From: Bacillus sp. REN16
GTDB lineage: Bacteria; Bacillota; Bacilli; Bacillales; Bacillaceae_L
DNA length: 64,000 bases
Assembly (NCBI RefSeq): GCF_020731355.1
Contig: NZ_JAJFZK010000003.1
Span: 62,001 to 126,000, forward strand
Reading direction: 5' to 3'
Part shown: one piece after another, positions 1 to 64,000 of the stretch
How positions within the stretch are numbered: the stretch's first letter is position 1
Layout of the letters: every line of letters starts with the position of its first letter
Translations under genes and position numbers: made by a program
The notes under the pieces: model-generated
Databases searched by the model: none
What the model was told of the DNA's origin: nothing
The model's input: only the letters and a program-made list of their open reading frames with translations

Positions 1-73
1 ACGTTCCAATATGAAAGTATAAATTTTTTTCTTTACTCTTCCAAACAACCAATAATGACTTTATTGAATGCAT
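1..73 (-). CDS. 5' end of unrecognised gene co-translated with the HipA-like kinase (partial)
   Basis: An ATG at 73 on the minus strand is preceded by a clear AAAGGAGG ribosome binding site (complement of 81-88). The reading frame stays open to the window edge for 24 codons. The start lies only 3 bases after the stop codon of the HipA-like gene, and its ribosome binding site lies inside that gene's last codons, so the two are probably translationally coupled. The visible N-terminus is hydrophobic then basic (LLVVWKSKEKN). I do not recognise the family from so little sequence. Its position suggests a partner of the kinase (inference). Confidence 0.6.
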   Translation of the reverse strand, partial: MHSIKSLLVVWKSKEKNLYFHIGT

Positions 74-76
74 GTC

Positions 77-955
77 TCATCCTCCTTTCCTCAAATCAAA
101 TATAATTTTATTTATTCTTTGCCTAATAAATTCCTTTAAAAAATGTTTTCTAACAGTAGAAATAAGTGGAAATGTATCAATAAAATCATTATAAGCTTCT
201 AGGTTAAACTCCTCAAGGTTAATTAGTACTTGTCTTATTTCATTAGGAAAATGCATTTTGCAATATTCTAGTACATCCTGCGCTTTAATAGGAGGTTGTG
301 TGTTTTCGATAAGTCCAATTTTAACTTTCATTTTTTTATATAATTTTAGCATTTCCTCTTCTTTTTGAATGATCTTTTCAAGTCTTTGCTCAGGTAGTTG
401 CCAGCCAAGTGATGCACCATTATCATATAATGGACCAAAAAATACATCATTACCTTTAAAAAGCAATTGCCAATTAAATGGATGACGGTCTTGATTACCG
501 ATTAGAATATCAAAGACATTCATTGAAATATACTCATACTTTACCAAATTAAAAACAGGATACCGTTCAATTAAATTAAATGCCTGAATTAATAGCTCAA
601 AACTGTTTAAATCACTATTTTGTATACCTTCATATTCTTCTCCAAAAAATGCCGAAAGTAGACCTGCTCCAGGTTCACCTTGGTCTGCGTCATATTGCCG
701 TAGAAAATGAAGCATTAAACACCCTCTCTTGCCGTTTCTATACGCTATTTCTGCTTCCACAGTCTTTAAATTTAGTAACTGAGCAATCTTTGCTCCAATT
801 ACTTCATTTACATCTTCCCAATTAACACGATCCCCAGATAATTCCCTCGGATATTTCATAATATATTCATTTTCATCTGGTGATAACAATTCAACCTTTT
901 CTAGAGTACTTTTTTCACCGTGACTTATAAAAGTCCAATTAGTAACGTCCCTCAT
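77..955 (-). CDS. HipA-like / CtkA-type protein kinase
   Basis: 292-residue protein with the hallmarks of the HipA-like Ser/Thr kinase fold. There is a candidate ATP-binding lysine in YIMKYP (about residue 34). The catalytic-loop motif NQDRHPFNW (about 154-162) has D156 and N161, and a metal-binding LYDNG (about 177-180) follows. It lacks the separate N-terminal subdomain of classical E. coli HipA and is closer in size to compact HipA_C/CtkA-like proteins. No HipB-type antitoxin is visible upstream, where the neighbour is yifB with a 62-bp gap. The next gene downstream starts 3 bp after the stop. Known relatives phosphorylate translation factors or tRNA synthetases; the target here is unknown. 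Family assignment is good; a toxin role is inference. Confidence 0.78.
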   Translation of the reverse strand: MRDVTNWTFISHGEKSTLEKVELLSPDENEYIMKYPRELSGDRVNWEDVNEVIGAKIAQLLNLKTVEAEIAYRNGKRGCLMLHFLRQYDADQGEPGAGLLSAFFGEEYEGIQNSDLNSFELLIQAFNLIERYPVFNLVKYEYISMNVFDILIGNQDRHPFNWQLLFKGNDVFFGPLYDNGASLGWQLPEQRLEKIIQKEEEMLKLYKKMKVKIGLIENTQPPIKAQDVLEYCKMHFPNEIRQVLINLEEFNLEAYNDFIDTFPLISTVRKHFLKEFIRQRINKIIFDLRKGG

Positions 956-1016
956 CTTATTACCTCACATTTATTAAAGCCCTAGTTTTGAAATTTTATC
1001 TTGATCTTAACTTTTC

Positions 1017-2552
1017 CTACCGCGCTCCCAAAACCTTCGAACTAACAGCTTTCGTCCTTCTTAAAGACATTGCTTCCCACAGTGCTTCATTCGTGATGGA
1101 CTCATCTCCACTCAAATCGGATATGGTTCTAGCCAAACGTAGTATTTTCATTTGTACACGACTGCTCCATTGACAACTGGCAGACCATTTTTGAATCAAC
1201 TGTTTTTGTTCGTATTGAAGGGATTTTCCGATTCTAAACATTTCATTTTCTGCAATTGAATTTAAAAATTCACCTTGGTATCGTTTATGCTGTCTATTCC
1301 TTGCTTCAATGACTCGCCTCCGTATTACTTGAGAAGATTCATTTTTTTCTTGTAAATCGCGTTGCAAAGGAACTGATTCTAATTCTAGAATAATATCAAT
1401 GCGGTCTAAAATTGGGCCAGAAATCCGATTTTGATAGGCGTTTATTTGTTTTGGTGTACACGTACAATAATGACTTCGATCACCCAAATAACCACATGGA
1501 CAAGGGTTCATAGCGCCAATCAAAATAAACCTGGAAGGGTAGATAACTGTTGTGGCCGCTCGACTTATCGTTACCTTTCCCGTTTCAATTGGTTGTCTCA
1601 GCATATCCAAACTCCGCCTCGGAAATTCTGCCATTTCATCCAAAAACAGTACACCATGATGTGCAAGGGAAACTTCACCTGGCTTTGGATTGGAGCTTCC
1701 TCCAATTAGGGAAACAGAGGATGAAGAATGGTGTGGAGAACGAAATGGCGCTTGAGTTGGGTTAAGTTGTGATACTTCCGCTAACTGATAAATGCTCATT
1801 ACATCAAATTGACTATCCTTCGTTAATGGTGGCAGAATCGAAGGTAACGACTCCGACAATAGACTTTTTCCACTTCCCGGTGGGCCAATTAGTAAAACAT
1901 TATGGGCTCCGGCTGCTGCTATTTCTAGTGCACGCTTTGCACGTTGATGGCCGATTATGTATTTGAAATCTTTTTCATCTTGGGTATTCTGTGGTGGGGA
2001 TTTTTGTAGATTCTTAGTAGAGGCTTGAAACATTGATTTTGCTTTGCCTGATAAAGATTGTACTACGTCATCAAGTGAATGAACAAATCGCAGATCTATT
2101 CCTTCAAGATTTGCAAATGGCAAATCTTCAATGAATGGTAGGTACAGAATTTTAATATTTTGCCTTTTGGCTGCTAGAATTGCTGGTAGCATACCCTTTA
2201 CTGACTTAATTTCTCCGGTAAGAGATAATGCTCCAAGAAAAGCGGTGTTTTCCGGTATCTCACGTTGAATATAATGCATTTCTTTCATTAACCCTATTGC
2301 CATTGCCAGATCAAAAATAGGGATATTTTTCTTTTGCTCAGAAGGTGAGAGATTAATAATGATCTTCTTGCCTGGAAAACTACAATTATTTGCATACAAT
2401 GTGGCCATCACACGGTCCTTTGACTCCTTAACACTGGCATCAGGTAGACCAACTAAACTGACAGACTCTCTACCGGGAATTATTTGAACCTCAACATTTA
2501 CTTTATATCCTTCCAGTCCACGCAATCCGATACTCGTGACAACAGTGGTCAT
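1017..2552 (-). CDS. yifB: YifB/ComM-family Mg chelatase-like AAA+ ATPase
   Basis: 511 residues, full length for the family. An N-terminal Lon-protease-like fold region (about 1-170) contains a NIPIFDLAMAIGLM segment. It is followed by an AAA+ module with Walker A GPPGSGKS (about 222-229), Walker B VLFLDEMAEF and the family signature HHSSSSVSLIGG. A cysteine-rich CPCGYLGD...CTC patch and a C-terminal Mg_chelatase_C region close the protein. The Gram-negative homologue ComM is a hexameric branch-migration helicase used in transformation. The gene has its own strong promoter (2600-2629), and the HipA-like gene follows 62 bp downstream on the same strand. Confidence 0.93.
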   Translation of the reverse strand: MTTVVTSIGLRGLEGYKVNVEVQIIPGRESVSLVGLPDASVKESKDRVMATLYANNCSFPGKKIIINLSPSEQKKNIPIFDLAMAIGLMKEMHYIQREIPENTAFLGALSLTGEIKSVKGMLPAILAAKRQNIKILYLPFIEDLPFANLEGIDLRFVHSLDDVVQSLSGKAKSMFQASTKNLQKSPPQNTQDEKDFKYIIGHQRAKRALEIAAAGAHNVLLIGPPGSGKSLLSESLPSILPPLTKDSQFDVMSIYQLAEVSQLNPTQAPFRSPHHSSSSVSLIGGSSNPKPGEVSLAHHGVLFLDEMAEFPRRSLDMLRQPIETGKVTISRAATTVIYPSRFILIGAMNPCPCGYLGDRSHYCTCTPKQINAYQNRISGPILDRIDIILELESVPLQRDLQEKNESSQVIRRRVIEARNRQHKRYQGEFLNSIAENEMFRIGKSLQYEQKQLIQKWSASCQWSSRVQMKILRLARTISDLSGDESITNEALWEAMSLRRTKAVSSKVLGAR

Positions 2553-2579
2553 TTTCGTCCTCCTTAGCTCAAATAAGTA

Positions 2580-2592
2580 GAATATATGTTCG
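2580..2592 (-). promoter_or_regulatory. Candidate LexA (SOS) operator in the yifB leader
   Basis: The minus strand reads CGAACATATATTC followed by T. Compared with the Bacillus LexA box CGAAC-N4-GTTCG, the left half is perfect and the right half differs at two positions. It lies just downstream of the predicted -10 element, where a repressor would block transcription. This is an imperfect match seen by eye, and AT-rich sequence makes chance matches possible. Confidence 0.35.
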
Positions 2593-2599
2593 TATTTGT

Positions 2600-2629
2600 A
2601 ATATACACTACTTTATCAACTTTTGTCAA
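2600..2629 (-). promoter_or_regulatory. Sigma-A-type promoter of yifB
   Basis: On the minus strand a consensus -35 TTGACA (complement of 2624-2629) is followed after 18 bp by TATATT (complement of 2600-2605). The yifB ATG at 2552 is about 48 bp downstream. Confidence 0.65.
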
Positions 2630-3122
2630 TTATTAATTTATTTTAGGACGCTTTACCTGTCCCATCCCATAAAGTAATACTCTGTACCTTACCTCGACCA
2701 GGTTTTCTTTCAATCTATTACAAAGAGATGACACTCCTTTAATAGTCTTCATAACTTTAAACAATTTGTAACTAAATTTTGGACATATTTTTTCAAAAAG
2801 TGCTGTTTCAAAAAGGATTGGAAAGATTGAGCAGAACAGGTGCAAATGTGTCTTTCTTCTTTCAGGATATGAGTTTCACAGCATTATTTTATACATTTCA
2901 TTTATTGCAAAATTCAACAAATTCGTTAATAAACAGTCATTTTTTTTAATCTGAGTAACACCGAATGATAACAAACTTTCTGTAGGATAAAGGGGAAGGT
3001 ATTGGTATCACAGGTAATCCCATCCAATACCCACCCTCAAACTTATAGGAGGTGACACGGCAAGTAACGGATTATAAACAATCCACCTATTAAAAAAATT
3101 ACGAGTTGGGAGAGACGAAGCA
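2630..3122. other. Intergenic region between yifB and the acidic repeat protein
   Basis: No convincing gene is present: the only minus-strand frame (2633-2845) has no ribosome binding site or recognisable product. A fragment of the dispersed CCTGTCCC repeat lies near 2655-2665. Close to the plus-strand gene there is a stem GGTATTGG (2998-3005) / CCAATACC (3024-3031), followed by a GGAGGTGACA string (3049-3058) that has no start codon at a usable distance. It may be a structured 5' leader; I could not match it to a riboswitch class. Confidence 0.4.
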
Positions 3123-4640
3123 ATGAATAAAAAACAGATCGAATCTAAAAAAGCAAACAAAACCCTATCAAAAAAAGTAGCTCCACTAGTAATGTCAACA
3201 TCAATGGTGACTGCAGGCCTTTTAGCGGCTGGTGCTCCTATTTCTGCGGCAGAGCTTGAAAACAAGGTCGTTGATCAGGCAGCTGTCCAGCAAGTGAAAA
3301 ATCACGGTCAGGAAGTATCTTCATTAGCTAAAAGTCTAGAAGGTTCCCCTGAAAAAGGGAAATTAATTAGCGAACTTGCTAAATCTAAATCCGGTACAAC
3401 GAACGATGATACTGACGAAACAATTCAAGATGAGCAACAAGAAGGCGAAATCACGGAAAATCCTGCAACAGCTGAAGAACTAGGAACAGTGGACGGTACT
3501 GATGCACCAACTGAAGATGAAGTAATAGCTGATGATACTGCTGATGAAGAGGCAACTGAGGATGATAAAGGGGAAGCCGAAGACGACGCTTCAAATACGG
3601 TTGATGAGGAAACTGGAGACGGGACTGACCTACCAACTGAAGTTGACCAAACGGCTGATGATGCAGACGAAACCATTCAGGATGAGCAACAAGAAGACGA
3701 AATCACGGATAATCCTGCAATAGGTGAAGAACCAGGAACAGAGGAAGGGGCTGATGCACCAACTGAAGATGTTCAAGTAAGTGATGATATGGCAGATGCT
3801 GATGAAGATACTGAAACTTCGGCTGAAGATGGACAAGCTAGCGATGACATTGCAAATACGGTTGATGAACAAACAGGTGACAAGGCTGAAATTCCAACTG
3901 AGGATGACCAAGCTGCTGATGATGCAGATGAAACGACCCTTGATGAGCAACAAGAAGGCGAAATCACGGACAATCCTACAACAGGTGAAGAACCAGGAAC
4001 AGAGGAAGGTATCAATACACCTACGGAAGATGATCAAGTAAGCAATGACACTACAAATGCTGATGATGAATTAACTGAGGAAAGTACTGATACTCCAATT
4101 GCTGTTGATGACCCGAGTACATGGGTAGATGAATCTTATCAATTTATCGAAGATAGCTACAAAAGTATTATTGGATACTATCAATCCGTTATTGATCAAA
4201 ATTTAGACCAAACAATTTCCGAACAAACAAATGAAGTATCAAAAAACACAGCAGAGGTTAATGCAGCAACCGAAGCATCTGCGAATGCTGATGAAACAAC
4301 AGATACAACAACATTAGAGGCTGACACAGCTCTAGACACAACGGTTGACAATTCAAATACTGAATCAACAATTGATACAGATGTTAATGTTGAAAATGAA
4401 GATCAATCTTCTGATTCAGAAACAATAGAGCTGGAAACAGTAGAAAATGCAGAGGTCGAGATTGCAGAACCCATACAAACCGAAACTGGCGTAGAAGTCA
4501 TTTCAACTACTGAAACAGAACAAACGAATCAAAATGAAGAAGTAAAGGAAGCAGAAAAAATCTCTTTAAAGGATAAAATGATTGGATACTATCAAGATCT
4601 AGTTGCTTCATTCCATAACTTTATGAGCTTCTTAAAATAA
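3123..4640 (+). CDS. Secreted, highly acidic Asp/Glu/Thr-rich repeat protein
   Basis: 505 residues. A basic N-terminus and hydrophobic core ending GAPISAAEL (about 1-42) form a Sec signal peptide with a likely AXA-type cleavage site. The mature protein is dominated by D, E and T. Three diverged copies of a unit opening DETIQDEQQEGEIT occur near residues 98, 182 and 269, so the period is about 84-87 residues. A motif IGYYQ occurs twice (about 350 and near the C-terminus), each time in a short more hydrophobic segment that may form a helix. There is no LPXTG, LysM or SLH anchor. The ATG has the purine-rich GGGAGAGACG upstream. Related low-complexity acidic proteins bind cations or coat surfaces, but no function can be assigned here. 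Confidence 0.75.
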   Translation: MNKKQIESKKANKTLSKKVAPLVMSTSMVTAGLLAAGAPISAAELENKVVDQAAVQQVKNHGQEVSSLAKSLEGSPEKGKLISELAKSKSGTTNDDTDETIQDEQQEGEITENPATAEELGTVDGTDAPTEDEVIADDTADEEATEDDKGEAEDDASNTVDEETGDGTDLPTEVDQTADDADETIQDEQQEDEITDNPAIGEEPGTEEGADAPTEDVQVSDDMADADEDTETSAEDGQASDDIANTVDEQTGDKAEIPTEDDQAADDADETTLDEQQEGEITDNPTTGEEPGTEEGINTPTEDDQVSNDTTNADDELTEESTDTPIAVDDPSTWVDESYQFIEDSYKSIIGYYQSVIDQNLDQTISEQTNEVSKNTAEVNAATEASANADETTDTTTLEADTALDTTVDNSNTESTIDTDVNVENEDQSSDSETIELETVENAEVEIAEPIQTETGVEVISTTETEQTNQNEEVKEAEKISLKDKMIGYYQDLVASFHNFMSFLK

Positions 4641-4741
4641 TAAAAACTTAGTAACATAATCATTTGGCGTAATATGAGTTTAATAGCTTTGAACTGAGTA
4701 AAAAGTAGAAGTTACTGCCTAAAAAGTTTTCTCCAAACCAT

Positions 4742-4785
4742 AAACCCAAGAATGTTGATATAACAGCATTCTTGGGTTTTTCTTT
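4742..4785 (+). terminator. Intrinsic terminator after the acidic repeat gene
   Basis: Perfect 13-bp stem AAACCCAAGAATG (4742-4754) / CATTCTTGGGTTT (4767-4779), continuing into a T-rich tail. Confidence 0.85.
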
Positions 4786-4792
4786 TTTCATA

Positions 4793-4862
4793 AGGGATAC
4801 AGGGACAGGTTCTTTGCCCAACCACATTTTTCCAAACTGAGTGTACCTGTCCCTCTGCCCCA
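4793..4862. repeat. Dispersed GGGACAGGT inverted-repeat element
   Basis: GGGACAGGTTCTTTG at the left is mirrored by GTACCTGTCCCTCTG at the right, so the element can form a hairpin. It ends at the stop codon of manA. Same family as the elements at 12172, 20361, 21309, 24472, 25811, 27787, 33266, 53473 and 58030. Confidence 0.75.
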
Positions 4863-4863
4863 C

Positions 4864-5823
4864 CTAAACATGCGATACGATAAACTCTGCTTGACCGTCA
4901 AGGCTATATTCACGAATTCCATTTGGAATGATAAAATGTGTGCCTTTTTGGATTTCAAATGTTTGGCCTTCGATCGTTAGGATGGCTTGACCTTCTAAAA
5001 CACTTACTTGTAAAAAATCATGGTTCAATTCACGAGATGCCTTACCGTTCAAATTCCAGTGATAAACCGTAAAATATTGCTCCTCAACGAGTCTTTTTTC
5101 GATTAAACCGTCATACATATTTTCTGTTTGCTCGACTGCTGCATCCTGATGAGGAACGGTTGTTACTTGAATCGAACGTTTCAGATGGAGTTCTCGCTTG
5201 TTACCCGCGTTGTCTGTTCGATCATAGTCATAAACACGGTAAGTGATATCAGAGCTTTGCTGGGTTTCGAGAATGACAATACCTTTTCCAATTGCATGAA
5301 TCGTGCCGCTTGGAACGTAAACAAAGTCCCCAGCTTTTACTTTAATGCGTCTTAATAGCTTATCCCACTCACCCTGCTCAATCATTTGTGCAAGTTCTTC
5401 CTGTGTTTTCGCATGGTGTCCAAGTACCAATTCGGCCCCATCTTCTGCACTCACAACGTACCAACATTCTGTTTTCCCAAATGGCACGCCTTCCACCTTT
5501 CGCGCGAACTGATCGTTTGGATGCACCTGAACGGAAAGGTCATCTGCTGCGTCTAAAATTTTTACAAGCAATGGATATTCTTCGTCATTATCAGGCTGTT
5601 TGTTAAAAAGCTCCCCTTGTTCATTCCAAGCATCTGCTAATGTTTTTCCCTTCAGTGGGCCATTTTTTATCATGCTGGGACCATTCGAATGGGCAGAAAT
5701 CACCCATGCTTCCCCAGTTTGCTCAGAGGGGATTTCATATTGAAATTCCGACTGTAATTTCTTCCCGCCCCAAATTCTTTCTTGAAAAACGGGTTGCAGA
5801 AAAATAGGTTCGTTATTATACAT
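4864..5823 (-). CDS. manA: Mannose-6-phosphate isomerase, class I
   Basis: 319 residues, matching Bacillus ManA. It converts mannose-6-phosphate, delivered by the PTS, to fructose-6-phosphate in the cytoplasm. Zinc-site residues of the cupin fold are visible: H101 in QVHPND, E119 in GKTECWYV and H176 in GTIHAIG. The N-terminal FQERIWGG is typical of the family. The gene follows manP by 98 bp on the same strand, giving the order manR-manP-manA as in B. subtilis. A dispersed repeat, not a clear terminator, lies just beyond the stop codon. Confidence 0.95.
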   Translation of the reverse strand: MYNNEPIFLQPVFQERIWGGKKLQSEFQYEIPSEQTGEAWVISAHSNGPSMIKNGPLKGKTLADAWNEQGELFNKQPDNDEEYPLLVKILDAADDLSVQVHPNDQFARKVEGVPFGKTECWYVVSAEDGAELVLGHHAKTQEELAQMIEQGEWDKLLRRIKVKAGDFVYVPSGTIHAIGKGIVILETQQSSDITYRVYDYDRTDNAGNKRELHLKRSIQVTTVPHQDAAVEQTENMYDGLIEKRLVEEQYFTVYHWNLNGKASRELNHDFLQVSVLEGQAILTIEGQTFEIQKGTHFIIPNGIREYSLDGQAEFIVSHV

Positions 5824-5921
5824 TCTTTAGCCTCCATGTATTTGATTTCCAATAATTGATCTATGTATAGCCGAAAAGAGAGCATATCATTTCTCTGCCC
5901 TCTTTCCAACCTTACTATATT

Positions 5922-7877
5922 TTACTGAATATCCTCAAGCAATTGATAAGCCTGTTCTTTCGTTGTTGTTTTTAGTAATTGCTCCCTGAAGTCTTCGTCC
6001 ATTAATTTACGAGAAAGCATTTGTAAAATTTTCAGATGTGCGTCACCTGCTGCGTGTTCAGGAACAGCAATCATAAAGATGAGCTTTGCATCCGTTCCGT
6101 CTAGGCTATTCCAGTCAACACCGTCACGCTTAATCCCGAAGGCAACAGCTGGATGTTTCACGGTATTTGATTTTCCATGCGGAATGGCAATATTCATTCC
6201 TAGTCCGGTGGAGCTTTGTTCTTCACGATTTAATATCGCTTGTTTAAACTCTTCTTTTGAATTTAATACACCACTAGCATCTAACTTTGCGATTAATTCA
6301 TCGATTACATCATCGCGAGTGGCACCAACTAAATCTGGCTCAATTAAATACTCACTTGAAATATCCGTTAATTTCTTAATTTCTACGTTCGATGCAGGAG
6401 CTCCTGTCTGTTCAACTTTTTCTTCGCGAACCGGTTCAGCCGCTACCACTCCAGATCCATCAGCAACTGCAACCGCTGGCTCGCCTTCAACATTCTTTTT
6501 CAGTGCAATAACCATAAAGGCTGTAACCACGGCACCAATAATCGCTGCAACAAAGAACATAATCACATTGTCAACCGCACCTAATACTGCTACAATTGGA
6601 CCGCCGTGTGCGACTCTGTCGCCAACATTCGCCATCATTGCAATGACAGAACCAACCATAGAACCGACGACAATACTTGGAATTACGCGTAATGGATCTT
6701 GTGCAGCGAATGGAATCGCTCCTTCAGTTATTCCGAATAAGCCCATTGTGAATGATGCTTTCCCTGCTTCTCTTTCCGTTGGACGGAATTTACGCTTATT
6801 GATAAATGTTGCAAGTCCTAAACCAATTGGCGGAATACAGATCGCAACCGCAATTGGTCCCATGATTTCATAGTTTCCTTCTGCAATCATCGCTGAACCG
6901 AATAAAAATGCAACCTTGTTGAATGGACCACCCATATCAAAGGCAATCATTGCCCCAAGAATCATAGCTAATAGAATTGAACTTCCACCTTGCATACCGG
7001 CTAATAATTCTGTCAAGGATTCAAACACTTGGGCAACTGGTGCCCCGATGACATAAATGAATAGTAACCCAACAATGACCGATGCAAAAATTGGAATAAA
7101 GATAATTGGCATAACTGGTTGAACGGCTTTTGGCACTTTAATTTTTTTAATTGCAAGGGCCACATAACCTGCTAAGAAACCGGCAATGATACCGCCAATA
7201 AATCCGGCACCCGCTTCACTTCCATAAAAACTGCCATTTGCGGCAATGTAGCCGCCAATCATCCCGGGAACAAGTCCTGGACGGTCCGCGATACTTACAG
7301 CAATAAAGCCTGCCAAAATCGGAACCATGAACATGAATGCTGTTCCGCCAAGGCTTTCAACCTGCTTCCAAATTGAATCCTCCGGAATCACAATCCCGCC
7401 GGGTGTTTGCTCACCGCCAAGTGTTAACGCAAGCGCAATCAACAATCCCCCTACCACAATGAATGGAACCATGTAGGAAACACCGCTCATTAAGTGCTTA
7501 TAGATAGGGTTTTCTTTTTTCTTAGGGCTGTTTGCTTTGCTGGCTGTTGCCATGTCCGGTTTGTAAATAGAGGCATCCTCACTTAGAACCTGTTTGATCA
7601 GTTCTTCTGGCTTATGCACACCATCTTTAACACCGGTAATGACTACCTTTTTTCCAGCGAAACGCTCTTTCGGTACTTCTTTATCTGCCGCAATGATAAT
7701 GCCATCTGCTTCAGCAATATCTTGATCTGTTAATGCATTTTCGACACCAATTGAACCTTGTGTCTCAACTTTTATATCAACGCCCAACGCTTTGCCTGCT
7801 TTTTGTAAGTTCTCAGCGGCCATGTACGTATGAGCAATACCAACAGGACAAGCTGTAACCGCTACTATTTTTGCCAT
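5922..7877 (-). CDS. manP: PTS mannose transporter subunit IIBCA
   Basis: 651 residues with domain order IIB-IIC-IIA, the order of B. subtilis ManP rather than FruA. The IIB domain has its phosphocysteine at C10 (TACPVGIAHTY). About ten hydrophobic segments form IIC (about 125-460), with the loop FDMGGPFNK. The C-terminal IIA carries the phospho-histidine H567 in NIAIPHGKS. It takes up and phosphorylates mannose, using PEP through EI and HPr. A ribosome binding site AGGAGG precedes the ATG. The upstream region holds a candidate activator palindrome and CRE sites, which fits ManR activation and CcpA repression. Fructose specificity is a less likely alternative. Confidence 0.92.
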   Translation of the reverse strand: MAKIVAVTACPVGIAHTYMAAENLQKAGKALGVDIKVETQGSIGVENALTDQDIAEADGIIIAADKEVPKERFAGKKVVITGVKDGVHKPEELIKQVLSEDASIYKPDMATASKANSPKKKENPIYKHLMSGVSYMVPFIVVGGLLIALALTLGGEQTPGGIVIPEDSIWKQVESLGGTAFMFMVPILAGFIAVSIADRPGLVPGMIGGYIAANGSFYGSEAGAGFIGGIIAGFLAGYVALAIKKIKVPKAVQPVMPIIFIPIFASVIVGLLFIYVIGAPVAQVFESLTELLAGMQGGSSILLAMILGAMIAFDMGGPFNKVAFLFGSAMIAEGNYEIMGPIAVAICIPPIGLGLATFINKRKFRPTEREAGKASFTMGLFGITEGAIPFAAQDPLRVIPSIVVGSMVGSVIAMMANVGDRVAHGGPIVAVLGAVDNVIMFFVAAIIGAVVTAFMVIALKKNVEGEPAVAVADGSGVVAAEPVREEKVEQTGAPASNVEIKKLTDISSEYLIEPDLVGATRDDVIDELIAKLDASGVLNSKEEFKQAILNREEQSSTGLGMNIAIPHGKSNTVKHPAVAFGIKRDGVDWNSLDGTDAKLIFMIAVPEHAAGDAHLKILQMLSRKLMDEDFREQLLKTTTKEQAYQLLEDIQ

Positions 7878-7907
7878 GCTAGTTCCTCCTACCTAAAAAA
7901 TAATTTT

Positions 7908-7921
7908 TGTAAACGCCTACC
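7908..7921 (-). promoter_or_regulatory. Candidate CRE (CcpA) site in the manP leader
   Basis: The plus strand reads TGTAAACGCCTACC, 12 of 14 positions of the degenerate Bacillus CRE consensus. It lies 31-44 bp upstream of the manP start, downstream of a possible -10 (TACTAT on the minus strand). Repression by CcpA would make mannose uptake subject to glucose control. Confidence 0.5.
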
Positions 7922-7961
7922 TTTATAGTACCCCCTTCTTGTCCTGCTAATTTCTTATATT

Positions 7962-7982
7962 TTTACCGGAACTTGCGGTAAA
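7962..7982 (-). promoter_or_regulatory. Candidate ManR operator upstream of manP
   Basis: Perfect inverted repeat TTTACCG-N7-CGGTAAA between manR and manP. On the minus strand it lies upstream of a weak -35 region and a TACTAT -10 candidate (complement of about 7925-7930), a typical location for an activator site. Assignment to ManR is inferred from position. Confidence 0.5.
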
Positions 7983-7995
7983 ATGAATTTTTATT

Positions 7996-8009
7996 TGAAA
8001 ACGTTTAAT
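7996..8009. promoter_or_regulatory. Second candidate CRE site between manR and manP
   Basis: TGAAAACGTTTAAT, a near-palindromic CRE-like sequence (12 of 14). It overlaps the A/T tail of the manR terminator, so its role is uncertain. Confidence 0.35.
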
Positions 8010-8050
8010 AAAAATAATAAGCAGTGGAGCAACTCGTACCCACACTGCTT
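8008..8050 (-). terminator. Intrinsic terminator of manR
   Basis: On the minus strand AAGCAGTG (complement of 8043-8050) pairs with CACTGCTT (complement of 8019-8026), followed by ATTATTTTTATT. It separates manR from the regulated manP promoter. Confidence 0.75.
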
Positions 8051-8059
8051 ACAAATTTT

Positions 8060-9994
8060 TTATAAACTTTCCTCAAGCACCCGAACAAATCTTTTAAAAT
8101 CCTGTGCTTCCATTAATTTTTTCACAACAAGTGGCGTTTCACTAAGCGAGGCAATGTTTCCAATAATTTCACGGAGCTCTGTTTGAGACTCTTTTGAGAT
8201 TGAAAGCATGAAAACAAGCGAAACGAACTCATCTCCCCACTCCAGAGGCTCTTGTAATAATGCCACTGCTAGTACAGGCTTTTGAATGAGGGATGGGTCT
8301 CCATGCGGAATCGCAATCCCCCCGCCAATCGCTGTTGAGGATTTCCGTTCCCGGTTAACAGAGCTATGTATATACTCTCGGGTCACAAAGCCTTTTTCAT
8401 AAAGCGACATTGCAAGCATTTCAACAACCTCATACCGGTGTTCCTTTTGGACATCGAAAAAAGTGAGCTCTTCCCTTAGTAACGGAGAGAAAACATGGGC
8501 ATCCTGCGATTGACGTTTCTTTTTAACCTGAAGTTCTTCGACAAACTGATTTAATTTCTTCTTATCCTCCTGACTAAATAACGGGGAAATGACAATCGTT
8601 TCCACCTCTATGTTTTCAAGCGCAATGGTGGAGATAATAAAATCAACCTGCTTCTGACTTAAATAATGCGTGATCTCTGCTTTCCCGATACAGTCTAAAA
8701 TCTCGATTTCCTGATATTTTTGCTCAATTTTCGCCCGAAGTAAATGCGACATGCCGATTCCCATATGGCAAACAATCAAAGCCTTCTTTTTCTCTACCTG
8801 GCGTTTTGTTTCAAGCCTTTCAATCGAAGCTTGAAAATGAAGGACGATATAAGCCGCCTCATCCTCTGGAATCTCCAAATTAAAAATGTGATTTATTTCT
8901 TCAAGTGACAAAATCACCATACTAATCATATACGGATACATTTGTTTAATCTTCGAAAGAAGTGGGTTGGTAATTGGAAAACCGTAACGGATTCGGTTTA
9001 AGACCGAGTGCATATGTACGGTAAGTCCATTTGTTAAAATCGGGTCATCTTCAAATCGGAAAAGGGTAAGTTGGGTCATTTTTTCAAGGAGGGCTTGGAC
9101 AATCGCAACTGTTTCCTCATTATATTGAAGTATCTGCTGTGAGCCTTCCACCATCCGTTTTCCACTAATCAAATGCCAGGTAAAATAAACCTGTTCTACC
9201 TGCGGAAATTTTAATCGAAACGCCGATTCGAGTTGGATGAAGAACCAAGTCGCATACTGATATTCCTTCCGCTTTATGGCATCCTCTATTTCAGTATCTT
9301 TAACAAACACAGGTGATTTTTGACGTGTCCGCTTAATCATAACCAATGCATGAACAAGCAAACTTTCGACAGCCTCATCCGTAAACGAAATCGAACACTT
9401 ATTTTGCATATCTTTTAACACTCTTCTCACAGTTGAGATCTCATAGGGTAAAAATAAATCCAAGACAGCATTATTTTCAGTCTGGACTAGGTCGGATAAA
9501 TGCGCCAATGCATTCCGCTTCTTTAATTCTGTACCTTGTACGATATTCCCAATTCGCTGTTTTGAAACTAATTCTAGCTCAAAATATTGAAGCCAATTCA
9601 TAATCGTTTCCAAATCTTTTTTGATTGTAGCCTTTGGGACATAATAACGATCTGCCCAATATTTTAATGTAATTCCCTCCCGGCTTGTTAACAACTGAAA
9701 AGCCATCTCAAACAATCGTTCTTCAAACGTTTTCAGTTCACTTGATAGCATATCGCGTAAAATCTCCGACCGGTCGTACTCATCAATTATGATGGAAATC
9801 CCGATGCCCGGCTTACGAACCATACTAGCGCTATCATAATCCTGCAGAAACTCCTCCAAGCGGTCCAAATCATTCCGCACCGTTTTCTCCGCACAATCCA
9901 ATTTTTCTGCTAAATCGTTTATTTGTAATGTCCCATCCTCGTTAAGAAGCAACAATCTTAATAATTCCTTCTGTCTATGATTCATTCGAAGCAC
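8060..9994 (-). CDS. manR: PTS-regulated transcriptional activator of the mannose operon (BglG/MtlR type)
   Basis: 644 residues, the size of B. subtilis ManR. The domain order is an N-terminal Mga/HTH_11 pair (about 1-130), two PTS regulation domains (about 170-400, with histidines such as HMHSVLNRI and VLHFQ), an EIIB-Gat-like domain with the cysteine in KALIVCHMGIG, and a C-terminal EIIA-Mtl-like domain with GGGIAIPHGDP. Such proteins are activated or inhibited by phosphorylation from HPr and the cognate EII, linking expression to mannose import. It is transcribed towards manP and ends in its own terminator. Confidence 0.93.
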   Translation of the reverse strand: MLRMNHRQKELLRLLLLNEDGTLQINDLAEKLDCAEKTVRNDLDRLEEFLQDYDSASMVRKPGIGISIIIDEYDRSEILRDMLSSELKTFEERLFEMAFQLLTSREGITLKYWADRYYVPKATIKKDLETIMNWLQYFELELVSKQRIGNIVQGTELKKRNALAHLSDLVQTENNAVLDLFLPYEISTVRRVLKDMQNKCSISFTDEAVESLLVHALVMIKRTRQKSPVFVKDTEIEDAIKRKEYQYATWFFIQLESAFRLKFPQVEQVYFTWHLISGKRMVEGSQQILQYNEETVAIVQALLEKMTQLTLFRFEDDPILTNGLTVHMHSVLNRIRYGFPITNPLLSKIKQMYPYMISMVILSLEEINHIFNLEIPEDEAAYIVLHFQASIERLETKRQVEKKKALIVCHMGIGMSHLLRAKIEQKYQEIEILDCIGKAEITHYLSQKQVDFIISTIALENIEVETIVISPLFSQEDKKKLNQFVEELQVKKKRQSQDAHVFSPLLREELTFFDVQKEHRYEVVEMLAMSLYEKGFVTREYIHSSVNRERKSSTAIGGGIAIPHGDPSLIQKPVLAVALLQEPLEWGDEFVSLVFMLSISKESQTELREIIGNIASLSETPLVVKKLMEAQDFKRFVRVLEESL

Positions 9995-10079
9995 CTGCTT
10001 AAACTTTCAATATACAAAGTGTAACGTGATTTACTGGCCAAATCAATGTAAGTGCCACTGGGAAAAATTCACTATCCCA

Positions 10080-10113
10080 CAATAAAGAGCCACCCCACCG
10101 AGTGGAGCAGCCC
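10080..10113 (-). terminator. Intrinsic terminator of prs
   Basis: Minus-strand stem GCTGCTCCAC / GTGGGGTGGC (with G-U pairs) around a short loop, followed by TCTTTATT. It starts just after the prs stop codon. Confidence 0.7.
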
Positions 10114-10124
10114 GTTAAAAAGTT

Positions 10125-11075
10125 CTATTCAAATAAAGGACTCACAGCTTTTTCGTTGTGGATGCGGTCGATTGCGTTGACTAGCAATGGTGCAACGGAA
10201 ATGGTTGTGATTTTATCGATTCGTTTTTCTTCTGGTAATTGAATGGTATTTGTGATGACCAGTTCTTGAATTGGTGAAGACTCAATTCGTTCAATTGCTG
10301 GGCCTGATAAGACTGGGTGCGTACAGCATGCGTACACTCCCTTTGCTCCCATTTCTTTTAAGGCTTTCGCAGCAATGGTAATCGTTCCGGCTGTGTCAAT
10401 TAAGTCGTCGATAATGATGGCATTTTTCCCTTCGATATTACCAACGATATTCATGATTTGCGCCACATTTGGCTTCGGACGTCGTTTATCGATAAAGGCA
10501 ATTGGTGCATTTAACTGGCTTGCCAATTTTCTAGCCCGAACAACACCGCCTTGGTCAGGTGCAACTATGACGACATCTTCAAGCCCTTTTCCAGCAAAAT
10601 ATTCCGCAAGAAGCGGTACACCAAGCAATTGATCCACAGGAATATCGAAAAATCCTTGAATTTGCGGTGCGTGCAGATCCATAGTAACAACCCTTGTTGC
10701 ACCCGCTTTTTCAAGTAGATTTGCGATAAGCTTCGCTGTGATTGGTTCACGTGAGCGGGCTTTTCGGTCCTGGCGTGCATACCCGTAGTAAGGAATTACA
10801 ACATTGATGTTTTTAGCAGATGCCCTTTTTAGCGCATCAATCATGATTAACAGTTCCATCACGTGCTCGTTTGCTGGCTGTGAGGTCGATTGTACCAAGT
10901 ATACCTCACTTCCGCGCACACTTTCTTCTATGTTAATATGTATTTCTCCGTCACTAAAACGAGATACTGAACTTTTCCCTAACTCACAGCCAAGTAACGT
11001 TGCCATTTCCTCGGCTAATTTTGAATTTGAATTTAAACTAAACATTTTAAAACAATTGTTTAATTGGTAAGCCAC
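10125..11075 (-). CDS. prs: Ribose-phosphate pyrophosphokinase (PRPP synthetase)
   Basis: Makes PRPP from ribose-5-phosphate and ATP for nucleotide, histidine and tryptophan synthesis. Family motifs are complete: the flexible-loop segment [38 protein letters not shown] and the PRPP-binding [11 protein letters not shown]. The longest frame begins at a TTG at 11093, but that extension encodes the GGAGGA ribosome binding site. The GTG at 11075 is 6 bp after it and gives 316 residues, the usual size. In Bacillus the housekeeping prs lies beside glmU; here the neighbour is purU, so this may be a second copy (inference). Confidence 0.95.
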
Positions 11076-11181
11076 TGTTCGTCCTCCAAGCAAAAAATAG
11101 TCTATATATAATATAACCTAATTTTGCGGGCATTTACATAGGGCCAGGTCACAAATTTCGACAAATCTTAGTATAATCCAT

Positions 11182-11209
11182 AAAAAAGGACACCACGCAC
11201 GTGATGCCC
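11182..11209 (-). terminator. Intrinsic terminator of purU
   Basis: Minus-strand stem GGGCATCACG / CGTGGTGTCC followed by TTTTTTA, immediately downstream of the purU stop codon. Confidence 0.8.
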
Positions 11210-11215
11210 TCCATA

Positions 11216-12103
11216 TCAAAACACAATCGTCTTATTATGATCGACAATAATTCGGTCTTCCAGATGCCATTTTACTCCACGGGCGAGCACGTTTCTTTCG
11301 ATGTTTTGACCGATTTTTTTCAGTCTTGCCACATCGTCACGGTGATCAACGCGTGCAATATCTTGTTCAATAATCGGGCCCTCGTCCAAGTCGTTTGTGA
11401 CATAATGGGAGGTCGCACCAATTAATTTTACCCCGCGAGTATATGCACGCTCATACGGTCTTGCTCCGACAAACGCCGGCAGGAATGAGTGGTGAATGTT
11501 GATAATTTGATTTGGATATGCCGCGACAAAGTCCGGTGTTAACACCTGCATGTAACGTGCGAGCACGATTAAATCAATTTCATACTCTTTTAAAATTTGT
11601 AATTGCTGTTCCTCAACCTGCTTTCGGATGTCCTTGTTTGCAGGAATATAAATGAACGGAATACCGAGATTTTCAACAACAGGTCGCGCATCCTCATGAT
11701 TGCTCACGACAAGCGAAATATCCGTCATCAAGTCGCCGCTTTGCCATTCCCATAGAAGCTCATGCAAACAGTGCAGTTGCTTGGAAACAAAGATGGCTGT
11801 TCTTTTCACATTTTGGACATCGATTAGCTTCCACTTCATTGAAAATTTTTCTGCAACCTCTAAAAAAGCAGATTCCATTTCTGGCTTTTTCTCAGATAAG
11901 GATGGGCAGTCAAATTCAATGCGAAGATAAAATGTCCCTTCTTGATGATGGGTGGAATATTGGCTGGATTCAATGATATTCGCATCGAATGAATATAGTA
12001 ATTGGGAGATTGCCATCACGATTCCCGGTTGGTCGGGACAACTCACCAATAGCCTTCCATGATTCTGATTCTTGCTTTGAAACTCTTCCTTGTTAAAATA
12101 CAT
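11216..12103 (-). CDS. purU: Formyltetrahydrofolate deformylase
   Basis: Hydrolyses 10-formyl-THF to THF and formate, balancing one-carbon pools for purine and glycine synthesis. An N-terminal ACT domain (LVSCPDQPGIVMAIS...) precedes a formyltransferase-fold catalytic domain with INIHHSFLPAF and GATSHYVTNDLDEGPII. The ATG at 12109 is only one base after the GAGGT element. The second ATG at 12103 is 8 bp from it and is preferred, giving 295 residues. The gene has its own terminator and is separated from prs by 140 bp. Confidence 0.93.
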   Translation of the reverse strand: MYFNKEEFQSKNQNHGRLLVSCPDQPGIVMAISQLLYSFDANIIESSQYSTHHQEGTFYLRIEFDCPSLSEKKPEMESAFLEVAEKFSMKWKLIDVQNVKRTAIFVSKQLHCLHELLWEWQSGDLMTDISLVVSNHEDARPVVENLGIPFIYIPANKDIRKQVEEQQLQILKEYEIDLIVLARYMQVLTPDFVAAYPNQIINIHHSFLPAFVGARPYERAYTRGVKLIGATSHYVTNDLDEGPIIEQDIARVDHRDDVARLKKIGQNIERNVLARGVKWHLEDRIIVDHNKTIVF

Positions 12104-12171
12104 GTTCATTACCTCACATTAATTAATGAGAAATATTATAACAGTATCTTGGAGGGTTGTCTAAAAATTCC

Positions 12172-12240
12172 GGGTCAGAGGGACAGGTTCTGTGTCCCAC
12201 CACTTTTTCCCTGGGACAGTAAACCTGTCCCCATGTCACA
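12172..12240. repeat. Dispersed GGGACAGGT element (two arms)
   Basis: GGGACAGGTTCTGTGTCCCA at the left and TGGGACAGTAAACCTGTCCC at the right are near-inverted copies. The right end supplies the stop codon (complement of TCA, 12236-12238) of the adjacent regulator gene. Confidence 0.75.
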
Positions 12241-13894
12241 TCATATTCAAGAATTGTTCCCCTTTTGAGGATATAGTGGTACCAGCACGACCTTTTCGGA
12301 CGTTTAGAAGTCCCATTTTTTTCAGTACTTCAAGGCGCAGGCGTAATTGCTGGTCCGTGAGTGAGTTTTCCTTATCATTCATTTGTTTTTGTAAACCCTT
12401 TCTACCATAGGATTTATTCTGTTCTTTTCCCTTTTTCAAGATTTTCAACAGATTAATACTTTCTTCCAAAAACCCATGCTTTTCGATTTCATCAATGACT
12501 TCTTTGAGATCAATTTCATCATTATTAGAGGCTGTTTTTTTCTCAATCCCTTTAAAAAATAGCGGTAGTGAATCAATTTCAATGTCAAAAATATTTAGAC
12601 AGACACAATAAGAAACCACATTATACAGTTCCCTTACGTTTCCTGACCATTCATAACGAAGAAATGCATCAATCACTTCCCCGGAAAATGTGACAGTACC
12701 TTTTTTTAAGTGAGCTTTAAATGCATCAATTAGCATTTCTAGGTCTTCAATTCTTTCCGTTAATGAAGGCATTCGAATACGATACGAGGAGAGATACGAA
12801 TAAAAATCCCTACGAATCACGTTTTTATTTGCCAATTCTTGCAAACTATCAATTGTCGAAAAAATAAGTCGAATCTTTTGTAAAGCCTTTTCATCAAATC
12901 TTTCATTTATTTTAATCCACTCTAGCAGCTTACCCTGTAGTCGATTAGGGATGTGGTCTATATTTTTCATGTACAAGGTGCAACTTCTAGCCGCCTCCAA
13001 AACACCAGGTAACTTGGATTCCTTATCTCCGAAAAGCTCCTTTTCCATTTGTTTGGCATCCTTGTCCGCACAATTATAAATGTAAAACGGTAGAGACCTG
13101 TTCAACGATTCATTATGAATCATTTCTGCCATCATTCGTTTACCTGTCCCGGTTTCTCCCTCAATATGAATAATCTGATGTGTAACGGCAAGTTTTTGGG
13201 CAATGTTTTTCGTTTGTAACATGATTGGAGAACGTGTCCTAAATTGATCAAAGGTTTTTTGTTGATTTTGATCCTCTAGAATAGACGGACGATTTGCCAC
13301 CTTATTTTCAAACAAGAAAACCAATGAACGAATATATCCATTGAATAATAAAGTTTCCTCGAATTCCAAACTAAAATATTCGCATACTTCTTTTATTGTA
13401 TCAAATGAAATCACACGAGGGCCAAGATCAATCACCATTGGAAAGCCTTTAGGCACAAGATTTACCTCACCAGGTGTAACAACTACATCAATATTTTCCA
13501 TAATGGTTCCATTAGTGCCGAAAGGAAAATACACGTGTTCCGGTACGATTTGCTTTAAAGCATTTGCTGTTTGAATCGCATCTTTTTCATTATCATTGAC
13601 TACCAATATATGTTTTCCATGTGCGAGATGAAGTAATTCTTTCGTATTGACGATGTTCACCGTTCTTGATGCAGGGATGCACACACATTTTTCAGGGAGA
13701 AAAGGTTTTACGATTTCGGAAATTGCCGTTCCAGTAAGTAGCACGATATCCTGTTCCTTCACCATGCCATAGTTGAGTTCTTTTACACTGATCCAACTTA
13801 CATTTATCGACCCATTAAAAATATGATCAACCTGCTTAAATAAGTGTTGCAAATTCTCCTCTTGTATTCCAATTAGAATGAGTCTTCTATTCAT
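12236..13894 (-). CDS. Degenerate sigma-54-type AAA+ regulator with winged-helix C-terminus
   Basis: 552 residues. An N-terminal region (about 1-220) has no motif I can name. It is followed by an enhancer-binding-type AAA+ domain with Walker A GETGTGKR (about 246-253), ELFG, RIEDLEMLI and the R-finger-like WSGNVRELYN. Two hallmarks are missing. The GAFTGA loop that contacts sigma-54 should follow ELFG but is replaced by DKESKLPG, and the Walker B LFLDEI is replaced by LYMKNID. The C-terminus is not a Fis-type helix-turn-helix but a winged-helix-like segment (about 485-550). It therefore probably does not activate sigma-54 promoters (inference). It follows the M28/M20/symporter genes and is their likely regulator. 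Confidence 0.75.
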   Translation of the reverse strand: MNRRLILIGIQEENLQHLFKQVDHIFNGSINVSWISVKELNYGMVKEQDIVLLTGTAISEIVKPFLPEKCVCIPASRTVNIVNTKELLHLAHGKHILVVNDNEKDAIQTANALKQIVPEHVYFPFGTNGTIMENIDVVVTPGEVNLVPKGFPMVIDLGPRVISFDTIKEVCEYFSLEFEETLLFNGYIRSLVFLFENKVANRPSILEDQNQQKTFDQFRTRSPIMLQTKNIAQKLAVTHQIIHIEGETGTGKRMMAEMIHNESLNRSLPFYIYNCADKDAKQMEKELFGDKESKLPGVLEAARSCTLYMKNIDHIPNRLQGKLLEWIKINERFDEKALQKIRLIFSTIDSLQELANKNVIRRDFYSYLSSYRIRMPSLTERIEDLEMLIDAFKAHLKKGTVTFSGEVIDAFLRYEWSGNVRELYNVVSYCVCLNIFDIEIDSLPLFFKGIEKKTASNNDEIDLKEVIDEIEKHGFLEESINLLKILKKGKEQNKSYGRKGLQKQMNDKENSLTDQQLRLRLEVLKKMGLLNVRKGRAGTTISSKGEQFLNMM

Positions 13895-13921
13895 AAAATC
13901 CCGTCCTGATTTTCATATATT

Positions 13922-13950
13922 AGAAAAGGCTGTTGGATATGCAACAGCCT
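13922..13950 (-). terminator. Terminator after the M28 peptidase gene
   Basis: Minus-strand perfect 9-bp stem AGGCTGTTG / CAACAGCCT followed by TTTTCTA. It separates the peptidase gene from the regulator gene. Confidence 0.75.
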
Positions 13951-13986
13951 CATTTCTTCTATTCTATAATGGGTAGTCCATGTTTA

Positions 13987-15726
13987 TCAATTATTTTCAA
14001 TATCTAAAACCTTGTCAACAATTCGATTCGCTTGTAAAAGTGCATAGTTTACCTTGTTTATACTTCTTGTCAATTCTGTTCTAAGTAAAAAAAATTCATG
14101 TGTTTGTGGCTCAACTTGTTCAAGCTTTGAAATATCAGACAGGGATGGAATCACAACTGGGTTTACAGCTAAATCCTGATCAAATCGGTTACCCTTCACA
14201 TAATTCAAAGGAACCAATTCTTGTGAAAGTTGTATAATTCCTTCGTTAAACAAATATTCATATTCGGAAAGATTTTCACCATTTTCAATAAGCCCGTACA
14301 TTTTGTTAAGTTTGTTTTCTAATTCGATAACGCGTTCGAGCGCTACCCCAAAATCAATGGCACCCTTTGCTTGGTCTGCATATTGATTCAGCGCATCTTT
14401 CATCTCGGCAACCGAAAGGCGATGGTTTACAGGAATAATGGGTGCAGTCGCAAGATCATAAACGATATCCAAATAAACTTGGCAATCTCGTCTTAAATTC
14501 TTAAGATCAATTTTGTCTATCATGTCCTCAGTTGTATGCCACCACCATCCGTATCCTCCTGTTTTTCCACCGCCAAATAATTGTCCAAAGGCCTGTGCCG
14601 CAGGTTCTTCTGAAGCCGGCTGCTCGGAAAGACCCATTAATAAGGATGGCATTCCTGTTCCCCAGAAGCTTTGGTCTCCAGCGCGGCTATACCGTGACCC
14701 ATTAAAGTGCTGATTCGCAATTTTTAGAACAGATCGTTTGACAATTTCTTTCGTTTCCGCCATACAGTTATTTTCTGACAAAATGCTCGCACCTTTTGCT
14801 CCTACAGAATCAATATTGACATGGGCTACCCCATTTTCATGAAGCTCCTCCCAATTCTGGTCACAGTACCACGTTGAAGCTGCATATCTTCCGTGAGAAT
14901 GGCCAGACCAAAATGCAAAACGAACCGATCGCCTTAATTCACTTTTATGACTTGCGATGATGCGTGCAACCTCGACCATTGTTGCATTCGCCGTTCCATT
15001 ATCCATAGCCCCATAATGCCATGAATCAATATGGCCACTGAACAACACAAATTTTTCTGGTTCTACATTCCCTTTGATTTCACCTGTTAAAAAGGGTATC
15101 TTCCTCCATCCGGTGTCAACTTTTGTTTGGACACGGGCATTTGCACGCACGTTTTCACTGAGGATGCTCTTAATCTCATTCCCACGCTTTGCCGTTAAAG
15201 ACACAACTGGAAGATTTGGTAATAATGGGAATGTTTTCGTTGTCGGACTTCCCCATACTGATGAAACAATCATTTCATGTGTGTACTCCGCATTAATAAA
15301 AATGGCTGCGATTGCACCTGATGCTTCTGCTCTTTCAACAGAAGGACCTGTTGCAAGACCATCGATAAGTACGATTTTCCCCTGTACATTTTGGTTTAAA
15401 AAATCGACTTCCAGACCTTTTCCAACATACACAATTGGTCCTTCTACCCCACCTTCAGGAGTTGTCGCTCCCATTGAATGAGTAATACATGTAAATGGAA
15501 CTCCTTCAACTTCTATGTCTCCACTTACAGGGAGGCTAATATAGGCATCACAAAACTCTAGCACAGGTTCAATTCCGAATTCCTCTAGCTTACCTTTTAC
15601 ATAATAAAACGCGCGAAGCTCTTCTTCAGAACCTGATAAACGAACTTCTTGTGCGATATTTTTTGTATATTCCATTAAAAGCTCTGCATTTACTTCTTCA
15701 AATAGGGGTTTTACTCCACTTTCCAT
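13987..15726 (-). CDS. M28-family peptidase-like protein with inserted PA domain
   Basis: 579 residues. A PA-like insertion (about 90-190) sits within an M28 aminopeptidase fold. The first zinc-ligand motif SGHIDSWHYGAMDNGTAN (about 230-250) is intact. The usual W-G-x-E-E-x-G-x-x-GS motif, which carries the catalytic glutamate, reads WSGHSHGRYAAST here. Later residues include HVNIDSVGAKG and HTTEDMIDKID, so a metal site could remain. No signal peptide is present, so it acts in the cytoplasm. It lies 21 bp downstream of the M20 peptidase. It may be an unusual peptidase or amidohydrolase, or a non-catalytic variant. Confidence 0.8.
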   Translation of the reverse strand: MESGVKPLFEEVNAELLMEYTKNIAQEVRLSGSEEELRAFYYVKGKLEEFGIEPVLEFCDAYISLPVSGDIEVEGVPFTCITHSMGATTPEGGVEGPIVYVGKGLEVDFLNQNVQGKIVLIDGLATGPSVERAEASGAIAAIFINAEYTHEMIVSSVWGSPTTKTFPLLPNLPVVSLTAKRGNEIKSILSENVRANARVQTKVDTGWRKIPFLTGEIKGNVEPEKFVLFSGHIDSWHYGAMDNGTANATMVEVARIIASHKSELRRSVRFAFWSGHSHGRYAASTWYCDQNWEELHENGVAHVNIDSVGAKGASILSENNCMAETKEIVKRSVLKIANQHFNGSRYSRAGDQSFWGTGMPSLLMGLSEQPASEEPAAQAFGQLFGGGKTGGYGWWWHTTEDMIDKIDLKNLRRDCQVYLDIVYDLATAPIIPVNHRLSVAEMKDALNQYADQAKGAIDFGVALERVIELENKLNKMYGLIENGENLSEYEYLFNEGIIQLSQELVPLNYVKGNRFDQDLAVNPVVIPSLSDISKLEQVEPQTHEFFLLRTELTRSINKVNYALLQANRIVDKVLDIENN

Positions 15727-15747
15727 TTTTTGTTCACTTCCATCCCT

Positions 15748-16893
15748 TTATTCGTTTGCTAATCTTGAAATTAGTATGGCAACTAGTGCACTACGGACTG
15801 GCATTTGTGAGATGAGAAGATGCTCATTTGGCGCGTGGGCACCATCTCCAACCGGTCCTAAACCATCTAAAGTTGGGGCAAATTGAGAGGCAAAGCTTCC
15901 ATCACTCCCGCCACCACTGGCTTGCTCTTCGAGATCAAAATTAAGATAGTCCTTTGCAATATCCTTTGCTGTTTCAAACATTTTGCTAATTGCAGCCGTT
16001 TTTTCCATTGGTGGTCGGTTAATTCCGCCTGTCACTTCTATCGATAGCCCTTCCTTAGAAGGGGTGATACCTCGAATTAATGGAATAATTTTATCAAATT
16101 CTTCATTATTTAAGACACGCAAATCTAATTCTGCTTCTGCTTCAGCAGCAACCACATTCGATGCACTCCCACCTTTAATAAGACCCACATTTAATGTCGT
16201 TCCTTTTTCAAAGTCTGTTAAGCCGTGCAAATACAAGGTTTGACGCGCTAACTCTTCAATGGCACTTACTCCTTTTTCAGGTTCAATCCCTGAATGTGCT
16301 GCACGTCCATTCACTTTAATGGTGAAAATACCGACACCTTTACGTGAGGTTTTTAGTTTTCCGGTTGTTGAGCTTGCAGATTCTAATACAAGTACATATT
16401 TACTTTTTTTCGCTTCGGCTTCGATTAAATCACGTGAGCATTCACTTCCGATTTCCTCATCAGAGGTAAACAGCATCACAACCTTTGATTTTAACGGAAC
16501 CTGTATAGTTTGTAAGGCATGCAAGGCGAACAGTCCTTGCACAATTCCACCCTTCATGTCGAATGAACCGGGTCCATAAAGCTTATCCCCTTCAATTCGG
16601 AATGGAAGTTTTTTAAGTGTGCCTCTGGGCCAAACCGTGTCCATATGCGCCAATATTAAAATTTGGTCCTCCCCATCTCCTATTACACAGCGAAGATGAT
16701 TTCCTCGTTTCTCATTTTCAAAGGCTTCAATTGTGCCGCCGACATACTTTGCGTATAGCATTTTCAACTGCTCCCCAACTTGGTCGACCATTACTTTTTC
16801 AAGGGAAGGTGATTCAATTTCAACTAAACTTTTAAGGACCCCAACCATCTCGGATTGTTTTCCCTTTAAAAACTCAACAACTTGTTGTTCCAT
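15748..16893 (-). CDS. M20-family metallopeptidase (carboxypeptidase G2-like)
   Basis: 381 residues with the complete dinuclear zinc site of the M20 family: ILAHMDTVWP, GSFDMKGG, TSDEEIGS and the late HAPNEHL. A dimerisation lid domain (about 185-290) contains KVNGRAAHSG. It would release a C-terminal glutamate or another amino acid from small peptides or acyl-amino acids in the cytoplasm. No signal peptide is seen. It is 21 bp upstream of the M28 gene and 105 bp downstream of the symporter, from which a strong hairpin separates it. Confidence 0.9.
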   Translation of the reverse strand: MEQQVVEFLKGKQSEMVGVLKSLVEIESPSLEKVMVDQVGEQLKMLYAKYVGGTIEAFENEKRGNHLRCVIGDGEDQILILAHMDTVWPRGTLKKLPFRIEGDKLYGPGSFDMKGGIVQGLFALHALQTIQVPLKSKVVMLFTSDEEIGSECSRDLIEAEAKKSKYVLVLESASSTTGKLKTSRKGVGIFTIKVNGRAAHSGIEPEKGVSAIEELARQTLYLHGLTDFEKGTTLNVGLIKGGSASNVVAAEAEAELDLRVLNNEEFDKIIPLIRGITPSKEGLSIEVTGGINRPPMEKTAAISKMFETAKDIAKDYLNFDLEEQASGGGSDGSFASQFAPTLDGLGPVGDGAHAPNEHLLISQMPVRSALVAILISRLANE

Positions 16894-16947
16894 GCTTATG
16901 CCACCTTATTTTTAAAATCATATTTCTGAAATGTTCCTAAACTACAA

Positions 16948-16980
16948 ACACCTATGTTACCTTATTCGCAACATAGGTGT
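16948..16980 (-). terminator. Hairpin between symporter and M20 genes
   Basis: Perfect 11-bp stem ACACCTATGTT / AACATAGGTGT. The tail on the minus strand is only weakly T-rich (TTGTAGTTT), so partial termination or mRNA processing is as likely as full termination. Confidence 0.5.
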
Positions 16981-16998
16981 TCAATTCCTTCAGTTTAT

Positions 16999-18417
16999 TC
17001 AATCATTAAAAAATGGTTGTAATGATTCTTTTGGAACCGGTTTTGTGAAATAACTGAAGACGATCAATAAAATCGTTGAAACCGTAACACCTGGGATTAC
17101 TTCATTTAGTCCAAATGGCTTGTCCAAAAGGAACCAAATTAATACAGTTACAACACCGCCTATCATCGAAATAATCGCGGCGGTACCCGTTGCCCTTTTC
17201 CAATTCAGGCCTATAACGACAATTGCAAAGAAGAAACTTGCAACTAGCGATGCTTGAACCAGTACAATAAATTGAACCATGTCAAATGGTTTTACCGCAA
17301 AAATCAACGGAATGATAGCAAGTACAAGAACTGCAATACGGTTAACAAACATTTTCTGCTTGTCTGTTGCATCTTTTTTGATTGTCCCATAGATATCATG
17401 TGATACCGCAGAAGCCGAAACAATCATGATCCCTGATACCGTACTCATGATGGATGCCAAAATCGCAACCATAAACAAAGCACCTATAACCGGTGGTAAA
17501 ATATCTAGGGCCATAATGGATGAAGCTGAGTCCGGATTACTTAATACAGGATATACAGAACGGATAGCTAGCCCAACTAAACCGATGGAAACTGCAATAA
17601 CCGCTTGGAAAATAAACGAATAGCCAATTGCTAGACGTACTGTTTTTTCACTTTTCATCGAATACATACGTGCTAATTCATACGGTGCAATTGCCATCGA
17701 TAGACCAAAAGCTAACCCAAATCCAAGCAGGTCTTTAAAGCTCCAATGCCAACCGGTTAAGCCTGGGTCTAATTCAGAGAGGAACGCACCCACACTTGAA
17801 AATCCACCAGACTGTTGCATCAAAATTGGTACGGCTACTAGGAAACATCCAGCCATAATAATCGCTTGGAAGAAGTCACTGTATGCCGTTGCTTTCATAC
17901 CGCCCTTCATTGTATAAATCAATGTAATTCCAATCGTAATGGTCGCACCCCAAATCATTGGAATGCCAAATAGCGTGTTAATTAATATTCCGCCTGCTAC
18001 ATATTGTGCAATTAAATATACGCTGTACGCAATTACAATTAGAATCGCTGCAAGCATTTTTGCAAATTTACTGTTGTAGCGCTTTTCAATATATTCAGGA
18101 ACCGTCACACCCTTGAACTTTTGAAACTTTGGTGCAACGAACAATGCACTTACAATCCAACCAGCCCATAATCCCGGCCAATACCATAAATAACTGGCTC
18201 CTGTTAAATAAAGTACACCGATTGTTCCAACGAATGTTCCCGCACTTAGCTGTGTAGCTGCTAGTGCTGCTCCCCCGATAACAGGGCCAATAGACCGTCC
18301 CGCGACAAGGTGGTCTTCACTTGTTTTATTGCCGCGTCCAGCTAAAAGACCGATTGCGACTGTTATGGCAAAATAACCGATTACAACTAATAAAAATACT
18401 GGACTTACATCAAACAT
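16999..18417 (-). CDS. Sodium:solute symporter family (SSS) transporter
   Basis: 472 residues with about 12-13 hydrophobic helices and typical SSS segments: TAIGLLAGRG-like first loop, AATQLSAGTFVGTIG, GLWAGWIVSALFVAPKFQ and GGMKATAYSDFFQA. SSS proteins couple sodium or proton entry to uptake of amino acids, sugars, pantothenate or carboxylates. Adjacent peptidases suggest an amino acid, peptide or acyl-amino-acid substrate (inference). A GGAGGGG ribosome binding site precedes the ATG. A 30-codon membrane peptide ends 12 bp upstream. Confidence 0.9.
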   Translation of the reverse strand: MFDVSPVFLLVVIGYFAITVAIGLLAGRGNKTSEDHLVAGRSIGPVIGGAALAATQLSAGTFVGTIGVLYLTGASYLWYWPGLWAGWIVSALFVAPKFQKFKGVTVPEYIEKRYNSKFAKMLAAILIVIAYSVYLIAQYVAGGILINTLFGIPMIWGATITIGITLIYTMKGGMKATAYSDFFQAIIMAGCFLVAVPILMQQSGGFSSVGAFLSELDPGLTGWHWSFKDLLGFGLAFGLSMAIAPYELARMYSMKSEKTVRLAIGYSFIFQAVIAVSIGLVGLAIRSVYPVLSNPDSASSIMALDILPPVIGALFMVAILASIMSTVSGIMIVSASAVSHDIYGTIKKDATDKQKMFVNRIAVLVLAIIPLIFAVKPFDMVQFIVLVQASLVASFFFAIVVIGLNWKRATGTAAIISMIGGVVTVLIWFLLDKPFGLNEVIPGVTVSTILLIVFSYFTKPVPKESLQPFFND

Positions 18418-18429
18418 AAATTCCCCTCC

Positions 18430-18522
18430 TTAGTCCTTCGCATTTTTCTTAATAGCCCATACGAAATATAAAGTTACAAATACTACTGAATAAATCACAA
18501 TTCCCCAAAAACTAAACCCCAT
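18430..18522 (-). CDS. Small single-helix membrane peptide (symporter accessory)
   Basis: A 30-codon frame starts at an ATG at 18522 with AGGTGG 8 bp upstream, and stops 12 bp before the symporter start. The peptide opens MGFSFWGIVIYS, has one hydrophobic helix and ends in a positively charged KKNAKD tail, so it is probably a one-pass membrane protein with its C-terminus inside. Its first 11 bases overlap the end of the upstream gene, which suggests translational coupling. Small accessory peptides next to SSS-type symporters are a known arrangement in Firmicutes. The exact role is unknown. Confidence 0.7.
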   Translation of the reverse strand: MGFSFWGIVIYSVVFVTLYFVWAIKKNAKD

Positions 18523-19210
18523 AATTCGCGCCACCTTTACTTTTTCTTTTCTCAGATATTGCCCATACCGCCAAAAGCAGAAGGATACTCAAAATGGATA
18601 TTACTGAAATAATTGTAAAGGAGTTCCATGAGTTGTTTTTCTCATAGAATACATACTTTGCATAAACAGGTATGTTTGTCATGTCCTTCTCAATTTGATT
18701 ATGTCCTGATTCAAGTACGACCGGGAACGAATTCTTTTGAACCACATTTCCCTCAGGTGCTGTGAATGTTACATGAACTGCACGATCATTTTGACTTTTA
18801 TAAGCCGGAACAAATAATGGCACTTCAAATTCATTTTCAACCCTTACCACCTCGTACTCGATGGTATATTCCATCATCTCTGAGTTTGAGGCAGGAATTT
18901 GTACAAAATAACGGTCTAATTCATCACCCTCAGTCACTTCTAATGGGATTTCCTGATTTTCAGATGTAATTTTTATATTTTTTATCAAGCCTGTTTTTCT
19001 AACAAAATGCTCGACCCTCCCATCCGTAACCCCCTCTAGACCTTTGAGAGTAATTGTTTCATTTACATGGTAATTTTCGTCATTTGTTTGAATATCAATT
19101 GTTGCCTTATCAACCGTCGGTTCAACATCTTCCGCATACACTTGCTGAATTGATAATCCAATAAAACTCAACATTATGACCAATAAAAAAATGACCCTAA
19201 GGCTTTTCAT
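18512..19210 (-). CDS. Membrane-anchored extracytoplasmic protein of the symporter locus
   Basis: 232 residues from the ATG at 19210, which has AAGGGGGA 5 bp upstream; an ATG 51 bp earlier lacks a ribosome binding site. A Sec signal peptide (about 1-27, ending VYAED) is followed by a beta-rich ectodomain of about 165 residues, one transmembrane helix (about 203-222) and a short basic tail. I do not recognise the fold; the pattern resembles membrane-tethered sensor or receptor domains. It is first in the operon behind a near-consensus promoter, directly before the small peptide and the symporter, so it may capture substrate or assist the transporter (inference). Confidence 0.7.
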   Translation of the reverse strand: MKSLRVIFLLVIMLSFIGLSIQQVYAEDVEPTVDKATIDIQTNDENYHVNETITLKGLEGVTDGRVEHFVRKTGLIKNIKITSENQEIPLEVTEGDELDRYFVQIPASNSEMMEYTIEYEVVRVENEFEVPLFVPAYKSQNDRAVHVTFTAPEGNVVQKNSFPVVLESGHNQIEKDMTNIPVYAKYVFYEKNNSWNSFTIISVISILSILLLLAVWAISEKRKSKGGANYGV

Positions 19211-19249
19211 ACTGTTCCCCCTTATTTGAATTGTTTGAATAATAAAATG

Positions 19250-19278
19250 ATTATATAACACAAAACACCCTATTACAA
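19250..19278 (-). promoter_or_regulatory. Sigma-A promoter of the symporter/peptidase locus
   Basis: Minus strand TTGTAA (complement of 19273-19278), 17-bp spacer, TATAAT (complement of 19250-19255). The start codon is about 40 bp downstream. Confidence 0.7.
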
Positions 19279-19361
19279 CCTATTTATTTTCCATATCAAA
19301 AACACCACATGAATTCATACATCATTTGGGTGGTGTCCCTACAAAATTTATATATTTTACA

Positions 19362-19399
19362 ATAATTAAACCCATGCCACTATTTTTGTAGCATGGGTT
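19362..19399 (-). terminator. Terminator of the ribokinase/nucleoside hydrolase operon
   Basis: Minus-strand stem AACCCATGC / GCATGGGTT followed by TAATTATT. A second inverted repeat (ACACCAC/GTGGTGT, about 19300-19336) lies further downstream. Confidence 0.65.
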
Positions 19400-19407
19400 C
19401 GAAAATT

Positions 19408-20325
19408 CTATTTAGTAGTTGGTACTCTTTTTAAAAAGTGATCCAAGAATTTTTGCGCATCGACTTCAGTGCATACGTTTATTTTTGGATTCCCTTCCAG
19501 TACCGGTACTGTTCTGCCGTCTTCTTCGCCTTCAGTAATCACATCGACCCCTATGTACTTCGTTTTGACGAGGCTTGGGTCAATCGCGACGCCGACTGCT
19601 AATGGATCATGAAGGCCGCAGCCACCAATTCCAGGGTTGCCGGATTCATAGAAATCATGGTAATAGCCGACCATATCTGCAAAGAAGTCGCCGACCTCAG
19701 TACCCCGCCACGCATCTACTTTATCTCTCGGCAACAAGGTTTGCATCGTCACATCCAGCCCAACCAATTTTATCGGTAACCCTGAAGATAACACGATTCT
19801 TGCAGCCTCAGGGTCTGTGAAAATATTTGCCTCAGCATGTGGTGTTACGTTTCCTGGTACAAAGGCCGCTCCACCCATAATCACCACTTCCTTAACCAGC
19901 CCGACAATCTCCGGCGCTGTTTGAAGCGCAAGAGCCAGGTTTGTCAACGGCCCCACTGCGATTATGGTCACCTCATGTGGAAGCATTTTTACCTGATCAA
20001 TGATAAAATCGACCGCCGACTTGTGTTCGGCTGCATTCACGGGTTCAAAATCCAACACATTTCCCAACCCATCTTCCCCGTGAACATGTTTCGCAAAGCC
20101 TTCACGGTTCCCACGAGCTAATGGCTTTGCCGAACCCGCAAACACTGGAATCCTTTTTCCAAGCTTCTCTATAACAGCAAGTGTGTTTCGAGTCGCCTCT
20201 TCTACTGCAACATTCCCATAGCTCGTCGTTAATCCAAGGATATCAAGCTCTGGTGAATTCACCGCATACGCAATCGCCATCGCATCATCTATACCTGTAT
20301 CCACATCAAAAATAACTTTCTTCAT
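19408..20325 (-). CDS. Nucleoside hydrolase (IunH/RihA-type)
   Basis: 305 residues. The N-terminal calcium-binding DVDTGIDDAMAI (about 7-18), AVGPLTNLA, MGGA and the late HDPLAVG identify an inosine/uridine-preferring nucleoside hydrolase. It cleaves ribonucleosides to base plus ribose in the cytoplasm. It follows the ribokinase gene by 33 bp on the same strand, so released ribose would be phosphorylated by the partner enzyme. Pyrimidine versus purine preference cannot be told by eye. Confidence 0.93.
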   Translation of the reverse strand: MKKVIFDVDTGIDDAMAIAYAVNSPELDILGLTTSYGNVAVEEATRNTLAVIEKLGKRIPVFAGSAKPLARGNREGFAKHVHGEDGLGNVLDFEPVNAAEHKSAVDFIIDQVKMLPHEVTIIAVGPLTNLALALQTAPEIVGLVKEVVIMGGAAFVPGNVTPHAEANIFTDPEAARIVLSSGLPIKLVGLDVTMQTLLPRDKVDAWRGTEVGDFFADMVGYYHDFYESGNPGIGGCGLHDPLAVGVAIDPSLVKTKYIGVDVITEGEEDGRTVPVLEGNPKINVCTEVDAQKFLDHFLKRVPTTK

Positions 20326-20358
20326 GTTGTACCTCCTATTTCCATATCAAACTGGTTT

Positions 20359-21288
20359 TCACTTGGGACGATGGACCTGTCCCTGTGTCCCAACATCTTC
20401 AAGAGTTGGCATTGAGGCTTGTGCGCCTTTTTTTGTAACGGCTAAAGCCCCGACAGCATTTGCAAATTCCGTTGCTTCTTGCAAACTTTTTCCGCCAACG
20501 AGTGCTGTTGCAAGCGCACCCGCGAATGCATCGCCCGCTGCCGTCGTGTCAACCACATTCACAGTGCGTGGGTCGACAAAGAATGATTCAGTCTCCCTTA
20601 AGACAACGACACCTTTCCCGCCAAGCTTTGCAAATACGGTATCGACGCCATTTTTCAATAGCTGTGCGCCAGCTATTTTCGCAGATTCCGCGTCCGAAAT
20701 TTTCGCATCGGCCACAATTCCTAACTCACTCTCATTTGGGACGAGATAGGTTACTTTTTTATAAAGCCCGTCCGGAAGCTTTTGCGCTGGCGCAGGATCG
20801 AGCATAACTGGAACATTATATGTATGAGCGATGTTCGCAACTTCAATAACCGTTTCCAAAGGAATCTCAAGCTGGAGCATGACAAGCTTTGCGTCACGAA
20901 TAACCCGCTCGTGTTTCCTCACATATTCAGGTGTTACGTGGTCATTCGCACCCGGTGACACAATTATGCTGTTTTCCCCATCTTTGTTTATGCTGATAAT
21001 AGCCACACCGGTTGAGACTCCGTGAATTTTTTCAATATGAGTAGTGTCCATACCGACTTCGTTTAAGCCTTTTAAAAGCTGCTGACCGAAAATGTCCTCT
21101 CCGACACAGCCAAGCATCGCAACAGACGCCCCAAGTTTTGCAGCCGCATACGCTTGGTTACCGCCTTTTCCGCCATTACCTGTAAAAAAGCCGTGGCCCA
21201 GGACCGTTTCTCCCCACTCCGGCCGCTGTTTCACATTCACCACCATATCCACATTCAAGCTTCCAACAACCACAATATCCGCTGCCAT
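20359..21288 (-). CDS. rbsK: Ribokinase
   Basis: 309 residues from the ATG at 21288, which has GGGGGA 7 bp upstream. The longer in-frame start at 21375 lies in a dispersed repeat and is rejected. PfkB-family signatures are present: GSLNVDMVV, GGKGGNQAYAAAKLG near the N-terminus and the catalytic DTTAAGDAFAGAL near the C-terminus. It converts ribose to ribose-5-phosphate and is paired with the nucleoside hydrolase. The last 11 residues (VGTQGQVHRPK) are encoded by a copy of the dispersed GGGACAGGT repeat, so the natural C-terminus has been replaced or extended. Confidence 0.93.
   Translation of the reverse strand: MAADIVVVGSLNVDMVVNVKQRPEWGETVLGHGFFTGNGGKGGNQAYAAAKLGASVAMLGCVGEDIFGQQLLKGLNEVGMDTTHIEKIHGVSTGVAIISINKDGENSIIVSPGANDHVTPEYVRKHERVIRDAKLVMLQLEIPLETVIEVANIAHTYNVPVMLDPAPAQKLPDGLYKKVTYLVPNESELGIVADAKISDAESAKIAGAQLLKNGVDTVFAKLGGKGVVVLRETESFFVDPRTVNVVDTTAAGDAFAGALATALVGGKSLQEATEFANAVGALAVTKKGAQASMPTLEDVGTQGQVHRPK
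20361..20394. repeat. Dispersed GGGACAGGT element inside the rbsK 3' end
   Basis: TTGGGACGATGGACCTGTCC followed by CTGTGTCCC; it overlaps the last codons of rbsK. Confidence 0.7.
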
Positions 21289-21308
21289 CTGATTTCCCCC
21301 GATCTTTG

Positions 21309-21362
21309 CTGGGACAGAGGTTTTGCGTCCCTGGGACAATGAACCTGTCCCCGTGTCCCACA
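21309..21362. repeat. Dispersed GGGACAGGT element upstream of rbsK
   Basis: Two arms, TGGGACAGAGGTTTTGCGTC and TGGGACAATGAACCTGTCCC, then GTGTCCCA. It starts 21 bp upstream of the rbsK start codon. Confidence 0.7.
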
Positions 21363-21448
21363 AAACCCTGTCCAATGCTATAGATTATTATAGACAAACT
21401 AGCAAGCGGTGGCAAAACTCGCGGGTATTGGATGCGTCGGCTCTTGCG

Positions 21449-21748
21449 GATTTGCTTCTTCGCACATGGATTTGCTTTTTCTCACACGGATTTGCTTTTT
21501 CACATACTGATTTGCTTCTTCTCACCAAGATTTGCTTCTTCTCACACGGATTTGCTTCTTCGCACATGGATTTGCTTTTTCACATACTGATTTGCTTCTT
21601 CACACATGGATTTGCTTCTTCGCACATGGATTTGCTTCTTCACACCTGGATTTGCTTCTTCGCACACGGATTTGCTTCTTCACATATGGATTTGCTTCTT
21701 CGCATACTGATTTGCTTCTTCTCACACGGATTTGCGTCTTAAATTTGC
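21449..21748. repeat. Tandem array A: fifteen 20-bp units, core GATTTGCTTCTTC
   Basis: Fourteen uninterrupted 20-bp units (for example GATTTGCTTCTTCGCACATG) run from 21449 to 21728, plus a diverged fifteenth. Positions 1-13 are nearly invariant and positions 14-20 vary (CGCACATG, CTCACACG, CACATACT). There are no indels in 300 bp. All three plus-strand frames are open across the array, giving spurious ORFs. It lies between the rbsK upstream region and the terminator of the NERD gene. Confidence 0.95.
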
Positions 21749-21772
21749 AAATTGTACGTTTTTGATTTTAGC

Positions 21773-21806
21773 AAAAAAATACAGCCAGCTTCCCCATGCA
21801 GGCTGT
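21773..21806 (-). terminator. Terminator of the NERD gene
   Basis: Minus-strand ACAGCCTGC pairs with GCTGGCTGT, followed by ATTTTTTTGC. Confidence 0.85.
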
Positions 21807-21813
21807 ACCTTAT

Positions 21814-22791
21814 CTAATCCAGATCATTGCACATTTCCAATAATCGTTCCACCGAAATGTGGTATTTAGCCCCTTTCTTTTCCCCGGTTTTTTCAAGCCC
21901 CAGCGAAAGTAGAATGTTGGTTGCTGTTATTCTAGATGGCAACAACAAGAATTCCCTTAGCTTTTTGTTTGTTATCGTGTTATCAATTAATAAAAAGTAA
22001 TCAAGTATCGCTTTTAAGTGGGCATCAGTCGAAGTATGACCACAATTAGTGCAGCACCATTTTCGCTTTGACCGCTTCATAGGCAGGGCATCACATACCG
22101 GGCAAAAAACACCTTTTAATAACTCACTTCCTTGAATACCAAATGATTGTAAAATGTCCTTATTCAAGGGGGTATGAAGCTTCTTTAAAAGTTTTACTAA
22201 CCTCTGCACTTGTTTGTTGTCCAACACTACCTTCTTATGCATTTTTTCAAATTGTTCCATTTTGGAAATAAGGCTGGGAGCACGAATAATATTCTTTGCA
22301 CCGGGATGGTAATCAGAAACAGTGATACTTGTCGAAGGGTTTGTAATTACAACGAGCGATTCTATCGAAGGTACCGCCATTTTATTTGCCTCTAATAATC
22401 TTTTAAGCTGAAGCCTGTGTCGATACAATTGGGTTAGTGGACATGTATAAGTTTTTTTCCTGCCTTCATAGGTTTGGTGCATTTGTTCGAAGTGATGATC
22501 GAAGTGCAGTTCTCCCTTGTGATTTTTTGCATCCACGTCAAGGATAAAGTTTGGGGAAAGAATAAAAGAATCAATTTCAAAATAGGTGTTAGTAGAGTAG
22601 TCTGGTAAGCGAAGACCATTTAGGATGTAATATTTCTTTTCGGGGAAAAACTTCAAATAATAATCCAAGGATTTTTCTCCATTATAGCCGCTGTTTAGAA
22701 GCCGATATTTTTCATCAACAGCCTCGTATATAGGATGCTTTGCCGATATTCTCCTCCTTAATGCTTTGTTTTTTCTATTATTTAGTGACAT
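21814..22791 (-). CDS. NERD-domain protein with zinc ribbon
   Basis: 325 residues. The N-terminal nuclease-related domain (about 34-160) includes GYNGEKSLDYYL, FEIDSFIL and ILDVDAKNHKG. These resemble the E...D...D-x-K arrangement of restriction-like nucleases, though the usual E/QxK reads D-A-K here. A C4 zinc ribbon CPVC...CCTNC (about 231-255) and a C-terminal alpha-helical region follow. NERD proteins are thought to act in DNA processing; the substrate is unknown. The gene is alone on its strand and flanked on both sides by tandem arrays of the same 20-bp period. Confidence 0.85.
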   Translation of the reverse strand: MSLNNRKNKALRRRISAKHPIYEAVDEKYRLLNSGYNGEKSLDYYLKFFPEKKYYILNGLRLPDYSTNTYFEIDSFILSPNFILDVDAKNHKGELHFDHHFEQMHQTYEGRKKTYTCPLTQLYRHRLQLKRLLEANKMAVPSIESLVVITNPSTSITVSDYHPGAKNIIRAPSLISKMEQFEKMHKKVVLDNKQVQRLVKLLKKLHTPLNKDILQSFGIQGSELLKGVFCPVCDALPMKRSKRKWCCTNCGHTSTDAHLKAILDYFLLIDNTITNKKLREFLLLPSRITATNILLSLGLEKTGEKKGAKYHISVERLLEMCNDLD

Positions 22792-22997
22792 TTCTCGTTT
22801 CTTTATTTTTTTTCAACTCCTTAATTTAATACTAGATAATTTCTATGTTTTCCGGCAAAATCCTCCTATATTTGACATCTTTTTTAAAAAAATTATGTAT
22901 GTATGTGTACATTGCAATTAATGGGGGTCTATTACTCCGCTTTTTAGTTGTTGATATTTACGTAATTGAGTGAGGATATGCTGCGTCTAAGGCAAAA

Positions 22998-23397
22998 GAT
23001 TTGCTTCCTCAACAACAAATTTGCTTCTTTGCAACAGGATTTGCATCTTCAACAACAGATTTGCTTCCTCGCACTAGGATATGAATCCTCAACCACAGTT
23101 TTGCTTCCTCGCACCAGGATTTGCATCCTCAACCACAGTTTTGCTTCCTCGCAACAGGATTTGCATCCTCAACCACAGTTTTGCTTCTTCGCACTAGGAT
23201 TTGCATTTTCAACTAAGGATTTGCTTCTTCGCTCCGGGATTTGCATCCTCAACCACAGTTTTGCTTCTTCGCTTCAGGATTTGCATCCTCAACCACAGAT
23301 TTGCATCGCCACATCAATATTCGCGTCTCTTTCACGATATTTGCGTCGTTTCTCCGATATTTGCGCCGTTTCTCCCATATTTGCGTTGCTTCACAAG
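22998..23397. repeat. Tandem array B: twenty 20-bp units, cores (G)ATTTGC(A/T)TC / ATTTGCGTC
   Basis: Twenty units start at 22998 and repeat every 20 bp to 23397 without any indel. In the central part, two unit types alternate (GATTTGCATCCTCAACCACA and GTTTTGCTTCCTCGCACCAG), giving a 40-bp higher-order repeat. The last four units change to the TATTTGCGTC core seen in array C. The array lies in the divergent intergenic region between the NERD gene and the LCP gene. Confidence 0.95.
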
Positions 23398-23454
23398 CCC
23401 TTCACCCTAATTCGACAACTTTCGACCGCAATGTGACACTTTTTTCAACATTTA

Positions 23455-23480
23455 TGTAACTTTTCTCCTTCCCAAACGTC
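23455..23480 (+). promoter_or_regulatory. ECF sigma-type promoter (SigM/SigX/SigW-like) of the LCP gene
   Basis: TGTAAC (23455-23460), 16-bp spacer, CGTC (23477-23480). This matches the -35 AAC and -10 CGTC signature of Bacillus cell-envelope ECF sigma factors. It lies 58 bp upstream of the chosen LCP start codon. Confidence 0.6.
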
Positions 23481-23537
23481 TAATACATGTGTACTATTTT
23501 ATTCAGCTAGTAAACTATGAAAAAGGTGTTGATAAAT

Positions 23538-24470
23538 ATGAGTCGAGTTGATCGCCATTCGAAGAAGAAGACGAAACGGAAATGGCCAAAGGTTGTTGGG
23601 ATTATCGCTCTTGTTTTATTGTTAGCCATCGGTGGATACGCCGTTTATTTATATCAATCTGTTGCAAGTACGGTCGGAAAAATGCATAGCGACCGCGGTC
23701 CATCTGACATGCGGACGGAGGAAATTGATATTTCGGAGGCGGATCCGATTTCGATCCTGCTTATGGGTGTTGATGAACGTGCAGGCGACAAGGGCCGAAC
23801 CGATACATTAATTGTGGTTACCGTTAATCCGCACACGAATTCCATGCAAATGCTGAGTATTCCGCGTGATACACGCGTTGAAATCGTCGGCAAAGGCACT
23901 CAGGATAAAATCAACCACGCTTATGCGTTTGGCGGTGTCGATATGACGATTGATACGGTTGAGCAATTTCTAGATGTACCAATCGACTACTATGTGAGGG
24001 TGAACATGGAAGGTCTTCAGCAAATCGTTGATGCGCTTGGCGGTGTTGAGGTGAATAGCACATTCGCGTTCTCATATGAGGGTGCATCATTCAGTGAAGG
24101 TCCACAGACCTTAAACGGAAAACAGGCCCTTAGTTATGCGCGGATGCGATATGACGATCCTCGTGGTGACTTTGGTCGACAGGACCGTCAAAAGCAGGTA
24201 ATCCAAGGGATTATCGATAAAGGGGCCAGCTTTACTTCTGTCACAAAAATTGATGACATCCTGGGTGCACTTGGCACGAACGTAAAAACCGATATTTCCT
24301 TTGATGAAATGAAAACCATCCAATCGAAATATAAGGGTGCTCGCCATAATATCGAGCAATACAGCATCGACGGTGTCGGTCAAACCCTGGACAGCTGGTA
24401 CTGGATCGTTTCCGAAGAGGAGCGCCAAGCCGTTTCATCACGCTTGAAAACACATTTGGAAATCGAATAA
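23538..24470 (+). CDS. LytR-CpsA-Psr (LCP) family wall glycopolymer ligase
   Basis: 310 residues from the ATG at 23538, preceded by AAAGGTG; an ATG 21 bp upstream lacks a ribosome binding site. A basic N-terminus (KKKTKRKW) and one transmembrane helix (about 20-42) anchor an extracellular LCP domain. Its hallmarks are LLMGVDERAGDKGRTDTLIVVTVNP, SIPRDTRVEI and the late SYARMRYDDPRGDFGRQDRQ with the conserved arginines. LCP enzymes transfer teichoic acid or other wall polymers from lipid carriers to peptidoglycan. The upstream ECF-type promoter suggests induction by envelope stress. Confidence 0.93.
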   Translation: MSRVDRHSKKKTKRKWPKVVGIIALVLLLAIGGYAVYLYQSVASTVGKMHSDRGPSDMRTEEIDISEADPISILLMGVDERAGDKGRTDTLIVVTVNPHTNSMQMLSIPRDTRVEIVGKGTQDKINHAYAFGGVDMTIDTVEQFLDVPIDYYVRVNMEGLQQIVDALGGVEVNSTFAFSYEGASFSEGPQTLNGKQALSYARMRYDDPRGDFGRQDRQKQVIQGIIDKGASFTSVTKIDDILGALGTNVKTDISFDEMKTIQSKYKGARHNIEQYSIDGVGQTLDSWYWIVSEEERQAVSSRLKTHLEIE

Positions 24471-24471
24471 C

Positions 24472-24502
24472 TGGGACATGGGGACAGGTTCACTTTCCCA
24501 CT
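24472..24502. repeat. Dispersed GGGACAGGT element after the LCP gene
   Basis: TGGGACATGGGGACAGGTTC followed by ACTTTCCCA, immediately after the LCP stop codon. Confidence 0.65.
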
Positions 24503-24518
24503 ATGAACAAAATCACAG

Positions 24519-24549
24519 AAGCAACCGGTCACGTGCCGGTTGCTTTTTT
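24519..24549 (+). terminator. Terminator of the LCP gene
   Basis: AAGCAACCGG / CCGGTTGCTT stem followed by TTTTT. Confidence 0.88.
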
Positions 24550-24589
24550 ACTCCTTACATGTTTTTCCTCCTTTTTCCACATACTAAAA

Positions 24590-24612
24590 GGAACGACGGA
24601 CCTGTGTCCCAA
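24590..24612. repeat. Dispersed repeat fragment (ACCTGTGTCCC)
   Basis: GACGGACCTGTGTCCCAAAG, a single-arm copy of the family. It directly precedes the ribosome binding site of the next gene. Confidence 0.5.
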
Positions 24613-24623
24613 AGGAGGTTCCC

Positions 24624-25076
24624 ATGATGAAAATAAAAATTTTACTTTGTATAGCGGTATTGTTTATATCCGTTTCACCTGTCAGTGCTGCGGAGAAGTC
24701 ACCATTTTTTGGGGTAAGTGCAACGGTAGTAAAGGTGGAGGATGGTACATATGAGGTCATAACGAAGGGTGCCGAGGAAAACGAGGGCTTTGTTTTTTCG
24801 CCAAAAGGGGTTAAGGGCGGCGAAACGATTGTGTTTAAGGTACAGGTGAAGGGTGAGGGTGCCGTCTATTTGCTTGTCGACGAGACGGATGCGCGCGGAA
24901 CTTTTTTAGCTGAGACCGTTTCGCCTGTGATTGGCCTGCATGACCCGTGGCGCACGATTCAGCTTGAGGTTGAGCTTCAGGATACCACTTCCCAAATTGA
25001 TGCAATGGTGCTTACGAATAAGCAAGAAATAACCACATTCATGTTCCGGAACGTAAAAATGAGTGTAAAAAAGTAA
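24624..25076 (+). CDS. Small secreted protein of unknown function
   Basis: 150 residues with GGAGG 5 bp before the first of two adjacent ATGs. A Sec signal peptide (about 1-23, ending VSAAE) precedes a beta-rich region with alternating hydrophobic residues, resembling carbohydrate-binding or jelly-roll modules. No cysteine, lipobox or anchor is present in the mature part. I do not recognise the family. It has its own terminator 30 bp downstream. Confidence 0.7.
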   Translation: MMKIKILLCIAVLFISVSPVSAAEKSPFFGVSATVVKVEDGTYEVITKGAEENEGFVFSPKGVKGGETIVFKVQVKGEGAVYLLVDETDARGTFLAETVSPVIGLHDPWRTIQLEVELQDTTSQIDAMVLTNKQEITTFMFRNVKMSVKK

Positions 25077-25102
25077 AGGGTACGCAAGCATAAAAAATAC
25101 AC

Positions 25103-25147
25103 AAAGAGGCAGTCCATTTCGCATCTGAATTGGGCTGCTTCTTTTTG
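25103..25147 (+). terminator. Terminator of the secreted-protein gene
   Basis: AAAGAGGCAGTCCA pairs with TTGGGCTGCTTCTTT, then TTG. Confidence 0.75.
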
Positions 25148-25221
25148 TGGAACAGCCCCAGAAAAGTACTACTATTTTGTGTTTGGACGTATATTTTATT
25201 AAAAAGTGTAAGGAGGTAACT

Positions 25222-25605
25222 ATGGACGTTGTCTACATTTTATCAATTGTAGTTGCAATTATGTTTGGGTCTATTGCCGTTTTTCAGGTATTACTTTCAT
25301 TGGGTTATCCTTTTGGTGAATTTGCGATGGGCGGGTATTACAAGGTTTTTCCCAAACATCTTCGGATTGCAAGTGTGGTAAATGCTATCATCCTTTTATT
25401 AATGGGCACCGTGTTTCTGCAGCATACTGGCGTAATTAACGTTTTTCATTCTTTGCCAACCAATCTATTGGTATGGATTATTACCATTTTTCTCGGTATA
25501 AACACAATCGCAAATCTGATATCCCGCAGTAAAAAGGAAAGAATGGTTATGACGCCATTATCAGGTATTACCTTTTCACTTTGTTTAATTATTGCATTGT
25601 CATAA
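25222..25605 (+). CDS. Small four-helix integral membrane protein
   Basis: 127 residues from the ATG at 25222, which has AAGGAGG 5 bp upstream; the longer frame from 25147 starts inside the preceding terminator. Four hydrophobic segments (about 2-22, 45-67, 80-98, 108-126) and few charged residues indicate an integral membrane protein. The loop GYPFGEFAMGGYYKVFP resembles small conserved membrane proteins of Bacilli, but I cannot name a function. Confidence 0.7.
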   Translation: MDVVYILSIVVAIMFGSIAVFQVLLSLGYPFGEFAMGGYYKVFPKHLRIASVVNAIILLLMGTVFLQHTGVINVFHSLPTNLLVWIITIFLGINTIANLISRSKKERMVMTPLSGITFSLCLIIALS

Positions 25606-25613
25606 AAACAAAA

Positions 25614-25640
25614 AAGACTTGAGATCGTCTCCCAAGTCTT
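25614..25640 (-). terminator. Terminator of the 49-residue membrane protein gene
   Basis: AAGACTTG / CAAGTCTT stem. On the minus strand it runs into TTTTTTGTTTTT. It may also serve the plus-strand gene that ends just before it. Confidence 0.75.
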
Positions 25641-25788
25641 ACTCTACCTTTTTCGAAATTTCATCTAGCTTTGCTTCCATCCGTTTCACACGCTTTGCAA
25701 AACGCACCACATAGACGAGAACCGCAATGAAACTAAGTGGAGCTAGAAGTGCAAATAATTGAAAAAGAATGTCTCCGATATTTAACAC
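25639..25788 (-). CDS. Small single-pass membrane protein (49 residues)
   Basis: A GTG start at 25788 is preceded by GAGGAGG, 7 bp away. The frame encodes an N-terminal hydrophobic helix (about 5-28: LFQLFALLAPLSFIAVLV) followed by a basic, then coiled-coil-like cytoplasmic tail (RFAKRVKRMEAKLDEISKKVE). A strong terminator follows on the same strand. The arrangement of a helix plus charged tail is common among small conserved Bacillus membrane proteins. Function is unknown. Confidence 0.65.
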   Translation of the reverse strand: MLNIGDILFQLFALLAPLSFIAVLVYVVRFAKRVKRMEAKLDEISKKVE

Positions 25789-25810
25789 TTTGGTTTTCCT
25801 CCTCTTAAGG

Positions 25811-25842
25811 TGCAGGGACAGTGGACCTGTCCCTCTGACCCG
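25811..25842. repeat. Dispersed GGGACAGGT element after the chemoreceptor gene
   Basis: CAGGGACAGTGGACCTGTCC then CTCTGACCC, adjacent to the chemoreceptor stop codon. Confidence 0.65.
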
Positions 25843-27522
25843 TTATTTCAGCTTGAATTGCTGGATGAGTGTGTTTAGTTCGCCTGCGTTTTCTTCGAGT
25901 TGTTTCGCGCTTTTTGCGACTTCTTCCATTGAACTGCTTGATTGTTGAGCCGTTGCGGATACTTCTTCGACGCCTGCTGCGGATTCTTCTGCCACAGCCG
26001 CGATTCCTTCGATGGCCCCGCTGATTTCTCTTGTGTCGTCTAGCACACCATAGAGCGAACTCGACACTGCCGAGAATTGGGTGCCGATTTCTTCGATTTT
26101 CTGCTTCAACAGATTAAATGTTTTTCCAGTCGTTTGAATTTGGGCTGTCCCCTCTTCAACCGATTGATAGCCGTCATCCAAGGACCCAACAACTTTCTTC
26201 GATTCATTTTGAATGTCTTTTACAATCACAGTGATTTCGGCGACTGATTTTCCAACCTGTTCCGCGAGCTTGCGTACCTCATCTGCAACTACCGCGAAGC
26301 CTCTTCCATGTTCACCTGCGCGAGCAGCCTCAATCGCTGCATTCAATGCTAAAAGATTCGTTTGTCCCGCAATTTCCTGAATCACATTCACAAGCTTTGT
26401 AATTTCATTTGTTTTATGATCTAACCCAATCACCATCGAGTGGGATTGTTTCATTTTTTCATGGATGCTATTCATCTGCTGAATCGATGTTTCCATATAG
26501 GCGCTGCCATCATTGGTCAGTGTCAGCATAGCTTGTGACTGATCCTTAATGTCGTCACCCTTCACCGCAACCTGCATGATTTCCTGTGAGAAATGAGACA
26601 TTTTTTCGATTAAAATGGTTGATGAATTTGCCTGGTCCTCAGCACCACGTGAGAGTTCTTCCATTGTGACAGCGATTTGCTGACTGCCAGCCATGACCTC
26701 ATCCGCATACTGGGTCAATTCCTCACTTTGGCCGGTCACATTGTCGGAAACGACAGCCATTTGCTTGACCATGCTCCTTACGTTTTCATTCATATCATTA
26801 ACCGCCGTTACAAGCTGGCCGATTTCGTCCTTTAGCTTTGTTTTAATAGGCTCAGCCTGAAGCTCACCATTCGAAATTGCCTTCATGCGATTTGCGACAT
26901 TTTTCACGGGTCTTGCAATCACTTCAGACGTATAAACCGAAATAATCGTTCCTAAAATAAGCGCAAATACGGCTACTGCAAGTCCAACGATGTTCGCAGA
27001 GTCACCATATTTCACAACACTCTCTCCGGTTGAGACAATCTGTCTTTCGCGGTCTTTTGAAAGCTGCTCGATTTTGTCCATCAAGCCCCTTGCTGCCGGC
27101 TGAACATGGGTCTGCAGATTGTGCTTCGCAAGCTCGGTATCGCCGTTTTCATAAGGAATGAATACAAATTCATTGATCATGTCACGCCATTTTTTCGTCT
27201 CGCGTAAAAGGCCCTCAACCTCTTTAATCTTCATTCCGCTTAACTTTCGATTCGTTAAATCAAACTCGACCGAATAGATGTCGTAATTATTTTTATAGTC
27301 AGATTCCCCGTACAGCACATACCCGCGCGTCAACGCAATGCTTTGGGCAATATTGTACTTCAAATTATTGTATTCTAGTAAAACTGTAAGTTCCTCGGAC
27401 ACCATATTGTCCGTCTTCTGATTCATGCTGGACACAGCCAGAAAATTATAGGCCGCCAAGCCTATGCAAAGGATGATAATGGTGAAAAAGCTAACAAATA
27501 AGCGTGTGCGAATACTTTTCAT
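25843..27522 (-). CDS. Methyl-accepting chemotaxis protein
   Basis: 559 residues. Transmembrane helix 1 (about 8-30) is followed by a four-helix-bundle/CHASE3-like extracellular sensor (about 31-175), transmembrane helix 2 (about 176-198) and a HAMP domain (about 199-252). A long coiled-coil signalling domain carries the hairpin tip [22 protein letters not shown]. Glutamine/glutamate methylation regions are visible on either side. It signals to CheA/CheW; the ligand is not predictable. It is monocistronic. Confidence 0.95.
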
Positions 27523-27674
27523 CTAAAGTACCTCTTTCTTGTTGAATATTGAAAAAATAAGGCAAAAAATAAAGCCAAATCGACTTGATTGGCTAAACGC
27601 TACATATGTGATTTTCTACCTATTAGTATATAAGTTTTTTACGCTTTCAACAATACTCGACACCAATTTTCCTA

Positions 27675-27767
27675 TTACTTTTTGACTACTAAATCCAGTA
27701 ATAATTTCAAAAAATCATCCTTGCTCGCCGGCAGCACCTCTGGCAACTCAACACTTGTTTTCATCAT
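27675..27767 (-). CDS. Possible 30-residue peptide
   Basis: Two adjacent ATGs at 27767/27764 have GGAGG 9 bp upstream, and a 30-codon frame follows. It has an acidic-amphipathic centre (SKDDFLKLLLDLVVKK) and no signal peptide. There is no terminator nearby. It lies between the chemoreceptor promoter region and a dispersed repeat. The ribosome binding site is the main support. Confidence 0.35.
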   Translation of the reverse strand: MMKTSVELPEVLPASKDDFLKLLLDLVVKK

Positions 27768-27786
27768 CCTAGAATCCCTCCATTTT

Positions 27787-27848
27787 TGGGTCACGGGGAC
27801 AGGTCCATTGTCCCAAATGGTACGAGGAACCTGTCCCTCCGTCCCGCT
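27787..27848. repeat. Dispersed GGGACAGGT element (two arms)
   Basis: GGGGACAGGTCCATTGTCCC and GGAACCTGTCCCTCCGTCCC, inverted around a short centre. Confidence 0.75.
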
Positions 27849-27952
27849 TCTCTAGTAATCTAGTATTGCCAGATTTTTGATAGATATACATTTTTAATAG
27901 AAAAAGTTTTGGTAGATTCGAGGTGGGTTTTGTTAAAAAAGAGGAAGTAACT

Positions 27953-27980
27953 GAAAAAGCCAGCCCGGGGGCTGACTTTT
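27953..27980 (-). terminator. Terminator of the Gfo/Idh/MocA gene
   Basis: Minus-strand CAGCCC / GGGCTG extended by G-U pairs, then CTTTTTC. It overlaps the stop codon of the gene. Confidence 0.7.
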
Positions 27981-28950
27981 AATGACGTGCTGACGCAAGC
28001 GCCTGCTCGATGACACGTATATTTTTCAATGTTTCTTCCACACTGTACATTGGCTGTTTATTGGAAAGGACACAATCCGCGAAATGTTCCACTTGCAGCT
28101 TGTACTGGTCACCTTGAACCGTTTCCTCACGCCCGCCAGCCTCCGAGTTCACAACAAGCACTCCGTTTCCGCCTTCATTATCCGGACGGAAAGCATGCTT
28201 TGCTAAAATCGAACCCTTCGTGCCAACAACCTCATAGGACGCCTTGAAAGCTTGCTCAAAGCTCACATCAAAATTCGCAATGACCCCACTTTCGAACTTC
28301 AATGCACCTGCTGCGGTTATATCGACATCATGTGTTTGATGAAAAGTTGCTGATGCTTTTACTTCAACTGGCTCTTCGCCCGTAAGTAAGCGACTCGCAT
28401 GGATGCAGTAGCAGCCCACATCGTACAGGACCCCGCCTCCAAGATCCTTTTGCATCTTTATGCTTCCAGAATTTAAATCATGAAGGAAAGAGAACGTCGA
28501 ACGAATCAGCTTCACATCGCCAATTTCACCTGCAGCGATGATTTCCTTTACGCGGTTATGCTGTGGATGGAATTGATACATAAATGCTTCCATAAAAGTG
28601 ACATTATTTTCTTTAAAAGCAGCCGCTATTTCTTCAACGTCTTGTGATGTCAAAGCAGCTGGCTTTTCACAAAGAACATGCTTGCCGTGCTTTGCCGCTT
28701 CAATTGCCCACTGTTTATGTAGCTGATTTGGTAGTGGAATGTATACTGCATCAATTTCAGGATCATTCAATAAATCTGTGTAGGATTCATAATGTTTGGG
28801 AATGCCAAGATCGGCTGCAAAATCCTTTGCCTTGCCGCTTTCACTCGCAACAGCCACGACCTCCGCATTATGTGCGCGTTCCATCGCTGGAATCAATGTA
28901 TTTCTTGCAATTTTTGCCGTAGATAAAACACCAAAACGAACCTTTGTCAT
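27979..28950 (-). CDS. Gfo/Idh/MocA-family oxidoreductase
   Basis: 323 residues with an N-terminal Rossmann fold (RFGVLSTAKIARNTLIPAM), the family motif CEKPA (about 95-99) and a C-terminal alpha/beta dimerisation domain (GGGVLYDVGCY). These NAD(P)-dependent enzymes oxidise or reduce sugars and inositols. The gene is monocistronic, with GGAGGAGG upstream and a terminator, so no partner indicates its substrate. Confidence 0.88.
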   Translation of the reverse strand: MTKVRFGVLSTAKIARNTLIPAMERAHNAEVVAVASESGKAKDFAADLGIPKHYESYTDLLNDPEIDAVYIPLPNQLHKQWAIEAAKHGKHVLCEKPAALTSQDVEEIAAAFKENNVTFMEAFMYQFHPQHNRVKEIIAAGEIGDVKLIRSTFSFLHDLNSGSIKMQKDLGGGVLYDVGCYCIHASRLLTGEEPVEVKASATFHQTHDVDITAAGALKFESGVIANFDVSFEQAFKASYEVVGTKGSILAKHAFRPDNEGGNGVLVVNSEAGGREETVQGDQYKLQVEHFADCVLSNKQPMYSVEETLKNIRVIEQALASARH

Positions 28951-29043
28951 CGGAGTTCCTCCTCCATTTATTTAGATGATTAACAAATCAATATTCTCAT
29001 ATTTTTACAGATTTCGAAAGGGCATTAATTTTATAGCAACATG

Positions 29044-29070
29044 AAAAAGCCAGAGTTTCTCCTCTGACTT
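29044..29070 (-). terminator. Terminator of the 42-residue protein gene
   Basis: Minus-strand AAGTCAGAG / CTCTGGCTT followed by TTTC. Confidence 0.7.
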
Positions 29071-29091
29071 CGTTTTGCGGTATTATTCAGT

Positions 29092-29220
29092 TTAAGCGGA
29101 TTGACATTCTTTCAACCTACCAATGAGGTCCTGCATGACCTCTTCTGTTGTAATAGAAGTTGTGTCTTCTACTTTTTTCTGGATGTCCATCATTATTTTT
29201 AAAAGTTGTTCGGAACTCAT
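29092..29220 (-). CDS. Small cytoplasmic protein (42 residues)
   Basis: An ATG at 29220 opens a 42-codon frame with helical, charged content (LKIMMDIQKKVED, TTEEVMQDLIGRLKEC). A GGTAGG/AAAGGT purine tract lies upstream at less than ideal spacing. A proper intrinsic terminator follows 22 bp after the stop codon, which supports a real transcription unit. I do not recognise the family. Confidence 0.5.
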   Translation of the reverse strand: MSSEQLLKIMMDIQKKVEDTTSITTEEVMQDLIGRLKECQSA

Positions 29221-29311
29221 ACCTTTTACCTACCAATCTTATTTTCCAATTAAAAACCATTTTACACTATTCAGCAAATTTTGCAAAGGAAAATTGTGAC
29301 AGATTTACGAC

Positions 29312-29340
29312 AAAACCCCCAACTAATTGTCAGGGGTTGA
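29312..29340 (-). terminator. Terminator of the small secreted protein gene
   Basis: Minus-strand CAACCCCTG...TTGGGGGTTTTGT stem and T-run, directly after the stop codon. Confidence 0.7.
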
Positions 29341-29350
29341 AAAAATTGTT

Positions 29351-29716
29351 TTATTCCATTGGTCCGCCTTGAATTTCAGTAAACATCCCATTCGCAAAGC
29401 CTGCAAACTTCACATCGCCATTCTCATGAACAAATGGAACACCAACGATTGTAAAAATCAGTCCCTCAACAGGCATTTTCACTACCATCACCTGATCAGC
29501 TCCGGCAAACTTGTAGCCGTCCTTACCCAGGTCTGATTTTACTTTTTTATACGCATCCAGCTTCAATATGTTCGCAACAGTCTTGTTACGCTCAGCACCT
29601 TGTAAATAGGTTACACCACATTCGCAATCATCCCCATGTGCAAAGGCGGTGTTTCCAGGCAAGGCAAGCATCAACAGCACTAGCACAATTCCCAAAACCT
29701 TAACCATTGTCTTCAT
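29351..29716 (-). CDS. Small secreted protein with CxC motif
   Basis: 121 residues from the ATG at 29716 (AAGGGAGG, 7 bp upstream); the longer frame starting at 29743 contains the ribosome binding site. A Sec signal peptide (about 1-26, ending AFAHG) is followed by HGDDCECGVTYL, a possible metal-binding or redox CxC motif. The remaining domain of about 85 residues has two glycine-rich beta segments. No family was recognised. It is monocistronic. Confidence 0.65.
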   Translation of the reverse strand: MKTMVKVLGIVLVLLMLALPGNTAFAHGDDCECGVTYLQGAERNKTVANILKLDAYKKVKSDLGKDGYKFAGADQVMVVKMPVEGLIFTIVGVPFVHENGDVKFAGFANGMFTEIQGGPME

Positions 29717-29842
29717 TTCATATCCTCCCTTTCGTAGCTTCATTTCTACAAATTACACAGGAATCCGACAAATACCTTTATTTTCTGTAAAAATGAGTCG
29801 AAGGGCGTAGTTTTTAATGGAAATGGTTCTTTTGGCTCATAA

Positions 29843-30862
29843 TTAAAATGTTAATACAGCCTTACATACTTCATCCTTATTATTCATTACTTCTTCTAAT
29901 GCAGCTTTGACATCCGTAAATTCAAAGGTGTGGGTATGCATTTTTTCCGGTGTAAGGACACCCGATTCCAGTAGTTCTATAACTTCTGGGAATCGGTAAT
30001 TATTTAACCGGGACCCCACAACATCTGCACCTTTTTTTGTAATGGCTACTTGAGCTATTTCGGACGGTTTGTTTCCAGTGCCCAATACGACAATTCGGCC
30101 CGCTGGAGAAACTAATTCCAATGCTTCTTCCAAGCTTTTTGGTATACATACTGAGTCGACTACCACTGGGATTCCTTCCCCATCTGTAAACTCTCGAACA
30201 GCATCTGCCAAGTTTTCTTGGCCAACATTCACGACCCTATCTGCTCCCATGGACGTTGCAAGTTCCAAACGGTTGTTCACAAGATCCGTCATCATGACTT
30301 CTGCACCACGAGACTTGGCCACTTGCATAACTGCAATTCCGATCGGGCCAGAGCCCATCACTAACACTTTATCACCTTTGGTAATTCGGCCCCGTTCATT
30401 CACTTCAACGCCAATTGAATACGGTTCCACAAGTGCAATATGTAAAGGATTAATCTTGTCCCCAGTCACCTTGTATGCATTTGCTTCAGTTGTTTTTACA
30501 TACTCTGCAAATCCCCCATCACGATGCACACCCGTTACCTCAACAGTGGAGCACACATTATGATGGCCTGTACGGCAAGCATAACAGGTTCCACAGCTAT
30601 TGACATTGTCAACGGCAACCAAGTCACCCACTTTAACCTTTGTTACCATATCCCCGACCGCTTCAACGATGCCACCAAATTCATGACCAATTATACGTGG
30701 ATAGGTCGCAAGGGAGTTCGTACCATTATAGATTCCTACATCGGATCCACAAATTCCTCCCGCGATAACCTTAATAATGACGTCTTTTTCATCATTGATT
30801 TCGGGTTTCGGGACTTCCTTTATTTCCACTTCAAATGGATTATTAACGAGGATTGCTTTCAA
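29843..30862 (-). CDS. Zinc-dependent medium-chain alcohol/polyol dehydrogenase
   Basis: 339 residues from a TTG at 30862; the longer frame from a GTG at 30880 encodes its own GGAGGAG ribosome binding site. Catalytic-zinc residues appear in GGICGSD and GHEFGG, structural-zinc cysteines in CGTCYACRTGHHNVC, and an NAD site in VMGSGPIGI. It is of the L-threonine/sorbitol/L-idonate/L-galactonate dehydrogenase group. It is last in the sugar-acid locus, after the GntR gene, with a GntR-like near-palindrome (30900-30913) just upstream. A role in oxidising a C5 hydroxyl of an aldonate is inference. Confidence 0.9.
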   Translation of the reverse strand: MKAILVNNPFEVEIKEVPKPEINDEKDVIIKVIAGGICGSDVGIYNGTNSLATYPRIIGHEFGGIVEAVGDMVTKVKVGDLVAVDNVNSCGTCYACRTGHHNVCSTVEVTGVHRDGGFAEYVKTTEANAYKVTGDKINPLHIALVEPYSIGVEVNERGRITKGDKVLVMGSGPIGIAVMQVAKSRGAEVMMTDLVNNRLELATSMGADRVVNVGQENLADAVREFTDGEGIPVVVDSVCIPKSLEEALELVSPAGRIVVLGTGNKPSEIAQVAITKKGADVVGSRLNNYRFPEVIELLESGVLTPEKMHTHTFEFTDVKAALEEVMNNKDEVCKAVLTF

Positions 30863-30899
30863 CCCATTCTCCTCCTTCACTCAAATTGCACTTTGGTAT

Positions 30900-30913
30900 A
30901 CTTGTCGACAGGT
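30900..30913. promoter_or_regulatory. Possible degenerate GntR-type operator upstream of the dehydrogenase
   Basis: ACTTGTCGACAGGT, an imperfect 14-bp palindrome related to the perfect ACTTGTATACAAGT at 41144. It lies 38 bp upstream of the dehydrogenase start. Confidence 0.35.
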
Positions 30914-30985
30914 TACTTGTAAAAAAAAGTATCTTAACTGAACAGTATTGTTCTGAATGAAAAGGTCAATTCCCCTATCAGATCA

Positions 30986-31663
30986 TTACTGTCCCTTTGA
31001 AATACTTTTTTCAACACTATCAATCATATCTTCAAAGTGTTCATTTAATATTTTTTCGATGTGTTGCTTGTCTTTTGAGCTTAGATATTGTACAAGTTCT
31101 CGGTGTTGGTTAAGCAACGGCTCAACTTCATGTGCATTCATGGAGAATCTTTTTTCAGTTGCAACTAACATCGCCGCATACACAATTTGTCGGATACTAT
31201 TCCACAAATGTAAAATACGCTCATGACCTGTATCAACGATTATCGTCTCATGAAATTGTAAATCATAATAGGCAAATTCCTCATAGTTTCCATGCTTAGT
31301 TGCCATTTCCATTTTATCTATGATGACATTAAGTTTTTGTACAGTCGCTTGGCAATTGCCTGCTAAAAGTTTGGCGATGGCAAAGTTTTCAATTAAGATC
31401 CGTACATCATATAGCTCACTCATACTTTTAGGGGTTAAACCGTGCACCACGGCGCCCATTCTTTCAAGTCGTATCAACCCTTCATGTTGCAGAATTTTGA
31501 GTGCTTCCCTTACAGGAGACCGACTTGTTCCGAATTTCGAAGCTATTTGATTTTCTGACAAAGTCTCACCATTTTTAATAGCGCCATTTATGATTTCCAA
31601 GCGAAGGTCGTATGCAATTTTTTCTCCCAACGAAGTACCTTGTAAATCTGTAATTAGTTCCAA
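30986..31663 (-). CDS. GntR-family (FadR/FCD) transcriptional regulator
   Basis: 225 residues. The N-terminal winged helix has SENQIASKFGTSRSPVREALKILQHEGLI (about 36-65, typical GntR recognition helix). The C-terminal FCD ligand domain has metal-site residues (YDVRILIE, DLQFHETI, NQHRELVQYL). It probably represses the surrounding sugar-acid genes until a pathway metabolite binds. Candidate operators are at 41144-41157 and 30900-30913. It is embedded in the operon, between the YhcH and dehydrogenase genes. Confidence 0.92.
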   Translation of the reverse strand: MELITDLQGTSLGEKIAYDLRLEIINGAIKNGETLSENQIASKFGTSRSPVREALKILQHEGLIRLERMGAVVHGLTPKSMSELYDVRILIENFAIAKLLAGNCQATVQKLNVIIDKMEMATKHGNYEEFAYYDLQFHETIIVDTGHERILHLWNSIRQIVYAAMLVATEKRFSMNAHEVEPLLNQHRELVQYLSSKDKQHIEKILNEHFEDMIDSVEKSISKGQ

Positions 31664-31754
31664 ATAACCTCCCGCCTTTCAATCATTCGTTCTATTTTAA
31701 GAATAATGAAAGCGCCACCTTTGGTCAAGGTGAATTTCATTGAAATTCCTTCAA

Positions 31755-32210
31755 TCATTCATTCCACAGTACTTTAACAACAGCCTTTTTTACCGGTTTT
31801 GGCGAGGTTGCATACATGCTTGGCATATGAGCATCCTCTGGTGTAAAAAGCGCGAACATTCCTTCCTTAACAAGAACACGGTCCTCTGCCTCTGTCTCCA
31901 AGAAAAAAAGATCTCTTTCCTTATGTTCTTCCACTACTTTTGTATTCTTTATATTTGTATAGCCCATTTTTTCCTCACCGCGAATGATGTATTGTACATC
32001 CGCATAGCGTGAATGGCATTCAAACCTTGCTTCCTCACTGGCTTTTGTTTCATATTCATGAATTTGGATAAAAACCTTATTTCCATCAATCTCATACTCA
32101 CCTACTGGAAGTTCAGCAAGGTCATGCTCACGTAAATAGTCGAGAGCCATTTTCAAACGAGGGCGTATACCTTCATATAAATGTGCATTTGATAATTTAT
32201 CAATAATCAC
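31755..32210 (-). CDS. YhcH/YjgK/YiaL-family protein
   Basis: 151 residues, the full length of this cupin-like family. Typical motifs are MIIDKL at the N-terminus, EYEIDGNKVFIQIHEYETK, ECHSRYADVQYIIRGEEKMGY and the late FTPEDAHMPSM. The conserved His/Glu residues suggest a metal site. E. coli members lie in sialic-acid and yia (2,3-diketogulonate) operons and are thought to act on sugar anomers or epimers. It is 21 bp downstream of the Gfo/Idh gene, fitting a sugar-acid pathway. Confidence 0.9.
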   Translation of the reverse strand: MIIDKLSNAHLYEGIRPRLKMALDYLREHDLAELPVGEYEIDGNKVFIQIHEYETKASEEARFECHSRYADVQYIIRGEEKMGYTNIKNTKVVEEHKERDLFFLETEAEDRVLVKEGMFALFTPEDAHMPSMYATSPKPVKKAVVKVLWNE

Positions 32211-32231
32211 AACAATTCCTCCAATACAAAA

Positions 32232-33227
32232 TCAATCTAGATAGTGATTTCTCACCATTTCCTCCATCACCTTACTTGTTCGTAAAGCATCCATACCGGT
32301 GCATGAGCAATTCTCATCTACCCCTGTTAAATCCGCAATAATCGTTTCAATTAGTGGTTGATGTACGTGCATTGGCTGTTCAAAATTCCATTCCTGCGTA
32401 CCTTCAGCAGTTGTCAACACAATCGGATCATTGCTAAAAGTGGAAAAAGAAATCTTTCCCTTACTTCCTATGATTTCGTTTATGTCCACATTTTCAAAGG
32501 CTGAAAAACACCAGCTGCCTACCCCATGAACACCTGATTCAAATAAATAGGTTCCAGTTACGATGTCCTCTGCCATATAATGTCCAGCTTGATTAGACGC
32601 AAAGCCCCGTACATCTGCAATCGGTCCAAGTAAAAAGTCCAATATGTCAATGGTATGGCTCGCTAAATCGAAAAATAATCCTCCGCCAGCCAGGTCTGGT
32701 TGAACACGCCATGGTAAATTATCCTTGTCTAAAACATCTTCAGCTACCTTTTGATACTGAGTCGTTTTAACAAGACGAACCTCACCGATTGCATTTGATT
32801 CAAGCAATTCCTTGATTTTCAAAAACCTTGGCATTGCACGGCGATAAAAGGAAACATATAATGGCACTCCTGCCTCCTGACATACTGCAATCATTTCTTC
32901 ACATTCTGCACTATTTAGCGCCATTGGTTTTTCTACATATACTGGCTTGCCTTCACGTGCAACCTTTATCGTATATTCCTTATGTGATGCCGGTGGTGTC
33001 GCAATATAGACCGCATCAACTTCTGGATCAGTAATGAGGGCATCTGCATCGTCGTACCATTTTGGAACGTTATGACGCTCTGCATAATCTTTCGCAAGTG
33101 CACCTGTTCTTCGCATGACTGCGACCAATTCCGAATTCTCAACCTTCTGAAATGCTGGTCCACTTTTCACTTCGGTGACATCCCCACAGCCAATAATTCC
33201 CCAACGAACTTTTTGTAATGCCATCAT
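32232..33227 (-). CDS. Gfo/Idh/MocA-family oxidoreductase (operon member)
   Basis: 331 residues with Rossmann motif GIIGCGDVTEVKSGPAF, the family motif YVEKPMALN (about 93-101) and a catalytic-histidine region GGGLFFDLASHTID. The protein is likely to be an NAD(P)-dependent sugar or sugar-acid oxidoreductase. AGGAGG lies just before two adjacent ATGs. It is separated from the SDR gene by a dispersed repeat of about 60 bp that apparently inserted within the operon. Confidence 0.9.
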   Translation of the reverse strand: MMALQKVRWGIIGCGDVTEVKSGPAFQKVENSELVAVMRRTGALAKDYAERHNVPKWYDDADALITDPEVDAVYIATPPASHKEYTIKVAREGKPVYVEKPMALNSAECEEMIAVCQEAGVPLYVSFYRRAMPRFLKIKELLESNAIGEVRLVKTTQYQKVAEDVLDKDNLPWRVQPDLAGGGLFFDLASHTIDILDFLLGPIADVRGFASNQAGHYMAEDIVTGTYLFESGVHGVGSWCFSAFENVDINEIIGSKGKISFSTFSNDPIVLTTAEGTQEWNFEQPMHVHQPLIETIIADLTGVDENCSCTGMDALRTSKVMEEMVRNHYLD

Positions 33228-33265
33228 TAGTCCTCCTTTTCAAATGCGATTTGGCGCAGACTTTT

Positions 33266-33329
33266 AGTCCCACCCATTTTCACCTGGGACGAGGGACCTG
33301 TCCTTCGTGTCCCATTCCTGTGTCCCATT
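33266..33329. repeat. Dispersed GGGACAGGT element inside the sugar-acid operon
   Basis: CTGGGACGAGGGACCTGTCC then GTGTCCCATTCCTGTGTCCC. It abuts the SDR stop codon and interrupts otherwise tight gene spacing. Confidence 0.7.
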
Positions 33330-34083
33330 ATCTGCCTAAGTAGCCGCCGTCGACTGCGATTGTGAATCCGTGTAGATAATCAGAAGCGTCTGAGGCTAAG
33401 AAAATAGCTGCTCCTTGTAAATCTTCACCCGTCCCCCAACGTCCAGCAGGAATACGAGCTAAGATTTCCTTATTGCGTGATTCGTCCGCAATCAGGGCTG
33501 AATTCATTTCCGTTGCCATATAGCCTGGCGCGATACAGTTGACGTTCACACGGTGCTTTGCCCACTCATTTGCTAAAGCCTTTGAAAATTGCATGACCGC
33601 ACCTTTACTTGCGGCATAGGCTGGGACCGTAAAGCCGCCAAAGAATGAAAGCATGGAAGCTAGATTGATAATCTTCCCCTTGCCTTGTTCAATCATATGC
33701 TTACCAACCTTCTGGCACAGGAAAAAGACAGCGTTCGCGTTGACATCCATGACGAGATCCCAATCCTCTTTTGGAAATTCCACAGAAGGATGTCTTCTTT
33801 GAACACCCGCGTTATTAACTAAAATATCAATTTTGCCCATTTCCCCGATGATTTGGTCAACTAGCCCATCTAACCCGTCTACATCACCGAGATCATACGA
33901 AATCCCAACCGCCTTCACACCTTGACTGCGGATTTCTTCAAGACCTTCTTCATTTATGGTGCGGGCGACAACGACCACATCTGCTCCTGCACTTGCAAGC
34001 CCGACGGCAATATCCTTACCAAGACCGCGTGTACCACCTGTTACAACAGCTACTTTTCCTGTTAAATCAAATAATTTATTCAT
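33328..34083 (-). CDS. KduD-like short-chain dehydrogenase (2-dehydro-3-deoxygluconate 5-dehydrogenase type)
   Basis: 251 residues from the ATG at 34083 with GAGGTGAGG upstream; the GTG 9 bp earlier overlaps the ribosome binding site. It has the NAD motif TGGTRGLG (about 15-22), NNAGVQRRHP, catalytic Ser in LASML and YAASK. The C-terminal block ANEWAKHRVNVN..APGYMATEMN..DE.R..EIL.RIPAGRWG closely resembles KduD. KduD interconverts 2,5-diketo-3-deoxygluconate and KDG; Gno/IdnO-type 5-ketogluconate reductase is the alternative. It is 20 bp downstream of the second zinc dehydrogenase. Confidence 0.88.
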   Translation of the reverse strand: MNKLFDLTGKVAVVTGGTRGLGKDIAVGLASAGADVVVVARTINEEGLEEIRSQGVKAVGISYDLGDVDGLDGLVDQIIGEMGKIDILVNNAGVQRRHPSVEFPKEDWDLVMDVNANAVFFLCQKVGKHMIEQGKGKIINLASMLSFFGGFTVPAYAASKGAVMQFSKALANEWAKHRVNVNCIAPGYMATEMNSALIADESRNKEILARIPAGRWGTGEDLQGAAIFLASDASDYLHGFTIAVDGGYLGR

Positions 34084-34103
34084 TTTCCTCACCTCACCTT
34101 ACC

Positions 34104-35108
34104 TCATTCAAAATGATACATGACCTTGACAGCATCAGATGGAGTTGTTAACAGCTTAAATCCATCCTGTGCTTCTTCAGGCGGGAGGACATGTGTAATG
34201 ATTTTTTCAAAGCTTGGTTCCTTTGCCACTAGTTCAGCTGCGATTTCAAAGTCCTTATGTGTATAGACGCGAACGAATCGAATCGAAAGCTCCTTGAACA
34301 TTCCTTGCTGCAATTGAAGGGCGGCTGGATTTTTATAAGAAGCAACGATCACAACCGTGCCTTTTACTTTCACAACTTCAGTTAGCTGAGCCGCTACAGC
34401 TGGGTGACCTGCACAATCAAAGACAAAGTCAAAGCCACTGCCATTTGTTTCAGCTAACACGACTTCTTTCACATCTTGGGTGAGTGAATTAATTGCTGTA
34501 AAACCGAGCTCCTCCGCTTTTTTGATACGGTCAGGGTTTGTTTCAACAATTACAACTTTGCGTGCACCAAGATTTTTCAAGCTTAAAGCGACACATAAAC
34601 CGATTGTTCCCGCGCCATAGACAAGAGCTTCATCCCCAGGTACAAATCCGGCCTGTCTCACTGCGTGGACACCTACTGCAATCGGCTCCATCAATGCACC
34701 AAGCTTGAGGGAAACACCTTCTGGCAGTGGAATAATTTTATCAATTGGTGCTTGGACATATTCGCCCATTCCTCCGTCACAGTCGATACCAATTAATTGT
34801 AAGGTTTCACATACATGGGATTGACCAGACCTGCATGGTGGACATGTACCGCAGCTTAGTAAAGGATTCACAGTCACTTGGGTTCCTGGTTGTAGAGTCG
34901 GATGACCACTTACAATCGTCCCAGAAAACTCATGTCCCGGAATAAGGGGGGAAGCGGCACGCGGATGCGTACCACCATAAATGATTAAATCTGTACCGCA
35001 AATGCCAGCATGTGAAGCTTTAATGAGAGCCCACCCTTCCTTTGTTGCAGGCATTTCTTTTTCTTGAACACTTACTGCTTGAGGTCCTTCGTATACAATT
35101 GCCTTCAA
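34104..35108 (-). CDS. Zinc-dependent medium-chain dehydrogenase (second copy in locus)
   Basis: 334 residues from a TTG at 35108 (AAGGAG 7 bp upstream). It has catalytic-zinc motifs GICGTDLIIYGG and GHEFSGT, structural-zinc CGTCPPCRSGQSHVC and NAD motif VYGAGTIGL. It is related to L-idonate/sorbitol/L-galactonate dehydrogenases but clearly diverged from the copy at 29843. Pairing with a KduD/IdnO-like SDR recalls L-idonate or L-gulonate oxidation followed by a keto-acid reduction (inference). Confidence 0.9.
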   Translation of the reverse strand: MKAIVYEGPQAVSVQEKEMPATKEGWALIKASHAGICGTDLIIYGGTHPRAASPLIPGHEFSGTIVSGHPTLQPGTQVTVNPLLSCGTCPPCRSGQSHVCETLQLIGIDCDGGMGEYVQAPIDKIIPLPEGVSLKLGALMEPIAVGVHAVRQAGFVPGDEALVYGAGTIGLCVALSLKNLGARKVVIVETNPDRIKKAEELGFTAINSLTQDVKEVVLAETNGSGFDFVFDCAGHPAVAAQLTEVVKVKGTVVIVASYKNPAALQLQQGMFKELSIRFVRVYTHKDFEIAAELVAKEPSFEKIITHVLPPEEAQDGFKLLTTPSDAVKVMYHFE

Positions 35109-35168
35109 ATCTAGCACTCCTTTTTCAGTTTTAACTTAGATGATTCTTATTTTGCAAGATTCATAGAA

Positions 35169-36473
35169 TTACAAGCCGAACAATCTTGGTAGCCATAGGG
35201 AAAGCTCCGGTATATATGTAACGAGCATTAAGGCGATAATCAGCACCCCAAAGAATGGCAGTAATGGCTTAATGACATTTTCGATTTTCAAGTTAGCAAC
35301 CTTCGCACCAACAAATAAAACATTTCCAACAGGAGGTGTAATGGTTCCAATACATAGGTTCATAACAATCATAATTCCGAAATGGACAGGATCCATTCCA
35401 AAGTCCATGACAATTGGTAAAAAGATTGGTGTAAAAATAAGAATCGCAGGGGTTGGATCCATAAATGTCCCAACAATTAATAACACAATATTCATAATAA
35501 GAAGAATCATAATTGGACTACTAGTTAGCCCTAATAGAGTATCGGCAATTAAGCCTGGAATATTTGTAAAAGCCATAACCCAAGACATGATGGAAGAAAC
35601 ACCAATCAACAATGTAACCATAGCAGTCGTTCTTGTTGATTCCAAAAAGATTCTTGGTAAATCCTTGATTTTTATTGCACGATAGATGAATGATAATAAC
35701 AACGAATATACAACCGCAATTGCTGCTCCTTCGGTAGCTGTAAAAATTCCTCCGATAATCCCGCCAATAACAATGACAATCAGCAACAAGCTTGGGATTG
35801 CGTCTAGAATGGTCTTGACTGCTACCTTTAAAGTAACTTTTTCTGAGCTTCTGTAACCATGTTTTTTTGCAATGAAAAATGCAACAATCATACAGCTAAG
35901 TGCCCAAAGAATACCAGGGATATATCCGCCCATGAACAAAGCTGCAATCGATGTACCGCCACTTACTAAGGAGAACACAATCAATGTATTACTTGGAGGA
36001 ATAAGCATTCCTGATGGAGCAGATGCAACGTTAACCGCTGCTGAGAACTCACGCTTATAACCGTCCTTTTCCATTTCCGGTGTTAACGAAGTTCCTACCG
36101 CTGCAACAGCTGCAACAGCAGATCCACTAATCGAACCAAACATAGCGTTAGCCAGTACGTTTGTCTGTGCAAGAGATCCTGGCATACGACCACTTAGAAC
36201 CTTCGCACAGTCTACTAATTTTTTAGCAATTCCTCCATTATTCATGATCACCCCGGCTAGGACAAAGAACGGGATGGCAAGTAGCGGGAAGGAATTAATT
36301 CCTGTAAAAAGACGTTGTGCAGAGGTTAGCATTCCGTTATCAAAATCAACAATTAAAAACATTGCCAATACGGATGGTATCCCAACTGCGATACTAATAG
36401 GAGCACCAATTATTAATAGTATTACTAGTCCTATTAACATAATCAGTGCGGCTTGAATGACGACCGGATCCAT
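35169..36473 (-). CDS. TRAP transporter large permease (DctM/YiaN family)
   Basis: 434 residues with about 12 hydrophobic helices and family blocks PFFVLAGVIMNNGGIA, SGSAVAAVAAVGT, IPPSNTLIVFS and ITPPVGNVLFVG. It forms the sodium-coupled translocation subunit with the small permease, whose gene ends 26 bp upstream. Closest context analogue: YiaN of the E. coli 2,3-diketo-L-gulonate TRAP system. Confidence 0.95.
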   Translation of the reverse strand: MDPVVIQAALIMLIGLVILLIIGAPISIAVGIPSVLAMFLIVDFDNGMLTSAQRLFTGINSFPLLAIPFFVLAGVIMNNGGIAKKLVDCAKVLSGRMPGSLAQTNVLANAMFGSISGSAVAAVAAVGTSLTPEMEKDGYKREFSAAVNVASAPSGMLIPPSNTLIVFSLVSGGTSIAALFMGGYIPGILWALSCMIVAFFIAKKHGYRSSEKVTLKVAVKTILDAIPSLLLIVIVIGGIIGGIFTATEGAAIAVVYSLLLSFIYRAIKIKDLPRIFLESTRTTAMVTLLIGVSSIMSWVMAFTNIPGLIADTLLGLTSSPIMILLIMNIVLLIVGTFMDPTPAILIFTPIFLPIVMDFGMDPVHFGIMIVMNLCIGTITPPVGNVLFVGAKVANLKIENVIKPLLPFFGVLIIALMLVTYIPELSLWLPRLFGL

Positions 36474-36499
36474 ATACTATCTCCTTCCTACAAAAGAAG

Positions 36500-36991
36500 T
36501 TATTGCTGCTGCTCTTCTAAAGTTTGCTTTTTGACTAAAATTAAATACATACAATTCACTGCATAGAAAATAATAAAGGCACCACTAACAGGTATCCCTA
36601 AATATAAATAGCCCATTGGTACATGTAAGCTTGGGTTAACTTGAGACCATGCGAGTGCTGCGGCATTTCCGCCACCTTTGACGAACACAATAGCAGCAAA
36701 GGCGATGATGACAAGCTGAATAAATAACTCGACACCTAGTCTTAGTGGCTTTGGAAACTTATCTTTAACAAAATCCATCGCCATATGTCCATTTTCTCCA
36801 AACAAAAATGCTGCACCAAATAGTCCAAGCCATACAAAGCAGTACTTTGCAAGCTCCTCTGAAAAAGCACTCGGATCATTAAAAATGAATCGAGTGATAA
36901 CTTGCCAAGTTACGAGTACTACCATGGCCGCGAACAAAATAATGCAGATTACGCTTAATATTTTGTCTAAAATGCTTTTAATGAGTTTCAT
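36500..36991 (-). CDS. TRAP transporter small permease (DctQ/YiaM family)
   Basis: 163 residues with four transmembrane helices (about 10-32, 47-65, 86-108, 128-150) and the family motif SEELAKYCFVWLGLFGAA. It lies between the binding-protein and large-permease genes. A stem-loop (37026-37056) between it and the binding-protein gene could reduce its expression relative to the binding protein. Confidence 0.93.
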   Translation of the reverse strand: MKLIKSILDKILSVICIILFAAMVVLVTWQVITRFIFNDPSAFSEELAKYCFVWLGLFGAAFLFGENGHMAMDFVKDKFPKPLRLGVELFIQLVIIAFAAIVFVKGGGNAAALAWSQVNPSLHVPMGYLYLGIPVSGAFIIFYAVNCMYLILVKKQTLEEQQQ

Positions 36992-37025
36992 ATAATCACT
37001 CCATTACTTATCCCGCTTTAACTAA

Positions 37026-37056
37026 CATTCAGGGAGGATAAACGCCCCCCTGAATG
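37026..37056 (-). other. Intercistronic stem-loop after the TRAP binding-protein gene
   Basis: CATTCAGGG (37026-37034) pairs with CCCTGAATG (37048-37056). There is no T-run, so mRNA stabilisation or partial attenuation is more likely than termination. Binding-protein genes commonly carry such a hairpin at their 3' end. Confidence 0.6.
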
Positions 37057-37066
37057 AAGTTTCACT

Positions 37067-38101
37067 TTATTGAGCTAATTCACGTACCTTCTCATATAAA
37101 CCTTTTTGGAAATCATTTTCTAATTTTTCTTCTAATAATGGCGCAACCGCGTCTTGGAAGACTTTGATATCAACTTCATTAAACTTAGCACCCTGTTCTT
37201 CTGCCGATGCTTTTGCCTCTGCTACGAACTCAGCAAATAATTCAAACTCACGGTCGAATGCAGAAACTATTCCTTCACGCAGCAGTTTTTGATGCTCTTC
37301 GGACATACCTTTTAATACATCCGCATTAATCATTAAATAGTCAGGAACCATTAAGTGTTGTGTGTACGTATAATATGGTGCAATTTCAACATGCTTTAAG
37401 TTGTTATAGATTAACTCGTTGTTTTCTCCGCCTTCAATAACACCGGATTGAATGGCTGTATATACTTCACCTTGACCCATCGGTGTACCTACGCCACCCA
37501 TGTATTCCATCATTTGAATGTTTGTATCAGATTCCATAACACGAATTTTCATCCCTGCTAAATCTTCGGGTGTATTAACTGGCTTCTCACTGTTATATAC
37601 GTTACGTACCCCGCCGTGGAACCCTCCAAGCACAGTTAGGCCTTGGTCTTCTAAAGAAGAGAACAATTCGCCTGTTACTTCGGGGTCATTAAGTACTGCC
37701 TGTTGGTGATCTACTGAATCAAATACATATGGCAGATTAAATACAACGAAATCTTTATTAATGTTTTCTAATAAGCTTCCTGGTGTGATTGACATTGAAA
37801 CTGTACCAGATTGAACTAATTCAAGAACTTCACGCTGTGCGCCCAGTAATTCGTTTGGATAAATCTTAATCCTATAAGCACCGTCTGTTTCTTCGTAAAA
37901 TTTCTCACTGAATTCTTCCATTGCTTTATATTGCGGATGATTTTCAGGCTGGTTAAATCCTAATTTTAATTCCTTTGTTTTTTTGTTCCCTGAATCTCCA
38001 TTGGAAGCTGACTCAGAGCCTCCACCGCCACACGCTGCCAAGATTGACATCATAAGGATCGCTACTGCAAGTATTGAAAATAATTTTAACCCCTTTTTCA
38101 T
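37067..38101 (-). CDS. TRAP transporter substrate-binding lipoprotein (DctP/YiaO family)
   Basis: 344 residues. A lipoprotein signal peptide with lipobox LAAC (C24) is followed by a GGGG-Ser linker and a DctP-type solute-binding fold: LGFNQPENHPQYKAM, FNLPYVFDS and GGVRNVYNSEKPVNTPEDLAGMKIRV. The conserved Arg of the final motif normally binds the substrate carboxylate, consistent with a sugar acid. It is anchored to the outer face of the membrane. Confidence 0.95.
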   Translation of the reverse strand: MKKGLKLFSILAVAILMMSILAACGGGGSESASNGDSGNKKTKELKLGFNQPENHPQYKAMEEFSEKFYEETDGAYRIKIYPNELLGAQREVLELVQSGTVSMSITPGSLLENINKDFVVFNLPYVFDSVDHQQAVLNDPEVTGELFSSLEDQGLTVLGGFHGGVRNVYNSEKPVNTPEDLAGMKIRVMESDTNIQMMEYMGGVGTPMGQGEVYTAIQSGVIEGGENNELIYNNLKHVEIAPYYTYTQHLMVPDYLMINADVLKGMSEEHQKLLREGIVSAFDREFELFAEFVAEAKASAEEQGAKFNEVDIKVFQDAVAPLLEEKLENDFQKGLYEKVRELAQ

Positions 38102-38122
38102 TTTCCCTTCACTCCTATATAT

Positions 38123-39097
38123 TTAAATTTGGTTACTACCTACAACTAGCTGGTTAACAGGATAATGAACCTGTTCTCCATTTAAAAATCTAACGGTTTC
38201 CTCTGCTACTTTGCGTTTGAGTTCAACCGCTGCTTCCTCAGAATACCAAGCCATATGCGGGGTAATCAGGAAGTTTTCATGTCTCATTAAATTGGCATCT
38301 GCGCTCATTGGCTCAGACTTTGCCACATCAATGGCTGCCCCAGCAATCCAGTTTTCCTGAAGTGCAAGATCTAGTGCAACCTCATCAATGATGCCTCCGC
38401 GGGAAACATTCACAATATAAGCAGAAGGCTTCATAAGTTGAAGTTCTTTTTCACTAATTAGATTTCTAGACGTGTCCAGGCCACAGTGAATGGATACCAC
38501 ATCTGACTGTTGAAGCAATTCTTCAAGTGAAACGAATTCTACAAAATCCGGATATGTTTTCTTTTCATTAATATCATGAACAATGACTCTAAAACCAAGT
38601 GCATGGACCTTCTGTGCAAAGGCTGTACCAATGCGACCAAGGCCAATGATTCCAACGGTTTGAACGCTGTGCCGGTAGACAGGAATACTCTTTGAATAAT
38701 CCCAGGTGCCGGATTTCACAAGCTTGTTCATGAATGGAATTTTCCTTGTTAAGGCTAACATTAAGGCTAGTGCATGATCGGCCACTTCATTCGTTCCGTA
38801 ATCAGGCACATTACAAACCTGCACACCATATTTTGTTGCCGCTTCCAAATCAATGTTATCAACACCAACTCCGTAGCGAACGACAAACTTCAACTCTGGT
38901 AAACTAGCAAAAACTTTTTCTGTTATTGGTGCATATTGGTTAATAAATGCGGCAGCACCCTGACATTGGTTGATCACATCGTCCTCCGTCTTACACTGAA
39001 GCAATTCGAAGGAATAACCACCCTTTGAAAATACTGATTGTTCAGCATCGAAATTATCATGATCGCAATCTGTGATTATCACTTTTTTTTCAATCAT
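38123..39097 (-). CDS. D-isomer-specific 2-hydroxyacid dehydrogenase
   Basis: 324 residues from the ATG at 39097; the only GGAGG lies 13 bp upstream, so the start is uncertain (the frame is open to 39142). It has NAD motif GLGRIGTAFA, catalytic Arg in NVSRGGIIDE and the catalytic His in TPHMAWYSEEA. It is of the phosphoglycerate/CtBP-like subgroup and may reduce a 2-keto sugar acid such as 2-ketogluconate. It is the first gene of the operon, 21 bp before the TRAP binding-protein gene. Confidence 0.88.
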   Translation of the reverse strand: MIEKKVIITDCDHDNFDAEQSVFSKGGYSFELLQCKTEDDVINQCQGAAAFINQYAPITEKVFASLPELKFVVRYGVGVDNIDLEAATKYGVQVCNVPDYGTNEVADHALALMLALTRKIPFMNKLVKSGTWDYSKSIPVYRHSVQTVGIIGLGRIGTAFAQKVHALGFRVIVHDINEKKTYPDFVEFVSLEELLQQSDVVSIHCGLDTSRNLISEKELQLMKPSAYIVNVSRGGIIDEVALDLALQENWIAGAAIDVAKSEPMSADANLMRHENFLITPHMAWYSEEAAVELKRKVAEETVRFLNGEQVHYPVNQLVVGSNQI

Positions 39098-39124
39098 GTT
39101 GACATTAACACCTCCGCAAATTTC

Positions 39125-39152
39125 ATAACAACCTAATCGCAAACGCTGTCAA
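39125..39152 (-). promoter_or_regulatory. Promoter of the sugar-acid operon with overlapping CRE-like site
   Basis: Minus strand TTGACA (complement of 39147-39152), 16-bp spacer, TGTTAT (complement of 39125-39130). The sequence TGACAGCGTTTGCG (complement of 39138-39151) overlaps the -35 and matches 11 of 14 CRE positions, suggesting CcpA repression. Confidence 0.5.
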
Positions 39153-39262
39153 GCAAGTGGTTTTTCAAACAATCTCTATTCCAATTCCACAAAGGTATGG
39201 TAAGATTGGAGAAAAATCCCACCCATCAGATGATGAGTGACCCCCGATTGGAGGTAATTCAA

Positions 39263-39943
39263 ATGGTCAATCAACAAGAACTTAGTAAAAAAATGGCTGG
39301 TGAAAAGGCCACACAATTTATTAAAGATGGCATGACAATAGGTCTAGGCTCTGGTTCAACTATCTATTGGACCCTGAAAAAGCTTGGTGAACTCATCAGG
39401 GAAGGTATGAATGTAAAAGGAATCCCCTCTTCCACACGTACTGAAGCGTGGGCTCGTGATTTCAACATTCCCTTAACCTCATGGGCAGACGTCCAGAGAC
39501 TTGATCTGGCAATCGATGGTGCCAATGAGGTAGACCAGCACCTCAACTTAATTAAAGGTGGGGGCGGTTCCCTCGTTCGTGAAAAAATGGTCAACATCCA
39601 TTCCGATCAATTAATTATCGTCGCCGATGAATCAAAGCTCGTATCTGAACTTGGTAATTTCCCGCTCCCTGTTGAGGTCCTTCCATTTGGTTGGGAAGTC
39701 ACTGCAAGGCATATCTCCCGGCTTGGAGGTACTCCAAAGCTCCGAATGAATCACCAGCAGACCTTCGTTTCAGATAATGGGAACTATATTCTCGACTGCA
39801 AGTTTGACTCGATACCGGACCCAAGCCTTCTTCATAATGAACTGAAGCTTTTAACAGGTGTTGTCGAAACAGGCCTTTTTATTGATATGGCCGACATTGT
39901 CATCGTTAGTGGAACATCCGAAATACGGACCCTTACGAGATAA
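39263..39943 (+). CDS. rpiA: Ribose-5-phosphate isomerase A
   Basis: 226 residues from the ATG at 39263 (GGAGGT 7 bp upstream); an ATG 66 bp earlier lacks a ribosome binding site. Motifs GLGSGSTIYWTLKKLG, the catalytic DLAIDGANEVD, KGGGGSLVREK and ADESK are complete. It interconverts ribose-5-phosphate and ribulose-5-phosphate. It is divergent from the sugar-acid operon and sits between it and the YiaK-like gene. Bacilli often rely on RpiB, so an RpiA inside a catabolic locus may have a specialised role (inference). Confidence 0.93.
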   Translation: MVNQQELSKKMAGEKATQFIKDGMTIGLGSGSTIYWTLKKLGELIREGMNVKGIPSSTRTEAWARDFNIPLTSWADVQRLDLAIDGANEVDQHLNLIKGGGGSLVREKMVNIHSDQLIIVADESKLVSELGNFPLPVEVLPFGWEVTARHISRLGGTPKLRMNHQQTFVSDNGNYILDCKFDSIPDPSLLHNELKLLTGVVETGLFIDMADIVIVSGTSEIRTLTR

Positions 39944-39958
39944 GTCACTTTTTCCACC

Positions 39959-39990
39959 ATCGGGGCTTTTGCGGGCCCCGTTTACTATTC
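39959..39990 (+). terminator. Terminator of rpiA
   Basis: CGGGGC / GCCCCG stem with a loop of about 8 nt, then TTTACTATTCTT. It lies between the convergent rpiA and YiaK-like genes. Confidence 0.55.
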
Positions 39991-40995
39991 TTATAGACTT
40001 TTAACCTTTTCCCAAACAGACTCATCCGCATGAATGCCTTCTGTTTTACTTCTTTCACGATAAGCAGCTTGACCTTCACCAGGATAACGAACCGTTGCAC
40101 CCTCTTGTATTGGTGTGCTATTTCTTAGTTGGTCAACTGTACCTTGAATAATGGCTTCCATTTGCTCTTCGGAAATAAAACGTTTCGGATCAAATGCCAT
40201 AAAAATTTGAGAACATCCTGTGCAGCTTCCCTGATCGATTTCATCCATCATCGCTGTTGTATTACCGTTTGCAAGAACGGAACCAAATAAATCCAGCAAA
40301 ATCGCAAAGCTTGAACCCTTCCAGTAGCCCATTGGCATAATTCTTCCCGAATCCTCAATACTGCCTGGATCTGTTGTTACATTTCCTTCGGAGTCAAATC
40401 CCCCTGCAAATGGCAGTTGATTTTCGGCAAGGCGTGTGACTTGGATTTTTCCCCAAGAAAATTGACTTGCTGCCATATCGAGCAGGAATGGACCTTCTTC
40501 TCTCGGAATCCCCATACAGATTGGGTTGTTTCCAATGTTTTGATTCGCAGACCCCCATGCTGGCATACAAGATTCTGTATTCGTCCAGCTAATTCCCATT
40601 AGTCCTTCTTCAATCATATCTAGGATATATGTACCACCGCGCATCCAGTGGGTTGTATTTCGTAAAGCCACAATTCCAACACCATTTTCCTTCGCTAATG
40701 CAATCGCGCGCTGTGACGCTTTCTTTGCATTGATGATTCCAATACCGCGATGTCCCTCATAGGTTTCAACAACACCGAAGCTATTCACCAATTCAGGCTC
40801 TGCGTCAAGATTGACCCAGCCTTTCTTAACATAGTTCAGAAAGCGAGGAACACGGTTCAAACCATGAGACTCAATCCCGTCTCTGCTTGTTTCCGTATGC
40901 ACCTGTGAACAAAGCTCTGCTTGCTCTTCGCTAAGTCCATTTCGTAAAAATGCCTGTTTAATTTCATGCTTCATTTCTTCAAAAGTAACCTGCAT
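39991..40995 (-). CDS. dlgD: 3-dehydro-L-gulonate 2-dehydrogenase-like enzyme (YiaK/DlgD)
   Basis: 334 residues of the malate/sulfolactate dehydrogenase fold. The sequence follows E. coli YiaK closely by recall: SHGLNRVPRFL with the catalytic His, IGIINAKKASQRAI, VALRNTTHWMRGG, ILPMGYWKGS-like IMPMGYWKGSSFAILLDL and SQIFMAF. YiaK reduces 2,3-diketo-L-gulonate to 3-keto-L-gulonate with NADH. A TRAP transporter and a YiaL relative in the same locus match the E. coli yia gene set. The kinase and decarboxylase of that pathway are absent. A perfect GntR-type palindrome lies about 150 bp upstream. Confidence 0.88.
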   Translation of the reverse strand: MQVTFEEMKHEIKQAFLRNGLSEEQAELCSQVHTETSRDGIESHGLNRVPRFLNYVKKGWVNLDAEPELVNSFGVVETYEGHRGIGIINAKKASQRAIALAKENGVGIVALRNTTHWMRGGTYILDMIEEGLMGISWTNTESCMPAWGSANQNIGNNPICMGIPREEGPFLLDMAASQFSWGKIQVTRLAENQLPFAGGFDSEGNVTTDPGSIEDSGRIMPMGYWKGSSFAILLDLFGSVLANGNTTAMMDEIDQGSCTGCSQIFMAFDPKRFISEEQMEAIIQGTVDQLRNSTPIQEGATVRYPGEGQAAYRERSKTEGIHADESVWEKVKSL

Positions 40996-41143
40996 ATTTA
41001 TCCTCCTCCATTACTTACGATTCATATTTGCTCTTGGATATTGCTAGTGCTGTACTGCATGAAAATGGTTATTCTACCCATGGTAAGCCCTTTCATTTCC
41101 TATAAAAAATTTTTGAACGGACTTATTTTTTGGATACATGAGT

Positions 41144-41157
41144 ACTTGTATACAAGT
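41144..41157. promoter_or_regulatory. GntR-type operator upstream of the YiaK-like gene
   Basis: Perfect palindrome ACTTGTATACAAGT, extending on the right to ACTTGTATACAAGTAT. From memory this is nearly identical to the gluconate-operon operator of B. subtilis GntR (ATACTTGTATACAAGTAT). It is the likely binding site for the GntR regulator at 30986, or for a gluconate-type GntR elsewhere. Confidence 0.65.
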
Positions 41158-41224
41158 ATGCTATCACAGGATTGTCACATAATACAACCCTTTTGTAGAA
41201 AATTTTATTTATTCGGTTTTTTAA

Positions 41225-41254
41225 TAAAAAAACAACCCAACAAAGTGGGTTGTT
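41225..41254 (-). terminator. Terminator of the SEC-C protein gene
   Basis: Minus-strand AACAACCCA / TGGGTTGTT followed by TTTTTATTA, directly after the stop codon. Confidence 0.88.
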
Positions 41255-41257
41255 TTA

Positions 41258-42352
41258 CTATTCTTCATCATTCCATAGGATGTCATCATCAAATTCAGCT
41301 GCATCAACAAGAGCCTCGTATTTTCTGATTTCCTCCTGAAGGACTTTCTCAAGTTCCTTAAATTTTGCAGAAATGCTGCTTGGTGACACATCATACTCCT
41401 TCGCGAGCTCTTCCTGAGTGGAATGGCCCTCGTATGGATATATTTGTTCAACCATATACACCAATGCCGCTTCATAAATCCCAGTCTTGATAATCCTTGG
41501 ATTTTTTTGCTCACAATATTGATGCCACAATGAAAGACCAATCCCGATAATTTCCTCTTCGTAATTGTACTCCTTCATCCGAACCTGGAACATTTCGGCA
41601 ACCTCTTGCTGTTTTGTCGTTTTCCAATCGAAATCCTCTACGGATACAGCATCTTTTCCGAACATAAAAACCATGAATACATTGATAAATTCATGCGACA
41701 TAAAATCAACTGGATTGGTTTCCGGACTTTTTTCAAAGAGGTCAAAAATCAAGTTTCGCATATCTCCCGCAAATTGCGTTGGCAATTCAAGAAATGTCGG
41801 GAAAAAGATGGAGTTCGTCCCGGCAGGCAACAGCGTGCCGAACACAAAATAACCTGCTTCCACTCCAGTTTCTGTTTCATAAATCCGCACGCGGTGCTCA
41901 ATCTCCGTAAAAATATTGCGTACCGTCATATAGGTTCTCTGCTCATCAACTTCAGTCACCGTGTAGGCAGACGGTCGTGCTGCCTTCCATTTTTGTAAAA
42001 GGTCACGGGTACGCGGGCGGCTGCATTTTGGACCATAAATATCGACATACTCTTCCAAAATGGTTTTGTCATCCGCCGGAATTGAGCTAATCACCCAAAC
42101 CCGTGAAAAGAATGAAAATAATTCGTACACATCCTCTGGAAGCTCATCGAAAATGTCCGCATACTCATCCAAAACGTCATCAAAAAACTCATCATACAAG
42201 TGAAGCGCATACTGAAACAGATCATGCTGGATATCGTTCAGCTCGTTTTCCACAACTTGATCTATTGAAACAACCGCAGACCGGCCGCAGCATTTTTTAT
42301 ACTTCTTCCCACTCCCGCACGTACAAAGGTTGTTCCGTCCAATAACCTTCAT
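41258..42352 (-). CDS. SEC-C motif protein with C-terminal helix-turn-helix-like region
   Basis: 364 residues from the ATG at 42352; an ATG at 42361 directly abuts a weak AAGGGTGA and is the alternative. A zinc-binding SEC-C motif NLCTCGSGKKYKKCC opens the protein. A long acidic helical region follows, then a cyclin-like or TFIIB-like helical segment and a possible HTH near the C-terminus (STQEELAKEYDVSPSSISAKFKELEKVL). Such proteins are widespread in Bacilli but have no firm function. It is monocistronic. Confidence 0.75.
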   Translation of the reverse strand: MKVIGRNNLCTCGSGKKYKKCCGRSAVVSIDQVVENELNDIQHDLFQYALHLYDEFFDDVLDEYADIFDELPEDVYELFSFFSRVWVISSIPADDKTILEEYVDIYGPKCSRPRTRDLLQKWKAARPSAYTVTEVDEQRTYMTVRNIFTEIEHRVRIYETETGVEAGYFVFGTLLPAGTNSIFFPTFLELPTQFAGDMRNLIFDLFEKSPETNPVDFMSHEFINVFMVFMFGKDAVSVEDFDWKTTKQQEVAEMFQVRMKEYNYEEEIIGIGLSLWHQYCEQKNPRIIKTGIYEAALVYMVEQIYPYEGHSTQEELAKEYDVSPSSISAKFKELEKVLQEEIRKYEALVDAAEFDDDILWNDEE

Positions 42353-42460
42353 GAAAATCATTCACCCTTCTCATTTAACTATGACTCTATCATATCATAA
42401 TTGCATGTAAAAAAATGTGAATGGATATATTTTTCAGGAGGGGGGAGCGGTTCACTTGTG

Positions 42461-42685
42461 GATTTGCGGTGCTGGTCACATATTTGCGTCGGTTCACAGA
42501 TATTTGCGTCAAATTTCAATTATTTGCTTCAGCTGGGACAGGATTTACGTCAATTCACAAATATTTGCGTTGGCTTTCATTTTTTTGCGTCGATCTACTG
42601 ATATTTGCGTCAAATCTCATTTTTTTGCGTCAGCCAAGACAGGATTTGCGTCGTTCCGCTCAGTTTTGCGTCAACACACATTTTT
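42461..42685. repeat. Tandem array C: eleven units of 20 bp (two of 21), core ATTTGCGTC
   Basis: Core TTGC positions are 42464, 42484, 42504, 42524, 42545, 42565, 42585, 42605, 42625, 42646 and 42666. The core TATTTGCGTC is shared with the last units of array B; the remaining 10-11 bp vary. It lies upstream of the SEC-C gene and downstream of the giant hydrolase gene. Confidence 0.92.
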
Positions 42686-42694
42686 CACAAAAAA

Positions 42695-42794
42695 TACTGT
42701 CACTATCCAAGAAATACTGTCACTAATCCCGATTTACTGTCACTATTTTAAAAATACTGTCACTAATCCCGATTTACTGTCACTAGCCCAAAAT
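42695..42794. repeat. Tandem array D: five 20-bp units, core TACTGTCACT
   Basis: TACTGT starts at 42695, 42715, 42735, 42755 and 42775. The second halves alternate between ATCCCGATT and other sequences. It directly continues array C, with the same period but an unrelated core. Confidence 0.92.
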
Positions 42795-42836
42795 TAAAAC
42801 CCGAACGCCCACGAAAGGCACTCGGGTCCCCACTAC

Positions 42837-45800
42837 TTAAACCTGTATTTTCAACGTCTGTCCAACACTCAATATGTCACTCGTTAGGTTATTCACCGTT
42901 TTTATGTTGGCAACGGTGGTATTATACCGATTGGCAATTCCGTATAAGGTATCACCGGACGCGACTGTATAGACGACAACGTTTGTTGGTACCTTTAACA
43001 CTTGCCCGACGTAGATCATGTCTGATGTTAAGTTGTTGGCATTTTTTATGGCGGTCACGGTTGTCCCATTTATCGAAGCAATCCGAGATAGTGTGTCGCC
43101 CGCTGCGACTGTATAATTCACAGTATATGCAGGTGTAGACAAAGAAGGTGCTGGCGGAGGTATGACCACACTTTCCGCGACATCCGTCGGAATCCGCAAT
43201 ACTTGTCCGACATACAACGAATCTGATGTTAATCCGTTTGCTTCCTTCAGCTCACTCACCGTTGTATCATTCCGATTTGCGACTCCCCAAAGCGTATCTC
43301 CCGCCACGACGGTGTACGTTTTGTAGTTCTGAATGGGTCCCGTGTACACCGGTGATACCACCGGAACGGTGTTAGGCAATGTGGTTGTGTAGCTGTTCCA
43401 GACGCTTTTGTTTTCCTGGCCGATGCTCCAGTTTCCAACACCGCGAATATTGTACTTGCCAACAAGTTCGAGCTTTTCCTGAATCGACTCATCATTTTCA
43501 AACCATATCGTGTAGGTTCCCGGTGAAAGCGCGGTTCCATTTACAAATGTTACTGGGTCGCCAGCTTTTATCGTGATCGTCGCCTTTGGTGTTTTGCTCA
43601 CCTCATCAAACACAACGGTGCCGTTATAGCGGTCAATCAAGGTTTGAACCTGCGTATTTGAAATTCCATAGCCGCCATAGCTTTGACCTTCCATCCAATA
43701 GCGCCCAAAATGTGCGATTCCAAGGACGACTTTATCTGGCGCGACATCTTGCGCCAGCGCATACTGAATTGATTTTTCAACCCACGAATAGCTTGCGACC
43801 GAGCCAGGATTGCCACCCTGATAGCTCTCGTCGTATGCCATGATCATCAGATAATCTGCGTATTTCGCAAGATTCGCGTAGTCATACGACCCATGCCAGC
43901 CCGACGTCCAGCCATTCGGATTAGCCGCAACCGCAACGGAAACTTCCTTTGTCGGCGGAATTTTTTCACGCAGCAGCCGGACAAATTCGGTATAGTTTGT
44001 GCGATCCGCATCGGTTACATTTTCAATATCGACATTGACTCCATCAAGGTTATAACGCGCGATTGCATCCGCAATTTGCTGGGCTGCGAGCTCCTTGTTC
44101 GCAAGCATCGCCCGACCCACATCGCGGTTCCAATGGTTGCTTAAAAATGGAACAACGCGAATACCTTGTCTATGCATGGTCTCGATAAAATTCGGGTCAA
44201 CCTGGTAGGTAAGCTTCAGCGTCCCGTCCGGATTGATATCAAAATAGCTGGGTGAGACGATGTTCACGGCATGTCCCGTTGAATTCACCGTATTCACATA
44301 TTCCTTTGTATTGCCGAAATACATATAGCCAAGGTTCACCACCTCGCTTGCTGTAATCGGCAGCCGTAAGGTTTGGTTCGGCTGAAGCACGTCACTCGTC
44401 AAATTGTTCAGCGTCATCAATGAATCAACCGTCGTGTTGTAACGCTTCGCCACAGAATACAGGGTGTCTCCCTGGGTAACTGTATACGAGCTCAGTGAAA
44501 CATTGGTTGCCCCGCTTGTATTTCCTGCCTGATCCGTTTGCGTAACAGAAGCTGATGCAACCTTAGAAGCCTTGTCTACATACACATCCACCGAATAAAA
44601 TCCATTCTCATCCGCATTTGCGATTCGCGTTACGATAACATTTTTATCAGCATCAAAAAGGGAAACTTCAACCTTGGCGTTCGCCTCAGCCGTTCCAATT
44701 ACAGTATAAATGTACTGCATGTTTTCATAGCGGAAGCCGTTTTTCGTTGCGGCCGCATTTTCAACGACTGTATCCTTCACAAGCGTTAGTGCCTCCACAA
44801 TGCTTCGATTTCCAGCCCGGTCTGTTTGCCGCGCTTCAAAGGTCAAAGGTCCATCCTTCAGTCCCGACAGATTCAGATTGGCACTGAACGCACCGTTTAC
44901 AACCTTAGCGGTCTGTCTCACCGTTGTCGTTCCATCACTGACGACCATCTCAACGGTCGCACCTTCCTCCACGCTTGAGCCCGTAATTGTAAAATTGGAC
45001 TGGTTCGCTTGGTTCACATAATTCGGTTGAGTCGTCACCACCCCACCCGGTGCCGTTGTATCTTTTTCAAATGTTAAGGTTCGTGTTTCGCCAGCGTTTC
45101 CAGCGTTATCGGTCGCACGGAATGTGGCCGTCAGCTCACCATCTTTCAACGTGCTTAGGTCAAAAATCTTCTCAAACCTGCCGTCGTCACTCGTTCCAAC
45201 TGTTTTAGAAACAACATTGACACCATCCGAAATTTCGACCACAACTGTACTATGTGGTTCGACGACACCGCGAATCGGATAGACCAACACATTATCTGAA
45301 AAAATAGGCAGTGGCGTTTCCAACTGAATCTCTTTTGGTCCCACCGTATCCTTGACCAATGTTTTTGTTACAGCAGGGCTTACATTACCCGCTCGGTCGA
45401 CCTGGGTTAATTCAAACGACAGATCTCCGTCCGAAAATGCAGTTAGGTCAACCGGAACACGGTATTCGCCGTTCTCATTCGTGGTTGCGTTCACGACCTG
45501 CACTTGGCCATTTCCGTTAAAAATGCGAATCTGAACATCTGTGTTTGCCTCGGCTTTACCAATTAGTTCGTAAGTTGTTTGATTTTCACCTGTAATAAAA
45601 TGATTATTAGTAAAAATCGGTGCGATAGGCGCCTTGGTGTCTTTTTCAACCGTCACATCACTGACATTACTTGTGACGCCTGCCGCACTCGTTTGAAACG
45701 CAGAGATTGTCAGGCTCGTATCGAGCAAGGCACTTACATCAACTTCGGCATTGTATTCCCCATTTTCGTTAGCTGTTGTCGATGCGATAATATCCGGATT

Positions 45801-47894
45801 CACCCCATCTGACACTGTGATATCAACGGTTGTACCTGGCTGTGCCATTCCGAAAATGTGATAGCTAGTTGCTGTTTGACCGTTGATCATCTCCGTATTA
45901 TTGATGACTGGTGGCGCTAGGGCAGTTTCCTTGATGAGAGTCGCCTGCTCGATCCTACTTCGGTTTGCGTGCTCGTCGATTGCACTTGCTGTGACAAAAA
46001 TTTCGCCGTCATTCAGGGTACGAAGATCAATTGATGTCCGAAACTCGCCGTTTTCATTCGCAACGGCTTCCACCGTAATCTCTAGATTCACTCCGTCAGA
46101 TAACACAATTTGTACAGTCGCACCTGGATCTGCCATCCCAAGTAGTGTGTAGCTGTTGGCGTTTTGTGTGTTGACCGTCTGCTTCGGATCAAGTACAGGC
46201 TCGCCTACAAAGGAATCCTTCGTCACGGAAACCTGTGCTGGTGATGAACTATTTTGGGCTTCATCTGTTGTGGTTGCCGTAATTGTGATCGCTCCATCAT
46301 TCAATCCGGTAAGATTGAGTGCCGTTTGGAATGCGCCGCTTACGTCCGTTGTAACTGTTGTTTCCGCTGCTGGATTAACACCATCTGTGGCACGAATCGT
46401 AATGGTCGCATTTGGCTCAGCCGTTCCTGCAAACGTATAATTAGCTGCATTTTGACCGGTAATGTCTCGTAATTCCTGAAAAATGGGCGCCTCGACCGTG
46501 GTATCCTTTTTCACCGTCAGCTTCGTCAAGCCACTTTCGTTTCCAGACGAATCAACAGCTTTCGTTGTAATCGAAACCGGACCGTCGCGCAATGCACCCA
46601 GACTTACAAACGCACTAAATTCTCCTTTTTCATTCGCGAGAACTTCCGTTGTGATCGGTGCATTCACTCCATCAAAAAAGGTAATTTGCACCCGTGATGC
46701 AGGCTCGGCCGTTCCTTTCACCGGATAGGCCGCAGCCGACTGGCTATTGATGATTTGTGTATGAACCAAGGTTGGTGCATCAAGGGTTACTGTTGGAACA
46801 TCCGGTGCAGGTTTTTCCGTTGGCACAGGTTCCTTAGTTACAGTCGTCTCCCCAGGAATCGTCAGCACCTGACCGATTGATAAATTCGTTGTTGTTAAAT
46901 TATTCGCAGCTTGAATCGCACCAATTGTCGTTCCAAACCTTACTGAAATGCTATATAATGTGTCGCCCGCGACTACGGTATAAGTAGACGTGACAGGTGT
47001 CGGTGCGGGAGTTGTCACAATTGTCTCGGGTTCATTTCCTGAAACCTTCAGCACCTGCCCAATACTCAGCACGTTTGATGTCAGATTGTTGAGCGACTTT
47101 AACTCATCAACTGTCGTCCCAAATCGTGTAGAAATTCCATACAGCGTATCACCCGCAACAACAGTATAGGTCGCCGTAACAGGAGTCGGTGCAGGAGTTG
47201 TCACCGTTTCTTCTACCGGTTTTGTTGTTGGCGGAGGTGGTGTTACGGTTTCCTCCACCGGTTTTGGCGTAGGCGCTGGTTGTGTCACGGTTTCCTCCGC
47301 CGGTTTTGGCGCACTTACAGACTGAAGCTGTGGAATCCGCAATTTTTGTCCAATCATCAGCATGTCCGATTTTAAGGAGTTCGTTGTGCGGATTTGATCA
47401 ACCGTTGTGTTATAACGCTTTGCAATACTGTAAAGTGTGTCGCCTGAGGTCACAGTATATGTAAAAAACGGCAATCTCAGTTGTTGGCCAACAAACAGCA
47501 TATTCGACGCAAGCCCATTGATTTTTTTAATCGAATCCACCGACACATTGTAGCGCATTGCGATCGAGTATAATGTATCGCCCGCTTTTACTGTGTACAT
47601 GTCGTTGACGGTTTGAGTTTGACCGCTGATCGTTTGCGCCCCGACATTTGGCGCATTCGTTCCTAAATAGAAGGTTGTAATCAGCATCGAGCCCGCTAGC
47701 ACCTTTGCGACCTTAATCGGCAGGTGCGGGAATTTTTCTTTTACAAGTACGCGGATTTGTGTATTCAGGTCCTTTTTTTCCTGTTGAAAATGACCGCCAA
47801 ACTCTGATGCAAATTCTGTCAATCCAGTCTCCACAAAGACAACTAGTGTATAATCATCATCATTTTTCATAAGCTTATACCCTTGAATTTCCAA
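42837..47894 (-). CDS. Giant LysM / Ig-like / GH18 peptidoglycan hydrolase
   Basis: 1685 residues from a TTG at 47894 (AAGGGGGTG 6 bp upstream; the earlier TTG includes that site). A cytoplasmic-looking N-terminus of about 60 residues and one hydrophobic segment (about 64-78) come first. LysM domains follow near 100-142, 145-188, 242-285 and 304-347, with a Pro/Thr-rich linker before the third. Eight Ig-like repeats of about 88-100 residues span about 373-1150. A fifth LysM, a GH18 domain with catalytic DGVNVDIE (E1291) and three C-terminal LysMs complete it. The GH18 part resembles the spore cortex glucosaminidase SleL/YaaH. It probably cuts wall peptidoglycan while bound through its eight LysMs. 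Confidence 0.9.
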   Translation of the reverse strand: MEIQGYKLMKNDDDYTLVVFVETGLTEFASEFGGHFQQEKKDLNTQIRVLVKEKFPHLPIKVAKVLAGSMLITTFYLGTNAPNVGAQTISGQTQTVNDMYTVKAGDTLYSIAMRYNVSVDSIKKINGLASNMLFVGQQLRLPFFTYTVTSGDTLYSIAKRYNTTVDQIRTTNSLKSDMLMIGQKLRIPQLQSVSAPKPAEETVTQPAPTPKPVEETVTPPPPTTKPVEETVTTPAPTPVTATYTVVAGDTLYGISTRFGTTVDELKSLNNLTSNVLSIGQVLKVSGNEPETIVTTPAPTPVTSTYTVVAGDTLYSISVRFGTTIGAIQAANNLTTTNLSIGQVLTIPGETTVTKEPVPTEKPAPDVPTVTLDAPTLVHTQIINSQSAAAYPVKGTAEPASRVQITFFDGVNAPITTEVLANEKGEFSAFVSLGALRDGPVSITTKAVDSSGNESGLTKLTVKKDTTVEAPIFQELRDITGQNAANYTFAGTAEPNATITIRATDGVNPAAETTVTTDVSGAFQTALNLTGLNDGAITITATTTDEAQNSSSPAQVSVTKDSFVGEPVLDPKQTVNTQNANSYTLLGMADPGATVQIVLSDGVNLEITVEAVANENGEFRTSIDLRTLNDGEIFVTASAIDEHANRSRIEQATLIKETALAPPVINNTEMINGQTATSYHIFGMAQPGTTVDITVSDGVNPDIIASTTANENGEYNAEVDVSALLDTSLTISAFQTSAAGVTSNVSDVTVEKDTKAPIAPIFTNNHFITGENQTTYELIGKAEANTDVQIRIFNGNGQVQVVNATTNENGEYRVPVDLTAFSDGDLSFELTQVDRAGNVSPAVTKTLVKDTVGPKEIQLETPLPIFSDNVLVYPIRGVVEPHSTVVVEISDGVNVVSKTVGTSDDGRFEKIFDLSTLKDGELTATFRATDNAGNAGETRTLTFEKDTTAPGGVVTTQPNYVNQANQSNFTITGSSVEEGATVEMVVSDGTTTVRQTAKVVNGAFSANLNLSGLKDGPLTFEARQTDRAGNRSIVEALTLVKDTVVENAAATKNGFRYENMQYIYTVIGTAEANAKVEVSLFDADKNVIVTRIANADENGFYSVDVYVDKASKVASASVTQTDQAGNTSGATNVSLSSYTVTQGDTLYSVAKRYNTTVDSLMTLNNLTSDVLQPNQTLRLPITASEVVNLGYMYFGNTKEYVNTVNSTGHAVNIVSPSYFDINPDGTLKLTYQVDPNFIETMHRQGIRVVPFLSNHWNRDVGRAMLANKELAAQQIADAIARYNLDGVNVDIENVTDADRTNYTEFVRLLREKIPPTKEVSVAVAANPNGWTSGWHGSYDYANLAKYADYLMIMAYDESYQGGNPGSVASYSWVEKSIQYALAQDVAPDKVVLGIAHFGRYWMEGQSYGGYGISNTQVQTLIDRYNGTVVFDEVSKTPKATITIKAGDPVTFVNGTALSPGTYTIWFENDESIQEKLELVGKYNIRGVGNWSIGQENKSVWNSYTTTLPNTVPVVSPVYTGPIQNYKTYTVVAGDTLWGVANRNDTTVSELKEANGLTSDSLYVGQVLRIPTDVAESVVIPPPAPSLSTPAYTVNYTVAAGDTLSRIASINGTTVTAIKNANNLTSDMIYVGQVLKVPTNVVVYTVASGDTLYGIANRYNTTVANIKTVNNLTSDILSVGQTLKIQV

Positions 47895-47990
47895 ACGGAA
47901 CACCCCCTTATCCAATCATTACTTTTTAGTTTCTCAACTTCCTTTTAATTCATTCCTTTTTTAGTTAAGATTGACGCAGGGGGGATTGCT

Positions 47991-48374
47991 ATGCTGCATC
48001 ATGTTGAAATATATGTGTCTAATCTGGAAAAGTCCAAGGAATTTTGGGGCTGGTTTTTAAAAGAGCTCGGATACAAAAAATATCAGGAGTGGGATTCCGG
48101 AATTAGCTGGAAATATGGCGAGACCTATCTTGTGTTTGTGCAGGTGGAGGAGCGGTTTTCGGATGTTCCGTATCATCGTTGTCGAGTTGGGTTAAATCAT
48201 TTGGCGTTTCATGCGCAGTCAAAAGGACATGTGGACAAGGTGCGAAAGTTAATACAGGAGAAAGGGATTCCCATTCTGTATGCTGATCGAACACCTTATG
48301 CTGGCGGAGAAGACCATTACGCTCTCTATTTTGAGGATCCCGACCGGATTAAGGTTGAGTTGGTGGCACCCTGA
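47991..48374 (+). CDS. VOC-family (glyoxalase/dioxygenase-fold) protein
   Basis: 127 residues with paired beta-alpha-beta modules: HHVEIYVSNLEKSKEFWGWFLKELGY at the N-terminus, GLNHLAFHA in the middle and YALYFEDPDRIKVELV at the end. The metal-ligand positions His3/His4, His (NHLAFH) and Glu near the C-terminus are present. Substrate is unknown; relatives include lyases and resistance proteins. It is monocistronic, with AGGGGGG 7-8 bp before the ATG. Confidence 0.88.
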   Translation: MLHHVEIYVSNLEKSKEFWGWFLKELGYKKYQEWDSGISWKYGETYLVFVQVEERFSDVPYHRCRVGLNHLAFHAQSKGHVDKVRKLIQEKGIPILYADRTPYAGGEDHYALYFEDPDRIKVELVAP

Positions 48375-48416
48375 CTGTATTTTGTGAGGTGAAAGATGGT
48401 AATTCACTTAAACGTC

Positions 48417-48450
48417 AAAAAGGCTTAGAGTTCACATCTCTAAGCCTTTT
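48417..48450 (+). terminator. Terminator of the VOC gene
   Basis: AAAAGGCTTAGAG / CTCTAAGCCTTTT, a symmetrical stem that could act in both directions. An outer AACGTC/GACGTT pair surrounds it. Confidence 0.8.
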
Positions 48451-48454
48451 GACC

Positions 48455-48815
48455 AATTAGACGTTAAAGCGAGTTTGAGAAATTAGCGGAGAAATTTCTC
48501 TTAATCTGGAAATATAACTAAAAATAGCTTTAATAGACGGACAGATTCCGGCTATTGACCCGAAAAACGTGAAAATGGGTCATTTTTCTTTGCTTAATCG
48601 GAAAACCTCCGCCTATATCCCACGAATCGAGCTCAATTCTCTAGTCTACCGGAAAATCTCCGCTTAATATCACTAGTTACTCATTTAAGAAAAAAACTTC
48701 TTATGTTACAAAAAAAAACAGTGAACCTCATAATGATACGCTGCGGGGGCCATCCATCTGCGGAACCTCCCCAGCCCCACTGAAGGTGTTTACAATCCGT
48801 GTCAGGTGCCTCATT
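48455..48815. other. Intergenic region with diverged CGGA...TCCGC repeats
   Basis: No gene is seen. Four related segments of about 22 bp contain CGGAnAnATTCCGC-like sequence (near 48486, 48535, 48596 and 48647), each able to form a weak hairpin. Spacing is irregular, unlike arrays A-E. A fragment TTTACAATCCGTGTCAGG (48789-48806) may be another dispersed element. Confidence 0.5.
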
Positions 48816-48817
48816 TT

Positions 48818-48988
48818 CTACGATATACTTTTCCTGGTTTCATATGTTTGGTCGGCCTTCATGCTTTGCGGCAGCATTTGGATTGAGTCTATGACACTAT
48901 CAAGCTTCGTTTCGATCCGATGCAATAGATAGAATGTCACGACAACGGGAAAGCCCACCTCTTGAATAAAAGGCAATAACTGTTCCAC
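48818..48988 (-). CDS. YvrJ-family small protein
   Basis: 56 residues from a GTG at 48988 with GGAGGAGG upstream; the longer frame from 49045 runs through this site. EQLLPFIQEVGFPVVVTFYLLHRIETKLD is characteristic of the YvrJ family: a short N-terminus, one membrane helix and a basic/coiled tail. It follows DUF2922 and DUF1659 genes, an arrangement common in Bacillus. Function is unknown. Confidence 0.8.
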   Translation of the reverse strand: MEQLLPFIQEVGFPVVVTFYLLHRIETKLDSVIDSIQMLPQSMKADQTYETRKSIS

Positions 48989-49058
48989 CAAACCTCCTCC
49001 TTTCCTAGAATTGAATTTAGGGCAAGGGACCCACCTCCGCTTCACTCAGGTGGAAAAA

Positions 49059-49100
49059 AATAGGCGAACAACGGAACCGTTCCCATGTTCACCTGTTTAA
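49059..49100. repeat. Dispersed repeat, GGAACCGTTCCC subtype
   Basis: AATAGGCGAACAACGGAACC followed by GTTCCCATGTTCACCTG. The same subtype occurs at 51908, 55205 and 62901. It lies between the YvrJ and DUF2922 genes. Confidence 0.65.
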
Positions 49101-49130
49101 AAAAGCCAACTCCCTAATAGAGAGCTGGCC
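49100..49130 (-). terminator. Terminator after the DUF2922 gene
   Basis: Minus-strand GCCAGCTCT / GGGAGTTGGC followed by TTTTTTAAA. It separates the DUF1659-DUF2922 pair from yvrJ. Confidence 0.75.
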
Positions 49131-49138
49131 CGATCCAA

Positions 49139-49354
49139 TTAAAGTTCCACTGTTTCAACATTGCGCTCGACAAGACGTGCGCCTTTTTTCTCTACAATCG
49201 AACCACCTGATGTTACGAACACGTCATTTGCTACGATGAGATCCATTGCGGCAGCCAATGCCACTGTATCAACAGGTTCAATTGGATTTTCAATGGAAAC
49301 AGTAGCTGTTTTTCCATCCTCATTAATAAATTGCATTTCAAGTGTTTTTGCCAT
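49139..49354 (-). CDS. DUF2922-family small protein
   Basis: 71 residues. KTLEMQFINEDGKTATVSIENPIEPVD and the late GGSIVEKKGARLVERNVETVEL match the DUF2922 pattern (a small beta-rich protein). AAGGGGGAGC precedes the ATG. It is 36 bp downstream of the DUF1659 gene. Function is unknown. Confidence 0.88.
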   Translation of the reverse strand: MAKTLEMQFINEDGKTATVSIENPIEPVDTVALAAAMDLIVANDVFVTSGGSIVEKKGARLVERNVETVEL

Positions 49355-49390
49355 TTTCTAGCTCCCCCTTTCTATTAAATTTCTTCAACC

Positions 49391-49621
49391 TTACTGTCCA
49401 ACTCCAGTTAATGCGTAGCTGTTATTGCGTTCAATGCCAACAAGCTCTAAGCTTTGAAGATTATCGATTGCAACGGCTACTGAATGCAAAGCGTCAGCTG
49501 ATGCTTCTGGGTTGATGTTGTTGTAGTTTTTGTTTTTTAAGATCATTCTTCCCTTGCCATCAATCCCATTTTCAAACACAAAGCGTAACTGTGTACGTAG
49601 AATATCCTGTGTTGCTGCCAT
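49391..49621 (-). CDS. DUF1659-family small protein
   Basis: 76 residues from the ATG at 49621 with AAAGGAGGTGAGG upstream; the longer frame to 49687 lies in a repeat element and is rejected. TQLRFVFENGIDGKGRMILKNKNYNNI is typical of DUF1659. It is co-transcribed with DUF2922. Function is unknown. Confidence 0.88.
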   Translation of the reverse strand: MAATQDILRTQLRFVFENGIDGKGRMILKNKNYNNINPEASADALHSVAVAIDNLQSLELVGIERNNSYALTGVGQ

Positions 49622-49689
49622 GTCCCTCACCTCCTTTACACCTATGTTATAGAGAGGTAGGGGGCAAAAAGGGGCATCCATAATCAAAT

Positions 49690-49878
49690 TCTTCTCGAAG
49701 AATTTGCGCCCAGATTTTTAGGCACACACGATGTGGGTCACAAAGACGTTGCCACAGGAAGTGGTGTACTTAGTCTTTGATCCTATGATCGAAAACTTCC
49801 TTTAAAAATCTGTGGCATCCGCCGGAGGCTTTCACTTAATTCAGCAGAAGTAGTAAACTTCTGCTGTATTAAGTGAAA
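49690..49878. repeat. Structured repeat element with GCATCCGCCGGAGGC motif
   Basis: CAGATTTTTA (about 49710) pairs with TAAAAATCTG (about 49803). This encloses GGTCACAAAGAC/GTCTTTGATCC and CCAC-AGGAA-GTGG stems. GCATCCGCCGGAGGC follows at 49816-49830, and a long perfect hairpin CACTTAATTCAGCAGAAGT/ACTTCTGCTG-TATTAAGTG spans about 49833-49875. From memory, similar segments recur in Bacillus genomes. It could be a MITE-like element or a structured RNA. Confidence 0.6.
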
Positions 49879-49883
49879 AAAAT

Positions 49884-49912
49884 GGCAAAAAAAATACCTC
49901 CAAAAAGGAGGT
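49884..49912 (-). terminator. Minus-strand terminator without an obvious gene
   Basis: Minus-strand ACCTCC-TTTTT-GGAGGT followed by ATTTTTTTTGCC. No minus-strand gene is seen upstream before the GGDEF-EAL gene on the other strand. Confidence 0.5.
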
Positions 49913-50068
49913 TCAACAAAAATATATAAACAAAGGGGGGGAATACACTATTCATCATTGCCCGATGTAAACCATCTTATACATTAAAAAGAAAAAAATA
50001 TCTGTTGTTCCAATAATTACACTATTATAGTTCATACTATCCGTACAGATGTATTTCGAGGTGTACAT

Positions 50069-51889
50069 ATGGACTTTTTTATAATGACAGAAACTTTCTT
50101 CCTCACTGTGCTCCAGCCCATCCTGAGCGAAGTAACCCTTTATAATGATCGTTTATTTACAAGTGGTTTCATTTTCCAATGTCTATTACTATTGGTCATC
50201 GTGTTACTCGTTAATCGATACAATCGAAAGTTACTTACGGAACAGCGAAAATTCAACAAGCAAGAACGTTATTTTCGACCCCTCTATGAGTTAAACACGG
50301 TCGCGATTATCATGACGGATCCGACCGGAGTGATTATTGATTTAAATCGAGCATCAGAAAAACTAGCAGAAATGAATCGGAATGAAATCCTCGGTTTACA
50401 TTTTAATCATTTTTTACCTGAACACGAGCAAGAAGCGACAAAACAACGATTTGAACGAGTATTGGCAGGAGAAGTTGTTGAATATGAGGTGCAAATCTAT
50501 AATTCTGCGGGTGAAATGATTGACGTGTTTATTCGAAATATCCCAATTACAGTAGAAGATAAAATCCATGGAATATATGGGATGATTAATGATATCACCG
50601 AGCAAAAAAGAAACCTGGAAAAGATCCAATTCATGGCCTACCATGCCCCCATCACCAATCTGCCGAATAAACGGAAGCTCAGTGAGGATGTGGCTGAAAT
50701 GTTAGCGAAACGAATTCCTTTTAGCCTTATTTATCTCGATCTGAATGAATTTAAAAAGACAAATGATCGTTATGGACATTTAGCTGGGGACTTCGTTTTA
50801 ACCACGGTTGCAAATCGGCTTAGAGAAAAAGACGATCAGGGTGTGGCGTATCATATCGGTGGAGATGAATTTGCCATTACCCTTCCTGAGGTTCAGTTCG
50901 AGGCGATTGAAAAAATTGCAACAGCCATTGCAGATGAAATACGCCTTCCCATTACCTATCAAGAATTTGTCTTAGAGGTTTTTGCTAGCATTGGAATTGC
51001 GCGATTCCCGTTTGATGCCGAATCGATTGAGGAACTACTAAGGAAGGCAGACCTTGCGATGTATGCCTCCAAGGAACATGGCGGGAGCGAACTTGTTTTT
51101 TATCATGAAACCCTTTTACAAAAGGTCGAGGAACGATTTAAGCTTGAGCAGGACTTGAAGGAAGCTCTTGAGAAACATGAATTTGAAATGTATTTTCAGC
51201 CACAATTCGAGATCCAGACGGGCAGACTCCGTGGAGCCGAAGCTTTATTACGCTGGAACCACCCTGAAAAAGGCATACTTAGTCCCGATGTTTTTATCCA
51301 TGTACTGGAGGAAACGGGACTAATCGTGGATGTCGGGGAATGGGTGATTACAGAGGCATTGGGATTGATTTGTTCCTGGACAGAGGCGGGCTATGACTTC
51401 GGAAAAATTTCAGTGAACATATCTGCAAAACATTTTGAAAAACAAAGCTTGTATCATTTTATCCAGGAAGTAAATGAAGGTGACGCCGCTTGCTTAGAAC
51501 GCTTAGACATTGAGATTACCGAAAGCGCTCTGTTCAATATGGAAAAATCAATTGATTCCGTGTACCAATTAAAGAAGCTCGGTATCAGCATCAGCCTGGA
51601 TGACTTCGGCACCGGATATAGTTCGTTAAGCGTTCTTCATCAGCTGCCAATCGACTATTTAAAAATCGACCGCTCCTTTATCCAAAACTTTAATACAGAT
51701 TCAAAAATTTTAATCCAAATGATCATCCAAATGTCCAATAACCTGAACGTCAAAGTCGTCGCCGAAGGCATCGAAACAAACGAGCAACTCACTTTTCTCA
51801 TAAACGAAGGCTGCACCTACGGCCAAGGCTACTACTTCAGCACCCCTCTCCCAAAAGCCGAATTCGAGGAAAAATGGCTGAAGAAGTAA
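50069..51889 (+). CDS. Membrane PAS-GGDEF-EAL cyclic-di-GMP enzyme
   Basis: 606 residues. One transmembrane helix (about 32-49) is followed by a PAS domain (about 68-180), a GGDEF domain with intact GGDEF (264-268) and an EAL domain (about 360-600). The EAL domain has complete catalytic motifs: E391-A-L, NISAKHF, ITES, DDFGTGYSSL, KIDRSFI and VVAEGIE. No RxxD inhibitory site precedes GGDEF. It could make or degrade c-di-GMP depending on the PAS signal. Upstream GAGGTG is 5 bp from the ATG. Monocistronic. Confidence 0.95.
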   Translation: MDFFIMTETFFLTVLQPILSEVTLYNDRLFTSGFIFQCLLLLVIVLLVNRYNRKLLTEQRKFNKQERYFRPLYELNTVAIIMTDPTGVIIDLNRASEKLAEMNRNEILGLHFNHFLPEHEQEATKQRFERVLAGEVVEYEVQIYNSAGEMIDVFIRNIPITVEDKIHGIYGMINDITEQKRNLEKIQFMAYHAPITNLPNKRKLSEDVAEMLAKRIPFSLIYLDLNEFKKTNDRYGHLAGDFVLTTVANRLREKDDQGVAYHIGGDEFAITLPEVQFEAIEKIATAIADEIRLPITYQEFVLEVFASIGIARFPFDAESIEELLRKADLAMYASKEHGGSELVFYHETLLQKVEERFKLEQDLKEALEKHEFEMYFQPQFEIQTGRLRGAEALLRWNHPEKGILSPDVFIHVLEETGLIVDVGEWVITEALGLICSWTEAGYDFGKISVNISAKHFEKQSLYHFIQEVNEGDAACLERLDIEITESALFNMEKSIDSVYQLKKLGISISLDDFGTGYSSLSVLHQLPIDYLKIDRSFIQNFNTDSKILIQMIIQMSNNLNVKVVAEGIETNEQLTFLINEGCTYGQGYYFSTPLPKAEFEEKWLKK

Positions 51890-51907
51890 ACAGAGTAAAC
51901 AAGGAGT

Positions 51908-51955
51908 AAACAAGGGGACGGTTCCGCCGTTTCCCTATTTTTTGGAAACAGGGAG
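51908..51955. repeat. Dispersed repeat, GGGGACGGTTCC subtype
   Basis: GGGGACGGTTCCGCCGTTTC then CCTATTTTTTGGAAACAGGG, just downstream of the GGDEF-EAL gene. Confidence 0.65.
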
Positions 51956-51974
51956 GTCCCAAATCACCGCGGCA

Positions 51975-52013
51975 AAAAATAACTCCCCTTCGATTATTAA
52001 TCTTTAGGGGAGT
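51975..52013 (-). terminator. Terminator of the 38-residue membrane peptide gene
   Basis: Minus-strand ACTCCCCT / AGGGGAGT followed by TATTTTTTG. Confidence 0.8.
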
Positions 52014-52024
52014 GAATGAAACGT

Positions 52025-52141
52025 TTAGAAGATGAGATGTGACAGAAGCTTCAACCAACCAAAAAATGCAATCCAAAGGGGTATACTCAATGTCGTTCCC
52101 CACACCATACCAACCGCCAATTGATTCGTATTCTCTTCCAT
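52025..52141 (-). CDS. Small single-helix membrane peptide (38 residues)
   Basis: An ATG at 52141 is preceded by GAGGAGG at 7 bp. The 38-codon frame encodes a polar N-terminus (MEENTNQLAVG) and one hydrophobic segment rich in Trp, Leu and Phe (about 12-38). A strong terminator follows the stop by 11 bp. The complete ribosome-binding-site/ORF/terminator unit argues that it is real. Function is unknown. Confidence 0.65.
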   Translation of the reverse strand: MEENTNQLAVGMVWGTTLSIPLWIAFFGWLKLLSHLIF

Positions 52142-52284
52142 CACTTCGCCTCCTCATCTTGTCTTACTTATATTATAACGTAATAATGACAACGCTTACA
52201 GAAAATCTCACCAACAAATTATGCCAAATTGCAGCAAAAAATCGGGCATCTGTCGGAGGCTGCAACTAATTTCGTTACATAAAG

Positions 52285-52821
52285 TTACACCCACAGCTCC
52301 CTTTTTGACGTCGTAATGGCAGTCGCACCCGCTTCTAGTGCCTTTTGCACGTCCTCTTTTGTCCGAATCAGCCCACCTGCAAGCACAGGGATATTCAATC
52401 TATCTTTCACCTCATGAATCATCCACGGCATCGCCCCAGGCAGCACCTCAATATAATCGGGTTTATTTTTTTCAATTAGCTTGCAGCTCTTTTCAAGAGC
52501 ATGTGTATCAATCAAAAACATCCGCTGAATTGCAAAAACTCCCTTTTGCTTCGCTCTTTGAATCACACTCGATTTTGTCGAAATTAACCCAAATGGCTGG
52601 AACTCCTGGCAAATAAATTCTGTCGCATATTCATCATTTTTAATCCCTTGTACCATATCCACATGATAGATCATCTTTTTCCCGTTCTGCTCTGCCATCC
52701 TCTTAATATGTTTCAATTGTGCAATGTGAATTTCCGTAAAAATCCCAATTTCATATTTACTTTTTAAAAAATACTCGAATTCCTTCATCGTCGTCGATGC
52801 AGGCAATATTTGTTGGTTCAC
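52285..52821 (-). CDS. glpP: Glycerol-3-phosphate-responsive antiterminator
   Basis: 178 residues from a GTG at 52821 (GGAGGGG 6 bp upstream; the ATG at 52836 includes the ribosome binding site). The TIM-barrel-like GlpP fold is shown by HVDMVQGIKNDEYATEF, GLISTKSSVIQRAK, LPGAMPWMI and VLAGGLIRTKEDV. GlpP binds glycerol-3-phosphate and prevents premature termination in glpFK/glpD leaders. No glycerol genes are next to it here, so it acts in trans. A good promoter lies at 52847-52874. Confidence 0.92.
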   Translation of the reverse strand: MNQQILPASTTMKEFEYFLKSKYEIGIFTEIHIAQLKHIKRMAEQNGKKMIYHVDMVQGIKNDEYATEFICQEFQPFGLISTKSSVIQRAKQKGVFAIQRMFLIDTHALEKSCKLIEKNKPDYIEVLPGAMPWMIHEVKDRLNIPVLAGGLIRTKEDVQKALEAGATAITTSKRELWV

Positions 52822-52846
52822 CCGATTCCCCTCCATCTTTATATGT

Positions 52847-52874
52847 AGTATACACTTACGACGGTTGAATGCAA
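52847..52874 (-). promoter_or_regulatory. Sigma-A promoter of glpP
   Basis: Minus strand TTGCAT (complement of 52869-52874), 16-bp spacer, TATACT (complement of 52847-52852), about 26 bp before the GTG start. Confidence 0.6.
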
Positions 52875-52904
52875 AAAAAGACCCTACTCATACTTGAGCA
52901 GGGC
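52873..52904 (-). terminator. Terminator upstream of the glpP promoter
   Basis: Minus-strand GCCCTGCTC / GAGTAGGGT followed by CTTTTTTTG. Its upstream transcription unit is not evident (52905-53280 has no minus-strand gene); a small RNA is possible. Confidence 0.6.
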
Positions 52905-53286
52905 AATAGAGAAAAAAGTCTACAGGTAAAATATATAGTCAAATGTAGAAAACCCCCATTCTCTACACTAACTAGCACTAGTTCAATTGGCCATACAACC
53001 AATCTAAAAAATTACTATACTTATATAGTACCAATGTATTAAAGAATTGTATATTGGGAAAATCGATGTAAATTTATAGCGATTATTGGGGTTTTTTTGA
53101 GGCAACTTTCCTAAAAAGGGGGTTTTTTAGCGATTTTTGTCTGAAAATGCCCAAAAAAATTTAATTTTTTTCTACACGTTTCTCCATTTTTATCATTTTG
53201 GACATGCTATCATTCTTTTGACAGTTTCTAAAAATTCAAACAATAAAACGGAATTCTTGTTTTTCGATTGGGGGGGGAGAGCTAGT
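52905..53286. other. AT-rich intergenic region
   Basis: No convincing gene on either strand; the plus-strand frame from 53137 has no ribosome binding site before 53287. The region could hold a short minus-strand transcript ending at 52873. Confidence 0.4.
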
Positions 53287-53445
53287 TTGCCATATTATAC
53301 GTTTAAAGAAATTTGGACGCCTTTAAGAATTGTAGGAATTCGTTTTTATAAAAGACTGGAAGATCGGCTTTATTTTGTGAGACTTGGTAAAGGGCCACGT
53401 CGTCCGGTTTTAACTCGATTCAGTAAATTTAGCGCTAGAGCATAG
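53287..53445 (+). CDS. Small basic protein (52 residues)
   Basis: A TTG at 53287 has GGGGGGAGAG about 7 bp upstream. The 52-codon frame is rich in Arg, Lys and aromatic residues (KEIWTPLRIVGIRFYKRLED, RLGKGPRRPVLTRF) and has no signal peptide. The stop codon lies in the loop of a strong terminator. The frame continues upstream without a start signal. Not recognised; nucleic-acid binding is possible given the charge. Confidence 0.6.
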   Translation: MPYYTFKEIWTPLRIVGIRFYKRLEDRLYFVRLGKGPRRPVLTRFSKFSARA

Positions 53446-53463
53446 GCTCTGGCGTATTTTTTT
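53431..53463 (+). terminator. Terminator overlapping the small basic gene
   Basis: CGCTAGAGC / GCTCTGGCG stem then TATTTTTTT; the TAG stop codon is in the loop. Confidence 0.8.
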
Positions 53464-53472
53464 GCCGCGGAT

Positions 53473-53500
53473 CGAAAGGGACAGGTCCCTTGTACCAAAT
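53473..53500. repeat. Dispersed GGGACAGGT element
   Basis: AAAGGGACAGGTCCCTTGTA, a single-arm copy. Confidence 0.55.
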
Positions 53501-53588
53501 AAAATCAAGAATCAAATCTTGTACTAGGACAACTTTCGGGACGCATATCCATAGTAGTAAACAAGCTTAAGGGGGCTTTTGTTTACAT

Positions 53589-54050
53589 ATGAGACGAAGA
53601 CGCGGCATACCCATTCCGTTCATTCTACTAATAGCTGGGGTCATTCTTCTTTTTATTCTGTTTCTCACGTTGTTTCGCACGTCACCGGAGGAGGAAGCGA
53701 AGGAGCTTGTCGACTCCTTTTATAAATACGAGCAGGACGCGGATTTCGGTAGCTCATGGGAATTGTTCCATCCCCTGATGCAGGAGCGGTTTGAAAAAGC
53801 CGACTACATCCAGCAGCGCAATCACGTATTTGTCGGCCATTTCGGGACCGATTCGTTCAAGTACACAGTGGATGACGCGGAAAAACTCAAATCCTGGCAG
53901 ATGACGAAGAACACGACCACCTTCCACGACGTCTACAAAGTGCACATCACTCAAACCTATAAAAGCACATACGGCACCTTCACCATCCACCAGGATGTCT
54001 TCGCTGTCCAAGAATCCGGTGACTGGACGATTTTGTGGTCGTATCAATAG
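53589..54050 (+). CDS. Membrane-anchored protein with NTF2-like ectodomain
   Basis: 153 residues. A basic start (MRRRRG) and one transmembrane helix (about 9-29) precede an extracellular domain of about 120 residues. It begins EEEAKELVDSFYKYEQDADFGSSWELFHPLM, a pattern seen in NTF2-like/DUF4878-type proteins, and ends in beta strands (GTFTIHQDVFAVQESGDWTILWSY). No catalytic residues are evident. The spacing from the GGGGGC purine tract to the ATG is loose. Function is unknown. Confidence 0.7.
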   Translation: MRRRRGIPIPFILLIAGVILLFILFLTLFRTSPEEEAKELVDSFYKYEQDADFGSSWELFHPLMQERFEKADYIQQRNHVFVGHFGTDSFKYTVDDAEKLKSWQMTKNTTTFHDVYKVHITQTYKSTYGTFTIHQDVFAVQESGDWTILWSYQ

Positions 54051-54168
54051 GGTTTACTCCACGATAAAAGCCTTTCGGGTGCAGCCGGAAGGCGGAGTAA
54101 CTAATGGGGTGTACATTTTCGCACGGGGATTAGGGTCCACGCATACGCAAATTCCCCTTCCCCAGCGG

Positions 54169-54296
54169 ATATCGGACCAATTTTCGAATATATCGGACAA
54201 AATTGGCAAGATATCGGACAAAATTGGCAAGATATCGGATCATATTTTAAATATATCGACCCAAAACCGAAATATATCGGACAAAGCCAAAATTCC
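54169..54296. repeat. Tandem array E: six 21-bp units, core ATATCGGACA
   Basis: ATCGGA/ATCGAC cores start at 54171, 54192, 54213, 54234, 54255 and 54276, exactly 21 bp apart. Two adjacent units are identical (ATATCGGACAAAATTGGCAA plus G). It lies between two plus-strand genes. Confidence 0.92.
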
Positions 54297-54436
54297 ACCA
54301 TCTACCACAGAATGCGAGAACTGCCCCTCCCGCCCCTAAAAATCCAATTCATTAGTTAGTCCCTACGTCTAAACCGCTCCCTCGCTTGAATAGACTAATA
54401 GAAACCACAAATTTCTTTTAGAAATGGGGTGGCAGC

Positions 54437-55153
54437 ATGTTTTCTGCCGAGGGAATGCAGACATTTGAATTGTTTTCCGCCTCGCATATTGTGACGCTCA
54501 TCATTTTTATCCTCATCACCTTCTTACTCATTGCCTTCAGAAAGATTCTCAGACCATATCGTTCCATCATCAAATGGACCTTCTTTGGCATCTTAGTTGC
54601 AAGCGAAGTGTCTCACCAAATTTGGCTAATCGCAACCAACCAATGGGAAGTTGGCGATCTCCCGCTGCATCTTTGTTCCGTCAGCACTTTTATCTGTATC
54701 TTCCTATTCTTAAAGCCTAGTAATAAAGCATTCTACCTTGTCTTCTTTACAGGGCTCCTCCCACCCATCTTAAGCATGGTGACTCCTGAATTGTTCCATC
54801 AATTTCCGCACTACCGATTTCTCAAATACTTCCTTCATCATGCCACAATTGCTTGGTCAGTACTCTATTTCATTCTTTTTGAGGGCTACCGTGTCCCGAT
54901 AAAAGCGGTTGGGACCGCTTTTTTGCTGCTCAATATAATCGCTGTTCCGATTTTTTTCATCAACCTTCTCCTCGATACCAATTACTTTTACCTAGCAAAT
55001 CCAACCGAATCAACCACTATTCTGTCCTACTTCGGCTCAGGCATCATGTATTATGTGACCCTTGAACTTGCCGGTGTCATCGTCTTTTTGATTACCTACT
55101 TTCCGATGGCACTCCTGATGAAAAAAGAAAAGGCCGTTAAGTCGCTTAACTGA
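54437..55153 (+). CDS. YwaF-like integral membrane protein (TIGR02206 family)
   Basis: 238 residues with six to seven hydrophobic helices. The family blocks include FSASHIVTLIIF, WEVGDLPLHLCSVSTFICI and HYRFLKYFLHHATIAWSVLYFI. It is widespread in Bacilli and has no known function. A GGGGTGG purine tract precedes the ATG. The final codons are part of the terminator stem. Confidence 0.9.
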   Translation: MFSAEGMQTFELFSASHIVTLIIFILITFLLIAFRKILRPYRSIIKWTFFGILVASEVSHQIWLIATNQWEVGDLPLHLCSVSTFICIFLFLKPSNKAFYLVFFTGLLPPILSMVTPELFHQFPHYRFLKYFLHHATIAWSVLYFILFEGYRVPIKAVGTAFLLLNIIAVPIFFINLLLDTNYFYLANPTESTTILSYFGSGIMYYVTLELAGVIVFLITYFPMALLMKKEKAVKSLN

Positions 55154-55169
55154 CTTAACGGCTGTTTTA
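55133..55169 (+). terminator. Terminator overlapping the YwaF-like 3' end
   Basis: GCCGTTAAGTC / GACTTAACGGC, an 11-bp stem whose left arm encodes the last codons, followed by TGTTTTAAG. Confidence 0.85.
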
Positions 55170-55204
55170 AGATAAAGGAACTGTCCCCGCGACCCAAAGG
55201 AAAC

Positions 55205-55278
55205 AGTAGAACCGCACCTTGTTTTTGGAAAAAAATAGGCGAACACCAGAACCGTCCCCTTGTTTTCCCTTGTTTCCC
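55205..55278. repeat. Dispersed repeat, GGAACC subtype (two arms)
   Basis: GAACCGCACCTTGTTTTTGG and AATAGGCGAACACCAGAACC, then GTCCCCTTGTTTTCCC. It lies at the 3' end of the response-regulator gene. Confidence 0.6.
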
Positions 55279-55281
55279 CAC

Positions 55282-55917
55282 CTACATCGGCACCAGCTTG
55301 TTTTGGACGGCGTAGATGACGACTTGGGAGCGGCTTTTGACGTCGAATTTTTTGAAGATTTTGCTGACGTGAATTTTTACGGTTTTGTCGCTGATGAATA
55401 GGCGCTCGGCAATTTCTTTGTTGCTTAATCCTTCCACAAGGCATTGAAGGACTTCCGTTTCCCGCTCTGTTAGCGCATTATCCCTTGGTTGCTCCTGCTG
55501 TTGCTGATGGAAGTTAAGGAGCTTTTTCGTCATCGACGGATGAATCACAGACTCACCGCGAGCTACGGTACGAATCGCTTCGACCACCTGTTCAGATGGG
55601 GCATCTTTTAACAAATATCCGTCAGCTCCCTCGCGAATTGCAGCCATGAAGTACTCATCATGATTGTGCATCGTCAGCACCAGTATCTTAATCGAAGGGT
55701 ATTTTTTCTTCAAAATGCCCGTTACCTCAACGCCATTTTTATGGGGCATATTGATGTCCATTAAAATTACATCAGGCTCACACATCGGCACCTTTTCAAG
55801 CGCATCATCCCCTGAAACCGCCTCGCCAACAACGCGAATATCATCCTCCAGCTCTAGAATATTCCTAAGTCCGTCACGCAACACAGCATGATCATCCACC
55901 AACATAAGCTTGATCAA
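55282..55917 (-). CDS. NarL/LuxR-family response regulator
   Basis: 211 residues. The receiver domain (about 1-120) has the acidic pair DD (8-9), phospho-acceptor D54 in LMDINMP and a conserved Lys in LLKDAP. The C-terminal LuxR-type HTH (about 147-208) has [42 protein letters not shown]. It forms a two-component system with the kinase whose gene overlaps it by 4 bp (ATGA). It is similar in layout to LiaR/YxjL/DegU-type regulators; the regulon is unknown. Confidence 0.95.
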
Positions 55918-57749
55918 CTTAAATTACCCCCTTCAAGTCCCATTTTCGGAACAGTTAATGTAATATCCGTACCATGTTCTTCTTTTGTGTCAATTTGAAG
56001 CGTTGCATTAATTTTTTCTGCTGCGTCATTCATATTCAAAATTCCAAAATGAGGGTTGTTTTGCGCCTTAACCATTGCCTGGAACAATGAAAAACCTACA
56101 CCATTATCCTTTATTTTTAAAATGATATGCTCCTTCTGATAGCTTAACAGAACTTCTATTTTTGTGGCTTGCGCGTGCTTGATCGTGTTTTGCAGGCTCT
56201 CTTGAAAAATATCAAATAGTTCCTTTTCGACCATTGGGCTAAGCGGAACCTCCTGGCCTCGAATATCAAACGAAAACTTAATATCATACTCGCTTTTTAC
56301 CATATCAATTCGTTTTCCGATTGCGACTGACAACGAAACCCGCTCTGTTGGATATGGACGAAGCTCATAAATCGATTCACGGACTTCGCGTAAACTTAAC
56401 CTTAACTTATCCATGCTTTCCCGAATCAGCTTTCTCGTTTCATCAGGATAACGATCGAATTTACGCTCCGCTGTCTCAAGCTTCATGACCGCACCAGCCA
56501 AGGTTTGGGCCACCCCATCATGGATCCCTCTCGCAATCCGGTTGCGCTCCTCAAGAATAATCCGCTTTTCCTTTTCCTCAATTAACATCCTTGTCTTTAC
56601 TGCAACCGCAAGCTGGTTCGAAAGGGTGGCGATGGAATGGATTTCATCCTCCTCAAAGCTTCGCGCCCGACTTTTTGCAACAACCAGCATCCCAATTGTC
56701 TCATCTTCAACAACCATCGGTGAGTACACAAAAGCCTTCATATCCTTTTTAAAAAACTCATCAATTGGACCGAGCTTTTTCACCCGGTCCTGATAGACAA
56801 TCGGTTGTTTTTTTCCATCGAAACGAGCGAGCGCCTCACCTGTTAGTTCGTCTTTCGGTGTCACACGCCCATCATAATATAAAATCTTCCACACATCGTT
56901 TTCCTTGACCCACAGCATGAGCGCCTGTACATCAACGATTTGCGAGAACGTATTCTTAAACGTATCAATCCATTCTGCTGAATGAATCTTCTTATTAACC
57001 CCAGTTGTGATCGCAAAAAGCGCATTTAGCCGTTTCTTTTCATTTTTAAGAGTTGAAATGACCGAATACAATAACGAAATCGCCACCAATGGCGAGAAGA
57101 AGAAGAACAGCGAGAACTCGTCAACCTTCCGACCACCGAGATAAAACATCATCGCTCCATAAAGCAACGATACCCCCACATTGCCCAATTCGATCAGCGT
57201 TTTCATTTTAAATAAATAAAATGTGTAAGGTTGTGGACGAATCAACAATACAATATCAACAATGAAATTATTAATGATAAAAAATAAGGCAAGAAACAGA
57301 ATATATGTACTTAATCCGGAAAGAAAATCGCTACTCGATGAAAGAACTTGCACCACATTTGTATGGGATAAGATGTATTCCGATAAAAAAACACTTGCAG
57401 CCAGCTGGGCTGGGTTAAATAAAACAATCCTCAAAGGACGTTGATGGAGGATGTTAATCACGATCGCAATCACCGCATAAATCATGATTGGATACGAAAC
57501 TCCAAAAAGCTCATACATGACGAAGATAAACGGGAATGTTATCGACGTTGACCCTCTCAAAAGCGGAATTGGATAATACTCTGTTATTACTAAAAATGCT
57601 GTAAGCAATAGAAGGATGGTGATGTCGTCCGTTGGTTCAAGATGAAAAATCGCGTACACCACTGCAGCCCAACCAAGAATCGCTATCATAATCATATAGA
57701 CTTTCGCATAATTCTCCCGCTTATGGGATGACACCACTGGCAGCTTCAC
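55914..57749 (-). CDS. Membrane histidine kinase (HisKA_3 type) with GAF domain
   Basis: 611 residues. Seven to eight N-terminal hydrophobic helices (about 15-235) are followed by a GAF-like sensor (about 245-390). The dimerisation/phospho-acceptor segment [16 protein letters not shown] has H410, and the ATPase domain has an N-box [12 protein letters not shown] and DNGVGF. It phosphorylates the downstream NarL-type regulator. The multi-helix sensor suggests detection of a membrane or intramembrane signal. The ligand cannot be predicted. Confidence 0.94.
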
Positions 57750-58096
57750 ATCGCTCCCCCTTATCGTAACATTCTCTTAATTGTATTTATTAGTATCATA
57801 ATATATGTAACATTAAAAAATCACAAACAAGCCTTTGAAACCGGATTCATTCTCCAAAAAAATCATACAAACCGAACAAAAACCCAGACTAGTCGAATGG
57901 CGTGAAAACCACTGACCAATGCTGGGTAACCACAAACACCGGTTAATGTTTGTGGTAATAATTATGACAAAAATACGAGAAAATTTCTATGACCCAAACT
58001 TATTATTTCTATACTACAAAAGTAGTACAGGGTCAGGGGGACAGGTCCCTTGTCCCCAATTGAGCGGATTGAAAGGTGTAGAAAAATGCGAGGTCA
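57750..58096. other. Intergenic region upstream of the histidine kinase
   Basis: No supported gene. It contains an inverted repeat ACCACAAAC (57929-57937) / GTTTGTGGT (57948-57956) without a T-run, and a dispersed GGGACAGGTCCC copy at 58030-58058. Confidence 0.45.
58030..58058. repeat. Dispersed GGGACAGGT element
   Basis: GGGGGACAGGTCCCTTGTCC, single-arm copy. Confidence 0.6.
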
Positions 58097-58258
58097 TTAC
58101 GTAGTCGCGGAGCCTTTAATATCATTTGCCAGCTCTTGAATAAATTGCTTCATATCAATTTCTGCACTTCTTTCTCCCTTCATATAGGCGCGTATTAATG
58201 CTCTTCTCACCCTGTTTTCATCAATCGAAATGACCTTGCCTGAGGATTTATGTTCCAA
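58097..58258 (-). CDS. Small charged protein (53 residues)
   Basis: A TTG at 58258 has AGGAGTG 8 bp upstream. The 53-codon frame is mostly helical and charged (DENRVRRALIRAYMKGERSAE, MKQFIQELANDIKG) with no membrane segment. It lies alone between divergently transcribed regions, and no terminator is visible. Not recognised. Confidence 0.5.
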   Translation of the reverse strand: MEHKSSGKVISIDENRVRRALIRAYMKGERSAEIDMKQFIQELANDIKGSATT

Positions 58259-58301
58259 TTTATGTTCACTCCTAGTTGATAAGTACCTTACTAAACAATG
58301 G

Positions 58302-58393
58302 CTTGGTGAAGGATGGAGACGCCTCCACCAAGCACTTTAAGGAGAAAAAGTTAGCTTGGGGAGGCTGGATGGAGAAACCAGCTCCGCCAAGTA
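58302..58393. other. Two tandem stem-loops upstream of ywqB
   Basis: First: CTTGGTGAAGG...CCTCCACCAAG (about 58303-58336). Second: CTTGGGGAGGCTGG...CCAGCTCCGCCAAG (about 58355-58390). The two are related in sequence. They lack T-runs and lie upstream of the TATAAT at 58515-58520, so they may be a repeat element rather than the ywqB leader. Confidence 0.45.
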
Positions 58394-58556
58394 ATTACTA
58401 TACATGTACGCCAGAGGGTTCTTCTTTGCGACTGTCTTACCCTATAATTTCTCAAAATTGAGGAAAACATCATACCATTCAAGTACCGCAATCCCAATTT
58501 ATGTTTTTTTGCGGTATAATATAATGATATCGAATTCTGTGGGGAGTGAGACCACT

Positions 58557-60155
58557 TTGCTTCAAAATGATATTCCAAAGGATACGGTCATGCATTTTTC
58601 CGAAAAGCTTCGCGACATGATCACATTTGAAAATGAAGATGACCGCAATTTAATTAAAAAAGGACTGAACCTCTACCGTCAGGGGAGTGTTTATAATGTA
58701 CAATACAACGGACAAACACTTGAAGGCCGCGTCCAGGACGTCACAGCTGTTGATGTCACCCTTGATCTTGATTTTTTAGAAATGAGCAGCTGTTCATGCC
58801 CTGATCCTATCTTTTGCCGGCATCGGATGGCGTTGTTTTTCTATATGTACGCAAGCGTTGACCGTGTCGGATCCCTGCTTGACCAGTGGAAAGAAGGCAA
58901 TAAACCAAAGCCAACGCTGGCATCAATTCCCGTGAAAAAAGGAAACGTTTTACAGCGTGTGGAATACAAGGAGAATTCACTCGAGAGCTGGTTAACCCTT
59001 TTCAACAGTGAATATGCACGCTTTGAATCAGCTCGAGGAGATAAAAATGTTTATTTTTTCGCGACACTATACCATTCCCTTTTTCAAAATATAAAAAGGA
59101 AAGCACCTCGCTCTGAGGAACTAAAACGCTTGTATCACATCCATGCGGCTCTATTTTGTATCCGAAAAACGGTTGAATCGCTCGAACAAATTGAAGTCCG
59201 AAATTACCAGGTGGACACCTATATCAAGCCTTATTTTCATAATTTCACCGATATTGTGCTCGATAACTCACTTGAAATGCGGAAGGTGTCTCTCCCATTT
59301 TCACTGGACCAGCTACTAGAGGAAAGCATTCCGATCATCCGTGAAACGCTGCTATCCGAAACCTTGTTCCAATATGAGCGCATGCAAATGTACCGTCTGC
59401 TTTGGGCAACCTTTTTTAATCGAAAAAAATGGCTCGAAATCGAGGAAAATGCGCTGGACACTGAAAATCACGTGCATAAGATTGCCTTTGCCCATAATCG
59501 CTTTTTACAAAAGGACGACGCGACCGCAATTGATACAATGAAACAACTTGGGCATCAGGCGACACCGTACAGCTTTTGGTGGATTTCCTATCTATCTGAA
59601 GCAAAAAGTTGGGACAGGGCTCGCCTTTGGATTGACTATGCGCTAGAAGGAATCCGCGACTACATTTTTGGAATTCAGAGCTATGAAGGGCGCCGGCACA
59701 TGACGATGCTGTTTTTACAGAACATCATGACGTATTCTGATGAACGCGATTCAGCCGTTTATCTTCACGCACTGAAACAGCTTTTGCCGTACAGCTATGT
59801 GGAATACAACGACTTTTTGCTTGAAACCGACCAATACCGGAAATGGGTCGAACTGCAAATCATGGTCGGCTATGAGGTCGATGATATGGACCGTTCAATT
59901 TTAAAAGAAATCGAATCTCTTGACCGGGGGGCTTTGCTTCCTCTTTACCACCAGGCCGTCGCCAAGGCCATTGAAGGTAAAAACCGGCCAAGCTATAAAA
60001 GGGCCGTTAAATATTTGCGAAAAATCCGGACTCATTACAAAAAGTTAAAACAAGAAGACCGATGGGACGACTATATTACAAAGCTTGCCACAGTGAATAA
60101 ACGATTACGTGCCTTCCAACAGGAGCTAATGCGGGCTTCAATGATTTCAGAGTAA
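58557..60155 (+). CDS. ywqB: SWIM zinc-finger protein (YwqB family)
   Basis: 532 residues from a TTG at 58557 with GGGGAGTGAG upstream; an ATG at 58590 with AAAGGA is an alternative, and the longer frame from 58404 precedes the TATAAT-like promoter. The SWIM motif SCSCPDPIFCRHR (about 77-90, CxC...CxH) is intact. The rest is alpha-helical. It is followed after 12 bp by the SNF2 helicase gene; the ywqB-ywqA pair is conserved in Bacillus. SWIM proteins bind DNA or partner proteins; this one probably works with the helicase (inference). Confidence 0.88.
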   Translation: MLQNDIPKDTVMHFSEKLRDMITFENEDDRNLIKKGLNLYRQGSVYNVQYNGQTLEGRVQDVTAVDVTLDLDFLEMSSCSCPDPIFCRHRMALFFYMYASVDRVGSLLDQWKEGNKPKPTLASIPVKKGNVLQRVEYKENSLESWLTLFNSEYARFESARGDKNVYFFATLYHSLFQNIKRKAPRSEELKRLYHIHAALFCIRKTVESLEQIEVRNYQVDTYIKPYFHNFTDIVLDNSLEMRKVSLPFSLDQLLEESIPIIRETLLSETLFQYERMQMYRLLWATFFNRKKWLEIEENALDTENHVHKIAFAHNRFLQKDDATAIDTMKQLGHQATPYSFWWISYLSEAKSWDRARLWIDYALEGIRDYIFGIQSYEGRRHMTMLFLQNIMTYSDERDSAVYLHALKQLLPYSYVEYNDFLLETDQYRKWVELQIMVGYEVDDMDRSILKEIESLDRGALLPLYHQAVAKAIEGKNRPSYKRAVKYLRKIRTHYKKLKQEDRWDDYITKLATVNKRLRAFQQELMRASMISE

Positions 60156-60167
60156 AGAGGTGAGACA

Positions 60168-62894
60168 ATGCTTTTAGTTCATGCAGAATGGATTTCAGAA
60201 AAAGGATTCACTATTTGGTGTACAACAGAAGACGGCTACGAGCTTAGTGTTCATAATTGGAAGCAAAATCTCTTTATCTGGCACGAAGCCTCCTTTTACG
60301 GAACTTTTCTTGAAGAAAATGAGAATGCGGTCCACCTTTCACCCTGGCAGGCCTTCACCTTTTTCGCGGAATTGCCCGTTAATTCACTGATCCAAATCGA
60401 GCTTAGTGAAAGTGCCGAGCACTATCATACGATGTCTCAGGACCTGTTTCCGCTCATTGAGGACGGCCAATTTATGCCTGATTTTGAATACTGGCACGAG
60501 TATGAGCGCTTTGGCTGGAAACCGGTTGATACGGAGCTAACTGGCTTTGCGGCAGAGTGGTTTTCGGAAGCCATCACCGACTGGATCCAATCTGACTCTA
60601 CATTGTCCGACGCCTGGGAAGAGATTTCAGAAACCTTCCCTCTTGTAAAAAGTAGCGCCGGCGCCGAGTCTGTCGTCGATGAAAACAATTGGCTTGAACG
60701 GATTGGGTGGAAGGAAGACCATACACCATTTGACGTCATGCTTCAAATTGAAGAACCAGAGGTGGATAATGGGGCTTGGACGCTCCACACAGTGCTTCGC
60801 AAGAAAGCAAAGCCTCATACACTGTATACCACTATGCCACGAGAATGGACAGATTTTGCGGACAAAATTGAAAACGACCAAGCAATGTGGTGCAAGCTAA
60901 TCCCATGGCTTCAAGATGAAGGCGGCATTCTTCACGAGTTAAACGAACGCCAAGCGTGGGACTTTTTAACGGAAGCGAGCACTAGGCTTATGGAAGCTGG
61001 AGTCGGCATCCTATTGCCAGCCTGGTGGCAAGCCATCAAGGACGCGCAGCTTGCAATTAAGGCCAAGGTCAAAACATCCGCTGGTGGCGGCCGCCAATCC
61101 TTTGTCGGGTTGCAGTCCATCATTAATTTTGACTGGCGCTTTTCAACAAATGGTGTAGAGCTTTCTGAAGAGGAATTTATGTCGCTGGTGAATGAAAAAA
61201 GACGCTTAATTAAAATTCGCGGCAAATGGATTAAGCTTGACCCGGCGTTTATCAAACAGGTTCAATCGATCCTTGAGCGTGCGAATAAAGAGGGACTTCA
61301 TGTGCGTGATGTTCTCGAGCAGGAGCTCCTTTCACTATCGGAAAAAGCAGAGCGTGAGGAACAAGAAGCGGCAAGCGCATTTGCAGGTATACAGATTGAA
61401 CTCAATCGCCACCTGTCGCAAATGATTACCCAGTTAACGGATATCCAGGAGATTCCGAAAGCAGACATTCCGGACACGTTCAGAGGTGAGCTTCGTCCTT
61501 ACCAGCAGCAGGGTGTCGACTGGCTCTTATTTTTAAGGAAATTTGGATTTGGGGCTTGCCTAGCCGACGATATGGGGCTCGGAAAAACGATCCAAATGAT
61601 TGCCTACTTTTTAGCGGTCAAAGAAAATGATGCCAAGCCCGCGCTCATTATTTGCCCAACATCCGTCCTTGGAAACTGGCAAAAGGAGCTTGAAAAATTT
61701 GGACCGGATTTACGTGTCCACCTTCATTACGGATCCAACCGTTTGAAGGGTGAAGAGTTTGCCGAGAGTGCTAAAGAGGCCGACATCGTCCTCACCTCCT
61801 ACGGCTTGTCCCATATGGATGAAGAGGAAATTTCCAATTTTGACTGGGGAACAGTTTGTCTTGACGAGGCGCAGAACATAAAGAATGCACAAACAAAACA
61901 GTCGCGCGCGATTCGTAAACTGCGAGGCGACCATAATATTGCCTTAACCGGAACTCCGATGGAAAATCGTCTGACAGAGCTTTGGTCGATTTTTGACTTT
62001 ATCAATCGCGGTTATTTGGGCAGCCTAGGCGGTTTCCAGAAACGGTTTGTGTCCCCAATCGAAAAGGACCATGATCAGGAAACAATTGCTGAGCTGCAAC
62101 GCTTGATCAAACCATTTTTACTAAGACGCACGAAAAATGACGAAGCTGTTGCTTTGAATCTGCCGGATAAGCTTGAGCAGAAGGAATATTGCCCGCTAAC
62201 AGTGGAACAGGCATCGATTTATGAGCAGCTTGTGAAGGATACGCTGGACCAAGTTGAACAGCTTGCGGGCATGCAGCGTAAAGGTCTGATTTTAAAAATG
62301 CTCGGGCAATTAAAGCAGGTTTGTGACCATCCCGCGCTTTATTTGAAGGAGCAAGCTCCTGCGAATGTGGATGAACGCTCTGTGAAAATGGAGAAGCTGC
62401 TTGAGTTAGTTGATCACGTTCGTGACCAGGACGAAAGCTGTTTGATTTTTACCCAGTATATTCAAATGGGTGAGATGATTCAGGATGTGCTTCAAAAACG
62501 CCTTGGAGAAACAGTGCAATTTTTGAATGGCAGCGTGCCGAAAGTACAGCGTGACAAGATGATCGATGGCTTCCAAAACCGCGAGTTCAATATATTAATC
62601 CTGTCTCTGAAAGCAGGCGGAACCGGTTTGAACTTAACGGAGGCGAACCACGTCATCCACTATGATCGCTGGTGGAACCCGGCCGTCGAAAACCAAGCAA
62701 CCGACCGTGCCTACCGCATCGGCCAAAAGCGCTTCGTCCACGTGCACAAGCTCATCGCCACCGGCACACTCGAAGAAAAAATCGACGAAATGCTCGAGAA
62801 AAAGCAATCGCTCAACGACGAAATCATCACCAGCGAAAACTGGATCACCGAACTCTCCACCAACGAACTCAAGGAGTTACTCGGGGCGTTTTAG
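60168..62894 (+). CDS. ywqA: SNF2-family DNA-dependent ATPase/helicase (YwqA)
   Basis: 908 residues. A family-specific N-terminal region (about 1-430) precedes two RecA-like lobes. Motif I is DDMGLGKT (K473), motif II DEAQ (566-569), motif III TGTPMENRL, motif V LKAGGTGLNLTEAN and motif VI QATDRAYRIGQ. It is an ATP-driven double-strand DNA translocase likely to remodel protein-DNA complexes or act in repair. AAAGAGGTGAG precedes the ATG by 5 bp. It is co-transcribed with ywqB. Confidence 0.95.
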   Translation: MLLVHAEWISEKGFTIWCTTEDGYELSVHNWKQNLFIWHEASFYGTFLEENENAVHLSPWQAFTFFAELPVNSLIQIELSESAEHYHTMSQDLFPLIEDGQFMPDFEYWHEYERFGWKPVDTELTGFAAEWFSEAITDWIQSDSTLSDAWEEISETFPLVKSSAGAESVVDENNWLERIGWKEDHTPFDVMLQIEEPEVDNGAWTLHTVLRKKAKPHTLYTTMPREWTDFADKIENDQAMWCKLIPWLQDEGGILHELNERQAWDFLTEASTRLMEAGVGILLPAWWQAIKDAQLAIKAKVKTSAGGGRQSFVGLQSIINFDWRFSTNGVELSEEEFMSLVNEKRRLIKIRGKWIKLDPAFIKQVQSILERANKEGLHVRDVLEQELLSLSEKAEREEQEAASAFAGIQIELNRHLSQMITQLTDIQEIPKADIPDTFRGELRPYQQQGVDWLLFLRKFGFGACLADDMGLGKTIQMIAYFLAVKENDAKPALIICPTSVLGNWQKELEKFGPDLRVHLHYGSNRLKGEEFAESAKEADIVLTSYGLSHMDEEEISNFDWGTVCLDEAQNIKNAQTKQSRAIRKLRGDHNIALTGTPMENRLTELWSIFDFINRGYLGSLGGFQKRFVSPIEKDHDQETIAELQRLIKPFLLRRTKNDEAVALNLPDKLEQKEYCPLTVEQASIYEQLVKDTLDQVEQLAGMQRKGLILKMLGQLKQVCDHPALYLKEQAPANVDERSVKMEKLLELVDHVRDQDESCLIFTQYIQMGEMIQDVLQKRLGETVQFLNGSVPKVQRDKMIDGFQNREFNILILSLKAGGTGLNLTEANHVIHYDRWWNPAVENQATDRAYRIGQKRFVHVHKLIATGTLEEKIDEMLEKKQSLNDEIITSENWITELSTNELKELLGAF

Positions 62895-62900
62895 CGCAAA

Positions 62901-62946
62901 CATGCAAACATGGGGACGGTTCCGCTGTTTACCTATATTTTTCCAA
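62901..62946. repeat. Dispersed repeat, GGGGACGGTTCC subtype
   Basis: TGGGGACGGTTCCGCTGTTT followed by ACCTATATTTTTCC, directly after ywqA. Confidence 0.6.
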
Positions 62947-63034
62947 ATGGACAAAAGGACAGCTTTCCTGTCCCGGTCCCGGTCCCGCTTCGGGTTTCGG
63001 GTTTCACTATGTGTTTTTTTCGAAAACGAGCTTT

Positions 63035-63180
63035 GCGGTATACCAGATACTGAATTTTCATGTCGTGGTATGCCGGAAACAGGCTTTGCGATATACCAAA
63101 TGCGTAATTTGCACCCTGTGATATACCGCAAACCGCCCTATCGGTATATCAGACGCAAAAATAGGACATAGCGGTATACC
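63035..63180. repeat. Array F: GCGGTATACC motif at alternating 30/23-bp spacing
   Basis: Palindromic-like GCGGTATACC variants start at 63035, 63065, 63088, 63118, 63141 and 63171. Spacings are 30, 23, 30, 23 and 30 bp, a 53-bp higher-order period. The sequences between motifs are poorly conserved. It lies just upstream of the small basic gene at 63205. Confidence 0.85.
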
Positions 63181-63204
63181 GCAACCACAAAGGAGCTGAT
63201 TCGT

Positions 63205-63330
63205 TTGGCTGAAAAACCAACCAAACCAAAGAAAAAGGCGAAAAAGTTTGTGCCCAGTGAAAAGCACAAAGACAAAACCGAACCATGGCAAAGGTTCTAC
63301 CATCTCGTCGAAGAAAAACTAAAGAAATGA
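63205..63330 (+). CDS. Small lysine-rich protein (41 residues)
   Basis: A TTG at 63205 has AAAGGAG 9 bp upstream. The 41-codon frame is strongly basic at the start (EKPTKPKKKAKKFVP) and ends in an amphipathic helix (WQRFYHLVEEKLKK). A perfect terminator lies 3 bp after the stop codon. Array F ends 25 bp upstream of the start codon and would include its promoter region. Not recognised; the charge suggests nucleic-acid or ribosome association. Confidence 0.65.
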   Translation: MAEKPTKPKKKAKKFVPSEKHKDKTEPWQRFYHLVEEKLKK

Positions 63331-63333
63331 TCT

Positions 63334-63366
63334 AAGGGTGGTGACTGTTGTCACCACCCTTATTTA
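63334..63366 (+). terminator. Terminator of the lysine-rich protein gene
   Basis: Perfect 12-bp stem AAGGGTGGTGAC / GTCACCACCCTT with a 4-nt loop, then ATTTAT. Confidence 0.8.
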
Positions 63367-63380
63367 TAGTAAAACCCCAT

Positions 63381-63740
63381 GCGTGCAAATAGCCGCGCGA
63401 ACACGCATATCCTCAATTTAAGATGCAAATAGCCTCACGATGATGCATATCTTCAGCTTAAGATGCAAATAGCCGCGCGAGGATGCATATCCTCAATTTA
63501 AGATGCAAATAGCCGCGCGATGATGCATATCTTCAGCTTAAGATGCAAATAGCCGCGTGATGATGCATATCTTCAGCTTAAGATGCAAATAGCCGCGCGA
63601 TGATGCATATCTCCAGTTTAAGATGCAAATAGCCGCGCGAGGATGCATATCTTCAGTTTAAGATGCAATTAGCCGCGCGAGGGTGCATATCCTCAATTTA
63701 AGATGCAAATAAGCCGAATGAAGAAGCAAATCCCCACTCA
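63381..63740. repeat. Tandem array G: nine 40-bp units built of two 20-bp halves
   Basis: Eight full units run from 63381 to 63700, each AGATGCAAATAGCCGCGCGA followed by TGATGCATATCTTCAGCTTA or a close variant, plus a diverged ninth. The halves share GATGCA(A/T)AT, so the underlying period is again 20 bp. It lies between two convergent genes; its diverged end touches the stop codon of the minus-strand gene. Confidence 0.95.
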
Positions 63741-64000
63741 CCCCGCCTTTAAATCCTCTTCATATTGCTTATAAATGACATAACGCTGCAATCCGCGTGT
63801 CTTCTCAAATGCCTTTTGGATTTCAGCGACGAACTTGTCGTGATTTCCCTTCTTTTTTGCAATCCCAGCGGCCAAGGCGTGTTTCATCCACTCCGACTTG
63901 ATCTGTTTCCCAAGCTCAGCCGCTTGCTCCAGCTCACCCTCCTCAACAGCGACAATTGCCTGATAGTACGCTTTATATTGAGGAGGTCGAATATCCTCAA
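63738..64000 (-). CDS. 3' end of unrecognised helical protein (partial)
   Basis: The minus-strand frame is open from the window edge to a TGA at 63738-63740, giving the last 86-87 residues. The segment is helical and charged (AYYQAIVAVEEGELEQAAELGKQIKSEW, FVAEIQKAFEKTRGLQRYVIYKQYEEDLK). This could be a TPR-like or other alpha-helical repeat fold. The start and family are outside the window. Confidence 0.75.
   Translation of the reverse strand, partial: EDIRPPQYKAYYQAIVAVEEGELEQAAELGKQIKSEWMKHALAAGIAKKKGNHDKFVAEIQKAFEKTRGLQRYVIYKQYEEDLKAG

Follow-up and report, generated by a model that had tools for sequence, protein, structure and literature searches.

Intergenic direct repeats with a 20- to 21-bp period recur across the genome of Bacillus sp. 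REN16 and in related genomes, as arrays of short conserved cores separated by variable spacers. We favour, with some reserve, the reading that these arrays are rows of sites for dedicated sequence-specific DNA-binding proteins, bound cooperatively on double-stranded DNA between transcription units. Each core family would have one reader, or one specificity, and the readers would bind cooperatively with one protomer per roughly 20-21 bp. The arrays would act at the DNA level, between transcription units, lengthening or shortening by whole units and being maintained by selection for occupancy. We infer protein reading, cooperative binding and a role that would be chromosomal rather than promoter control (organising, anchoring or insulating origin-proximal DNA).

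Repeat arrays of the window

Seven arrays (A to G) lie in the window, which is the whole stretch of 64,000 nucleotides that was analysed. They are listed with the terminators adjoining them.

21447..21740, plus strand: array A, family 1 core ATTTGC[GTA]TC, 20 bp, 14.7 units, 0 % indels (TRF)
21772..21808, minus strand: intrinsic terminator of the leftward NERD-domain gene (21814-22791), aimed into array A (hairpin/T-tract scan)
22998..23386, plus strand: array B, family 1 core, 20/40-bp period
42483..42685, plus strand: array C, family 1 core, spacing 20-21 bp (TRF and scan)
42692..42793, plus strand: array D, family 4 core TACTG[TC]CACTA (TACTGYCACTA), 5 units of exactly 20 bp
42790..42826, minus strand: intrinsic terminator of the LysM/glycosyl hydrolase 18 gene (42837-47915), aimed into array D
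54168..54293, minus strand: array E, family 3 core TGTCCGATAT (ATATCGGACA on the plus strand), 21-bp period
about 63030..63184, no strand assigned: array F, 53-bp class, composed of halves resembling GCGGTATACC in inverted pairs (30/23)
63336..63360, plus strand: terminator hairpin GGGTGGTGAC..GTCACCACCC preceding array G
63384..63716, minus strand: array G, family 1 core (GATGCAAAT/GATGCATAT on the plus strand), 20/40-bp period

The first-pass annotation had reported intergenic arrays with a 20-21 bp period, and these are genuine, as TRF recovers A, B, C, D, E and G. It had also described A, B, D and E as free of indels. This holds for A, for D (40-bp period by TRF, 0 % indels, from about 42695) and for B up to 23304 (22998-23304, a 40-bp superperiod of 7.7 copies with 0 % indels), beyond which a less regular 20-bp tail runs to 23386. 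It fails in E beyond the first 72 bp (54168-54239, 21 bp, 0 % indels by TRF), where small indels continue to 54293. Array G was recovered by TRF as a 40-bp repeat with 0 % indels. The cores had been taken to differ between arrays; D and E are indeed distinct, but array G has the core GATGCAAAT, which is ATTTGCATC read on the opposite strand, and G therefore joins A-C. Thus, A, B, C and G are a single family, D and E are two further families, and F belongs to a separate 52-53 bp class with 13 strong clusters elsewhere, its alternating 30/23 bp spacing being that of inverted 30/23 halves.

When orthologous sites were compared in related genomes, arrays were found to have been gained, lost or replaced by another family, and thus no single array is essential, a point against the favoured reading. 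Orthologues of array D are present in G002, G004, G005, G006 and G007, and in all five a terminator occupies the position equivalent to that adjoining array D. Array E corresponds to family 3 arrays in G004 and G005 and to two units in G007. In G007 the site of array G is occupied by units of the AATTGCGC type, and in G004 and G005 it lacks an array; the hairpin ahead of this site is identical in G004 and G007, and G005 has a different one.

Period, spacing and core words

The preference for this period spans a quarter of the genome. When a 1.23-Mb sample of the window's genome (G000) was scanned for periodic clusters, those within genes (101 of 185) being excluded, 44 of the 48 strong intergenic clusters fell into two period classes. 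One consists of 13 clusters with 51-53 bp units and the other of 31 clusters of 20/21-bp direct repeats, including one doubtful AT-rich cluster (C12:254439, lag 62) and two that are halves of one array divided by an N run (start of C3). Genes were called with a home-made codon-usage script that missed some (e.g. 21814-22791), so distances to neighbours are approximate. The autocorrelation proposed in the first-pass annotation as a refutation test was run over 836 kb of the genome and left the period standing: 9-mer self-matches numbered 403 for lag 20 and 98 for lag 21, and the remaining lags between 9 and 39 gave 2 to 35 each. Additional peaks in these unselected lag counts were at 40-42, 51-53, 60, 80, 84 and 100. 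The two-core pattern ATTTGCNTC-N11-ATTTGC occurred 166+15 times genome-wide and 0 times when read backwards; wherever a genome scan included this reversed control, it likewise gave 0.

To be accepted, an array had to have 60 % or more of its steps at 20/21 or multiples. Among accepted arrays of the window's genome, 287 of 311 family 1 steps were exactly 20 and 11 were 21, and family 2 had 34 of 53 steps at 21 and 18 of 53 at 20 (counts that include 7 family 1 and 3 family 2 steps from clusters inside called genes). Family 3 had 11 of 14 steps at 21, the others being 42 or 63, and family 4 had 11 of 11 at 20. Under the same rule of at least 60 %, three other species gave 59/66 at 21 for family 3, 12/12 at 20 for family 5 and 19/22 at 20 for family 4. 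The longest arrays reach 58 units, and one array contains 57 consecutive exact 20-bp steps. The arrays therefore combine tandem 20-bp units, a conserved core and fixed spacing, as iteron- and centromere-type arrays do. The proposal that every core lies on the same DNA face requires a 21-bp step; it agrees exactly with the family of array E alone, and not with family 1 and array D, which keep 20.0 bp, or with the AATTGCGC family, which mixes 20- and 21-bp steps. Because the families differ in this way, the spacing looks like a property of each putative reader rather than of B-DNA alone.

The same core occurs at many loci with differing spacers, and cores are found mainly in arrays rather than in other intergenic DNA (family 1, 231:7; family 2, 36:6; family 3, 13:0). 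Family 4 cores lie partly outside the listed arrays (11 inside and 5 outside, with a backwards control of 0). Core words also differ between species. G006 has TATGGGACA in place of the TATCGGACA of four sister species, both at exactly 21 bp. Pairs of TATGGGACA at 21 bp numbered 56 in G006, 4 in G002 and 0 in 7 others, and pairs of the form TGTCCGATAT-TGTCCGATA, stricter by one base, numbered 0 in G006 and 20, 24, 30, 5 and 1 in G000, G004, G005, G007 and G002, respectively. Among the nine members of the genus, family 1 occurs in G000, G001, G002 and G003, and family 3 in G000, G004, G005 and G007. The family 5 pattern had 0 matches in G006; the C/D locus of this genome nevertheless shows two family 5-like units by eye. 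G008 had no match to the family 2, family 3, family 4, TATGGGACA or ATGAAGGAC patterns and a single, apparently coding, family 1 match. In other genera, clear arrays were observed in three of eight same-family genomes (G012, G014 and G015; 13 to 140 kb sampled each). Family 1 matches outside the genus at L040, L043 and L046 were rejected by eye as simple or other tandem repeats in unrelated metagenome bins. The two single matches among 51 other-genus genomes searched, in G031 and G057, look coding by eye.

Divergence, genomic context and alternative explanations

Between species that are about 92 % identical, cores diverged 2.5 times more slowly than spacers (45/751 versus 95/620 differences in ten overlapping ortholog comparisons, one of which, F3c, has a misaligned stretch at its end). 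Since species and loci recur among the ten comparisons, the Fisher p of 1.7e-8 overstates the significance, and because cores were found by fuzzy match in one species there is some bias toward conserved cores. Comparisons F3a and F3b alone gave 3/108 for core and 22/139 for spacer. The contrast is uneven, with 4/110 and 4/89 for family 4 (G007-G004), and 4/70 and 2/30 (G004-G007) and 7/56 and 4/24 (G004-G005) for family 5. Non-unit gaps were about four-fold rarer in arrays than expected from the intergenic ratio of 279/2072 (4 observed, ~16 expected; hand-calculated Poisson P ~4e-4), in a count where defining arrays by regular spacing in one species favours few indels. The earlier suggestion that the spacing looks selected is thus borne out, and constraint on core and spacing between close species is supported. 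Whole units were gained or lost as well (five 20-bp gaps). A dedicated mechanism for amplifying 20-bp units, also proposed earlier, is unnecessary even so.

Neutral or selfish minisatellites, in which 20-bp units multiply by replication slippage where the DNA behind terminators tolerates them and no trans-acting reader exists, would account for these whole-unit indels, for the 40-bp superperiods inside arrays, for the location of arrays in dispensable DNA and for orthologous sites with no array or another family. Slippage alone does not yield one core at many loci with differing spacers, nor does it explain the slower change of cores, the scarcity of 1-bp indels, the two preferred periods or the one-base core differences common to all loci of a species, and we regard this explanation as unlikely. 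Operators of ordinary transcription regulators arranged in long cooperative rows seem less plausible still. The arrays are intergenic and their 9-11 bp cores resemble half-sites. Of the 19 arrays outside genes that stand between two leftward genes, 12 are at most 235 bp upstream of a called start codon, a position that would also suit promoter-linked sites. Where both neighbours of a strong 20/21-bp cluster were called, 6 of 29 such clusters sit between divergent genes (divergent share of intergenic gaps of at least 150 bp: 131/449). Against operators stand the up to 58 units per array, the functionally mixed neighbour genes, the concentration of cores within arrays (family 4 excepted) and the location of arrays behind terminators. 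In the hairpin/T-tract scan, which has no random-position baseline, a terminator is aimed into the array at 27 of 39 arrays.

This last result also counts against RNA-level elements (Rho entry sites, 3'-UTR stability elements or antitoxin-like RNA repeats), since the arrays concerned lie beyond the terminator. Arrays do occur near the 3' ends of genes, family 1 appears pyrimidine-rich on its plus strand, and strong RNA folding (z -7.8) was seen in the single 52-bp array examined. Of the 20-bp arrays, however, the three examined (A, B and G) were no more stably folded than shuffled sequences (z +0.4 to +2.3), array strand has no consistent orientation relative to the neighbouring gene, and Rfam gave no match at any array of the window; no type III toxin-antitoxin toxin was among the 25 most frequent neighbour Pfam families (Pfam only). 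An RNA-level role is accordingly very unlikely. That the arrays are remnants of a RAYT/REP-like transposition system is in our judgement the least probable explanation. Y1 transposases do occur in the genus (7 of 9 genomes, 6 matches in G000), but around 20 Y1 loci (~1.5 kb on each side) family 1 to 4 cores numbered at most two per locus and never formed an array, and a RAYT origin was rejected. The two Y1 loci examined in full, L197 and L201, are flanked instead by GGGGACGG palindromes, to which several other Y1 loci contain matches; the 20/21-bp arrays have no palindrome, and G003 has no Y1 match, yet has 29 ATGAAGGAC matches.

The pattern fits sites of a repeat-reading DNA-binding protein, as the first-pass annotation had proposed; no candidate reader was found by Pfam among 77 array-neighbour proteins. 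These neighbours of 20/21-bp or 52-bp arrays were 77 of 93 flanking proteins, 16 having been excluded by hand (neighbours of in-gene, other-period or doubtful clusters, one at the 52-bp array L108:18336, and the large LysM protein). No Pfam family recurs beside arrays beyond 3/77, a count that a reader adjacent to a single array would escape. The top family, at 3/77 and given without a background count, was Sigma70_r4_2, which is a DNA-binding domain.

Chromosomal position and comparison with known systems

In one assembly of G006 (4.55-Mb contig), all 17 loci of two families lie less than 0.95 Mb from dnaA (P ~4e-7 for 17 independent loci, ~3e-5 if 12, calculated by hand assuming a circular chromosome). 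Cluster density in G000 shows a trend, from 18 clusters over 381 kb (C23) through 9 over 400 kb (C12) to 1 over 310 kb (C1 and C4). C1 has 0 strong clusters, one sub-threshold three-unit family 5 array and, beyond the stretch that was sampled, a family 2 array. Arrays are only weakly oriented with respect to the origin (13/17 for family 1, 5/10 for family 2). In G015, from another genus, one family is distributed from 0.87 to 5.39 Mb, and no dnaA-sized frame was found at the contig start. Perhaps the arrays organise the origin-proximal chromosome. A bolder proposal is that this Bacillaceae lineage has an undescribed chromosome-organising system, with several paralogous readers of diverging specificity polymerising on phased 20-21 bp arrays between transcription units round the origin, and co-evolution of reader and core rapid enough to leave sister species with different words; we consider it doubtful. 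If true, it would parallel, in bacteria, the fast-evolving satellites of centromeres and the proteins that bind them.

Several known systems share features with the arrays. Plasmid iterons and centromeres are ~20-bp direct-repeat arrays with a conserved core, at one or few sites beside their own reader gene, whereas here there are many loci, several cores and no linked reader gene found. Bacillus RacA, RefZ and Spo0J use several chromosomal sites concentrated round the origin, which is alike, but their sites are single palindromes instead of arrays. REP/BIME palindromes are extragenic, multi-copy and close to gene ends. The arrays share all three features, and the inverted arms of the 52-bp class give it a BIME-like appearance; the 20/21-bp arrays, in contrast, are non-palindromic, and RAYT-like genes here accompany another palindrome. 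Cyanobacterial STRR/LTRR are intergenic tandem repeats of one lineage with other unit lengths and are not known to have the core-spacer plan at 20/21 bp. CRISPR/TIGR-type guide arrays have unique spacers and an adjacent effector gene, whereas spacers here recur with a 40-bp superperiod and there is no common neighbour family beyond 3/77.

No published description of these arrays was among the matches listed in the open-licence PMC literature. TAACTGA direct repeats of Beggiatoaceae, Cyanobacteria and Bacteroidetes are described in PMC4679880 as one heptamer in many intergenic arrays, mostly directly upstream of start codons in the main species, with a translational role proposed. The likeness lies in a short fixed word, intergenic direct-repeat arrays, patchy distribution and no reader identified, and the arrays described here differ in having several cores, ~10-bp variable spacers and a 20/21-bp lock and in lying mostly behind terminators.

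If read by proteins, the arrays would be a large, fast-evolving set of bacterial DNA-protein interfaces and ready phased substrates for studies of cooperative DNA binding. Species pairs with TATCGGACA versus TATGGGACA would make reader-site co-evolution directly testable, and intergenic tandem repeats should then not be regarded as inert.

Array B had no blastn match in plasmid and phage collections. Four viral contigs matched array patterns, none of them that of family 4, in a search of 2.9 million contigs; these are probable coincidences, as many 20-21 bp repeats are expected in that number. L190 and L191 carry a 21-bp TATCGGACA array adjoining a phage replication module, and L192 and L193, which are mutually related, carry three family 1-like units at 20 bp in AT-rich DNA.

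Period preference and core families

The seven intergenic tandem arrays (A to G) reported by the first-pass annotation were found at or near the positions claimed, using TRF and reading of the sequence. The window sits within contig C23 of the 4.64-Mb REN16 genome (G000). Array G had been described as having a core of its own; its word GATGCAAAT is the reverse complement of ATTTGCATC, and therefore arrays A, B, C and G form a single family. Array F is of a different class from the 20/21-bp arrays. Six direct-repeat cores were defined by us in G000.

Direct-repeat core families of the 20/21-bp class
F1: core WTTTGCDTC, spacing kept at 20 bp
F2: core AATTGCGCNNTA, 20 and 21 bp mixed
F3: core TGTCCGATAT, spacing kept at 21 bp
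F4: core TACTGYCACTA, spacing kept at 20 bp
F5: core TTATGGCCAATAAAT, mostly 20 bp
F6: core ATGGTTTTTATT

Periods were sampled in 1.23 Mb of G000, window included, and 9-mer lags were counted in the first 836 kb. Repeated 9-mers numbered 403 at lag 20, 98 at 21, 1780 at 40, 115 at 41, 207 at 42, 441 at 52, 61 at 53, 399 at 60, 1735 at 80, 105 at 84 and 342 at 100, and each remaining lag between 9 and 100 had only 2 to 49. In the 1.23 Mb, 84 of 185 periodic clusters were intergenic. When the 48 strong intergenic clusters (at least 15 matching positions) were sorted by period, 31 were multiples of 20/21 bp (one AT-rich and doubtful, two being halves of one array), 13 were at 51-53 bp or double and four at other periods. 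The suspected preference for 20-21 bp is real, and 51-53 bp is a second preferred period.

One F1 array runs through 57 consecutive 20-bp steps. At 10.5 bp per turn each such step rotates the site by about -34 degrees, and therefore successive sites of a long F1 array spiral around the helix. The simple idea that every core lies on the same DNA face fits F3 (21 bp). In F2, alternations between 20 and 21 bp slightly exceed repeats (23 vs 18), and hand-copied match lists gave 10 alternations vs 0 repeats. Contig C3 of G000 opens within an F1 array that contains a run of N (L061, 1-633). Long arrays therefore break or hide in assembly, and array counts and lengths are probably underestimates.

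Distribution and orthologous sites

F1 matches (forward + reverse) in pattern scans of the nine genus members were 166+15 in G000, 46+13 in G002, 3+8 in G001, 3+3 in G003, one each in G006 and G008, and none in G004, G005 and G007. Beyond the genus, two of 51 other genomes had one match each (60 genomes examined in all). The three-unit F1 pattern was found in named contigs of Bacillus timonensis MM10403188, Bacillus timonensis AF060A6 and Bacillus sp. HNG. F3 gave 30 matches in G005, 24 in G004, 20 in G000, 5 in G007, 1 in G002 and 0 in the remaining four; F4 is present in 8/9 genomes, and F2 chiefly in G000 (37) and G001 (25). Backwards controls (the patterns read in reverse order) all gave 0 matches. 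The whole genome of G008 lacks F2, F3, F4, TATGGGACA and ATGAAGGAC matches and its single F1 match is apparently coding, making it a natural negative for tracking down a gene for the putative core-recognising protein (the reader).

Arrays of these two period classes, but with other words, were found in three of eight other-genus genomes of the family (13 to 140 kb sampled each). G012 has GTTAAGTATTT and G015 has TGGCTAATA, each at 21 bp, the latter word giving 0 matches in two congeneric species of G015; units of 51-52 bp occur in all three genomes (G012, G014, G015). As both periods are shared with different words, the array architecture is independent of any one core.

Array D directly follows the terminator of a LysM/chitinase-like gene in six genomes, with units counted by eye as 5 (G000), 7 (G002), 8 (G004), 9 (G005), 3 (G006) and 10 (G007). 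Beyond it lies F1 (array C) in G000 vs F5-type units in G004 to G007. At this site G001 and G003 have another upstream gene and F1 units or remnants, and the neighbouring gene gave no match in G008. Orthologues of array E are F3 arrays in G004 and G005 and two units in G007. Behind the terminator at the array G site are F1 in G000, five F2-type units in G007 and none in G004; G005 has a different terminator and no array. Arrays can therefore persist at a site, carry another word there or be missing.

Two further features were seen at such loci.

Window about 63205-63330: small ORF rich in lysine, immediately ahead of the array G terminator, kept in G004, G005 and G007 (by eye)
L147, G005:C33 about 237480-238450: a terminator hairpin and five or six F3 units together form a block that recurs about five times, roughly every 186 bp

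Genomic position and reading of the cores

A terminator-like hairpin with a T-tract is aimed into the array at 27/39 loci (a raw count), and one additional locus has an outward-facing hairpin only. Nineteen non-genic arrays have a leftward gene on either side; 12 of these are upstream of a called start codon at a distance of 235 bp or less, which counts against a purely chromosomal role. Flanking genes are mixed housekeeping; the top family, Sigma70_r4_2, accounts for only 3 of 77 proteins scanned. In G006 (main contig 4.55 Mb, dnaA at 3.578 Mb) all ten TATGGGACA loci and all seven F4 loci are within 0.95 Mb of dnaA. G000 contigs were placed by homology to G006.

Strong 20/21-bp clusters in G000 contigs and mapped distance from the origin
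C23: 18 in 381 kb, points about 0.2 and 0.4 Mb
C12: 9 in 400 kb, about 0.75 and 1.0 Mb
C3: 3 in 137 kb, about 0.6 Mb
C4: 1 in 100 kb, about 1.5 Mb
C1: 0 in 210 kb, about 1.1 Mb

This one chromosome and the G000 sample suggest an origin-proximal bias. Orientation is at most weakly biased: arrays pointing to the origin in G000 were 13/17 (F1), 3/3 (F4), 5/10 (F2), 1/4 (F3), 1/3 (F5) and 1/1 (F6), and in G006 all but one of the ten TATGGGACA loci face dnaA and F4 is mixed.

At 21 bp, G006 has 56 TATGGGACA pairs over ten loci and no TGTCCGATAT pairs, G000, G004, G005 and G007 have TGTCCGATAT pairs and no TATGGGACA pairs, and G002 has one TGTCCGATAT and four TATGGGACA pairs, the TGTCCGATAT pattern being one base stricter. 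An isolated single TATCGGACA was found in an 80-kb stretch of G006. Orthologous arrays of G004, G005 and G007 differ at 45/751 core vs 95/620 spacer positions, most clearly in F3, in comparisons that overlap and with no such difference in some for F4 and F5. Arrays have 9 gaps for 119 substitutions vs 279 for 2072 in other intergenic DNA; five of the nine are exactly 20 bp, leaving 4 non-unit gaps vs about 16 expected. Cores inside arrays vs other intergenic DNA number 231:7 (F1), 36:6 (F2), 13:0 (F3) and 11:5 (F4), and backwards words 2:2, 0:2, 0:0 and 0:0. In coding DNA, cores F1-F4 number 64, 18, 7 and 1 vs 22, 10, 9 and 3 backwards words. Species words, core constraint, spacing and array-bound cores are taken as evidence that the cores are read.

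A DNA-level array system read in trans by putative factors is the best account of these facts and, in our judgement, somewhat probable. Neutral satellites, an unlikely explanation, account for gained and lost units and for placement in tolerant DNA but leave the shared words, the constraint and the species words unexplained. Operators of usual regulators met contrary results and are less likely still. RNA elements, which likewise met contrary results, are very improbable; RNA structure above shuffles was absent in the 20-bp arrays A (both strands, z +2.25 and +1.26), B (+0.82) and G (+0.44). Transposon debris, also met by contrary results, is the most improbable of all. As to what the trans-read arrays would do, we favour organising or insulating the chromosome near the origin over controlling promoters: most sites follow terminators, the cores are largely confined to arrays and the flanking genes are mixed. 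Many arrays near starts count against this preference, and the role is the weakest link.

Known systems, the 52-53 bp class and other elements

Iteron and centromere arrays share fixed-pitch direct sites with the arrays here, but a reader gene beside the arrays, as in those systems, was not found among the 77 neighbour proteins scanned. REP/BIME elements are similarly located, but the 20/21-bp class failed both the palindrome and the RAYT test. The closest published case found, the TAACTGA heptamer arrays (PMC4679880), has a different unit plan, lies elsewhere relative to genes and is proposed to play another role. No description of the arrays in this genome was found among the open-licence PMC papers listed.

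The 52-53 bp class is built of inverted arms, e.g. ATGAAGGAC-N27-GTCCTTCAT-N7, and the single array folded had strong RNA structure (z -7.8). Of the 13 strong 52-bp clusters, six sit between convergent genes; among intergenic gaps in general (150 bp or longer) the figure is 61 of 449. The 51-52 bp arrays in other genera of the family seem to be a broader and separate phenomenon.

Other elements observed
L170-L174 (G012), L175-L179 (G014), L185-L189 (G015): arrays of 51-52 bp units, for example with the words CTGTCCGAA/TTCGGACAG
Window 21311-21360, 62912-62922 and many other loci: GGGGACGGTTC / GGGACAGG...GTCCC palindromes
Window 49723-49789 (-): Bacillaceae-1 RNA (Rfam, 66.7 bits), in a stretch with short ORFs only
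L190 7150-7400 and L191 1-260, related viral contigs: 21-bp arrays of TATCGGACA
L192 about 1170-1225 and L193 about 7320-7370, related viral contigs: AT-rich DNA with three units of GACGCAAAT spaced 20 bp
L109 (G000:C3 about 114970-115190): four TCAATCAAACGTTTGTTTGA-like palindromes spaced 53-57 bp

The GTCCC palindromes border two fully read Y1 (RAYT-like) transposase genes (L197, L201), with matches by several others, and because of this flanking they are probably REPs of those RAYTs. The TATCGGACA arrays adjoin a phage replication module (Sak4-like, exonuclease, helicase, primase) and may have arisen by coincidence or represent the F3 word copied into a phage. Palindromes similar to TCAATCAAACGTTTGTTTGA are also found at C23:48120 and in G012, and resemble operators of a TetR-type regulator.
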